A DNA stretch of 38,945 nt from an uncultured Opitutales bacterium. Its GTDB lineage: Bacteria > Verrucomicrobiota > Verrucomicrobiia > Opitutales > UBA953. A program made the position numbers and the translations under genes. The stretch is taken from NCBI GenBank assembly GCA_934675585.1, contig CAKUQY010000018.1:1-38945 (forward strand), written 5' to 3'. Below the pieces are notes generated by a model. The model was not told the origin of the DNA and did not search any database. It worked only from the letters and a program-made list of their open reading frames with translations. Of the stretch, positions 1-38,945 are shown one piece after another; within the stretch, counting starts at the first letter, position 1; every line of letters begins with the position of its first letter.

Positions 1-176
1 CCAAAAAAATACTCCTAACAAAACCTAATACTACCTATGAAACCTAAGGTGCCTCAAAAAAATTAAGGCGAGAAAAAACAACGTTCCCGCGGGCAAATAT
101 CTAAACCAACTCACTCAAAACCAAATTTTATTTTGAGAAAATTTCTGTTTTCATTTATAATCCTTTTTCTATACTC
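1..176. other. AT-rich leader of the window, no gene seen
   Basis: No coding sequence is supported here. The stretch is AT-rich and holds the first copy of the dispersed 9-mer (82-90). TATAAT at 156-161 and TATACT at 170-175 are -10-like boxes just before the start codon at 177. Confidence 0.5.
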
Positions 177-785
177 ATGTGGAAGAACTGTTTTAAACGA
201 TTTTTTGATGTTTGCGCCGCTGCGGGAGCGTTGATTCTTTTGTCGCCTTTGTTGTTGATTGTGTCCGTTTGGCTGCATTTTGCGAACAAAGGCGCGGGAG
301 CGTTTTTTGTTCAGGAGCGTCCAGGAAAAGATGAAAAGATTTTTAAGCTTTACAAATTCAAATCCATGACCGACGAACGCGACGGGAACGGCAATTTGTT
401 GCCAGATGCGCAACGCATTACGCTTGCGGGGCGTTTTGTGCGCGCGACTTCGATCGACGAGCTCCCGCAGTTTTTTAATGTTTTGAAAGGTGATATGTCG
501 CTCATCGGGCCACGTCCGCTGCTGGTGCGTTATTTGCCAGCTTATCGTCCGCGGGAACGCCTGCGTCATTCGGTGCGTCCTGGAATTACGGGCTGGGCGC
601 AGGTAAACGGTCGCAATAATCTTTCGTGGGACAAAAAACTTGCGCTCGATGTCGAATACGTCGAAAACTGTTCTTTTCTTCTCGATTTAAAAATCGCTTG
701 GATGACGGTTTTAAAAGTTTTAAAAAGAAGTGATTTGCAAACTGTTTCTTCTGAAAAATATTTGGATGAAGAACGTTCCCGCTAA
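177..785 (+). CDS. PglC-like phosphoglycosyl transferase (bacterial sugar transferase)
   Basis: This 202-residue protein has the layout of small monotopic phosphoglycosyl transferases, which move a sugar-1-phosphate from a UDP-sugar onto undecaprenyl phosphate at the cytoplasmic membrane. Seen: an N-terminal KRFFDV box followed by one hydrophobic re-entrant segment (about residues 12-35), FKLYKFKSM, the catalytic-region signature SIDELPQFFNVLKGDMSLIG with PRP right after it, and RPGITGWAQVNGRN. The length matches PglC rather than the larger WbaP/WcaJ proteins with extra membrane helices. With the PglD-, PglF- and PglE-like genes downstream, the likely substrate is UDP-diNAc-bacillosamine or a similar amino sugar. 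That substrate is an inference. The end of the gene holds a dispersed 9-mer encoding Arg-Ser-Arg. Confidence 0.9.
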   Translation: MWKNCFKRFFDVCAAAGALILLSPLLLIVSVWLHFANKGAGAFFVQERPGKDEKIFKLYKFKSMTDERDGNGNLLPDAQRITLAGRFVRATSIDELPQFFNVLKGDMSLIGPRPLLVRYLPAYRPRERLRHSVRPGITGWAQVNGRNNLSWDKKLALDVEYVENCSFLLDLKIAWMTVLKVLKRSDLQTVSSEKYLDEERSR

Positions 786-794
786 TTGCTTCTT

Positions 795-817
795 GCGGGA
801 ACGCACTTCGTTCCCGC
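795..817. terminator. Hairpin made of two facing 9-mers
   Basis: GCGGGAACG (795-803) and CGTTCCCGC (809-817) form a perfect 9-bp stem around CACTT, ten bases after the stop codon at 785. No T-run follows, so it may act as a weak or Rho-assisted terminator or protect the 3' end. Confidence 0.5.
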
Positions 818-827
818 GAAAGTTGCA

Positions 828-898
828 AAGAGTTATAAAAACATTAGAAAGTTATAAAAACTTATAAAACTTGAAAAAGTTATAAAAGGTTATAAAAT
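828..898. repeat. Iteron-like TTATAAAA repeats, block 1
   Basis: About five copies of [G/C]TTATAAAA lie in the 80 bp before the ATPase start at 905. A second block with the same units lies after that gene. They could be repeated binding sites or stacked -10-like boxes; which is unknown. Confidence 0.6.
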
Positions 899-904
899 GA
901 ATTT

Positions 905-1939
905 ATGAAGAATCCTTTTTCGTTGATTTTTGGCAAAGAGCCGCTTAATCCTATCAATCGCACAACGCAGATAAATGAGCTCATTGACGATTTTTTGTCG
1001 GAAACTCCTTCGAGTCAGGTTTATATGATTACGGGCGTTTGCGGTTCGGGGAAGACGGTAGCTTTGACTACGCTTTCAAACACTTTTAGGGAAAAGAGTG
1101 ATTGGATTGTGCTTGATTTGAATCCAGGACGCGATTTGTTGCAGGCAATGGGTGCAGAGCTTTGCAATCGAAAAAATCTTATTGAGATTTTTAAGGCGGC
1201 GAATTTGAATTTATCCATTTTTGGTATTGGTTTTAATATTCGTAGCGAGCCGCCGATTAGCGATGTCGTTGTCGCGCTTGAAAAAATGCTAGCGGAGTTA
1301 ACCCGAAAAGGCAAAAAAATTTTGATCACGATTGACGAAGTTTCCAATAGTCGATTTTTGCGCGAATTTATCAGTCAGTATCAAATTTTTGTTCGTAAAA
1401 ATTTTAATGTATTTTTGTTGATGATAGGGCTTTACGAAAATATTTACGAATTGCAGAACGAAAAAACGCTAACATTTTTGTATCGGGCTCCCAAACTTGA
1501 ATTAAAACCGCTTAATATTGTTCTTATCGCTGAAAAATATAAAGAAATTTTTAATCTTGACGACCAAAAAGCTCTGGAAATGGCGAAAGTTACCAAAGGT
1601 TATCCGTTCGCGTTTCAAGTTTTGGGTTATCTTTGTTTTAAAAATAAAATTGTCTGGGAAAAAGCGTTGCCAGAATTCGACGCTTGTCTTGAAGAATATG
1701 TTTATGAAAAGATTTGGAGTGAACTTTCTGAAAAAGATCGCGAGATTTTAATGGTAATGTGCACGACAAATGAAACTAAAATTAATAAAATTAGAGAAGG
1801 TGATAATATTACGTCGGGAACGTTTTCCGTTTATCGTAAGCGCTTGATAAAAAAAGGCATCGTTTACGCGCCCAATTACGGATATTTGGACTTTATTTTG
1901 CTGCGTTTTCGTGAATTCGTTTTGCGCAATATTGATTAA
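905..1939 (+). CDS. AAA/P-loop ATPase of unknown role
   Basis: This 344-residue cytoplasmic protein resembles ORC/STAND-type ATPases. Walker A is GVCGSGKT near residue 43-50 and Walker B is ILITIDEV near residue 139-146. The region after about residue 270 looks like a winged-helix end (SELSEKDREILMVM, then a basic RKRLIKKGIVY segment) and the protein ends LLRFREFVLRNID. No transporter or nuclease motif is visible. The gene sits between two blocks of TTATAAAA repeats, and a decayed copy of its C-terminus lies at 3542-3655. It interrupts the glycan genes, carries almost no dispersed 9-mer and looks like an accessory gene. Function is not assigned. Confidence 0.8.
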   Translation: MKNPFSLIFGKEPLNPINRTTQINELIDDFLSETPSSQVYMITGVCGSGKTVALTTLSNTFREKSDWIVLDLNPGRDLLQAMGAELCNRKNLIEIFKAANLNLSIFGIGFNIRSEPPISDVVVALEKMLAELTRKGKKILITIDEVSNSRFLREFISQYQIFVRKNFNVFLLMIGLYENIYELQNEKTLTFLYRAPKLELKPLNIVLIAEKYKEIFNLDDQKALEMAKVTKGYPFAFQVLGYLCFKNKIVWEKALPEFDACLEEYVYEKIWSELSEKDREILMVMCTTNETKINKIREGDNITSGTFSVYRKRLIKKGIVYAPNYGYLDFILLRFREFVLRNID

Positions 1940-1978
1940 ATTATTCTAATTGTTTTTGTTTTTCGCGGGAGCGCGACA

Positions 1979-2030
1979 ACTTATAAAAAGTTATAAAAGT
2001 TTTCAAAAGTTATAAAAACTTATAAATCTT
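1979..2030. repeat. Iteron-like TTATAAAA repeats, block 2
   Basis: About four further TTATAAA units in the spacer after the first ATPase, matching block 1 at 828-898. The two blocks bracket the gene at 905-1939. Confidence 0.55.
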
Positions 2031-2038
2031 GAAAATTT

Positions 2039-2099
2039 TGCGTTCCCGCGCGTGGATTTCGTGTAAAATTTGCAAATTTTACTCTGGTTTTCGTGTAAA
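2039..2099 (+). repeat. 61-bp direct repeat, copy 1, with a 20-bp perfect palindrome
   Basis: This 61-bp sequence is repeated at 3671-3731 with one mismatch (C2049/T3681). It begins with a 9-mer-type box and holds the perfect palindrome GTAAAATTTGCAAATTTTAC at 2063-2082, then CTGGTTTTCGTGTAAA. A third partial unit (CTGGATTTCGTGTAAAC) follows near 2115-2131. The palindrome looks like a repressor operator or a replication/transposition site. It precedes the ATPase gene at 2194. Confidence 0.8.
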
Positions 2100-2193
2100 A
2101 ACGGCGTAAAAAAGTCTGGATTTCGTGTAAACAAAACTTGAAAATCGCTTTGAACTTGTGTTATTATGTGTTCCCGAGAAAGATTTTTTGATA

Positions 2194-3528
2194 ATGATTT
2201 ATTTGCGAAGAAAATTTGATCAGGTTTTAGCGTCTTGGAAACTTTCGCAAGATCGCTTGCCGATTATTTTGCGAGGAGCGCGTCAGGTTGGAAAAACGGA
2301 AACGATTTTACACTTTGCGAAAAATAATTATTCTCAAATCGTTTATGTCAATTTTGCTTCTTCTCCTAAATTTAAGAGAGTTATTGAGAATGGTTATGAG
2401 CCAGATTCTGTTTTAAAAACGCTTTCTTTTTTGGAGCCGTCTTTTAAGTTTGTTTCTGGGGAAACGTTGTTATTTTTTGATGAAATCCAAGAATTTCCTG
2501 ACATTACAACGACATTAAAGTTTTTTAAAATTGATGGGCGTTACGATGTCATTTGTAGCGGTTCGCTTTTGGGTGTGCAATATTCAAAAATTGAAAGTCA
2601 AAGCGTGGGTTATAAGCTCGAATACGAAATGCGTTCTTTGGATTTTGAGGAATATCTTTGGGCGCAAGGTTATGACGATGAGTTTATTCGGGATATTTTA
2701 GTTCATATGATCGAACGAAGAGTATTTTCACAGCTCGAGTGGGAACGTTATCATTCGTTGTTTATGGATTATGTAGTTGTCGGTGGAATGCCAGCCGTTG
2801 TTCGCGACTTTGTTGAGCAAAAGAATTTTTCACAGACGCGCTTACTTCAAGAACAAATTGTGCGTGGTTATTATTACGATATTGTCAAATATTCTGAGAA
2901 TATTGTTGATAAGAAGCGCATTACGGAAGTTTTTAAGCATGTTGTCCCTACACTTGCAAAAGAATATAAGCGTTTTCAATTGTCCGCGATTTCAAAATCC
3001 GCGCGTTCCCGTGAATATGCGGGTTGCGTGCAACGGCTTATTGATGCGGGCGTTGTGTTGCCATGTTATTGTTTGAATTTTCCAGAATTGCCTTTGCGAG
3101 GTAATTATGACGCTGCAAAATATAAACTTTATGTTGCGGACACGGGGCTTTTAATTTCGATGCTCGACAAAGAAAGTCAAGAAGATTTGCGGGTAAATAA
3201 AAATTTGGGAACTTACAAAGGTGCGATTTATGAAAATTTTGTTGCGGAAGCGTTTATAAAATCTGGTTTAGAACTTTATTATTACAAGCGCGATAAGCCC
3301 GCAATCGAGGAAGATTTTTTTGTGCGAACGACAAAAAATCTCGTTCCCGTAGAAGTTAAATCTAATAAAAATCAATCGGCTTCGTTAAGAACGCTCGTTG
3401 AATCGAATCATTATCCACAAATTACTTGGGGAATTAAGTTGTCTCAACAAAATATTGACGAGGCAGATGGAATTGTGACATTTCCTTATTTTTGTGCTTT
3501 TTTAATTGAACGTTGGCTTCATTTGTAG
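2194..3528 (+). CDS. AAA ATPase with C-terminal DUF4143 domain
   Basis: The family is known: an N-terminal AAA_14-type ATPase plus a C-terminal DUF4143 domain resembling a nuclease fold, common in accessory regions of gut bacteria, with function unproven. Seen: Walker A GARQVGKT near residue 29-36, Walker B LLFFDEIQ, the sensor-like ICSGSLLG, the mid-protein YVVVGGMPAVV, KLYVADTGLL, YENFVAEAF, and the late EEDFF...VPVEVKS segment, where E and K fit the nuclease-like D/ExK core. I chose the ATG at 2194 because MIYLRRKFD is the usual start of this family; an upstream in-frame TTG at 2158 only adds a tail. The gene lies between the two copies of the 61-bp palindromic repeat. Confidence 0.9.
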   Translation: MIYLRRKFDQVLASWKLSQDRLPIILRGARQVGKTETILHFAKNNYSQIVYVNFASSPKFKRVIENGYEPDSVLKTLSFLEPSFKFVSGETLLFFDEIQEFPDITTTLKFFKIDGRYDVICSGSLLGVQYSKIESQSVGYKLEYEMRSLDFEEYLWAQGYDDEFIRDILVHMIERRVFSQLEWERYHSLFMDYVVVGGMPAVVRDFVEQKNFSQTRLLQEQIVRGYYYDIVKYSENIVDKKRITEVFKHVVPTLAKEYKRFQLSAISKSARSREYAGCVQRLIDAGVVLPCYCLNFPELPLRGNYDAAKYKLYVADTGLLISMLDKESQEDLRVNKNLGTYKGAIYENFVAEAFIKSGLELYYYKRDKPAIEEDFFVRTTKNLVPVEVKSNKNQSASLRTLVESNHYPQITWGIKLSQQNIDEADGIVTFPYFCAFLIERWLHL

Positions 3529-3541
3529 CGATTTTAAAATG

Positions 3542-3655
3542 ATGAAAAAATTGAATTTATCAAAATCTTTGTCGCGTTTTTGTTCGTGTGTTACTTTTTA
3601 CAACGGTTTTGTTTTGCCGCGCTTTCGTGAATTTATCTTGCGCAATGTAGATTGA
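3542..3655 (+). pseudogene. Remnant of a second copy of the 905-1939 ATPase (C-terminus)
   Basis: A 37-codon open frame from ATG 3542 ends FVLPRFREFILRNVD, closely matching the last residues of the ATPase at 905-1939 (FILLRFREFVLRNID). DNA similarity is visible over about 3611-3655. Upstream of that the resemblance fades. It is best read as the end of a lost paralogue, placed just before the second 61-bp repeat. Whether the small frame is translated is unknown. Confidence 0.7.
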
Positions 3656-3670
3656 GTTGAAAAAGTAATG

Positions 3671-3731
3671 TGCGTTCCCGTGCGTGGATTTCGTGTAAAA
3701 TTTGCAAATTTTACTCTGGTTTTCGTGTAAA
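3671..3731 (+). repeat. 61-bp direct repeat, copy 2, with a 20-bp perfect palindrome
   Basis: This is the second copy of the repeat at 2039-2099, with the same palindrome at 3695-3714. It lies 89 bp before the acetyltransferase start at 3820, so if it is an operator it could also act on the glycan genes downstream. Confidence 0.8.
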
Positions 3732-3819
3732 CGCATAAATAAAGGATGAAATTTTATTTAAATCTTGCGAGAAGTTGAAAAATAGAACAAACTTTATCTT
3801 AACTTATATTTTTATAGGA

Positions 3820-4575
3820 ATGGAAATATCAGCTTCGAAATCAAAAAAAACGACTACTTATATTTATGGCGCGAGTGGTCATGGGAAGGTTGTTTTTGAT
3901 ATTTTGAGGTCGCAGGGAGTGAATGTTGGCGCTTTTTTTGATGATAGAGATTGCGTTCCCGCGATGTTTTGTGGCGTTCCCGTTTTACGTTTTGACGATC
4001 AGAAAGCGATCAAGGGACAAATTATTGTTGCGATCGGAGATGCGGAATTGCGTGAAAAAATTGTAAAAAAAATTGAGTTCGCGGGAACGATGGAGTTTAT
4101 AAGTGCTATTCATACTTCCGCAGTTGTTTCTCCAAGCGTAGAAATCGCAGAGGGAACAGTTTTAATGGCAGGAACAGTTGTCAACGCGGGAACGCATATT
4201 GGAAAACATGTGATCGTAAATACAAACGCCTCTGTAGATCACGATTGTGTCATTGGAGACTTCGTGCATATTGCCCCTGGTGCTACAATTTGCGGAAATG
4301 TTGTAATTGGCAAAAAAACGTGGATCGGTGCGGGAACAACAATTATTCAAGGGAAACATATCGGGGAAAATTCATTCTTGGGCGCGGGAGCGGTTATTAT
4401 TTCCAATGTCCCAAATAATGCGTTATTTGTTGGAAATCCCGCTAAATTTTTAAGGGCTACCCCCCCCCCCCCCCCCCCCCCATTCCGGGGAAAAGTAAAA
4501 TTTCCTGAAACGTCCGCGTTCCCGCCGCGTTTCTTCGCTGCTGATTTTTGCGGCGAAAGGAGGCTTGCCGCATGA
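3820..4575 (+). CDS. PglD/NeuD-like sugar O/N-acetyltransferase with tract-dependent tail
   Basis: Acetyl-CoA-dependent acyltransferases of this family have a small Rossmann-like N-terminal domain followed by a left-handed beta-helix. Seen: YIYGASGHGKVV at the start, hexapeptide-type repeats over about residues 105-195, the catalytic-region NTNASVDHDCVIGDFVHIAPG, and the family's usual end GNPAKFLR near residue 211. In a bacillosamine pathway it would acetylate the 4-amino group of the UDP-sugar. After the family end the frame runs through C22 (4460-4481) and adds about 35 residues. Its TGA then overlaps the next ATG (ATGA at 4572-4575), so the present tract length couples translation to the acyltransferase. 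The two other frames stop within 5-8 codons of the tract. The start at 3820 fits the conserved N-terminus and follows TATATT and TATAGG boxes. Confidence 0.9.
   Translation: MEISASKSKKTTTYIYGASGHGKVVFDILRSQGVNVGAFFDDRDCVPAMFCGVPVLRFDDQKAIKGQIIVAIGDAELREKIVKKIEFAGTMEFISAIHTSAVVSPSVEIAEGTVLMAGTVVNAGTHIGKHVIVNTNASVDHDCVIGDFVHIAPGATICGNVVIGKKTWIGAGTTIIQGKHIGENSFLGAGAVIISNVPNNALFVGNPAKFLRATPPPPPPPFRGKVKFPETSAFPPRFFAADFCGERRLAA
4460..4481. repeat. C22 homopolymer tract (phase-variable site 1)
   Basis: Twenty-two C residues at the 3' end of the acetyltransferase. On the minus strand this is AATG(22)TAG. Tract length decides which of three tails the protein has and whether its stop overlaps the acyltransferase start. 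Confidence 0.9.
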
Positions 4576-5541
4576 ATTTTGTAAGTTTCATTCGGTTTGT
4601 CGCGGCGGTGCTGATTACGAATTCGCACTTTGACGAGCTTTACCCTGCAGGCTTTTCATGGATGTCGACGGGCGGGGCGCTCGGGAACGCGCTTTTCTTT
4701 TTTGTTTCCGGGTGGACGTTGTATTTGAGCCGGCGTTCGAATTTCGCCGAATGGATTGCGCGGCGCTACTCGCGCATTTTTCCGAGCGCGTGGATTTTTT
4801 ATCTTTGCGTGATTGCGGCAGGCGCGGGAACGTATGCCGCGGCGGATTTTCTCACACTTTCGTCGCATTGGTTTCTCAACGCGATCGTCGTTTTTTATCC
4901 GGCGTTTTTCTTCATCACGAAATTTTTTGAAAAACGTCTGCCATGGATTATTGCACTGACGGCAATTCCGCTTGCGGCGACGTTTTTCGCGCTCCCGCAC
5001 GAAAGCTACATCTTGGAATCGGGAACGCTAAATCTCCGCTGGTATGCCTATTTTGCAATCATGCTTTTGGGAGCGTTCGCCGCGCGCAATCGCGAAACGC
5101 TTTTCGGCGGGAACGCTCCGGCGAAACGGAAACGTATAATCCTTGAAATGGGGGGGGGGGGGTATAACGTGCCTCGCCGCGCATTATTTGGTGCAGTGGG
5201 CGACGCCGCGTTTCGGCGTTCCCGAAATTCAGTTGGCGGCTCCGATTTTTCTCGCGGGCGCGACATTTTGTTTTTTCTTCGCCGCGCGGGAGCTTTGTCG
5301 GGCGGTTGCGTTCCCGGAGTTTTTGCAAAAACCGATTGCGGCGCTTTCCGGTCTGACACTGGAAATTTACCTTGTGCAATTTCTGATTATCGATTGTTGC
5401 GCGGATTTTCCGTTCCCGGCGGGTTTTCTCGGTGCGGCGGTGCTGATTGCTTCATCGGCGTTCGTGCTCAATCGCGTTGCCGGGACGCTGCGGGAAATTT
5501 TCTTCGATTCTGCGGAAGGTCTCATGCCGCAGCGAAAATGA
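4572..5541 (+). CDS. Acyltransferase-3-like membrane protein, frameshifted (OFF) by G13
   Basis: The start has a strong Shine-Dalgarno (AAAGGAGG at 4557-4564). The product begins MNFVSFIRFVAAVLITNSHFD, which resembles the start of acyltransferase-3 proteins, integral membrane enzymes that O-acetylate or otherwise acylate surface sugars. Several hydrophobic helices follow, with RRYSRIFPSAWIFYLCVI as a typical early segment. The frame from 4572 loses meaning after the G13 tract at 5150-5162, while the next frame carries further membrane helices (APIFLAGATFCFFFAAREL, LEIYLVQFLIID) to a stop at 5541. Removing one G, or adding two, joins the halves into about 322 residues, a normal family length. 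The sequenced state is therefore OFF, producing a wrong tail to 5573. A sequencing slip in the tract is the alternative. Confidence 0.82.
5150..5162. repeat. G13 homopolymer tract (phase-variable site 2, OFF)
   Basis: Thirteen G residues in the middle of the acyltransferase gene, in the context AATG(13)TATAAC. Twelve or fifteen G would restore the full reading frame. Confidence 0.9.
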
Positions 5542-5569
5542 TTTTTGAACCGAAATTTGCTTTTGCTTT

Positions 5570-6895
5570 ATGAAAATGAAAACGAAAACGAAAAACGATT
5601 CCCTGAATTGGCGCTACGTGCTTTATCGCGTTGCGGATTGTCTGCGAAACGGGGGGGGGGGGTATGCGCGATTTCGCCGCGTGCTTTCCGTGTTGCGCGG
5701 TGAGAGGACGGTCGATTCCGATCCGTTGAAAAAAATTCTTTCGTGGGCGGTAAAAAACGTGGAGTTTTACGAAGCATATTCCGATTATCGAGGGCTCGCC
5801 GATTTCCCCGTCGTGAACAAGGCGGTGATTCGGAACAACGGCGCGCGCATGCTCGCGCACGGATTTGACCCGGCGAAGCAGTATCGCGTCTCGACGTCAG
5901 GCTCCACGGGAACGCCGTTCGTCGTTTATCACGATGCGGAGAAACGGCGGCAGGCGGCGGCGGACACAATGGCGTTTTCCGAATTTGCCGGCTATCGCTT
6001 CGGAACGCGGCTGTATTACGTTCGCGCGTGGGATTGTGTTCCTGTAAGGGGCGGTTGGTATTCCAAATTGCGCAACATCGTGTGCGTCAACAATCGTGAA
6101 AATTCAGCGGCGTATTTTCGGCGTTTTCTGGAAATGCTCGAACAAGATCCCTCGGAAAAATCCGTGCTGATTTACGCATCGACGTTGACGGAGCTTTGGC
6201 GCTACATGAAAACGAACGGCGTGGAAACTTCGGCGAAAGTCAGCGTTTTCATCACGATGTCGGAAGCATTGCCGGACGATGTGCGCCGCGGGATTGCGAA
6301 GCGGTTCGGCACGCCGGTCGTGTCTCGCTATTCGGATTGCGAGTGCGGGCTGATTGCGCAACAGCTCCCGGGGGAAAGCGATTACCGCGTGAACGAGGCG
6401 AGTTTTCATGTCGAAGTGCTGAAGCTCGATGCCGACGTTCCTGCCGCTTTCGGCGAGCTCGGGCGCATCGTCGTCACGGATCTCTACAACTTCGCCATGC
6501 CGATGATTCGTTATGATACCAGCGATCTGGGCGTGGCGGAAAAACGCGGGAACGCGTTGGTGCTCAGTCGCGTCGAAGGACGAAAAAGCGACTGCATTTA
6601 CGCGACGAACGGCGCACCGATTTCGTATCACGTTTTTACGAATTCGATAAGAACGTTCGACGAAGTCGTGCAGTATCAAGTCATTCAGAACACTGCGCGG
6701 GATTATGTCTTGAAGCTGAATCTCGGCGGAGAGGCGTTCCCGCGGGAGCGCGAGCTTGAGGAAATGCTGAAATCCTATCTCGGCGCGGACGCGACGCTGA
6801 AAATCGAATACGTGGACGAAATCCCCGTGCTCGCGTCGGGGAAGCGACGCACCCTTGTAAATCATTTTTTTGAAAAGAACGAAAAACAAAGATGA
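5570..6895 (+). CDS. PaaK/CapK-like adenylate-forming ligase, in frame (ON)
   Basis: This 441-residue protein belongs to the phenylacetate-CoA-ligase-like branch of AMP-forming enzymes, often found in capsule and O-antigen loci (CapK), where the true substrate is usually unknown. Seen: the phosphate-binding loop STSGSTGTPF near residue 107-116, ITMSEALP, SRYSDCECGLIAQQ, and the adenylate-binding PMIRYDTSDLG near residue 308-318. A C-terminal DEIPVLASGKRR segment carries the conserved late Lys region. G12 at 5651-5662 encodes four glycines after about 27 codons and keeps the frame open, so the gene is ON here. The start is 28 bp after the acyltransferase frame end and the stop overlaps the next ATG. 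It may activate a carboxylic acid for transfer to the glycan. Confidence 0.88.
   Translation: MKMKTKTKNDSLNWRYVLYRVADCLRNGGGGYARFRRVLSVLRGERTVDSDPLKKILSWAVKNVEFYEAYSDYRGLADFPVVNKAVIRNNGARMLAHGFDPAKQYRVSTSGSTGTPFVVYHDAEKRRQAAADTMAFSEFAGYRFGTRLYYVRAWDCVPVRGGWYSKLRNIVCVNNRENSAAYFRRFLEMLEQDPSEKSVLIYASTLTELWRYMKTNGVETSAKVSVFITMSEALPDDVRRGIAKRFGTPVVSRYSDCECGLIAQQLPGESDYRVNEASFHVEVLKLDADVPAAFGELGRIVVTDLYNFAMPMIRYDTSDLGVAEKRGNALVLSRVEGRKSDCIYATNGAPISYHVFTNSIRTFDEVVQYQVIQNTARDYVLKLNLGGEAFPRERELEEMLKSYLGADATLKIEYVDEIPVLASGKRRTLVNHFFEKNEKQR
5651..5662. repeat. G12 homopolymer tract (phase-variable site 3, ON)
   Basis: Twelve G residues near the 5' end of the ligase gene, context AACG(12)TATGCG. Loss or gain of one G would abolish all conserved motifs downstream. 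Confidence 0.9.
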
Positions 6896-8112
6896 AAATC
6901 CTGATTACCGGCGCGTGCGCGGTTTCTGCACGCAGCGTTTTGAGATCGCTGAAATCGAGCGACAAGTTTCGCGATGCGGAATTTGTCGGTTGGGATATGT
7001 GCAACTTGCTTTACGGCGTCTATGAAGGAATTTTTGACCGCATCTATCCGGTGCCGGCGGTTTCGGATGCGCGCTATCGCAGCGTCGCCGAAAAAATTTT
7101 GAAGGAAGAAAATCCGGATGCCGTCGTCGTCGTTCCCGAGGTCGAAGTTTTGTATTGGAGCGAAAATCCGTTCCCCGGCGTGGCGTACATTGTGCCGCCA
7201 CCGAAATTTTCGTCGCTGGTCATCAGCAAGAATCGTCTTTTTTCAGCGCTCGCGGGGACGGGGCTTGTGCCGAAGTTCGCGATGGTTTCGTCGGAAGAAA
7301 TTGAATCGGAAAATTTTGAAAATCCGCTCGGCTACCCATGTTGGATTCGTGACGGCGGGGCGGGAACGGCTTCCGGCAAGGGAAGTTTTAAGGCGACGTG
7401 CTGTGAAGATCTGCGCGCATGGGTGAAAATCAATCGCGGAATCGACGTTTTTCAACTTTCCGAATTTTTGCCCGGCGGGAACTACGGGTGCTTTTGCCTT
7501 TTCAAAAACGGACGCTTGCTGAAAGTCGCACAGGCGGAACGTATCGAATACATCATGGCAAAAGTCGCGGTCTCCGGAATCACGGGCAACACGTCGAAAG
7601 GACGCCTACTCAACGACGAACGAATAAAACGAAACGCGCTCGCCGTAATCGACGCAATTTGCAGACAGACGGGCGAAACGATGAACGGACTCGTCGTCGT
7701 CGATATGAAAGCGAACGGGAACGGCGAACCGATCGCGACGGAAATCAATATTCGGCACGTGGCGTATAGCTCGTCTTTCGCCGCCGCGGGGTTCAACATT
7801 TCGGAATATCAGGTGCTGGCGGCACTGAATCGCGATGCGGAAATTTCCGACGATCAGGAAAAGACGTTCCCGCGCGGGAATCTGATTCTGCGCGATGTCG
7901 ACGGCTTGCCGATTTATGTGAAGTCTCCGCTCGCACTCAGAATCGGCGAATGCATTCGCCGCGAAATGATTAATACCCCCCCCCCCCCCCCCCCTCGTGT
8001 AAGCAGTAGAAGCCGATTAAATAACAGTATTTCGCTTCATAAAACAGCGTTCGGGAATTGCGTTGAATTCGCGTTCCCGCGTGCTGATTTTTTGTCTGTT
8101 GGAAATCTTTAA
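6892..8112 (+). CDS. ATP-grasp carboxylate-amine ligase-like protein with tract-dependent tail
   Basis: The protein starts MKILITGACAVSARSVLRSL, the nucleotide-fold start of ATP-grasp proteins found in glycan loci. Seen: VVVVPEVEVLYW, a lysine-containing SKNRLF...LVPKFAMVS pre-grasp region, GYPCWIRDGGAGTASGKG (ATP-grasp loop) and ATEINIRHVAY, a metal-binding end motif of the E-x-N-x-R type. Such enzymes join a carboxylate to an amine using ATP. The start overlaps the ligase stop (ATGA at 6892-6895), which implies coupling. The conserved domain ends around residue 360, then C19 (7976-7994) and about 39 unrelated residues follow in the present frame. The other two frames stop within five codons of the tract. 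The true substrate is unknown. Confidence 0.85.
   Translation: MKILITGACAVSARSVLRSLKSSDKFRDAEFVGWDMCNLLYGVYEGIFDRIYPVPAVSDARYRSVAEKILKEENPDAVVVVPEVEVLYWSENPFPGVAYIVPPPKFSSLVISKNRLFSALAGTGLVPKFAMVSSEEIESENFENPLGYPCWIRDGGAGTASGKGSFKATCCEDLRAWVKINRGIDVFQLSEFLPGGNYGCFCLFKNGRLLKVAQAERIEYIMAKVAVSGITGNTSKGRLLNDERIKRNALAVIDAICRQTGETMNGLVVVDMKANGNGEPIATEINIRHVAYSSSFAAAGFNISEYQVLAALNRDAEISDDQEKTFPRGNLILRDVDGLPIYVKSPLALRIGECIRREMINTPPPPPPRVSSRSRLNNSISLHKTAFGNCVEFAFPRADFLSVGNL
7976..7994. repeat. C19 homopolymer tract (phase-variable site 4)
   Basis: Nineteen C residues at the 3' end of the ATP-grasp gene; on the minus strand ACGAG(19)TATTAA. Length changes alter only the tail after the conserved domain, and the distance from the stop codon to the next start at 8126. 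Confidence 0.9.
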
Positions 8113-8125
8113 CAGAGTAGTGAAA

Positions 8126-9085
8126 ATGAATATTTTGATTACATCTGCGGGGAAGCGTGTTTCGCTGGTTAAAGAGTTTCAGCAAGAATTAAAATCTTTG
8201 TTTCCGCAAGGAAAAGTTTTGGTAACCGAAATAAATCCTTTGATGTCGCCTGCCGCACAAATTGCGGATGGAGTTTTTAAAGTTCCGCGTGTGACTGAAG
8301 CAGATTATATCGATAAACTTTTTCAAATTTGTATTGAAAATCAGATTCGTGTCGTTGTTCCAACGATCGACACGGAATTGCTTGTGCTTGCTCGTTCGAA
8401 AAAACGCTTTATTTCCGCGGGTATTTTTTTGCTTGTTCCGAATGAAGATTTTGTTCAAGTTTGCAGAGATAAACGTTTGACGGGAACGTTTTTCGAATCG
8501 CGCGGCATTCGCGTTCCCGCGCCAATCTCTAAAGCAAATTTAAGCTTTCCGTTCTTTGCGAAGCCTTATGACGGCTCGCTCTCAAAAGATATTTTTATTG
8601 TGCGTTCCCGCGAAGAGTTAACCCCTGAAATTATGCGACATCCGAAACTGATGTTTATGGAATATATCGATAAGAAAATCTATAAAGAATTTACAGTTGA
8701 TATGTATTTTGGGCGCGACCAAAGGTTGAAAATGTTGGTGCCGCGGGAACGTGTTGAAATTCGCGCAGGTGAAATCAACAAAGGAATTGCCCGTAAAAAT
8801 TATTTACTTCATTTTTTGCGCGAGCGTTTTCAGAAAATTGACGGCGTTGCTGGTTGTATTTGTGTCCAGCTTTTTTATGATGAGAGGAGCAACGATGTTG
8901 TCGGGATTGAAATTAATCCGCGTTTTGGCGGTGGATACCCGCTTTCTTACGGCGCAGGCGCAAATTTCCCGCGTGCGATAATTGAAGAATATTTTGAAGG
9001 TAAAGCACTTTCTTATTCGGAAAATTGGTATGATAATACTTTAATGCTGCGTTATGATGCGGAAGTGTTTGTTTATGAAAAATAG
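8126..9085 (+). CDS. ATP-grasp domain protein (CarB-like fold)
   Basis: This 319-residue protein has the classic start MNILITSAGKRVSLVKEF, seen in ATP-grasp proteins of cell-surface glycan loci that resemble the carbamoyl-phosphate synthase large subunit. Seen: VVPTIDTELLVLA, CRDKRLTGTFF, PFFAKPYDGSLSKD as the ATP loop, LMFMEYI as the hinge, and GIEINPRFGGGYPLSY with the metal-binding Glu and Asn. I chose ATG 8126 over an upstream in-frame TTG at 8063 and GTG at 8120 because the conserved fold begins there. It overlaps the HAD gene by 11 bp. From here on the sequence is less GC-rich than the cassette before it. ATP-grasp and HAD pairs are common in such loci, but the reaction is unknown. Confidence 0.88.
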   Translation: MNILITSAGKRVSLVKEFQQELKSLFPQGKVLVTEINPLMSPAAQIADGVFKVPRVTEADYIDKLFQICIENQIRVVVPTIDTELLVLARSKKRFISAGIFLLVPNEDFVQVCRDKRLTGTFFESRGIRVPAPISKANLSFPFFAKPYDGSLSKDIFIVRSREELTPEIMRHPKLMFMEYIDKKIYKEFTVDMYFGRDQRLKMLVPRERVEIRAGEINKGIARKNYLLHFLRERFQKIDGVAGCICVQLFYDERSNDVVGIEINPRFGGGYPLSYGAGANFPRAIIEEYFEGKALSYSENWYDNTLMLRYDAEVFVYEK

Positions 9086-9725
9086 CAAGACGATTGTTTT
9101 TGATTTGGACGACACGCTGATTTCTGAACTTTCTTTTTTGAAATCGGCATTTAAGGAAATTGCAGAATTTTTGGAGAAAAAGAATAGCAGTTCGTTGTTT
9201 AAAAAAATGATGGAATGGCGTTCCCGTGGAGAAAATGTTTTTGAAAATCTTTGTAAAATTTACAAAACAGACGTTCCCTGTCTTTTGGCAATTTATAGAA
9301 ATCATTGTGCACTTGAATTGCAGGTCGTTCCCGAAACTTTAAACGTTTTGGAAAATTTGCGTTCCCGCGGCTTTGTGCTTGGAATGATTACCGATGGACG
9401 TTCCCGTACGCAGCGTTCAAAAATAAAATCTGCGGGATTGGAACAATTTTTTGCAAATGAAAATATTATAATCTCGGAAGAGTTCGGCAGTGATAAGACA
9501 AACTCTAAAAATTTTGAATATTTTATGGCGAAATACCCGAACGCCGAGTATTTTTACGTCGGTGATAATCCTAAAAAAGATTTTTTTGTCGCGAATTCTT
9601 TGGGATGGAAAACAATCTGTCTGCTCGATAAAGGAGAAAATATCCACGAGCAAAATTTTGATGACGTTCCCGCAAATTATCTGCCAAAACTTAAAATTTA
9701 TTCATTGAAAGAACTTGCATCATGA
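9075..9725 (+). CDS. HAD-family phosphatase
   Basis: This 216-residue hydrolase has the HAD motif I VFDLDDTL at residues 8-15 (nucleophile and acid Asp pair), motif II GMITDGRS, a lysine region SDKTNSKNF (motif III) and motif IV FYVGDNPKKDF. The small helical cap lies between motifs I and II, as in type C1 enzymes. It starts inside the ATP-grasp gene (11-bp overlap), so the two are co-translated and probably work on one substrate, such as a sugar phosphate or phosphorylated acyl intermediate. I chose ATG 9075 rather than 9054 because the catalytic motif lies at the usual distance from it. Confidence 0.88.
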   Translation: MKNSKTIVFDLDDTLISELSFLKSAFKEIAEFLEKKNSSSLFKKMMEWRSRGENVFENLCKIYKTDVPCLLAIYRNHCALELQVVPETLNVLENLRSRGFVLGMITDGRSRTQRSKIKSAGLEQFFANENIIISEEFGSDKTNSKNFEYFMAKYPNAEYFYVGDNPKKDFFVANSLGWKTICLLDKGENIHEQNFDDVPANYLPKLKIYSLKELAS

Positions 9726-9790
9726 ATATCTGTTTCTTTGTTCTCCGTGAAGTAAAAGAAGGGGAAGCATGCCATAACGGCAACTCCTAA
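9722..9790 (+). pseudogene. Truncated 22-codon start of a lost gene
   Basis: An ATG overlaps the HAD stop (ATGA at 9722-9725) and opens a frame of 22 codons beginning MNICFFVLREVKEGEA, which looks like the hydrophobic first strand of a glycosyltransferase-type protein, then stops at 9788-9790. The coupled start suggests a real gene once followed. The rest was lost, perhaps with the 9791-9985 junction. It could also be a chance frame. Confidence 0.4.
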
Positions 9791-9985
9791 TAAAAAGTTG
9801 ACAGTTTTTGTTGGTTTTTGCTTAAAAGGTTTAGTGTAAAAGTTGGGAACTGGAGCAGTTTGGGAGGTGTCGAAGAATGGGGAAACGTAGTAGCGTTTAA
9901 TGCTGCAAAAACAACGCGTTCCCGCAAATTGAGAATTGCTCCGTTTTTTTAAAGGTGATAGTATATAAATACTATTATAAAAACT
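9791..9985. promoter_or_regulatory. Spacer with promoter-like boxes before the dehydratase
   Basis: Contains TTGACA (near 9798) about 17 bp before a weak CTTAAA, one dispersed 9-mer near 9921, and, just before the gene, a cluster of TATAAA-like boxes (about 9963-9981) of which the last ends four bases before the ATG at 9986. Boxes were read by eye. Confidence 0.4.
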
Positions 9986-11863
9986 ATGGAATTTTCTAAA
10001 AAATCGATAACACGATTGTTGCGTCGGTCGGTATTTTTTGCAGCAATTTTATTTGTAGCGTTTTGGTTTACGCTTGAATTTGCGAGTTGGGCACTGTCTG
10101 ATTGTAGTTTTCCTTACAATTTTTATTTTGGCAGTCGATTTTATGCCTTACCTTTTGGGCTAATTGTCGCACTATGTCAGACGGTTGGGCTTTGGACTAC
10201 GGGAATTTTTAGGAATTTGTTGCGCTATTTTCAAGTGAGTGACGCGATTGAGATTTTTATTTCGTTGCTATTATCAACTGCACTGCTTTGGGTAATAAGT
10301 TTTGTTCCTGCAATTGATGGCGGTATTGAACATATGCGGCTGGCGCTGTGTGCGAATGTTGCGGTTGCGTTTATTTTTGTTGCAAATACACGTTATATGT
10401 TCCGCTTTTTTTGGGGGATTCGTTCTCGCAATGTTTCTGCAAACGATATTCGCGTGGCGGTTTTTGGTGCTGGCGATGCGGGATCGCAACTTTGCGAACA
10501 TTTGCTTTCTAAACCATCGTTGCATCGTGTCCCTGTGGTGTTTTTTGATGACGATCCCAAGAAAAAAGGTTATTCAATTCACAATATCCGTGTTGCGGGA
10601 ACGGTTAGTGATTTGAAAATGGCGGCGGTGCAATACGATTTTCAAGAATTGGTTATTGCGTTGCCGACCGCCAAACGTTCCCGCATTCGTGAAATTACTG
10701 AAATGGCGATGAGCGCAGGGCTTAAAGTTTCTATAATGCCGAGTATTGAAGAAATTACGCTTGGGCGTGCAAAAATTTCAACGCTTTTCGATGTCCAAAT
10801 CGAAGATTTGTTAGATCGTCCGCAGACGCAATTGGACAATGAATCGATTCATAAATTAATTAGCGACAAAGTGGTTTTGGTGACGGGAGCGGGCGGGTCG
10901 ATCGGTTCTGAAATTTGCGAACAAGTGGCGCGTTGCACTCCCGCGCGTTTGGTGCTCGTCGAGCGTTGCGAAGTGCTGATGTTCCAAGTCGAACAGGCTC
11001 TGGTCGCGGCAGGATTTAAAAATATTATCGTTCCCGTGATCGCGGATATTACGGACGCGGAACGCATCGATTCCGTTTTTGCAAAATACCGTCCGCAAAT
11101 TGTTTTTCACGCGGCGGCGCACAAGCACGTTCCTTTGATGGAGCGTCAGCCCGCGGAAGCGCTGAAAAATAATTCTCTGGGCTCGATGGCGATTTTTGAA
11201 TTGTGCGCAAAATATGAAGTCGCAAAATGCGTGATGATTTCGACTGACAAGGCGATCAACCCGACGAACGCGATGGGCGCGTCGAAGCGTTTGGCGGAAA
11301 TTATGATGCAGGCGTTCGCGGGAACGCAGACGAAAACCGATTTTATGGCGGTGCGTTTCGGGAACGTGCTCGGTTCGTCAGGCTCGGTGATTCCAACATT
11401 TAAAAAACAATTGGAAGCGGGCGGACCGCTCACAGTTACTTCGCCGGACATCAAGCGTTATTTTATGACGATTCCCGAAGCGGTCGGGCTGGTGCTGCAA
11501 ACTTCTGTTATCGGCAAAAATGGTTCGATTTATGTTTTGAAAATGGGCGATCCCGTGAAAATTATCGACGTGGCGCGCAAGATGATTGAGCTTGCGGGAA
11601 TGAAGCCCGACAAAGATATTCAAATTCAAATCGTCGGTTTGCGTCCTGGCGAAAAATTGTTTGAAGAATTAAAAACTGCGGGCGAAGCGTTTGAGCCGTC
11701 GGGACACGAACGCATTGTGCGCTTTAAGTCGGACGCGTTGGATGCGACTCATTTGGCGGCTTTGCGGGAACGTATTTTGGAAATTTCGCACAATCCCGTC
11801 CGCAACGAAGTCAAACAAGCCGTTCACGAGCTCGTTCCCGAATACACACCTTTTTTAGATTGA
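9986..11863 (+). CDS. PglF/WbpM-like UDP-sugar 4,6-dehydratase
   Basis: This 625-residue membrane enzyme removes water from UDP-GlcNAc to give the 4-keto-6-deoxy sugar, the first step towards bacillosamine, QuiNAc or FucNAc. Seen: hydrophobic helices in the first ~150 residues, a first Rossmann domain with VFGAGDAGSQLCEHL near residue 160, and a second catalytic one with LVTGAGGSIGSEICEQ near residue 297. STDKAINPTNAMGASKR carries the catalytic region in which the usual SDR tyrosine is replaced by methionine, as in PglF/FlaA1. VRFGNVLGSSGSV, RYFMTIPEAV and GLRPGEKLFEEL complete the family pattern. No Shine-Dalgarno is visible. The gene is followed by the RAYT element. Confidence 0.93.
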   Translation: MEFSKKSITRLLRRSVFFAAILFVAFWFTLEFASWALSDCSFPYNFYFGSRFYALPFGLIVALCQTVGLWTTGIFRNLLRYFQVSDAIEIFISLLLSTALLWVISFVPAIDGGIEHMRLALCANVAVAFIFVANTRYMFRFFWGIRSRNVSANDIRVAVFGAGDAGSQLCEHLLSKPSLHRVPVVFFDDDPKKKGYSIHNIRVAGTVSDLKMAAVQYDFQELVIALPTAKRSRIREITEMAMSAGLKVSIMPSIEEITLGRAKISTLFDVQIEDLLDRPQTQLDNESIHKLISDKVVLVTGAGGSIGSEICEQVARCTPARLVLVERCEVLMFQVEQALVAAGFKNIIVPVIADITDAERIDSVFAKYRPQIVFHAAAHKHVPLMERQPAEALKNNSLGSMAIFELCAKYEVAKCVMISTDKAINPTNAMGASKRLAEIMMQAFAGTQTKTDFMAVRFGNVLGSSGSVIPTFKKQLEAGGPLTVTSPDIKRYFMTIPEAVGLVLQTSVIGKNGSIYVLKMGDPVKIIDVARKMIELAGMKPDKDIQIQIVGLRPGEKLFEELKTAGEAFEPSGHERIVRFKSDALDATHLAALRERILEISHNPVRNEVKQAVHELVPEYTPFLD

Positions 11864-11916
11864 TATTGTCAATCTAAAAAAGTTTATAGTTTATGATTAA
11901 TTTTACAAATTTATTT

Positions 11917-11969
11917 GTGCCGAAGGCACTAAAATCGCGGGAACGCGTTCCCGCGATGGCTAACCCCCA
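11917..11969 (+). repeat. Left inverted repeat of the RAYT element
   Basis: 53 bp starting GTGCCGAAGGCACT and ending GATGGCTAACCCCCA, with the 18-bp palindrome of the dispersed motif in the middle. It differs from the right copy at three positions. Confidence 0.85.
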
Positions 11970-12048
11970 TTTAAGTGAGGCGTAGCCGAACGAATGGGGG
12001 TAAATCCTAAAAAACAGCAGTCCCGAAGGGAGTGAATTAAAAAAAATA

Positions 12049-12492
12049 ATGAGCTTCACCAAACACATTTATCACATTGTTTTTCGCACAAAAAATAGCG
12101 TTCCCGCGATTTGTGTCGAACACGAAAATGTTTTGTATCGCTACATTTGGGGAATTTGTAAAAACGAGCATGTTTTTTTGCATCGCATCAATGGCATGCC
12201 AGCTCATATTCATTTGTTGGTCGAAATCCCAGCGTCGCTTGCAGTTTCGGCATTTGTGCAAAAATTAAAACAAAGTGTTTCGCTATTTTTGCGAAATCAT
12301 AAAATTGAATTTCCGTTTTTTGTCGCTTGGGCACAGGGCTACGCTTCGTTGACGTATGCCGAAAAAGACGTTCCCGTGATAAAAAATTATATTGCCAATC
12401 AAAAAGAACATCATCTCAAATGTTCCTATTTTGATGAAATAAAAATCTTGCTTGATGAGAATGGAATTAAGTATGATGAAAAGTATCTTTAA
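12049..12492 (+). CDS. REP-associated tyrosine transposase (Y1, IS200-like)
   Basis: This 147-residue protein has the Y1 transposase pattern: the opening strand HIYHIVFRTKN, the metal-binding HUH motif as MPAHIHLLVEIP near residues 50-61, and the nucleophile helix VIKNYIANQKEHH near residue 114-126, with Tyr in NYIANQ. Such enzymes cut single-stranded DNA at small hairpins. RAYTs are usually single-copy, domesticated proteins that act on REP repeats. No Shine-Dalgarno is visible. Gene edges match the nested inverted repeats, so the element seems complete and probably active or recently active. A dispersed 9-mer lies inside the gene (near 12101). Confidence 0.9.
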   Translation: MSFTKHIYHIVFRTKNSVPAICVEHENVLYRYIWGICKNEHVFLHRINGMPAHIHLLVEIPASLAVSAFVQKLKQSVSLFLRNHKIEFPFFVAWAQGYASLTYAEKDVPVIKNYIANQKEHHLKCSYFDEIKILLDENGIKYDEKYL

Positions 12493-12557
12493 TTCACCCC
12501 CCTTCGGGGCTGGTTGTTTTTTCAATACTCCCACACGCTCGCGTTCGCTCGCTTTTG

Positions 12558-12610
12558 TGGGGGTTAGCCATCGCGGGAACGCGTTCCCGCAATTTCAGCG
12601 CCTTCGGCAC
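12558..12610 (-). repeat. Right inverted repeat of the RAYT element
   Basis: Mirror copy of 11917-11969 with three differences. It is followed by another dispersed 9-mer near 12651 and a short AT-rich stretch before the aminotransferase. Confidence 0.85.
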
Positions 12611-12724
12611 TTTGTCAAAATCCTTTGTGTTATTAGCATTAAAAAGTGCGTTCCCGCGCAGTTTTTCTCTTTCAAAAATATTTGCGAAATTTAGTAGCTT
12701 TTTCTTTTTCAATTATAAACTCCC

Positions 12725-13969
12725 ATGATTTATCTTTGCTTGGCTCACATGTCAGAAACAGGCGCGGAACAAAAATTTGTTCAAGAGGCGTTTGACACGA
12801 ACTGGGTGGTGCCGCTCGGTCCGAACGTCAATGGTTTTGAAAGCGATTTGAAAAATTTTGTTGGCGGGAACGGCGAAGTCGTCGCGCTGAGCGCGGGAAC
12901 AGCGGCGGTTCATTTGGCACTGCTTGCTTGCGGCGTGGGCGCGGGCGACGAGGTTTTGGTGCAGTCGTTCACGTTTTGCGCGTCGGTGAATCCCGTAAAA
13001 TATTTGGGTGCGAACCCGATTTTTGTTGGTTCCGAGGCGGGAACGTGGAATCTCGATCCAGACTTGCTCGAAATGGCAATCAAAGACCGTATTGCGAAAA
13101 TAGGCAAAAAGCCCAAGGCGATCGTTCCCGTCGCGCTTTACGGCATGCCTTACGATTGCGCGCGAATTATGGAAATTGCGAACCGCTACGAAATTCCCGT
13201 GGTCGAAGACGCGGCGGAAGGTTTCGGCAGCAAATTTGATGGTCGCGTTTTGGGAACGTTTGGCAAATTCGGGGTTTTGTCGTTTAACGGAAACAAGATG
13301 ATTACGACTTCGGGCGGAGGCGCGTTGATTTGCGGGAACGCCGAAGACAAGCGCAAAATTATGTGGCTCGCGACGCAGGCGCGCGACGCGTTCCCGTATT
13401 ATCAGCATTCGGAAATCGGCTACAATTACCGCATGAGCAATATTTGCGCAGGAATCGGGCGAGGGCAAATGACCGTCGCGGGAACGCATATCGCGCACCA
13501 CAAACACGTGCAAGCGCTCTATGAAAAATGGCTCGCGGGAACGCCCGGCATTACCGTGCACAAACAGCCCGACGACGCGCGCTATGATTCCAATTTTTGG
13601 CTTTGCACGGCGATGCTTGATGAAGATTTGAAAATTGTGGGACAAGAAAATGCTTACAAAGAAGCTGTTAAAACAGCAGTCGGCGGCGCGGCGGGAACGC
13701 TTAGTGCGAGCGCGAGTTTGACGACAGACTGCCAGCCCAACGACAATGTCGAGGCGTTGCGCGTTTTCTTAAATGCAAAACAAATCGAGTCGCGTCCCGT
13801 CTGGAAACCTATGCACAAACAGCCCGTTTACGCGGGAACGCCCGTTTACACCAACGGCGTTGAAGAAAGGATTTTCAAGACGGGCATTTGTCTTCCCGCC
13901 GGGCCTTGCGTCAGCGACGAAGATGTGCGCTACATCGTCGATTGCATCAAAGAGGCGGTTGTAAAATAG
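12725..13969 (+). CDS. PglE-like DegT/DnrJ aminotransferase
   Basis: The PLP enzyme moves an amino group from glutamate to the 4-keto sugar made by the PglF-like dehydratase. Seen: the family start YLCLAHM, NWVVPLGPNVNGFE, SAGTAAVHLAL, EVLVQSFTFCASVNPVKYLGA, VVEDAAEGFGSKFDGR, and SFNGNKMITTSGGG, whose Lys forms the PLP Schiff base. SRPVWKPMHKQPVY is the usual substrate-side end motif. At 414 residues it is slightly long because about 30 alanine-, serine- and threonine-rich residues sit after LDEDLKIV (around residues 306-340) and include a motif-encoded AAGTL. A TATAAA box ends five bases before the ATG and no Shine-Dalgarno is seen. Confidence 0.93.
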   Translation: MIYLCLAHMSETGAEQKFVQEAFDTNWVVPLGPNVNGFESDLKNFVGGNGEVVALSAGTAAVHLALLACGVGAGDEVLVQSFTFCASVNPVKYLGANPIFVGSEAGTWNLDPDLLEMAIKDRIAKIGKKPKAIVPVALYGMPYDCARIMEIANRYEIPVVEDAAEGFGSKFDGRVLGTFGKFGVLSFNGNKMITTSGGGALICGNAEDKRKIMWLATQARDAFPYYQHSEIGYNYRMSNICAGIGRGQMTVAGTHIAHHKHVQALYEKWLAGTPGITVHKQPDDARYDSNFWLCTAMLDEDLKIVGQENAYKEAVKTAVGGAAGTLSASASLTTDCQPNDNVEALRVFLNAKQIESRPVWKPMHKQPVYAGTPVYTNGVEERIFKTGICLPAGPCVSDEDVRYIVDCIKEAVVK

Positions 13970-13985
13970 CGGGAACGCAGAGCGG

Positions 13986-14208
13986 AAATTTGCGGGAGCG
14001 CTGATTTTAACGCAAATTTCGCAAATTTCAACGCATACCGAGCGAAGCGATACTTAACATTCCGCAATGTTTTGTGGTTGGCAGGACGCTGGGAACGGGA
14101 TTTTTTATCACTGAATTTAGTGAATAATCTCTGCGCCTTTGCGCCTCTGCGTTAGATTAAAAAAAACAAACACCGAGGCTCAGTGGCGCAGAGTTTTGTT
14201 TTCGGCGA
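13986..14208. repeat. ~225-bp direct repeat, copy A
   Basis: Shares most of its length with 14835-15065. Contains CATACCGAGCGAAGCGATA, AACATTCCGCAATGTT and a long imperfect hairpin whose arms (CTCTGCGCCTTTGCGCC near 14128 and its near-complement ending near 14193) surround an AT-rich loop. It abuts the toxin gene's stop at 14211 and may form that operon's terminator. Confidence 0.8.
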
Positions 14209-14210
14209 GT

Positions 14211-14477
14211 TTAAAAAAGATCGCTGTGCGTTCCCGTGCGATAAAGCATCAGGGTTCCCGCGTCAATCTTGTAAATTAAGAGCCAATCTGGTTGAATGTG
14301 GCATTCACGAAATTTTCGCCAATTGCCAGTGAGTTCGTGGTCGCGATATTTTTGCGGGAGCGGTTTTTCTTGCAGGAGCGTTTCGATGACAAATTTTAAC
14401 GCGCTGAAATCTACGTTGCACCGTTGCATTTGTTTGAGCTCGCGTTTAAACCGCGTGGTTTGGGAAAGGTTAAGCAT
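14211..14477 (-). CDS. YafQ/RelE-type mRNA interferase toxin
   Basis: This 88-residue protein matches the YafQ family of ribosome-dependent mRNA endonucleases. Seen: the opening LSQTTRFKRELKQM helix, RDHELTGNWRKFRECHIQPDWLLIYKID, and the C-terminal LYRTGTHSDLF, where His, Asp and Phe are the expected active-site end. It lies three bases after the antitoxin gene, the normal order for a RelB-type pair. A motif copy gives the Ala-Gly-Thr just before LMLYRTG. Both toxin and antitoxin look intact. Confidence 0.93.
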   Translation of the reverse strand: MLNLSQTTRFKRELKQMQRCNVDFSALKFVIETLLQEKPLPQKYRDHELTGNWRKFRECHIQPDWLLIYKIDAGTLMLYRTGTHSDLF

Positions 14478-14480
14478 TGT

Positions 14481-14771
14481 TTAAATTCCCATCGCTTTGT
14501 AAAATTCTTCAGCGCTGTTAAAATCGGCTTTGCGTTTGCCGGCTTTGATTTCCGCGAGCATTCTATCGCCTTCTTCCATTGCGGCGATTGTTTCGGCGTT
14601 TGGAATTTCGGGAACGCTTGGGCGGAAGGGCAATGATTTTTCAGCGATTGCTTGATGAAAAAACATATTAATTGCACTCGTCATCGAAATGCCGAGTTGC
14701 GAGAAAAGTTTTTCCGCATCGCGTTTTGTTTTGGGGTCGATGCGAATGCTGAGTGTTGCCGTTTTTGCCAT
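14481..14771 (-). CDS. RelB/DinJ-type antitoxin
   Basis: This 96-residue protein begins TATLSIRIDPKTKRDAEKLF, a ribbon-helix-helix DNA-binding start, with GISMTSAINMFFHQAI as the second helix pair, as in DinJ. The C-terminal part is charged and likely wraps the toxin. A clear Shine-Dalgarno (AAGGAGA on the minus strand) precedes the ATG. An ATGTAATAACAT box upstream is a candidate for autoregulation. Family members repress their own operon with the toxin. Confidence 0.93.
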   Translation of the reverse strand: MAKTATLSIRIDPKTKRDAEKLFSQLGISMTSAINMFFHQAIAEKSLPFRPSVPEIPNAETIAAMEEGDRMLAEIKAGKRKADFNSAEEFYKAMGI

Positions 14772-14834
14772 AAATTAAAATCTCCTTGTTGGTTCGTATG
14801 AAATGTTATTACATTGTTTATACTTTTGCAATAC

Positions 14835-15065
14835 AAATTTTGCGGGAACGCAGATTTTTAACACGAATTTCGTAAATTTCAACGCATGCCGAGCGAAGCG
14901 ATATTTAACATTCCGCAATGTTTTGTGGTTGGCAGGACGCGGGAACGGGATTTTTTATCACTGAATTTAGTGAATAATCTCTGCGCCTTTGCGCCTCTGC
15001 GTTATTTTTTTTATAAACGCCGAGGCGCAGTGGCGCAGAGTTTTTTTAGAATTTGCTTTCGGCGT
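14835..15065. repeat. ~225-bp direct repeat, copy B
   Basis: Second copy of 13986-14208. Together the two flank the toxin-antitoxin pair; copy B ends about 40 bp before tRNA-Leu. Differences are scattered, plus short changes in the loop of the long hairpin. Confidence 0.8.
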
Positions 15066-15106
15066 GGACTATTGGCGTAAATTTGATTATAATAACTTTT
15101 CGTTTT

Positions 15107-15191
15107 GCTCGCGTGGTGGAATTGGTAGACACGTCGGATTTAGGTTCCGATGCCGGAAGGTGTAAGGGTTCGAGTCCCTTCGCGAGTACCA
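15107..15191 (+). tRNA. tRNA-Leu (anticodon UAG)
   Basis: An 85-nt class II tRNA. Acceptor arms GCTCGCG (15107-15113) and CGCGAGT (15181-15187), D-arm GGTGGAATTGGTAGACAC, anticodon stem TCGGA/TCCGA with loop TTTAGGT (TAG at 15141-15143), a short variable arm, T-arm GGGTTCGAGTCCC, and an encoded 3' ACCA. A TATAAT box at 15088-15093 serves as its promoter element. Confidence 0.95.
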
Positions 15192-15269
15192 AAATTTTTG
15201 CGAAAACGCCGAAGTTTGCGTTCCCGCGGGAATGCTTTAAAATTGAGAATTTTCGCACAAAAATTTATA

Positions 15270-17099
15270 ATGAGTTTTATGTTTAAGCGTTTGAGACCTT
15301 ATTACGCGTTGTTGCTTCGAGTGAAGTGGACGTTTTTGTTATCGATTTTGTGCGGTGTGCTTTCGGGTGTGGCGAGTGGTTTTGGCTTGCCGTTGATGAT
15401 TCAAAAAGTGTTGCCGGTACTTTTTGCGGGAACGGGTGTGGGCACCAAAGATTTGGTAATTTTTGACGCAACGAGTCCAGAAATGGTTGAGCGTGGGCTT
15501 GATTTTTTGCCATCGATTATTGTTCCCGCGGCGTATTTGTTAGTTTTTGCAATTTTACTGTTGCCGTTAGTTTTTATTGTTCGCGGCGTTTGTATGTTTT
15601 TTAACACTTATTTGCTGAACGTTTGCGGCATTTCCGTGCTTGAAGGCATTCGCATGCGTTTGTTTTCGCATTTGCAAGATTTGCATTTGGGCTTTTTTTC
15701 AAAACATAATTCGGGCGATTTGATGGCGCGCACGACGGGCGATACGATGCTCGTCAAAAACGCGGTCGTGGAAGTTACCAACGATTTGATTTTACAACCG
15801 TTCACGCTCGCGGGGGCGGTGGGATTTGTGATTTGGCAAGCGATTCAAAGTGAAGCAGCGCTCGAATTTATGCTTTGCCTGACGCTCGTTCCCGTGACGG
15901 TTTTGCCGATTCAATTTATCGGCAAACGCATTAAAAAGCGCGCGAAATCGATGCTTGCAAAGCAGGGCGAGCTGACGGGCGTTTTGGCGGAAAGTTTGCA
16001 ATCGCCGCGCGAAATCCGCTCGTATTGCTTAGAGCAACGCGAATGTAATCGCTTTATGAGTTTTGTGCACGACTTTTTGAAATTGCAACTCAAAGTCGTA
16101 AAATATGACAAAGCATTAACGCCCGCGATTGAAATTATCGCCGCGGGAACGGTTTCGTTTGCGGTTTATCGCGCGGCGCTCAGCGGTTTGCCGCAGGATA
16201 CGGTGATTGCGCTCGTTGGGGCACTTTATTTTGCTTATGACCCAATTAAAAAAATTGGCAAAGTTTCAAATCGCCTTAAAGAAAGTTTCGCGGCGTTGCA
16301 ACGTTTGGAAGAAGTGATTAACACGCCCGTTGAAATTGCCGCTCCCGCGAACCCAAAGCCGCTCGGGAACGTGAAAGGTTTTGTCGATTTTGATAATGTA
16401 AGTTTTGAATACAACGCGGGCGAACCTGTTTTGCGCGACATCAATTTTAAAATTAAGCCAGGCGAAACCGTCGCGCTTGTCGGCCCAAGCGGCGCAGGCA
16501 AAAGCACCATCGCTAATTTAATTCCGCGATTTTACGACGTGCTCGCGGGAACGATTAAAATCGACGGGAACGACGTGCGCGAAGTTGATTTGAAAACATT
16601 GCGCCAATCAATCGCGATGGTTTCGCAAGAGCCTGTTTTGTTTTCGGATAGCATTTACAACAACGTTTTGCTCGGCAAGCCCGACGCGACCAAGCAAGAA
16701 GTTGTCGATGCTCTCAAACGCGCTGCCGCTTACGATTTTGTAATGGCGCTCGACGACGGACTCAACACGCAAGTCGGCGAACGCGGCGGACGCCTTTCGG
16801 GCGGGCAAAAACAGCGCCTTGCCATCGCCCGAGCGTTCCTGAAAAATGCGCCGATTTTGATTCTCGACGAAGCCACTTCGGCGCTCGACTCTGAAAGCGA
16901 AGCCGCGATTCAGTCTGCGCTCGATGAGCTGGTGAAAGGCCGCACGACATTTATGATCGCGCACCGTTTTTCGTCGATCGCAATTGCCACGCGTATTTTG
17001 GTTTTTGAAAATGGACGCATTGTCGGCGATGGTTCGCATGCCGAAGTTTACGAAAATTGTCCGCTTTACAAAGAACTTTACGATTGCCAGACGCTTTAA
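15270..17099 (+). CDS. ABC exporter, MsbA/PglK-like (fused membrane and ATPase domains)
   Basis: About 609 residues with six predicted membrane helices in the first ~330 residues, then one ATP-binding domain: Walker A LVGPSGAGKST, Q-loop AMVSQEPVLFSD, signature GGRLSGGQKQR, Walker B ILILDEATSALDSE, and IAHRFSSI with the switch His. As a homodimer it would flip a lipid or lipid-linked sugar across the inner membrane. MsbA (lipid A) and PglK (lipid-linked oligosaccharide) share this form, and the nearby glycan genes make the second role attractive. The start is uncertain: TATAAT at 15266-15271 overlaps ATG 15270, so a leaderless message could start at ATG 15279. Confidence 0.9.
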   Translation: MSFMFKRLRPYYALLLRVKWTFLLSILCGVLSGVASGFGLPLMIQKVLPVLFAGTGVGTKDLVIFDATSPEMVERGLDFLPSIIVPAAYLLVFAILLLPLVFIVRGVCMFFNTYLLNVCGISVLEGIRMRLFSHLQDLHLGFFSKHNSGDLMARTTGDTMLVKNAVVEVTNDLILQPFTLAGAVGFVIWQAIQSEAALEFMLCLTLVPVTVLPIQFIGKRIKKRAKSMLAKQGELTGVLAESLQSPREIRSYCLEQRECNRFMSFVHDFLKLQLKVVKYDKALTPAIEIIAAGTVSFAVYRAALSGLPQDTVIALVGALYFAYDPIKKIGKVSNRLKESFAALQRLEEVINTPVEIAAPANPKPLGNVKGFVDFDNVSFEYNAGEPVLRDINFKIKPGETVALVGPSGAGKSTIANLIPRFYDVLAGTIKIDGNDVREVDLKTLRQSIAMVSQEPVLFSDSIYNNVLLGKPDATKQEVVDALKRAAAYDFVMALDDGLNTQVGERGGRLSGGQKQRLAIARAFLKNAPILILDEATSALDSESEAAIQSALDELVKGRTTFMIAHRFSSIAIATRILVFENGRIVGDGSHAEVYENCPLYKELYDCQTL

Positions 17100-17142
17100 A
17101 GAAAAGTTGAAAGTTGAAATTTTCTTTTAGTATTTTGGGGAA

Positions 17143-18063
17143 CTAAAATTTTTCCAATAATTCCGCCGCTAAACCGTAGCGGAGATTGCGCGAGGACGCG
17201 TAGAGCACGGGCGTTCCCGCGAGCGCGGCGATTGTTGTTAAAATAAGCAAACTGACGGGCAAAGTTTCGACGCGCGTTGCGGGAACGCCGTGGGCGATGC
17301 AAACTTTGGTGTCGTTTGCAATCAAAACGCGATAAAGCGCGGCGAGATCGCTCGCGGGAACGGCTTTTGTGAGATCAATCAATGATAAATTGGGAAACGA
17401 ATGCACAAAACTTGCCACGGCGAGCGCGCCACCGCAAACCGCAATCGGCGTTCCCGCAGGCAAATATTTTTTGAAAACCGGCAAAAGCGCCGCGCTTAAT
17501 TTTTCAAAGACGATTTTTTCGGCGCGTTCGCGCGGGAACGCGTTTTGGTAAAATCCGTTCGGAAAAATTTCGTTGAGTAGCGAAACGGCTCCCAAACGCC
17601 ACGACGTTAAAAAAATATTTTGTGGCGCGATAAATTCGAGCGAGCCGCCGCCGAGGTCAAAAATCGCGGGCGCGGGAACGAGTTTCGCAATTGCGGGATC
17701 GCTTCTCACGCCGCGCGCGCTGGCAATCGCTTCGTCTTTGGGCGAAAGCACGCGCACCGAAAGTCCAAAATTTTCTTGAATTAAATTAATAAAAATGCTC
17801 GCATTTTGCGCCGTGCGAAAAACCGACGTTCCCGCAACGATAATTTTTTCGGCGCGGTGCAATTGCGCTTTGTAAATAAATTCGTGAATCGCGTCGAGCG
17901 CGGCAAACATTTTTTCTTCGGGAATAATATCCGCCTCGCCTTGTTTGTGCGAAAGCAAACGCAATTCGGCAAAACTTTCATAAACCAAATTGACATTAAA
18001 ACCTTCGGCAACCAAAAGTTTTAGCGAGTTGGAGCCCAAGTCGATGACGGCGACGCGTTTCAT
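17143..18063 (-). CDS. Ppx/GppA-family phosphatase
   Basis: This 306-residue protein belongs to the exopolyphosphatase/guanosine-pentaphosphate phosphatase group of the actin-like ATPase superfamily. Seen: the phosphate-1 loop VAVIDLGSNSLKLLVAEG at the start, AGTSVFRTAQNAS, and the phosphate-2 loop IFDLGGGSLEFI. The length equals the core two-domain form without the extra C-terminal domains of E. coli Ppx. I chose ATG 18063 because the first loop follows directly. At least six dispersed 9-mers lie in the gene. It runs convergent to the ABC gene, with 43 bp between them. Confidence 0.9.
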   Translation of the reverse strand: MKRVAVIDLGSNSLKLLVAEGFNVNLVYESFAELRLLSHKQGEADIIPEEKMFAALDAIHEFIYKAQLHRAEKIIVAGTSVFRTAQNASIFINLIQENFGLSVRVLSPKDEAIASARGVRSDPAIAKLVPAPAIFDLGGGSLEFIAPQNIFLTSWRLGAVSLLNEIFPNGFYQNAFPRERAEKIVFEKLSAALLPVFKKYLPAGTPIAVCGGALAVASFVHSFPNLSLIDLTKAVPASDLAALYRVLIANDTKVCIAHGVPATRVETLPVSLLILTTIAALAGTPVLYASSRNLRYGLAAELLEKF

Positions 18064-18111
18064 TTTTTGATAATAATTATAAAAAATCGCGGGAACGGGA
18101 GCAAATTTTGT

Positions 18112-18127
18112 GCGGGAACGTTCCCGC
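18112..18127. repeat. 16-bp perfect palindrome of the dispersed motif
   Basis: GCGGGAACGTTCCCGC, two facing motif copies sharing the CG centre, in the divergent spacer between the Ppx and prmC genes. It is followed by three to four copies of GTCAATT (18160-18187). Confidence 0.75.
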
Positions 18128-18200
18128 TGAACGAAAATCCCGTTCCCGTGAAAAAAATTGTCAATTGTCAATTCTCAACTGTCAATTTATAATAATAGTT

Positions 18201-19043
18201 ATGCAATCGCTGCTTGAACTTTTGAAAAAATCTGTTGTCTTTTTAGAGCAAAAGGGCGTTGAGAATGCGCGATTGAATGCAGAATTGATTTTTGCGCACG
18301 TTTTAAATTGCAAGCGTTTTGATTTGTATGTGCAATTTGAGCGATTGATTCGCGAAGATGAAAAGGCGCGTTTGCGGGAACTGCTTGTGCGACGTGGCAA
18401 CCGTGAACCCGTGCAGTATATTGTCGGCGATACCGATTTTCGCAAACTGACTTTGAAGTGCGACCGCCGCGCGCTAATTCCACGTCCTGAAACCGAAGAA
18501 CTGGTTGATTGCGTGCTTGACCGCGTTGGCGAGCGCAAGCGCATTTGTGATTTGGGGACGGGAACGGGCGCGATCGCGTTGTCGTTGGCAAAAGAATTGG
18601 CGGGAACGCAAATTACGGCGGTAGATTTTTCGGAGGATGCGTTGGCGCTCGCAAAAGAAAATGCAGAAGTGCTTGGTTTGGCGGGAACGGTAAATTTTGT
18701 GCAATCGAATTGGTTGGAAGCGTTCCCGCGGGACCCGATTTTTGATGTTATCGTTTCAAATCCACCTTATTTGACAGATGACGAATGGAATTGCGCGCAA
18801 CCCGAAGTGAAAGATTTTGAACCGCTTTCGGCGCTTGTCGCTGAAGATGAGGGCTGCAAAGATTGCGAAACAATTTTGAAAATGTCGCGGGAACGGCTCA
18901 GCGCGGACGGATTTGTTATTTTGGAAACAGGCATCGCCCAACATGAGCGTTTAGAAAAAATTGCGCGGGAACAAGAGTTTTCAAAAACAGAAAGTCTAAA
19001 AGATTATTCTGGGCGGGAACGATTTTTTGTCGCTTGGCTTTAA
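18201..19043 (+). CDS. prmC: Peptide chain release factor N5-glutamine methyltransferase PrmC
   Basis: PrmC methylates the Gln of the GGQ motif in release factors, raising termination efficiency. The 280-residue protein has the helical N-terminal domain, REPVQYIVGDTDFRKL, ALIPRPETEELVD, SAM motif I ICDLGTGTGAIALSLA, and the catalytic NPPY in IVSNPPYLTDDEW. The end FFVAWL is usual. ATG 18201 lies seven bases after TATAAT (18188-18193) and no Shine-Dalgarno is present, suggesting a leaderless transcript. An upstream in-frame extension to 18108 runs through the palindrome and is unlikely to be coding. Confidence 0.93.
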   Translation: MQSLLELLKKSVVFLEQKGVENARLNAELIFAHVLNCKRFDLYVQFERLIREDEKARLRELLVRRGNREPVQYIVGDTDFRKLTLKCDRRALIPRPETEELVDCVLDRVGERKRICDLGTGTGAIALSLAKELAGTQITAVDFSEDALALAKENAEVLGLAGTVNFVQSNWLEAFPRDPIFDVIVSNPPYLTDDEWNCAQPEVKDFEPLSALVAEDEGCKDCETILKMSRERLSADGFVILETGIAQHERLEKIAREQEFSKTESLKDYSGRERFFVAWL

Positions 19044-19301
19044 TCGCGGCTAATTTTAAAAATTTTCGGGAACGCAATTTGAATTTTTATTGTTTTAGAA
19101 AATAAAATAATTGCGTCACGGGAACATGTTGGGATTTTGGTTTTGGGTGAGAATTTTTTATCTTGAAAAATGAGTTGATTTTGGAGTTTGAAAAGTGGGT
19201 GCGGGAACGCGCAATTTTTGTGTGTTTTTAAAAAATGCTTGCAATTTTGCAGAAAATAGTGTTTTATTAGAAAACACATCTAATTTTTTAATCAATTAAA
19301 C
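19044..19301 (+). promoter_or_regulatory. Spacer with promoter of the ribosomal operon
   Basis: No gene seen in this 258-bp stretch. A -35-like TTGCAA (19239-19244) and a -10-like TTTTAT (19262-19267) are 17 bp apart and about 35 bp before rpsL. Two or three dispersed motif variants lie upstream. Confidence 0.5.
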
Positions 19302-19685
19302 ATGCCTACTATTAATCAACTCGTTCGCAAACCGCGAGCAAAAGCTAATATCAAATCAAAGTCACCGGCTTTGAATTGCTCACCATTCAAGCGCGGCGTG
19401 TGTATCCAAGTGATGACACGTACGCCTAAAAAACCTAATTCGGCTCAACGTAAAGTCGCTAAAGTGCGTCTTGTTACAGGCCAAGAAGTCATTTCATACA
19501 TCCCTGACGAAGGTCACAAATTGCAAGAACACAGTGTTGTGTTGTTGCGTGGTGGTCGTGTAAAAGACTTGCCAGGTGTGCGTTATCACATTGTGCGTGG
19601 TCCGTTGGACTGCTCGGGTGTTGAATCACGTCGTCGTTCGCGCTCAAAATATGGCGTGAAACGTCCAAAAGATGCAAAAAAATAA
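19302..19685 (+). CDS. rpsL: 30S ribosomal protein S12
   Basis: The 127-residue protein has the S12 pattern: the start [11 protein letters not shown], the decoding-centre loop [18 protein letters not shown] and [21 protein letters not shown], then a basic [15 protein letters not shown] end. Both lysines where streptomycin-resistance changes usually occur (PKKPNS and the loop before VKDLPG, here GRVKDLPG) are the wild-type residues. It is the first gene of the str-S10 operon, with rpsG 28 bp later. Confidence 0.97.
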
Positions 19686-19713
19686 ACCTTTACAATAGAA
19701 AAAATAGAACGTC

Positions 19714-20196
19714 ATGTCACGTCGTCGTAAAGCAGTAAAAAAAGTTCACGCACCAGACGCAAAGTTTGGTAGCCCATTGGTGAGTCAATTGATCAATGTC
19801 GTTATGAAAAACGGCAAAAAAACAGTCGCAGAAAAGATTGTTTATGGTGCAATTGAACAAATGGCAGAAAAAATTGGCAAAGGCAACACGGTTGAGCTCC
19901 TCGATGGTGCTCTTGAAAATTGCCGTCCAAAGCTCGAAGTAAAATCACGCCGCGTTGGTGGTGCGACTTACCAAGTGCCAGTTGAAATTTCACCAGAACG
20001 CCAAACAAGTATGGCATTCCGTTGGATCGTTGCAGCTGCAGCGGCTCGCAAAGGTCAACCAATGAAAGATTCGTTGGCTTCGGAATTTGTCGATGCTTAC
20101 AACAATTCGGGTTCGGTCGTTAAAAAACGCGAAGAAACCCACAAACAAGCGCAAGCAAACCGCGCATTTGCACACCTCCGTTGGGGCGCAAACTAA
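19714..20196 (+). CDS. rpsG: 30S ribosomal protein S7
   Basis: The 160-residue head protein binds 16S rRNA. Seen: MSRRRKAVKK start, KFGSPLVSQLINVVMKNGKK, the beta-hairpin RRVGGATYQVPVEISPER, and RWIVAAAAARKG. The end HKQAQANRAFAHLRWG is typical. Two or three residues at the start differ from the common PRR form. Confidence 0.97.
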   Translation: MSRRRKAVKKVHAPDAKFGSPLVSQLINVVMKNGKKTVAEKIVYGAIEQMAEKIGKGNTVELLDGALENCRPKLEVKSRRVGGATYQVPVEISPERQTSMAFRWIVAAAAARKGQPMKDSLASEFVDAYNNSGSVVKKREETHKQAQANRAFAHLRWGAN

Positions 20197-20234
20197 TATT
20201 GCAATTAACAGAAAAAGATAGAAATTGAGCAATT

Positions 20235-22391
20235 ATGGCCGTTCTTTCAACAAAAAATTCTAAGGATCGTCCAACGCCGTTGGAATATACCCGTAACTTT
20301 GGTATTGCTGCGCACATTGACGCAGGCAAAACAACGACTTCGGAACGTATCCTTTTCTACGCAGGTATCATTCACAAAGTAGGCGAAGTGCACGATGGCG
20401 CTGCTACGACCGACTGGATGGAACAAGAACAAGAACGCGGTATTACCATTACCTCGGCAGCTGTTTCTTGCGGTTGGACAGTTAAAGATGGTCCATTTGC
20501 TGGAATTCCTCATCGCATGAACGTTATCGACACGCCAGGCCACGTTGACTTTACGGCTGAAGTTGAACGTTCACTCCGCGTGCTTGACGGTGCAATCGCA
20601 GTTTTCTGTGCTGTGGCTGGTGTTCAACCGCAATCAGAAACTGTTTGGCGCCAAATGAACAAGTATAACGTTCCTCGTATTGCGTACATCAACAAGATGG
20701 ACCGCACGGGCGCAGATTTCTACAATGCAGTTGATGGCATTAAGTCGAAACTTCGCGGGAACGCACACCCACTTTATCTCCCAATCGGTGCAGGTGCAAC
20801 ATTTACAGGTCTCGTTGACCTTGTGAAAGGTTGCGCTTACATTTATGACGATAATGAAGCGACCAACAATAAGGGAACGAAATATGATATTGTTGATGTT
20901 CCCGCAGATATGCAAGACGCTTACAACAAATATCGCGAAGAACTTATTGAAGCTGTTTGCGACTTTGATGATGCGTTGGCAGAAAAATATCTCGGTGGCG
21001 AAGAAATCACGGCGGACGAACTCCGCATCGCAATTCGTAAAGCAACTCTCTCGCTCCAATTCGTAGGCGTTATTCCTGGCTCGTCGTTCAAAAATAAAGG
21101 CGTTCAAATGGCGCTTGATAGTGTTGTTGACTACTTGCCATCACCGCTTGATTTGCCTCCAATGAAGGCATTTAAAGACGACGGCGAAACAGAAGTCGGC
21201 GTTGAACCAGATGATAATGATAAGCCAATTGGTCTTTGCTTCAAACTTTGGTCAGACCCTTATGTGGGACAATTGGTGTTCTTCCGCATGTATCGCGGCA
21301 CGCTCCGCAAGGGCGATGCGCTCTACAATCCACGCACACGTAAAACAGAACGCGTTTCACGTTTGATGATTATGACCGCGATGGAACGTGAAGAAATCGA
21401 CGTTGTTCGTTCGGGCGACATTTGCGCGCTCATTGGTCCAAAAGATATCACAACAGGTGATACGCTTTGCATGAAGGAAGACGATATCGTTCTCGAACCA
21501 CCGTCATTCCCAGATCCTGTTATTTCGATGTCGATCGAGCCAGAAACAAAAGCTGACCAAGAAAAACTCTCGATTGGTTTGCAACGTCTTGCTCAAGAAG
21601 ACCCAACATTCTGTGTTCAAACCAACCAAGAAACGGGCCAAACCATTATTTCGGGTATGGGCGAGTTGCACTTGGATATTATTGTTGACCGTCTTCGTCG
21701 TGAATTTAAAGTTCAAGCAAAAGCTGGTAAACCTCAAATTTCGTACCGTGAAACCATTCAAGGCAAGGCTCATGGTGTTGGTAAATTTATTCGCCAATCG
21801 GGTGGTCGTGGTCAATATGGTCACGCAGAAATCGAGCTCGAGCCAAATCCAGGTAAAGGTATTGAAATCGTCAACGAAATCGTGGGCGGCGTAATTCCAA
21901 AAGAATACATCAAACCTACAACGGACGGTATCCAAGAAGCTTCGAACAATGGTACCATTGCGGGCTATCCTGTGATTGACTTCAAGGCACGCATCGTATT
22001 TGGTTCGTACCACGAAGTTGACTCGAACGAAATGGCGTTTAAGATGGCAGGTATCTTTGCTCTCAAAGATGCTATGGAAAAAGCAAAACCAATCTTGCTC
22101 GAGCCAATTACAAAGGTCCAAGTTGAAACTCCAGAAGAATATCAAGGTGATATCATGGGCGACTTGAATCGTCGTCGTGGTCAAATCCAAAACATGGAAA
22201 CCAAACACGGCATTTGCACAATCGATGCGTTTGTTCCTTTGGCAACAATGTTTGGTTACGCAACGGACGTTCGCTCGCTCTCAAAAGGTCGTGCAACTTA
22301 CACAATGACGCCAGACCACTACGAACAAGTACCAAACAATGTTCTCAAGGAAATCCAAGAGACAGCTTCGCGTGCGCCTGCTCGTTCGTAA
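20235..22391 (+). CDS. fusA: Translation elongation factor G
   Basis: EF-G moves tRNA and mRNA through the ribosome using GTP. At 718 residues it is slightly longer than the E. coli protein. Seen: G1 AHIDAGKTT, effector loop [11 protein letters not shown]3 DTPGHVDF, and G4 [12 protein letters not shown]. The four C-terminal domains follow, including the catalytic tip region [13 protein letters not shown]. It contains the one exact dispersed 9-mer of the ribosomal operon (near 20756, RGNA). No tuf gene follows. Confidence 0.97.
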
Positions 22392-22420
22392 TCGCTAACA
22401 ATTTAACATAACAATAAATT

Positions 22421-22735
22421 ATGGCAAAACAAAAAATTCGTATTCGCCTCGAAGCTTATGATGCTCGCGTGATTGATGCTTCTGCAGCAGAAATCATTGA
22501 AGCAGCAAAGCGCTCAGGCGCTCGCGTTTCGGGTCCTGTGCCAATGCCTACACACATTGAACGCTGGACAGTGAACCGCTCACCACACGTCGATAAAAAA
22601 TCGATGGAGCAATTCGAACAACGCACACACAAGCGTTTGATCGACATTGTTGAGCCAACTCAACAAACCGTTGATGAGCTCAAGAAACTCAACCTCCCTG
22701 CTGGTGTTGAAATTAGTATCGGTCTCGGTGCTTAG
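22421..22735 (+). CDS. rpsJ: 30S ribosomal protein S10
   Basis: The 104-residue protein has [48 protein letters not shown] and [29 protein letters not shown], the family signature. It sits 29 bp after fusA, so str and S10 operons are joined. Confidence 0.97.
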
Positions 22736-22914
22736 TAGAACACTCGCTGTTATCTGAACAAAATTAACTCACTTCCGAGTTTTGCACGCTTTAACTACGA
22801 ATTGTCAGAAATTAATAAGTAAATCTACAAATTAAGTATTGGTAATTACGAGTTAAAATAATGCAGGTCTGTGCAACGGAATTAATCCACCTGCCTCTTA
22901 GAAATCAATAAAAA
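22736..22914. other. Spacer before rplC, no gene seen
   Basis: This 179-bp, AT-rich gap is the longest in the ribosomal operon. It holds GCAGGTCTGTGC near 22863 and CACCTGCC near 22891, whose GCAGGT/ACCTGC parts can pair, so a leader structure or internal promoter is possible. No -35/-10 pair is convincing. Confidence 0.4.
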
Positions 22915-23547
22915 ATGAAATTACAACTGATTGGCAAAAAATTAGGTATGACTCAAATCTACGACGAAAAGAACAATCTTGTTCCTGTAACCGTCGTTCA
23001 AGCGGGTCCATGCCCTGTAGTCCAAGTCAAGACTGTTGAGTCTGACGGCTACAATGCCGTACAAATTGCCTACGGCGCGCAAAAAAAAGAGCGTTTGTCA
23101 AAGCCTGTTCAAGGTCACTTTGCGAAAGCTGGAATTGACACCCACGCGGTGCTTTCAGAAATTCGTTTTGACGATGCTCCATCATACAAAGTTGGTGACG
23201 TTCTTACGGTTACCACATTCAAAGAAGGTCAAATTGTTGACGTAATTGGCACGACAAAAGGTCGTGGTTTCCAAGGCAACGTTAAACGTCACGGTCAACA
23301 AGGTCAACCTGATTCACACGGCCACATGATGCACCGTCGTCCTGGTTCTATTGGTATGCGCCAAACTCCAGGTCACGTGTTCAAGGGCAAAGATATGCCA
23401 GGTCATATGGGCCAGGTGCGTCGCACCACTCAAAATTTGAGTGTTGTGAAAGTGGTTGAAGACCAAAACCTCATCCTCATCAAGGGCTCAATTCCAGGCG
23501 CTAATGGCGACCTCGTGTTTGTCCGTGAGGCAAAAAAAGCAAAATAA
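22915..23547 (+). CDS. rplC: 50S ribosomal protein L3
   Basis: The 210-residue protein starts KLQLIGKKLGMTQIYDEK and has GTTKGRGFQGNVKRHGQQGQPDSHG and HRRPGSIGMRQTPGHVFKGKDMPGHMG, the L3 signature with the peptidyl-transferase-facing loop, where Gln of GQQGQ is the position methylated in E. coli. Ends VREAKKAK. Confidence 0.97.
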   Translation: MKLQLIGKKLGMTQIYDEKNNLVPVTVVQAGPCPVVQVKTVESDGYNAVQIAYGAQKKERLSKPVQGHFAKAGIDTHAVLSEIRFDDAPSYKVGDVLTVTTFKEGQIVDVIGTTKGRGFQGNVKRHGQQGQPDSHGHMMHRRPGSIGMRQTPGHVFKGKDMPGHMGQVRRTTQNLSVVKVVEDQNLILIKGSIPGANGDLVFVREAKKAK

Positions 23548-23561
23548 GGAGACTTTAGACT

Positions 23562-24182
23562 ATGAAACTTAAAGTTTATACAGTTGATGGTAGCTCCTGC
23601 GCAGAGAAGGATTTCGCAATCCCAACGCTTGAAGAAGGCAAGGGCGTAGCAGCTCTTAAACAAGCAATCATTGCTTATCAAGCAAATCAACGCCAAGGTA
23701 GTGCTAACAGCAAGAATTATGGTGAAGTAGCAGGTTCAGGTAAAAAACAAGGTCCACAAAAAGGCTCGGGCGGTGCTCGTCACGGCGACAAGCGCGCTCC
23801 ACAACTTTCAAAAGGTGGTGTTGTATTTGGTCCTAAGCCACGCGATTGGTCAAAGGCGCTTAATGCAAAAGTTAAAAAACTTGCATTCGTGCGTGCCCTC
23901 ATCGACCTCGCTGCAGAAGGCGGTATCAGTGTGATTGAACACCTTGATACAGAAAACAAGAAAACAAAAGCGATGAATGCAACTCTCGCAAATGTGTTCC
24001 CAAAAGGTAAAATTCTCGTTATCGAGAAAAATTGGGCAGAAAACACAGCGTTTGCGATTCGCAATATTGAACGTGTGTTTACTACAGAAGCTGCTTCTGT
24101 AACCGCGTTTGACTTTGTCGCATTCCATCAAGTCTTGATTAGCGAAGCCGCTTTGCAAGATATCATTCAACGCGCTCAATAA
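23562..24182 (+). CDS. rplD: 50S ribosomal protein L4
   Basis: The 206-residue protein has YQANQRQGSANSKNYGEVAGSG, KKQGPQKGSGGARHGDKRAPQ (the exit-tunnel loop) and VFGPKPRDWSKALNAKVKKLA. A clear AAGGAGA precedes the start, unlike most non-ribosomal genes here. In E. coli L4 represses its own operon; no such site can be recognised here. Confidence 0.96.
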   Translation: MKLKVYTVDGSSCAEKDFAIPTLEEGKGVAALKQAIIAYQANQRQGSANSKNYGEVAGSGKKQGPQKGSGGARHGDKRAPQLSKGGVVFGPKPRDWSKALNAKVKKLAFVRALIDLAAEGGISVIEHLDTENKKTKAMNATLANVFPKGKILVIEKNWAENTAFAIRNIERVFTTEAASVTAFDFVAFHQVLISEAALQDIIQRAQ

Positions 24183-24196
24183 GGAGAACTCAGTAA

Positions 24197-24478
24197 ATGA
24201 AATCTGCAATTATTAAACGCCAACTCGTTTCGGAAAAAACAGCCGCTTTGGCAGCTGAAAACAAATATGTTTTCGCAGTCGCAAAAGACGCTGATAAAAA
24301 AGCGATCGCAGCAGCCGTTGCTGCAGCATTCAATGTAACCGTTGAAGCTGTGCATATTATCAATGTACTCGGCAAACGCCATAGCTCGCGCACAATTCGT
24401 GGCGCTATCGTGAAGGCTCCGGACGTAAAAAAGGCAATCGTCACTCTTAAAGAGGGCGACAAGATTGAACTTAACTAA
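24197..24478 (+). CDS. rplW: 50S ribosomal protein L23
   Basis: The 93-residue protein docks at the tunnel exit. Seen: IIKRQLVSEKTAALAAENKYVF, DADKKAIAAAVAAAFNVTVEAVH and the late KAIVTLKEGDKIEL. A Shine-Dalgarno AAGGAGA lies before ATG 24197. Confidence 0.95.
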   Translation: MKSAIIKRQLVSEKTAALAAENKYVFAVAKDADKKAIAAAVAAAFNVTVEAVHIINVLGKRHSSRTIRGAIVKAPDVKKAIVTLKEGDKIELN

Positions 24479-24498
24479 TAGGGGAGATTAAAAATATT

Positions 24499-25356
24499 AT
24501 GGCTCTCAAAACAACACGTCCTTTGACTCCTTCTCAACGTTATTTGGTCCGCAACAAGCAAGACCTTTCAAAAAAACGTCCAGAGAAAGACCTCGTTGAA
24601 AACAAAAATCACACAGGTGGTCGCAACAATAATGGTCGCATCACTTCACGCCGTCGCGGTGGAGGACACAAACGTCTTTATCGTTTGGTCGATTTCCGTC
24701 GTACGAAATATGAAGTTCCTGCAACTGTGATTGCTCTCGAATACGATCCAAATCGTTCGGCAAATCTTGCTTTGATTGAATATACCGATGGCGAAAAAGC
24801 TTACATCCTCGCTCCTGATGGATTGGCTGTTGGCGCAACGGTTATGGCAACACAAAAACCTGTTGAAGAATTTAACCCAGGTTGGTCGATCAAACTTCGT
24901 TACATCGCACCTGCAACATTTATCCATGCGATTCAAATGGAACCAGGCAAAAAAGCGCGCATCGCTCGCTCAGCCGGCATTGCTGCTCAATTGCTCGGTA
25001 TCGAAGGCGATCTCGCGATTTTGAAAATGCCTTCAGGCGAACAACGCTACATCAACGCTGATTGCGCAGCAACGATTGGTTATGTGGGCAACCGCGAACA
25101 CCAAAACCGTTCGCTCGGCAAAGCGGGTCGTAACCGTTGGCTCGGTCGCCGTCCACGCGTTCGTGGTATGGTGATGAATCCTGTCGATCACCCGAACGGT
25201 GGTGGCCAAGGTAAGTCAAAAGGTGGAGGCGGACGTCAACATCTTCGCTCACCATGGGGTCAACTTTCAAAAGGTTTCCCAACTCGTATCAAGTCAAAGT
25301 CTACCAACGTTCATATTATTGAACGTCGCAACGGACGCAAAGTTAAGAAAGGCTAA
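24499..25356 (+). CDS. rplB: 50S ribosomal protein L2
   Basis: The 285-residue protein has [72 protein letters not shown] and [15 protein letters not shown]. The invariant histidine of DHP is kept, but the usual second His of DHPHGGG is Asn. Preceded by AGGGGAG (weak Shine-Dalgarno). Confidence 0.97.
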
Positions 25357-25361
25357 TTACC

Positions 25362-25637
25362 ATGTCACGTTCTACGAAAAAAGGCTTCTATGTGGAAGCT
25401 TCATTGATGCAGAAGGTTTTGGCAGCTCAAAAATCGGGCGATCACAAGCCAATCAAAACTTGGTCACGTCGTTCGATGGTAACTCCAGACTTTGTGGGTC
25501 TCAACCTCAATGTTCACAATGGCAAGGTGTTTGTGCCTGTTTATGTGACAGAAAATATGGTTGGCCACAAACTCGGCGAGTTCGCTCCAACCCGTACGTT
25601 CAAGCAACATACACAACCAACCAAGAAAGCTGTCTAA
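25362..25637 (+). CDS. rpsS: 30S ribosomal protein S19
   Basis: The 91-residue protein begins [14 protein letters not shown] and has [49 protein letters not shown], the S19 signature. It lies five bp after rplB and three before the secreted-protein frame. Confidence 0.97.
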
Positions 25638-25640
25638 TCT

Positions 25641-25994
25641 GTGAAAAACGCTTTCACAACAATGTTTACTTGCGTAGCAATGGCACTTTGTGCTGTTGCT
25701 GCGGGTGAACCTACAACCAAAGTAGTTCCTTGCGAAGTCGTTCGCGTGAGTACTGCAAAAGTTGCCAATATTGTTGTGGGCGAGAGTGCTGATTATATTG
25801 TATTTGATGCAGGTATGAATAAAAACTTTTGTGTGGGCGCTTATTGCGTTATTGAACGTGGGAACGCTAAAGTCGCAGAAGTTATCATCGCCGATGCAAA
25901 TGCAGAAAAAGCAGTCGCTCTTGTTACAGCGCTTGAAAACAATAAATCAGTTTTGGCTGGTGATACAGTAAAACTTAAAACCCTTACATTTTAA
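25641..25994 (+). CDS. Exported small protein of unknown function inside the ribosomal operon
   Basis: A 117-residue protein from a GTG start lies between rpsS and rplV, where all bacteria I know of have none. It starts with a signal peptide (MKNAFTTMFTCVAMALCAVAAG, 'AVA' or 'AAG' as cleavage end) and no good lipobox. The mature part (about 95 residues) is beta-rich: VVRVSTAKVANIVV, DYIVFDAGMNKNFCVGAYCVIERGNAKVAEVII, KAVALVTAL, VLAGDTVKL. The last part looks like the small beta-barrel seen in cell-envelope proteins of the FlgT-C type; that is only a guess. A motif variant lies at 25860 (ERGNA). The frame is open, tightly packed (3 bp from rpsS, 4 bp from rplV) and uses codons like its neighbours, so it is likely real. 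Confidence 0.85.
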   Translation: MKNAFTTMFTCVAMALCAVAAGEPTTKVVPCEVVRVSTAKVANIVVGESADYIVFDAGMNKNFCVGAYCVIERGNAKVAEVIIADANAEKAVALVTALENNKSVLAGDTVKLKTLTF

Positions 25995-25998
25995 ACCT

Positions 25999-26334
25999 AT
26001 GGAAGTTAAATCCATCTCTAAAAACGTTCGCATTACGCCTTCAAAAGTGCGCGATGTTGCACGTCAAATTAAAGGCCTTCCTGTGCTTGACGCGGTTGAC
26101 CTTCTTCGATTCATTCCTCGCAAAGCTGCTCGCCTTTTGGCAAAAACTCTCAACAGCGCAATTGCTAATGCAGAAAACAATAATAGTCTTAACGCAAAAG
26201 ACCTCGTGATCGTTGCTGCAACCGCAAACCAAGGTCCTGTTTTGAAACGTTTTCGTCCAACGGCAAAGGGCTCTGCTCACCCAATCCGTAAATCAACTTG
26301 CCATATCACAATCGTGGTTGGCGACAACAAATAA
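25999..26334 (+). CDS. rplV: 50S ribosomal protein L22
   Basis: The 111-residue protein has NVRITPSKVRDVARQIKG, LLRFIPRKAARLLAKTLNSAIANAENN, and the tunnel-lining hairpin VLKRFRPTAKGSAHPIRKSTCHITIVV. No Shine-Dalgarno is seen; the gene is only 4 bp after the secreted-protein gene. Confidence 0.97.
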   Translation: MEVKSISKNVRITPSKVRDVARQIKGLPVLDAVDLLRFIPRKAARLLAKTLNSAIANAENNNSLNAKDLVIVAATANQGPVLKRFRPTAKGSAHPIRKSTCHITIVVGDNK

Positions 26335-26350
26335 TTGAAAGAATAACACT

Positions 26351-26980
26351 ATGGGACAAAAAACAAATCCTATCGGCTTTCGTCTTGCTGTCAACCACAA
26401 TTGGGACTCAAAGTGGTACGCTGACAAGAAAGATTTCGCAGAAAATCTTAAAAGCGACTATGTGATCCGTGAATTCCTGAATAAGAAACTCGCAGATGCA
26501 GGTGTAGCTCGTATCGTTATTGAACGCGCTCGTGGCAACAAGATTCGTGTGACGATCAACGTTGTGCGCCCAGGCGTCGTTGTTGGTAAAAATGGCGATG
26601 AAAGCAAAAAATTGCGTGACGAACTTACCAAAAAATCTGGCAAAGAAGTCATTCTCGACATTAAAGAAGTTAAGCAACCAGAACTCGTTGCGCAACTCGT
26701 CGCAGAAAACATCGCTCGCCAGCTTGAACGTCGTGCACAATTCCGTCGCGTGATGAAAAAAGCGATCCAATCGACAATGAATGCTGGCGCTGACGGTATC
26801 CGTCTCCGCATCGCTGGTCGTATTGGCGGCGCTGAAATCGCACGTGTCGAATCTGCTCGTCAAGGTCGCGTGCCATTACACACACTCCGTGAGAACATTG
26901 ACTACGGTTTTGTTGAAGCAAATACCGTTTATGGCAAACTTGGCATTAAATGCTGGATTTGCGCTCACAGCGATCGTTAA
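26351..26980 (+). CDS. rpsC: 30S ribosomal protein S3
   Basis: The 209-residue protein has MGQKTNPIGFRLAV, the KH domain with VVGKNGDESKKLRDEL, RRAQFRRVMKKAIQSTMNAGADGIRLRIAGRIGGAEIARVE and YGKLGIKCWIC. The C-terminal tail is short, as in many bacteria. Confidence 0.97.
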   Translation: MGQKTNPIGFRLAVNHNWDSKWYADKKDFAENLKSDYVIREFLNKKLADAGVARIVIERARGNKIRVTINVVRPGVVVGKNGDESKKLRDELTKKSGKEVILDIKEVKQPELVAQLVAENIARQLERRAQFRRVMKKAIQSTMNAGADGIRLRIAGRIGGAEIARVESARQGRVPLHTLRENIDYGFVEANTVYGKLGIKCWICAHSDR

Positions 26981-27014
26981 TTAACCCTCCAATTTTAGAA
27001 AGAGAGAAATTATC

Positions 27015-27443
27015 ATGGCTAATATTCAACCATCACGCGTTAAGTATCGCAAGGTGCAAAAAGGTCGTATTTACGGCACAGCACAATCTTGCAACGACCT
27101 CGCTTTTGGAGAGTATGGTATTCAAGCTCTTGAGCGTTGTCGTATGACATCTGCTCAACTTGAAGCTGCTCGTGTTGCAATCTCGCGTTATTTGAAACGT
27201 AAAGGTAAAATGTGGATGCGCGTGTTCCCGCACAAACCAGTCACCAAAAAACCTGCCGAAGTTCGTATGGGCTCGGGTAAAGGTAACGTGGAATACTGGG
27301 CTGCGGTTATCCGCCCAGGCACAATGCTTTTCGAAGTTTCTGGCGTTCCTATGTCAGCAGCTCGCGAAGCTATGCGCCTCGCAGACACCAAACTCCCTAT
27401 CCATTGCCGCTTCATTAGTCGCGAGCAACAAGCTAAGTTTTAA
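27015..27443 (+). CDS. rplP: 50S ribosomal protein L16
   Basis: The 142-residue protein has QPSRVKYRKVQKGRIYGTAQ, ALERCRMTSAQLEAARVAISRYLKRKGKMWMRVFPHKPVTKKPAEVRMGSGKGN and the methyl-target region. It is the last gene before a terminator; rpmC and rpsQ, which normally follow, are not here. A motif variant (TGTTCCCGCA) encodes VFPH, which is normal for the family. Confidence 0.97.
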   Translation: MANIQPSRVKYRKVQKGRIYGTAQSCNDLAFGEYGIQALERCRMTSAQLEAARVAISRYLKRKGKMWMRVFPHKPVTKKPAEVRMGSGKGNVEYWAAVIRPGTMLFEVSGVPMSAAREAMRLADTKLPIHCRFISREQQAKF

Positions 27444-27468
27444 TTGAAAACTTAACTTGAAAACAAAA

Positions 27469-27500
27469 AAAAGGGCTCGCGGGAACGCGGGTCCTTTTTA
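27469..27500 (+). terminator. Terminator of the ribosomal operon, with motif as loop
   Basis: AAAAGGGCTCGCG (27469-27481) pairs with CGCGGGTCCTTTT (27486-27498), 13 bp with two G-U pairs, around the tetraloop GGAA. The loop plus three stem pairs is exactly the dispersed motif GCGGGAACGC. The stem ends in T4. Confidence 0.85.
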
Positions 27501-27569
27501 TTGCTCAAAATAAAAGCAAATCAATTTTTAACTTTTAACTTTAAAGATTTAAATTTATAATAGTTTAAT

Positions 27570-28454
27570 ATGGAAGAAATTAAACCTTATTTGATGATCG
27601 GTTTGCCAAAAGGCAGTCTCGAAGAACCGACATTGTCGCTTTTTGCTAAAGCGGGTTATCCTGTAATCAAGAGCGCACGCTCATATCGTCCCGCATTTGA
27701 CGATCCCGCGCTTGACGGTCGTTTTGTCAAGGCAAAAGAAGTTTCGCGCTATGTTGAACACGGCTATTTTGATTGCGGTTTGACGGGCTATGACTGGATT
27801 GTCGAAAATGGTTCGGACATCGTGGAAGTTTGCGATTTGATTTATTCGCGCGCATCCAATGTGCAAAGCCGCTGGGTAATTTGCGTTCCCGAGGCGTCGG
27901 ACATCAAAACCATTCAAGACCTCAACGGCAAACGCATTGCAACCGAATTGCCGGGAACGACCAAACGCTATCTCGAAGAACGCGGCGTTAAAGCAGAGGT
28001 AGAATTTTCCTGGGGCGCAACCGAAGTTAAAGTTCCCGACCTCGCGGACGCGATCGTCGATTTGACCGAGACGGGAACGTCGATCAAGGCGAACAAATTG
28101 CGTATTGTCGAAACAATTTTGAAGACAAACACAAAATTCATCGCCAATAAAAAAGCTTGGGAAAATCCACAAAAACGCGCCAAAATCGAATCCATCGCGA
28201 TGATGCTTCAATCGGCATTGACGGCAAAGCATTTGGTCGGCTTGAAATTCAATTTGCCTAAACTTCGCCTCGACGAAGTCGTCGTTGAATTGCCTTCATT
28301 GCGCAATCCGACAATTTCGCAACTTTCAAATCCAGATTGGATCGCCGTCGAAACGATTATCGACTCAAAATTGATTCGCGACATTATCCCTGTTCTTAAA
28401 GCGCACGTCGCCGAAGGAATCATCGAATATCCGCTCAACAAAGTGGTTTACTAA
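27570..28454 (+). CDS. hisG: ATP phosphoribosyltransferase, long form (HisG)
   Basis: HisG starts histidine synthesis by joining ATP and PRPP. At 294 residues it is the long form with a C-terminal ACT-like regulatory domain, so it should work without HisZ and be inhibited by histidine. Seen: LMIGLPKGSLEEPTLSLF, EHGYFDCGLTGYDWI, GKRIATELPGTTKRYLEERG, the PRPP site DAIVDLTETGTSIKANKLRI, and the C-terminal PTISQLSNPDWIAVETII. No other his gene is nearby. TATAAT at 27556-27561 lies eight bases before ATG 27570, without Shine-Dalgarno, a leaderless-type promoter. Confidence 0.95.
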   Translation: MEEIKPYLMIGLPKGSLEEPTLSLFAKAGYPVIKSARSYRPAFDDPALDGRFVKAKEVSRYVEHGYFDCGLTGYDWIVENGSDIVEVCDLIYSRASNVQSRWVICVPEASDIKTIQDLNGKRIATELPGTTKRYLEERGVKAEVEFSWGATEVKVPDLADAIVDLTETGTSIKANKLRIVETILKTNTKFIANKKAWENPQKRAKIESIAMMLQSALTAKHLVGLKFNLPKLRLDEVVVELPSLRNPTISQLSNPDWIAVETIIDSKLIRDIIPVLKAHVAEGIIEYPLNKVVY

Positions 28455-28476
28455 TCGTTCCCGACAACAAAAAATG

Positions 28477-28512
28477 CGTTCCCGTGAATTCGCTTCGCGG
28501 GAACGTTTTTTT
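28477..28512 (+). terminator. Strong terminator of hisG built from facing motifs
   Basis: CGTTCCCGTGAA (28477-28488) pairs with TTCGCGGGAACG (28494-28505), 12 bp with one G-U pair, loop TTCGC, followed by seven T. Both arms are dispersed-motif sequences. Confidence 0.9.
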
Positions 28513-29027
28513 GTCAACGAATTTCACGAATCTTACGAATGGGTTTTGCGGGAACGGGAACATGGAAAAATTTCAAGAGTGCTTTTCACGAAGTGTTTTT
28601 GAAGTTTTTCTTCGCGTAAATTAGCGTTTATTCGTAGTTGAAAAAAAACCGTTCCTGTAAAAAAAAATCTCGCCCGAAGGACAAAGGTTTCTAAGTTTCG
28701 GCGGTTTAAGCCGCCGAAGAAATTTGAAAAAATCTTAAAATTCTTTAGCGAGCTTCGCGAGTAGGTTCTCTTAATTTCTTTCTTTTTTTTTTACATCCCC
28801 CGTTCCCGCCGCTCCCGCGCTCCCTGCGTTACCTTAGCAACGCTCCCAAAAAATCTTCGTGCCTTTGTATTCTTCGTGTGAGAAATTTTCCGTTCCTGTG
28901 TTCCCGTGTCTAAAAAATCTTAAAAATCCGTTAATCTGTGGATTTCTTTAAACTTATGTTACCGCGTTATGCAATTGCAAAAAGGGCGTTGTGAGCATAA
29001 AATATTAGTAATAAATCGATTTTTACA
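28513..29027. other. 515-bp repeat-rich spacer, no gene seen
   Basis: No coding frame is supported. It holds TTCGTAGTTGAAAAAAAACC (28631-28650, related to repeats at 35100 and 35335), a repeat with the hairpin TTCGGCGG-loop-CCGCCGAA (28668-28718, also at 36769-36818) and a third repeat (28821-28882, also at 35147-35210). Two motif copies are near 28549 and 28801. AAAATATTAG about 29 bp before nuoB is a possible -10 region. Confidence 0.6.
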
Positions 29028-29564
29028 ATGAGTAATTTAAGTCAAGAAATTGCTTATAATAGCAAGCAAGAGGGTGGCGTAGTCGTCACAAAATTAGATG
29101 CAGCTTTAGACTGGGTGCGCGCGCACTCAGTTTGGCCGATGCCGATGGGGCTGGCGTGCTGCGCGATTGAATTTATGTCGGCGAGCTGTTCGCGTTTTGA
29201 TATTTCACGTTTTGGCATGGAGGTAACGCGTTTTTCGCCACGTCAGGCAGATTGCATGATTGTTTCGGGAACGGTTACTTACAAAATGGCGCAAGCGGTG
29301 CGCCGTATTTACGACCAAATGGCAGAACCTAAATGGGTGATTGCAATGGGCGCTTGCGCGGCTTCGGGCGGTATGTTCCGCACGTATTCGACCTTGCAAG
29401 GTGTTGACCGTATTTTGCCAGTGGACGTTTATATTTCGGGTTGTCCTGTGCGCCCAGAAGCGCTTTTTGATGGCTTGATGGCGTTGCAAGAAATGATTGC
29501 AAAAGAGCCGTCGTTAAAGCTTTTGAAGCGCGATCGTCCTGTAAAACCATTGTATTTTAGTTAA
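29028..29564 (+). CDS. nuoB: NADH-quinone oxidoreductase subunit B
   Basis: NuoB holds cluster N2, the last iron-sulfur centre before quinone in complex I. The 178-residue protein has [15 protein letters not shown] (paired Cys), [37 protein letters not shown] and [16 protein letters not shown], supplying all four cysteine ligands. The gene starts the nuo cluster here; nuoA is not upstream. Confidence 0.96.
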
Positions 29565-29589
29565 TCAAAATCAAAATAAAATATAGATT

Positions 29590-30219
29590 ATGATGACGGA
29601 AAAAGATTTAGAATTGCAAAATGCTTTGTTGGCAAAATACGATTATGTGAAGGCGCGCGCGGTGCGTTCTGCCGACCATGCGTCGTTTGACGTTCCCGCA
29701 GAAAAATTAGTTGAATTTGCGACGGCGTTGCGCGACCAAGAAGGTTTTACCGCGGTGCAAGATTGCGAAGCGCTCGACTGGGGCGTGGATGCGGGAACGC
29801 GTTTTTCGGTAATTTGGCATCTTTGCAATCACACGACGCACATGTATGTTCGCATTTGTTGCGACGCTCAAAATAATGAAAAGCCAGCAGTGCCATCGCT
29901 TTGCGGTGTTTGGAGCGGTTGTAATTGGATTGAGCGCGAACAATACGATTTGATGGGCGTTGATTTCATCGGCCACCCAGATATGCGCCGCATTATGATG
30001 TGGGACGAATATCCGTATCACCCATTGCGCAAAGATTTTCCGCTCGCCGGCGTTGATGTTCCCTACTACGACGAGGACACGCTCGCGCAAACGAATCTCA
30101 AAGTGCAACCTGCACCACAAAATGGCGGTCCATTCGTTGCAACGGCGGGAACGACAAAACGCACGACAGAACCTTGCGGTCTTGACCAAGAATGGACCGA
30201 AGGACATCGCAAAAACTAA
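29590..30219 (+). CDS. nuoC: NADH-quinone oxidoreductase subunit C
   Basis: The 209-residue peripheral-arm protein has the 30-kDa signature IEREQYDLMGVDFIGHPDMRR followed by WDEYPYHPLRKDFPL. ATG 29590 is followed at once by a second ATG; either could start. TATAGAT lies just before. It is separate from nuoD rather than fused. Confidence 0.95.
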   Translation: MMTEKDLELQNALLAKYDYVKARAVRSADHASFDVPAEKLVEFATALRDQEGFTAVQDCEALDWGVDAGTRFSVIWHLCNHTTHMYVRICCDAQNNEKPAVPSLCGVWSGCNWIEREQYDLMGVDFIGHPDMRRIMMWDEYPYHPLRKDFPLAGVDVPYYDEDTLAQTNLKVQPAPQNGGPFVATAGTTKRTTEPCGLDQEWTEGHRKN

Positions 30220-30240
30220 AATTTTAAAACTTTTAAAGAT

Positions 30241-31470
30241 ATGGCAACTCCTCTCGAATTAGAATTTGCAGATAGTGCATCGCGCGAGAACGAGCTTATT
30301 CGCAATGATAAGCTTGATCTTTCGATGGGACCTTCTCACCCTTCAACGCACGGCGTTTTGCGTTTGCAATTAGAAGTTGACGGCGAAATCGTCACCAAGT
30401 GCACGCCTGTGATTGGCTACTTGCACCGCGGCGATGATAAATTGGCAGAAAATATGACTTACAATCAATTTGTGCCGTTTACCGACCGCATGGATTATCT
30501 CGCGCCAATTTGCAACAACGTAGCTTACGCGTTGACAGTTGAAAAATTGGCAGATTTGCAGGTTCCCGCACGTTGTGCAGCTTTGCGTGTTTTGACTTGC
30601 GAATTATCACGTGTTTCTTCGCACTTGCTCGGGCTCGGCGTTTACGCGATGGACGTGGGCGCAATGACGGTGTTTTTGACAACTTATACTGAGCGGGAAC
30701 GCATTTATTCGCTTTTTGAAGAATTGACGGGAGCGCGCTTGACTAACAGCTATACGCGCATCGGCGGCGTTACACGCGATACGCCTGATGGTTGGATTAA
30801 AAAAGTCGAAATCGCTTGCGACAAAATTCTTAAAGGCGTCGATGAAATGGAAGCATTGCTCACGCGCAATAAAATTTTTATCGATCGTACCAAAGGCGTT
30901 GGCGTGATTACCAAAGAAATGGCACTGCGCTATGGTTTGACAGGCGTTAATTTGCGTTGCACTGGCGTTGAAAGCGACATCCGCAAAGATCGTCCTTACA
31001 GCGGCTACGAACAATACGATTTTGACGTTCCCGTGACAACCGAAGGCGATTGCTACGATCGTTATTTGCTCAAAACCGAAGAATTGCGCCAAGCGATTCG
31101 CATCATCAAACAAGTTTGCAAAACCTTGCCAGATGGTCCTATTGTCGCACAAGAAGCAAAAGATATCGTGCTCCCGCCAAAATCGCGCGTTTTGAACAGT
31201 ATCGAAGAATTGATTCAAAATTTTATGATCACCACGCACGGTCCAAAAATTCCCGCGGGCGAAGTTTATTTTGAAGCCGAAAATCCAAAAGGCGCACTCG
31301 GTTTCTTTATTCATTCAAAAGGCGAAGGACATCCGTATCGTTTGCACGTGCGCGGACCTTCATTTATTTCGTTGGCGACGTTGCCCGAACTCGTTCCTGG
31401 ACATTTTGTTTCGGACATTCCAGCGATTTTGGGTTCGCTCGACTTTGTGCAAGGCGAGTGCGACCGTTAA
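30241..31470 (+). CDS. nuoD: NADH-quinone oxidoreductase subunit D
   Basis: The 409-residue 49-kDa subunit forms the quinone pocket with NuoB. Seen: LSMGPSHPSTHGVLRLQLEVDGE, CTPVIGYLHRGDDKLAE, the quinone-site histidines of HPSTHG, RIGGVTRDTPDGW, YDFDVPVTTEGDCYDRYLL and the end GSLDFVQGECDR. The remaining nuo genes are not in this window; DUF1846 follows, so the complex-I genes are split. Confidence 0.96.
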   Translation: MATPLELEFADSASRENELIRNDKLDLSMGPSHPSTHGVLRLQLEVDGEIVTKCTPVIGYLHRGDDKLAENMTYNQFVPFTDRMDYLAPICNNVAYALTVEKLADLQVPARCAALRVLTCELSRVSSHLLGLGVYAMDVGAMTVFLTTYTERERIYSLFEELTGARLTNSYTRIGGVTRDTPDGWIKKVEIACDKILKGVDEMEALLTRNKIFIDRTKGVGVITKEMALRYGLTGVNLRCTGVESDIRKDRPYSGYEQYDFDVPVTTEGDCYDRYLLKTEELRQAIRIIKQVCKTLPDGPIVAQEAKDIVLPPKSRVLNSIEELIQNFMITTHGPKIPAGEVYFEAENPKGALGFFIHSKGEGHPYRLHVRGPSFISLATLPELVPGHFVSDIPAILGSLDFVQGECDR

Positions 31471-31490
31471 TTTTGCGGGAGCGCATTTTC

Positions 31491-31530
31491 AAAAGCCATC
31501 GCGCGGGAACGCCGTGCGGTGGCTTTTAAT
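31491..31530 (+). terminator. Terminator-like hairpin after nuoD, motif in loop
   Basis: AAAAGCCATCGC (31491-31502) pairs with GCGGTGGCTTTT (31516-31527), 12 bp with one wobble, and the loop is the dispersed motif GCGGGAACGCCGT. The T-run is only T4. Confidence 0.7.
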
Positions 31531-31620
31531 TTGTGATTTTGTAAAAAGCGCGCGAGTATATTATTATAGAAATGGCGGGAACGCGAATTTGTTCCCGCAA
31601 AATTTCCCATCTTTTAATTT

Positions 31621-33108
31621 ATGAAACAAGCAATCGGTTTTGATAATGACGCGTATTTGAAAACGCAATCGGCCCACATTAAAGAACGCATCGCCGCTTT
31701 TGGCGGCAAATTGTATTTGGAATTTGGCGGAAAATTATTTGACGATTTTCACGCGTCGCGCGTTTTGCCAGGATTCGCTCCCGACAGTAAAATCCGCATG
31801 CTTTCGCAATTGAAAGACGACGCCGAAGTTGTCATCGTCATCAGTGCTTGCGACATTGAAAAAAACAAAGTGCGCGGCGATTTGGGCATCACTTACGACA
31901 TGGACGTTTTGCGCTTGATTGACGCGTTTCGCGGCTACGGATTATACGTGAGCAGCGTCGTTTTAACGCGTTTTATGGGACAGCAAAACGCGATTGCTTA
32001 CCAACAAAAATTGGAAAAATTGGGCTTGAAAGTTTACCGGCATTATCCGATTGACGGCTACCCGCGCAATTTGGCGCGCATCGCGAGCAACGATGGTTTC
32101 GGCAAAAATGAATATGTTGTTACCGAGCGCAAATTGGTTGTCGTTACCGCGCCGGGTCCTGGCAGTGGTAAAATGGCAACTTGCCTTTCTCAACTTTACC
32201 ACGAAAATCAGCGCGGCGTGAGCGCAGGTTACGCAAAATTTGAAACGTTCCCGATTTGGAATTTGTCGCTCAACCATCCTGTAAATATCGCCTACGAAGC
32301 CGCAACGGCAGATCTTAACGACGTGAATATGATCGATCCGTTTCACCTTGAAGCTTACGGAAAAACGGCGGTGAATTATAATCGCGATGTGGAGATTTTT
32401 CCATTGTTGAACGCGATGCTCACGCACATTTTGGGCGAATCGCCTTACAAATCGCCGACAGATATGGGCGTCAATATGGCGGGAAATTGCATCATCGACG
32501 ACGCGGTAACGCGCGCGGCTTCCAACGAAGAAATTTTGCGCCGTTATTTTCAAGCACTCGTCGCTTTGCGCAAGGGTAACGGCAGCGACGACGTGGTCGC
32601 AAAACTTGAATTGTTGATGAACCAATCTGGACTCAAGCCGCTCGATCGCAAAGTTGTCGTTTCCGCACGTTCCCGCGCCGAAGAAACCGACGGTCCCGCG
32701 GCGGCAATTGAATTGCCAGACGGAACTTTGATGCAGGGTAAAACCTCAGATTTGCTCGGCTGTTCATCGGCAATGTTGATCAACGCGCTGAAATATCTGG
32801 CAAAAATTCCTAACGAAGTTGATTTGATTTCGCCGATTGTGCTCGAGCCAATTTGCGCGATGAAAACGGGAGCGCTCGGACACCAAAATCCGCGTTTGCA
32901 CATGGATGAAGTTTTGGTCGCGCTCAGCATTTGCGCGCTGACTGATTTGAATGCCCGCAAAGCGTTGGAAAAATTGGGCGAATTGCGCGGTTGCGAAGTC
33001 CACGTGAGCGTGATTCTTTCGCAAATTGATGAAAGCGTTTTCCGTCGTCTTGGCGTTAATTTGACTTCCGAACCGATTTACCAAAATACAAAACTTTATC
33101 ACGGATAA
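31621..33108 (+). CDS. DUF1846 family protein
   Basis: A 495-residue protein of the DUF1846 family, present in many Firmicutes and gut bacteria. A crystal structure is known for the family but I do not know of a proven function. Seen: the start KQAIGFDNDAYLKTQSAHIKERI, LYLEFGGKLFDDFHASRVLPGF, a P-loop-like TAPGPGSGKMATCLSQLYHE near residue 179, NYNRDVEIFPLL, and SPTDMGVNMAG. The P-loop-like segment and strong conservation suggest a nucleotide-binding enzyme. The start codon has no Shine-Dalgarno. Its stop overlaps nothing; the next ATG follows directly. Confidence 0.92.
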   Translation: MKQAIGFDNDAYLKTQSAHIKERIAAFGGKLYLEFGGKLFDDFHASRVLPGFAPDSKIRMLSQLKDDAEVVIVISACDIEKNKVRGDLGITYDMDVLRLIDAFRGYGLYVSSVVLTRFMGQQNAIAYQQKLEKLGLKVYRHYPIDGYPRNLARIASNDGFGKNEYVVTERKLVVVTAPGPGSGKMATCLSQLYHENQRGVSAGYAKFETFPIWNLSLNHPVNIAYEAATADLNDVNMIDPFHLEAYGKTAVNYNRDVEIFPLLNAMLTHILGESPYKSPTDMGVNMAGNCIIDDAVTRAASNEEILRRYFQALVALRKGNGSDDVVAKLELLMNQSGLKPLDRKVVVSARSRAEETDGPAAAIELPDGTLMQGKTSDLLGCSSAMLINALKYLAKIPNEVDLISPIVLEPICAMKTGALGHQNPRLHMDEVLVALSICALTDLNARKALEKLGELRGCEVHVSVILSQIDESVFRRLGVNLTSEPIYQNTKLYHG

Positions 33109-33948
33109 ATGCTCGAAATCGTTCTCGTTATCGCGATTAATTTCGTTCTCGCTGGCGCTTGTGTTGCGGGAACGCTCGGCGCGCTCAAAAAAAACTGGCG
33201 CATCGCGCGACAAATCGCGGCGGGAACGCTTTTGTTCGCGGGAACGCTACAAATTATTTTTCTTGGTATGCGTGGTTTGGGCAGTGGCATTTTGCCGATT
33301 TATAATTTGTTTGAAGTTTTTTTCTCGTTGAGCTTGTGTTCTGTGCTGGCGTTTTTGTTTTTGCGAATCGTTTGGGAAATTCGCGTTCCCGCCGTTGCTT
33401 GCGCGTGGCTCGCGTTTTTGCTTTCGCTCATCGCGTCGGTAAATAAAAGTTTTTGGGATGTCGCGGGAGCGGAATCGTGGCTGCCGGTGCACATTGGCTT
33501 GTTGCTCGTGGGCGTTGCGTGTTTGAGCGCGGCGAGTATTACTTGGACGCTTTACCTTTTGCAAGATCGCGCGTTGCGCAAATATCAAGCCGATTCGTTC
33601 GCAACGCATTTGCCCGATTTGCTTTCGCTCGAACACGTCGGTCAGCGCTTGCTTTCGAGCAGCATTGTTTTTTTTGTCGCGGGAACAGCCGTTGGCGTGC
33701 TTAATATTTTCGCCACGAAAAACGGTTTAACTTTGTTTGTCGCTTACAAAATTTTGATTTCGGGAACGCTTATTTGCGCTTTGATTTTACTTTATGTTTT
33801 GCGCAAAAAACATAAAATCTCTGCGCGCGCGGGAACGATTTTTGGACTCGCTATTTTCGCGCTTGCAATTATTTTAATCGGCGGAATTGACGGCGTTCAC
33901 AAATATTCATCGCGCCAAATAGAAACGGAAACGCTCAATGAAAATTAG
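33109..33948 (+). CDS. CcsA/HemX-like membrane protein
   Basis: The 279-residue protein has about eight hydrophobic helices and resembles the cytochrome c assembly/HemX family, in which CcsA carries heme across the membrane and HemX regulates HemA. Seen: GSGILPIYNLFEVFFSLSLC and SWLPVHIGLLLVGVACLSAAS, with a His in the position of the family's heme ligands, and a second WNIFATKN-like loop (LNIFATKNG). The WWD motif of full CcsA is not obvious, so HemX-like is favoured. ATG 33109 starts one base after the previous stop, and hemA overlaps the end by 11 bp. Five motif copies encode Ala-Gly-Thr. Confidence 0.82.
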   Translation: MLEIVLVIAINFVLAGACVAGTLGALKKNWRIARQIAAGTLLFAGTLQIIFLGMRGLGSGILPIYNLFEVFFSLSLCSVLAFLFLRIVWEIRVPAVACAWLAFLLSLIASVNKSFWDVAGAESWLPVHIGLLLVGVACLSAASITWTLYLLQDRALRKYQADSFATHLPDLLSLEHVGQRLLSSSIVFFVAGTAVGVLNIFATKNGLTLFVAYKILISGTLICALILLYVLRKKHKISARAGTIFGLAIFALAIILIGGIDGVHKYSSRQIETETLNEN

Positions 33949-34978
33949 CGAAAATCTCGTTCCCGCGGGAAAAATTTTGCGCGTGATTTCGTGTAATTTT
34001 AATTGCACAAATGAAAATTTGCGCCAAGCAATCTCGTTCCCGCACGAAGCCGTTCCCGCATTTTATCAAAACGCGTTCCCGTGCGACGAAATCGCGCTTG
34101 TCGCCACCTGCAATCGCGTGGAAATTTATTCGCTCGTTTCTGCGGGAACACCTTTTTTTGAAGCCGAATTTTTAGCCAAGCGCGCGGGCGTTTCCGCTGA
34201 AATTATTTTGAAAAACGCGCAACAATTTGAGGGGCTTGCCGCGATTGAACATTTGTGCGCCGTCGCCGCGGGGCTCGAATCGCAGATGATCGGCGAAATC
34301 GAAATTTTTGGACAAATCAAGGATGCTTACGAAATCGCCGCGAACGCGAAAAAAACGGGGCGCGCGCTCAATAAAATTTTTCAAAAATGTTTTCATTTCG
34401 CGAAATGGCTACGCACCAACACCGCGATCGCGCAGGGGCAAGTCAGCGTCGGCAATGTCGCCGTGAGCTTGGCGCAACGCATTTTCGGCGATTTGTCGCG
34501 CTCGAGCGTTTTCGTCGCGGGAACGGGCGAGGTTGGCAGAAAAGTCGCCCAGGCGTTCGCGAATCGCGACGCGGGAACGCTTGTCATCGCTTCCCGCAAT
34601 TTTGAAAACGCTCGCTCGCTCGCCGCGGAAATCGGGCCTTGCGTGTCCGTCGCCGAACTCAAAAATTTTGCCGAACAATTAAAGCGTGTCGATATCGTCA
34701 TCGGCGCGTTGAGCGTTCCCGAGCCCGTTTTACGTTCCCGCGAAGTTGCCGAAATTTTGCGTTCCCGCGACGGCAGACCTTTGTTTTTTATTGATTTGGG
34801 AATGCCGCAAAATTTTGAATCTGCGCTTGCCGATTTGCCCGACGTTTGGCTTTACACACTCGAAAATCTCGCCGAAATTGCCAACAAAAATCTCGCAGCC
34901 CGCAAAGCCGAACTCGAACTTTGCCGCCACGAAATCCGTTCCCGCGTCGAAAAAAATTTCGCAAAAGTTGAGAGTTGA
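33938..34978 (+). CDS. hemA: Glutamyl-tRNA reductase, short form
   Basis: HemA reduces glutamyl-tRNA(Glu) to the semialdehyde, the first step of tetrapyrrole synthesis. Seen: the catalytic-cysteine motif LVATCNRVEIYS, GLESQMIGEIEIFGQIKDAY, SVGNVAVSLAQRIFG, the NADPH loop VAGTGEVGRKVAQAF, FFIDLGMPQNFE. At 346 residues it lacks most of the C-terminal dimerization domain (typical proteins have about 410-450) and stops soon after KAELELCRHEIRSR. No frameshift continuation is visible after the stop. The gene carries about eight exact motif copies, the densest of any gene here. It is coupled to the HemX-like gene by an 11-bp overlap, as in the Bacillus hemAX order reversed. Confidence 0.92.
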   Translation: MKISENLVPAGKILRVISCNFNCTNENLRQAISFPHEAVPAFYQNAFPCDEIALVATCNRVEIYSLVSAGTPFFEAEFLAKRAGVSAEIILKNAQQFEGLAAIEHLCAVAAGLESQMIGEIEIFGQIKDAYEIAANAKKTGRALNKIFQKCFHFAKWLRTNTAIAQGQVSVGNVAVSLAQRIFGDLSRSSVFVAGTGEVGRKVAQAFANRDAGTLVIASRNFENARSLAAEIGPCVSVAELKNFAEQLKRVDIVIGALSVPEPVLRSREVAEILRSRDGRPLFFIDLGMPQNFESALADLPDVWLYTLENLAEIANKNLAARKAELELCRHEIRSRVEKNFAKVES

Positions 34979-35428
34979 GATTTTTTCGACTACGAACTGT
35001 CGAGGATTAAAACGAATTATTTTTTTATAGAACGGCGGGAGTAGGAATTTTTCAACTATGGAAACTATGGGAAAATTTTTTGTTTAATTCGCGAACTATT
35101 TCGTAGTCGAAAAAATCCCGTTCCTGTCCGTTCAACGTTCCCGAGCTTCCTGCGTTGCCTTAGCGACGCGCCCAAAAAAATCTTCGTGTCTTTGCGTTCT
35201 TCGTGTGAGATTTTTTCCGTTTCCGCGTTCCCGCGAACTCAAAAAAACTGTGCCGTCTGTGTAAAAATCTGTTTTATTTGTGTTCAAAAAATTCGTTTTA
35301 ATGGCGGGGTGTCGCTTCGCTCGGTACGCGACAGTTCGTAGTCGAAAAAAATCCCGTTCCCGTCCGTTCAACATTCCCGCGCGATTTTGCTTTATGGCAA
35401 CGGTGTTTGCTTTTAAAATAATTTTGCT
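34979..35428. other. 450-bp repeat-rich spacer, no gene seen
   Basis: Contains a 22-23-bp inverted repeat (34980-35002 against 35329-35351, ATTTTTTCGACTACGAACTG / complement), a 44-bp direct repeat (35100-35143 and 35335-35379, TTCGTAGTCGAAAAAA then TCCCGTTCC) and a block (35147-35210) also found at 28821-28882. It looks like decayed copies of one or more short repeat families between hemA and the next gene. Confidence 0.65.
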
Positions 35429-36697
35429 GTGAAATTGCTCGACAGAAAAATTATCGTTCCCGCGCTGACGTTTTGCGTTTGCGTTGCGCTTTCGTTGGCG
35501 GCGGCTTGGGAGCGTCCGTTTCACAGCGACGAAGCGGTGCAGGCGTGGCGCGTTTGGACGTGGCTCGGCGGGAGCGCCGATTTGGTTTACGAGCCGCGAT
35601 TTCACGGGCTGACGCTTTATTATTTTGCTGCGCCGTTTTTGCATTTTGGCGGGAACGAAGTCGCGTTGCGGCTGTTGCCGATTTTGATTTGCGCGGGAAC
35701 GGTGGTTGCCTTGCCAGCGATTGTCTGGGGATTTTGCAGACCGTTTTTTAACGCGCTCGTTTCGTTAGTTTTGGCGAGCGTGCCGCTATGGATTTTTTAT
35801 TCGGGAGATTTTATTCAGGAGCCGATTTTCGTGTCGTTCGCGTGGTTAGCGGGAACGCTTTTGTTTTGTCGGGAACGGATTTTTGCGGGCGCGATTTTTG
35901 CGGGTTTGGCGATTGCGAGCAAGGAAAGCTGGCCGTTTTTTGTCGCCGCGTTTTTGGCGGGCGGGATGCGTTTTTCTTGGAAAAATTTTGCCGTCGCGGC
36001 GAGCGTTGCCACGTTTGTCGCGCTCGCGTTTTATAGCTCGTTTTTTACGTGGATGTCGCATTTTGATTTTTCCGTTCCCGCGTCGGTCGAAAACGACGTG
36101 AATTATTTTTTCGTTGCGGGAACGCTTTTGCCGATGATAGTTTTCGCTCTGGCGGGAATGTTGAGAAAATCGCGTTCGTGGGAACTCGTTTTTTTCACGG
36201 TTGCGAGCGTTTTTTTGTGGGCGGTTTATTTTATTTTGCCGCATCGCGAGCCGTGGCTGTTGCTTTCTGCCGTGCCAGGAACGGTTTTGGCGTTTGCGGA
36301 AAGCGCGCGAATTTTGCTGGCGGGAACGAAAAAATATTTGCTTTTGGCGGGAACGGTTTTTTTGAACGCGGGAACGCTTTTAGTTTTTCCGCTCGAAAAA
36401 ATTTGCGGCTACGTTGAAACGTCGCGCGGGAACGCTGCATTTGTCGAACAAATCGAAAAAACTACGGGAACGCTCGCGGTTTATGGGAACGCAATTTGGC
36501 CGCTCCCGTGGCAGTTGCGGGAACGCGAAAATGTCGGCTATTTCGATGATAAAATTTTGCGGGAAGAGTTTGAAATTGTTGTCGCGCCCGTCGAATTTTG
36601 GGAAAGCTGGAACGCGGAAAATTATTGGACGCGCGCAGTCGGCGAACTCCGCGATGGTGTCATTTTGGAAATGCGCACGCGGGAAGGCGCACGGTGA
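35429..36697 (+). CDS. TIGR03663-like membrane glycosyltransferase
   Basis: A 422-residue integral membrane protein of the GT39/Agl23-like group (TIGR03663, called flippase-associated). Seen: the opening helix, then AAWERPFHSDEAVQAWRVWTWLGG, with the Asp-Glu pair of GT-C enzymes, YEPRFHGLTLYYFAAPFLHFGG, FIQEPIFVSFAWLAGT, SKESWPFFVAAF and about ten hydrophobic helices, ending with a soluble tail. It likely uses a lipid-linked sugar at the outer face of the membrane. The start is GTG 35429. About ten dispersed motifs encode AGT or GNA in the loops and helices. Confidence 0.82.
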   Translation: MKLLDRKIIVPALTFCVCVALSLAAAWERPFHSDEAVQAWRVWTWLGGSADLVYEPRFHGLTLYYFAAPFLHFGGNEVALRLLPILICAGTVVALPAIVWGFCRPFFNALVSLVLASVPLWIFYSGDFIQEPIFVSFAWLAGTLLFCRERIFAGAIFAGLAIASKESWPFFVAAFLAGGMRFSWKNFAVAASVATFVALAFYSSFFTWMSHFDFSVPASVENDVNYFFVAGTLLPMIVFALAGMLRKSRSWELVFFTVASVFLWAVYFILPHREPWLLLSAVPGTVLAFAESARILLAGTKKYLLLAGTVFLNAGTLLVFPLEKICGYVETSRGNAAFVEQIEKTTGTLAVYGNAIWPLPWQLRERENVGYFDDKILREEFEIVVAPVEFWESWNAENYWTRAVGELRDGVILEMRTREGAR

Positions 36698-36968
36698 GAA
36701 TGGTGAAAGTTGAAAGTGGAAAGGTGAAATAAAAAATTTAATGTGGATTTTGCGGGAACGCTAGATTTTCTCGCCCGAAGGACGAAGATTACGAAGTTTC
36801 GGCGGTTAAGCCACCGAGTTTTTCGTTTGAGTTTTTTGCGGGAACGGCTTGGTGGGTGAAAACGGGTGCGTGAAAAAATTTAAACAAAAATAAAAGTTGT
36901 TGTCGCTTTTTTTATGTTGAGGGGGTAGTTGACCTCAACAGTTTTTCATAATAGAGTATTAGAGTTGG
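36698..36968. other. Spacer before efp, no gene seen
   Basis: Holds two exact motif copies (near 36753 and 36839), a repeat shared with 28668-28718 (36769-36818) and an inverted pair GTTGAG (36916-36921) / CTCAAC (36934-36939). TTGACC (36929) with TAATAG (36949) or TATTAG further on is a weak promoter candidate. A short untranslated RNA ending at the terminator below is possible. Confidence 0.45.
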
Positions 36969-37010
36969 TCAGGCGTTTACTCCTCAGCGGGTGAACGCCT
37001 GATTTTTATT
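36969..37010 (+). terminator. Strong hairpin and T-rich tail before efp
   Basis: TCAGGCGTTTAC (36969-36980) pairs with GTGAACGCCTGA (36991-37002), 12 bp with one G-U pair, loop TCCTCAGCGG, followed by TTTTTATTTG. It may end the membrane-glycosyltransferase transcript or a short RNA, or act as an attenuator for efp. Confidence 0.8.
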
Positions 37011-37077
37011 TGTTTGCGGGAACGAAAAAATTAAAATCTTGCGGAAGATTTATTTTTTTGAGAGAATAGTTAGCATT

Positions 37078-37641
37078 ATGGCAAATACAACTGTTAATAA
37101 CATTAAGCGTAAAAACATTATCCGCTATAACGGCGATCTTTGCATCGTGCTCGAGTGCCAAGTTCGCACTCCTCCTAACAACGCGTCTTACTGCCAAATG
37201 GAGCTCCGCTCGTTGGCTTATGGCAATATTATTCCTGTGCGCACGAACATTGGTGCGTCGTTTGACGTGCTTGAAAATAACATTCGCAAACTTGATTTGC
37301 TTTATACGGCAGACGGCGCGTATGTTTTTTCGGATCCTGAAACATTTGAAGAATATCCAATTGGTCAAGACAAACTCGCGGACATCGCAGGCTTTTTGAT
37401 TGAAGGTCAAGCTTATGACGTGCTTTTTGTTGAAGACAAGCCAGTAACGGTTTCGTTGCCAGCTTCGATTGAGATGAAAGTTGTTGAAGCTCCACCAGCA
37501 GTGAAGGGCAATTCGGCAACCAACGCTCAAAAAGCAGTTAAGGTTGAAACAGGTATCACGATCAACGTTCCTTTGTTCATTGCTGAGGGTGAAAAGATTC
37601 GTGTCAGCACCGAAGATAAAACTTATCTCGGTCGCGCATAG
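37078..37641 (+). CDS. efp: Elongation factor P with an unusual tip loop
   Basis: EF-P helps ribosomes through polyproline stretches. The 187-residue protein has the three-domain layout, with the N-terminal IKRKNIIRYNGDLCIVLECQ and the C-terminal GITINVPLFIAEGEKIRVSTEDKTYLGR, the family end motif. The domain-I loop that carries a modified Lys (E. coli PGKGQA) or Arg reads PPNNAS, so no Lys or Arg is at the tip; Asn would be. Other proteins of this window, such as the two with tract-encoded polyproline, would be natural clients. ATG 37078 is chosen over TTG 37039 by alignment to the family start. Confidence 0.93.
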   Translation: MANTTVNNIKRKNIIRYNGDLCIVLECQVRTPPNNASYCQMELRSLAYGNIIPVRTNIGASFDVLENNIRKLDLLYTADGAYVFSDPETFEEYPIGQDKLADIAGFLIEGQAYDVLFVEDKPVTVSLPASIEMKVVEAPPAVKGNSATNAQKAVKVETGITINVPLFIAEGEKIRVSTEDKTYLGRA

Positions 37642-37668
37642 TTTTGCGTTCCCGCAGAAAATGAAATC

Positions 37669-37702
37669 CGTTCCCGTAAGATTTGCGGGAACGTTTTTTT
37701 TT
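37669..37702 (+). terminator. Strong terminator of efp built from facing motifs
   Basis: CGTTCCCGTAA (37669-37679) pairs with TTGCGGGAACG (37683-37693), 11 bp with one G-U pair, loop GAT, followed by nine T. The next promoter box TAGAAT follows at 37706-37711. Confidence 0.9.
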
Positions 37703-37718
37703 GTTTAGAATAGGTTTG

Positions 37719-38687
37719 ATGAAATCTCGATTGCTGACATTTTTTGGGCTGTTTTTTTTGTGCGCTTGCGTTGCGTTCGCGGGAGCGGAAAAAAAGAATT
37801 ACGAGCAGGCGTTGAAGTCCGGCGGCAAAGACGGCGCGGTGGTTTTTGTTTACGGACCCGATTGGGAAGGGCGCGGCGAAAAATTGTTGGCTGAACTTTT
37901 TAAAAACAAGGCGGTGAAAAATGCTTGCGGGAACGCTGGGCTGGTCGCGATTCCCGTTTATCAGCGTCCCAACGAAAAGCAAAAAAAAGAGGCAGAGAGC
38001 GCGGGCAAGGGCTTTCGGGCGACGCGCAAGGTGAGAAGTTATCCTGCGCTGATTTTGAAAGGCGCGGACGGGAACGATTATTATACGGTTTGCGGGGACG
38101 AGATTTTGCAGAAGCCAGAAAAAGTCGCGGAGTTGATGAAAGAAAAATTTGAACTTTACAAAAAACAGCGGGAAATTTTGAAGAAAGCCGAGAAAGCGCA
38201 AGGGCTGGCTCTTGCGAAAATTTACGCGGAAGCGTGCAATGTTGAGGGGATTTACGATCCGCCTGGCGCCGATAAAATTATTCGTACGCACGATCCAAAT
38301 TTGAAAGAAGATGTTTGCGCGCGCGCGTTGTTTGATATTTTTAAACTGATTACCGACCGCACACACCCTGGCGAGAAAAACGACACGAGCAACATATATT
38401 CCAACGACGCGGTAATTGCGCGTATGAAGGAATTGACCGCGGGCGACCGCTACACGCCGCAACAAAAGCAGGAAATTTATATGGCGGCGACGGGACTGTT
38501 GCGGCGCAACAATTACGACGCGAAGACGTTGCGAAAATACTGGGCGGAAATGGTCGCGCTTGATCCTGACAGCATTTACGCGAAATACGCGCTCAATTCG
38601 GCGGAAATTTACACAGGAGAGCCGTTGCCGAAAATAAAAAAACAGGAATCGGCGGCTTCCGCGGGAACGAAAAAAACAGGGAAATAA
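37719..38687 (+). CDS. Exported protein with a thioredoxin-like region, unknown function
   Basis: A 322-residue protein with a signal peptide (KSRLLTFFGLFFLCACVAFA, cleavage likely after AFA). The first ~120 mature residues look thioredoxin-like: DGAVVFVYGPDWEGRGEKLL, a later VRSYPALILKGADGNDYYTV with the cis-proline-type loop, but no CxxC. A charged coiled segment follows (EKVAELMKEKFELYKKQREILKKAEKAQ), then a helical domain with MAATGLLRRNNYDAKTLRKYW. Start ATG 37719 lies seven bases after TAGAAT without a Shine-Dalgarno. Not recognised as a known family. Its TAA overlaps the next ATG. Confidence 0.8.
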   Translation: MKSRLLTFFGLFFLCACVAFAGAEKKNYEQALKSGGKDGAVVFVYGPDWEGRGEKLLAELFKNKAVKNACGNAGLVAIPVYQRPNEKQKKEAESAGKGFRATRKVRSYPALILKGADGNDYYTVCGDEILQKPEKVAELMKEKFELYKKQREILKKAEKAQGLALAKIYAEACNVEGIYDPPGADKIIRTHDPNLKEDVCARALFDIFKLITDRTHPGEKNDTSNIYSNDAVIARMKELTAGDRYTPQQKQEIYMAATGLLRRNNYDAKTLRKYWAEMVALDPDSIYAKYALNSAEIYTGEPLPKIKKQESAASAGTKKTGK

Positions 38688-38851
38688 TGTTTTTTGCGCG
38701 CTTAATTAATTGGTTTAAAGGCGGGGCGCGTTCCCGCGAGCCGTTATCGCCAGCAGCGCGTCGAGTGCTTTGGTTGCTCGCGTTAGTCGTTTATTTTATT
38801 TTGCTTTACATTTTATACAAGAGTATTTGGGCTTGGAATATTTTTGATTAG
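38687..38851 (+). CDS. 54-residue single-helix membrane protein
   Basis: A small frame starts in TAATG (stop and start overlap at 38685-38689), so it is probably co-translated with the exported protein. The protein has a basic N-terminal part (LINWFKGGARSREP...ARRVLW) and one membrane helix, LLALVVYFILLYILYK, with a short tail. The exact motif at 38729-38737 encodes Arg-Ser-Arg. Function unknown. Confidence 0.7.
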   Translation: MFFARLINWFKGGARSREPLSPAARRVLWLLALVVYFILLYILYKSIWAWNIFD

Positions 38852-38945
38852 CCCTTATTTTGTGAGTGTTTCGTATTTCGTCAAATAAAAAGGACACCGA
38901 AGATTTTTTTGAGAGGAAAGATTCTGGGAGTTATTCTTCATTTAA
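38852..38945. other. End of window, no gene seen
   Basis: AT-rich sequence with no open frame long enough to support; a short AAGAGA/AGGAAAG stretch near 38915-38925 could be the Shine-Dalgarno of a gene beyond the window. Confidence 0.4.

Follow-up and report, generated by a model that had tools for sequence, protein, structure and literature searches.

What maintains a single nine-base word, GCGGGAACG, at very high density throughout a 39-kb bacterial contig? In the window, that is the whole stretch of 38,945 bp that was analysed, 108 exact copies were found between positions 82 and 38737, 68 on the plus strand and 40 on the minus strand, against a mean of 0.72 and a maximum of 4 in 100 dinucleotide-preserving shuffles of the window and a first-order Markov expectation of 0.66. 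The extreme over-representation in both orientations described in a first-pass annotation, and its count of about 108, were thus confirmed, and only its chance expectation of 0.3 was slightly too low. The word was the top-ranking 9-mer of the window and the runners-up, poly-C aside, were shifted versions of it; 200 letter-scrambles of the word were present in 0.35 copies on average and at most 17, some of the scrambles being themselves shifts of it. The enrichment was about 160-fold for exact copies, 6.8-fold at one mismatch (104 copies against about 15 expected, in agreement with the many near-copies already noted) and absent at two mismatches. The density was 2.8 per kb for the whole window and 3.5 per kb when positions 19300-27400 were excluded, within the 3-4 per kb previously estimated outside the ribosomal genes, and once this ribosomal block was set aside the spacing of the copies was near random. 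For contrast, only 13 copies were found in 1,324,125 bp from other phyla (12 of 80 loci had any), these loci being the best 80 of a larger number of matches to the DUF1846 gene at 31621-33108 and belonging to Fibrobacter, Bacteroidales, Firmicutes-type bacteria and one entry named 'bacterium'.

The word is non-palindromic, its reverse complement being CGTTCCCGC. Within the window its centre, CGGGA, is almost invariant and its ends are tolerant, so that one-base deviations sit mainly at the ends. Outside called genes a longer form, approximately TCGCGGGAACGC, was seen; the information in the flanks fades within a few bases and past about 12 bp almost nothing is common to the copies. The copies and the inverted pairs that they form are located as follows.

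82..38737, both orientations: 108 exact copies of GCGGGAACG, at 3.4-5.5 per kb in 1-904, 3529-13989, 14831-19299 and 27401-38945.
774..817, unstranded: a sugar-transferase gene ends in three copies of alternating orientation, which form a hairpin without a T-run (z -4.2).
11937..11954, unstranded: perfect head-to-head pair GCGGGAACGCGTTCCCGC without a T-run (fold z only -2.3).
12573..12590, unstranded: second perfect head-to-head pair without a T-run (fold z only -0.8).
17143..18171, minus strand: ppx/gppA-like gene with 10 copies, one of the two densest genes.
28476..28513, plus strand: two motif cores in inverted orientation that form a terminator-like hairpin, with a T-run, 22 bp past the stop of hisG (Pfam); z -5.8, with 0 of 200 shuffles as good.
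33938..34978, plus strand: hemA (Pfam) with 8 copies.
35429..36697, plus strand: 11 copies in an open reading frame to which Pfam gave no match.
37669..37702, plus strand: second terminator-like hairpin made by an inverted pair of motif cores, with nine consecutive T, 28 bp past the stop of efp (EF-P by Pfam); z -5.1.

Paired copies with T-runs were thus found at two gene ends, those of hisG and efp, and the remaining inverted pairs lacked a T-run. Terminator-like sites overall were not in excess in the window (35 versus 40.7 and 45 versus 37.5 in shuffles). The copies were scarce or missing in three stretches.

905..3528, plus strand: ATPase genes at 905-1939 and 2158-3528, both of low GC (0.37) and both free of copies; one copy lies between them at 2041.
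13990..14830, minus strand: RelB/YafQ toxin-antitoxin module (Pfam) flanked by direct repeats, with zero exact copies.
19300..27400, plus strand: rpsG, fusA and a block of ribosomal-protein genes (S7 and L4 by Pfam, EF-G by protein comparison) with 1 copy versus 22 expected at the mean rate.

The lack of copies in the two ATPase genes was significant (p = 0.0013), and both these genes and the toxin-antitoxin stretch may have been acquired recently. GC content alone does not mark the copy-free genes, since another low-GC gene (9054-9725) carries 2 copies. The direct repeats around the toxin-antitoxin module differ at 9 of about 166 aligned bases, and 2 of the differences fall in two motif sites where about 1 would be expected, an observation of illustrative value only.

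The same word was found in a Mu-like phage contig from IMG/VR (G011), in which 43 dispersed copies were counted in 28,059 bp where 0.8 would be expected, and the enrichment fell from 47-fold for exact copies to 3.9-fold at one mismatch and 1.4-fold at two. Compared with the window, this phage tolerates more changes within the word (at positions 2, 3, 4 and 7). Judging from the word, the phage probably lives in a related host; by tetranucleotide usage it does not stand out, 21 of the 179 other loci lying closer to the window. The only relative of its terminase in IMG/VR was itself, and against phage records the identity was at most 37% among the best 10 of 215. The viral pattern scans returned at least 120, 21, 7, 20, 3, 0 and 34 stretches, and with 12 records (8 + 4) counted over their full length and the rest over the matched stretch, only G011 was both dispersed and dense. 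A second record, G013, had 9 spread copies in 40 kb and 0 reversed-control matches, its matched stretch having 69% GC, and several other viral records contained local tandem clusters of the word. Mu-like phages of other hosts had 2 copies (0.6 expected) and 1 copy (1.2 expected). Temperate phages of Pasteurellaceae are reported to accumulate the uptake signal sequences (USS) of their hosts (PMC6776037), and four Pasteurellaceae phages contained 17, 17, 17 and 5 USS versus 0.2-0.3 expected.

Several explanations could be given for such a word. That it arises as a side effect of a preference for certain codons or amino acids, or is the remnants of a dispersed mobile repeat, is hardly credible. 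In favour of preference, 33 of the 108 copies sit in the phase that encodes Ala-Gly-Thr. However, of the 78 copies inside the 29 called genes, synonymous-codon shuffles reproduced only 3.7 on average and at most 10 (n = 200), and whole-codon shuffles 0.4, so codon use is not the cause, and the density outside called genes equals that within. Ala-Gly-Thr occurs 39 times, 33 of them spelled exactly GCGGGAACG, compared with 1-7 times for the five other orders of these residues, which counts in favour of the uptake reading given below. The genic copies occupy all six codon phases (phases 0/1/2: 33/7/9 sense, 9/7/13 antisense), without a clear trend in their position within genes. Preference is thereby refuted for the window, and the earlier description of a DNA-level signal present in all reading frames holds. 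A mobile repeat of the REP or MITE type is contradicted by the lack of any longer element common to the copies. Sites resembling the recombination hotspot Chi or the replication-oriented KOPS are very improbable. Chi of E. coli (GCTGGTGG) is likewise short, asymmetric and G-rich, and a sense excess was seen within genes (49:29, p = 0.03), nearly all of which lie on one strand. This excess is carried by the Ala-Gly-Thr phase alone (33 of 49), leaving 16 sense versus 29 antisense copies, and copies outside called genes showed none of the strand bias that the first-pass annotation had suggested for checking (17:13, p = 0.58, in 39 kb only). Van Passel (PMC2346458) describes one orientation as the commoner within genes also for uptake sequences.

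A new genome-wide mark for protein binding or self-protection, serving nucleoid organisation or sparing tagged DNA from degradation and useful to host and phage, is unlikely. It would be in line with the very high density, the sharing with the phage and an asymmetry like that of Chi or KOPS words, but the absence of strand bias outside called genes speaks against it, the enrichment far exceeds that of Chi in E. coli, approximately 6.7-fold (1,008 copies versus 151 expected in a table of PMC1939737), and absence from acquired-looking and strongly constrained genes would be odd for an essential mark. Slightly less likely still is a process like that of HIP1 (GCGATCGC) in cyanobacteria, by which an enzyme that modifies DNA, possibly together with mismatch repair, would bias mutation toward the word throughout the resident DNA, including prophages, with no uptake involved. 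Chromosome and phage do carry the word alike; HIP1 and other cyanobacterial HIPs are also single GC-rich words of very high density, with end-biased one-base deviations as reported in PMC4390886; and G011 encodes a D12-class adenine methyltransferase, at most a candidate for such an enzyme. However, HIP1 and its alternates are described there as palindromes and are tied to methyltransferases, and because GCGGGAACG is not palindromic the likeness to HIP1 drawn in the first-pass annotation fails on the defining feature of HIP1. The terminator use of inverted pairs and the absence from acquired-looking genes would also suit uptake drive better. It should be noted that a HIP-like mutational drive would yield several of the marks that an uptake sequence leaves.

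We consider it most probable (roughly 0.65) that GCGGGAACG is a DNA uptake, or self-recognition, sequence maintained by biased natural transformation. The uptake machinery of a naturally competent Opitutia bacterium (Verrucomicrobiota) would recognise the short non-palindromic word, and DNA bearing it would be taken up more often and recombined into the chromosome; copies born by mutation would therefore spread and be kept by molecular drive wherever protein or RNA function tolerates them. Resident prophages would acquire copies likewise, and inverted pairs at gene ends would be re-used as terminators. The word shares with uptake sequences a nearly invariant inner core in a non-palindromic word, an enrichment that falls with mismatch load (a consistent drop is given for the H. 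influenzae and N. gonorrhoeae words in PMC1939737), presence on both strands without general bias, inverted-pair terminators, which are known for the DUS of Neisseriaceae (PMC2397512), and scarcity in acquired-looking or constrained DNA; for uptake sequences, PMC7811141 describes such a deficit both in segments gained recently and in coding sequence under strong constraint. Among the roles proposed earlier DNA uptake fits best, methylation and chromosome organisation are less likely alternatives, and spread by a nicking enzyme is unsupported because almost nothing past about 12 bp is common to the copies. Host competence, a receptor that reads the word and biased uptake are all presumed; host competence is unseen in the window, as no uptake gene is included among the seven Pfam-named host proteins or gene groups or the other named genes of the 39 kb. 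Against the uptake reading weighs that the organism is represented by one 39-kb contig. The same holds for the link of the phage to its host, which is drawn from the word, for the greater tolerance of the phage to changes within the word and its lack of the AT-rich flank, for the close spacing of the copies, for the two copies in the low-GC gene 9054-9725 and for the missing overall excess of terminator-like sites.

The USS of Pasteurellaceae (Hin-USS AAGTGCGGT, Apl-USS ACAAGCGGT) are also 9-bp non-palindromic words. Like GCGGGAACG in the window, they occur far above expectation on both strands and are rare where DNA is constrained or newly acquired, and they accumulate in temperate phages, as GCGGGAACG may do if the host of G011 has been judged rightly from the word. 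GCGG, the inner core of USS, is also contained in GCGGGAACG, possibly by chance. Unlike USS, GCGGGAACG occurs in another phylum, is otherwise a different word, and its AT-rich 3' flank, a trait of Pasteurellaceae only, is weak in the window and absent from the phage contig. It is also about three times denser, with a mean gap of 361 bp in the window versus roughly 1,000-1,150 bp in H. influenzae and N. meningitidis. The DUS, words spread genome-wide, have a conserved inner core and paired terminators in common with GCGGGAACG, as far as the latter is seen in the window, but their sequence is unrelated and their receptor is ComP, whereas a receptor for GCGGGAACG is hypothetical.

The odds are about even that this is a third, independently evolved uptake-sequence system, located in Verrucomicrobiota and used, with slight differences like those between dialects, by a clade related to Spyradosoma and by the temperate phages of that clade. 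If so, sequence-tagged DNA exchange arose outside Proteobacteria too; uptake 'self' labels have so far been described in two families of bacteria, both in another phylum. Such a case would indicate which traits of such sequences have evolved convergently, among them paired terminators, build-up in prophages and scarcity in constrained genes (for context see PMC12616744, 2025), and would provide a tag linking phages to uncultured hosts, a pointer to a new DNA receptor for comparison with ComP and an independent replicate by which to examine the molecular-drive model.

By its EF-G (87%), the contig comes from a bacterium related to Candidatus Spyradosoma, in the Opitutia of the Verrucomicrobiota. 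No close relative was found by EF-G among the 29 of 80 contrast genomes tried: in 10 of them the best full-length EF-G was 44-55% identical, two genomes giving only pieces, and of 19 further genomes 2 passed a threshold of E 1e-255 at 57-58% and 17 did not. The comparison with relatives was therefore made at the protein level only. In HemA and Ppx, Ala-Gly-Thr was counted and set against the mean count of the five other orders of the three residues. It occurs 6 times in P0121 and P0241, the proteins of the window (other orders 0), 7 times in P0122 and P0242, each named Opitutales and possibly from one MAG (other orders 0.2), 22 times in 27 next-tier proteins (other orders 4.6, largest 9) and 28 times in 200 far proteins (other orders 62.2). 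This suggests that the word may have left an imprint in the proteins of relatives, a lead rather than proof, since the proteins compared are related to one another and conservation is natural at some sites. Strain variants of both proteins are seen in metagenomes, in a HemA cluster of 20 members and a Ppx cluster of 27. The tiers omit P0134-P0138, P0240, P0260 and P0360, and P0243, counted alone, had 2 versus 0.

The 9-mer GCGGGAACG was found in 108 exact copies in the window (68 on the plus and 40 on the minus strand), whereas 100 dinucleotide-preserving shuffles averaged 0.72 copies and never exceeded 4. It was the top 9-mer of the window, the next ranks being, poly-C aside, its own shifts. 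The density was 3.5 per kb outside positions 19300-27400, and both the over-representation and the density of about 3-4 per kb outside the ribosomal genes claimed in the first-pass annotation were thus reproduced. In other phyla 13 copies were counted in 1.32 Mb, taken as the best 80 loci of a longer match list.

Codon use was examined in 29 called genes (29.7 kb, with a few start sites picked by us and several small ribosomal and other genes left uncalled), which contained 78 copies. When synonymous codons were exchanged between positions of the same residue, 200 trials gave a mean of 3.7 and at most 10 copies, and shuffling whole codons gave a mean of 0.4, so that codon use alone, raised at first pass as a possible explanation, does not account for the word. 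Outside the called genes there were 29 whole copies (3.1 per kb), and one more spanned a gene edge. All six codon phases were used (phases 0/1/2: sense 33/7/9, antisense 9/7/13), in agreement with the earlier claim of both orientations and all reading frames. The phase with most copies encodes Ala-Gly-Thr, a tripeptide present 39 times compared with 1 to 7 times for each of the five other residue orders; 33 of the 39 were spelled GCG GGA ACG and 5 others differed by one base. Given that codon shuffles fall far short, that all phases are used and that Ala-Gly-Thr is spelled as the word, the word therefore shapes protein content and not the reverse. The Ala-Gly-Thr phase also explains the excess of sense over antisense copies in genes (49:29); one orientation of uptake sequences is likewise reported as commoner within reading frames in a portion of PMC2346458. 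The strand bias proposed for checking was not seen outside called genes (17:13, p = 0.58).

Observed/expected ratios in the window at 0, 1, 2 and 3 mismatches were 161, 6.8, 1.1 and 0.84 (at one mismatch, 104 copies where about 15 would be expected), and enrichment of the uptake words of H. influenzae and N. gonorrhoeae is described in PMC1939737 as dropping with rising mismatch load. Numbering the word from 0 to 8, changes were tolerated mainly at positions 0 (A 27, T 19), 6 (G 14) and 8 (A 9), and the centre CGGGA and position 7 were near-invariant. The neighbours of the 30 copies outside called genes were T (19) and C (16) on the 5' side and C (21) on the 3' side, giving a fuller form of about TCGCGGGAACGC; an AT-rich stretch 3' of the word was weak.

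Five inverted arrangements of the word were located:

28476-28506, behind hisG: terminator-like hairpin, inverted cores then a T-run, fold z -5.8
37669-37693, behind efp: terminator-like hairpin, inverted cores then a T-run, fold z -5.1
774-817: inverted pair without T-run
11937-11954: inverted pair without T-run, folding little or no better than shuffles
12573-12590: inverted pair without T-run, folding little or no better than shuffles

Terminator-like sites showed no excess in the window overall. For DUS, the uptake sequences of Neisseriaceae, PMC2397512 describes inverted pairs serving as terminators and a mean spacing of about 1,150 bp.

No copy was present in either of two low-GC ATPase genes (905-1939 and 2158-3528, p = 0.0013) or in a stretch with a RelB/YafQ toxin-antitoxin module (13990-14830), and the rpsG-fusA-ribosomal block had 1 copy against 22 expected. 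However, 2 copies lie in the low-GC gene at 9054-9725, and none occurs in hisG, efp or the gene for the 20-kDa subunit of complex I, which counts against this pattern. The genes of the toxin-antitoxin module, for a RelB antitoxin and a YafQ toxin (14211-14771, minus strand), are flanked by direct repeats (13975-15055); the two repeat copies are spaced about 850 bp from each other and are unlike at both of their motif sites.

EF-G of the window is 87% identical to that of Candidatus Spyradosoma (Verrucomicrobiota, Opitutia); its HemA shares 68% identity, and its Ppx 76%, with proteins named Opitutales. The presence of the Ala-Gly-Thr imprint in these two Opitutales proteins, with fading in distant homologues, hints that the word is older than the strain of the window.

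A scan of IMG/VR for closely spaced pairs of CGCGGGAACG gave a Mu-like phage contig, IMGVR_UViG_3300017520_000205 (G011; 28,059 bp, with a Mu-type portal and a terminase), carrying 29 plus-strand and 14 minus-strand copies dispersed along it (0.8 expected); a reversed control pattern had 0 matches there. Changes were tolerated at positions 0, 6 and 8 as in the window and also at 2, 3, 4 and 7, and the 3' base was more often G; these differences could reflect dialect or decay. The AT-rich stretch was absent from the phage. No second record both dispersed and dense was present among the IMG/VR pattern matches listed, most of them counted over partial length; in one GC-rich record, G013, the word occurs 9 times, spread over 40 kb. 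Other genes of G011 encode a D12-class adenine methyltransferase (L247:735-2000) with a repeated Leu-Glu/Gln-rich stretch in mid-protein, and a protein (L247:10617-11930) in which a sialyltransferase (GT29) match precedes a weak match to a CMP-sugar cytidylyltransferase. The end of G011 (L247:12733-13875) is repeat-rich, with long overlapping frames and further enriched words such as CGAGCGCG.

According to part of PMC6776037, the USS of Pasteurellaceae singled out all 12 Pasteurellaceae-lysogenising phages among 2,045 Caudovirales, and in our own count AAGTGCGGT occurred 17, 17, 17 and 5 times in four Pasteurellaceae phages (0.2-0.3 expected). HIP1 of cyanobacteria is described, in part of PMC4390886, as a palindrome linked to methyltransferases. 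Because the marks of uptake sequences that can be read from sequence are present in GCGGGAACG wholly or in part and the functional ones are putative, we liken the word to an uptake sequence, which it appears to resemble in working, and do not class it as a proven member. Literature searches (uptake sequences, Verrucomicrobia competence, Spyradosoma, the literal 9-mer), with most subscription journals and bioRxiv outside their scope, listed no title that describes GCGGGAACG and gave no match for an over-represented DNA uptake sequence in Verrucomicrobia. The letters of the 9-mer stand in 98 papers, and the 20 of them listed have unrelated titles; the one paper matching Verrucomicrobia together with uptake sequences concerns, to judge by its title, the detection of gene transfer in metagenomes.

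The window has two further features. The best matches listed for a DUF1846 protein (31621-33108; 65-76% identity) are titled Fibrobacter, Bacteroidales/Muribaculaceae and Firmicutes-type, and its gene looks horizontally exchanged. Four homopolymers, each in or at the end of an ORF of a polysaccharide-type gene cluster, are candidate sites of phase variation:

4460-4481: C22
5150-5162: G13
5651-5662: G12
7976-7994: C19

The reading frame of the ORF at 4548-5573 may shift at the G13 run.
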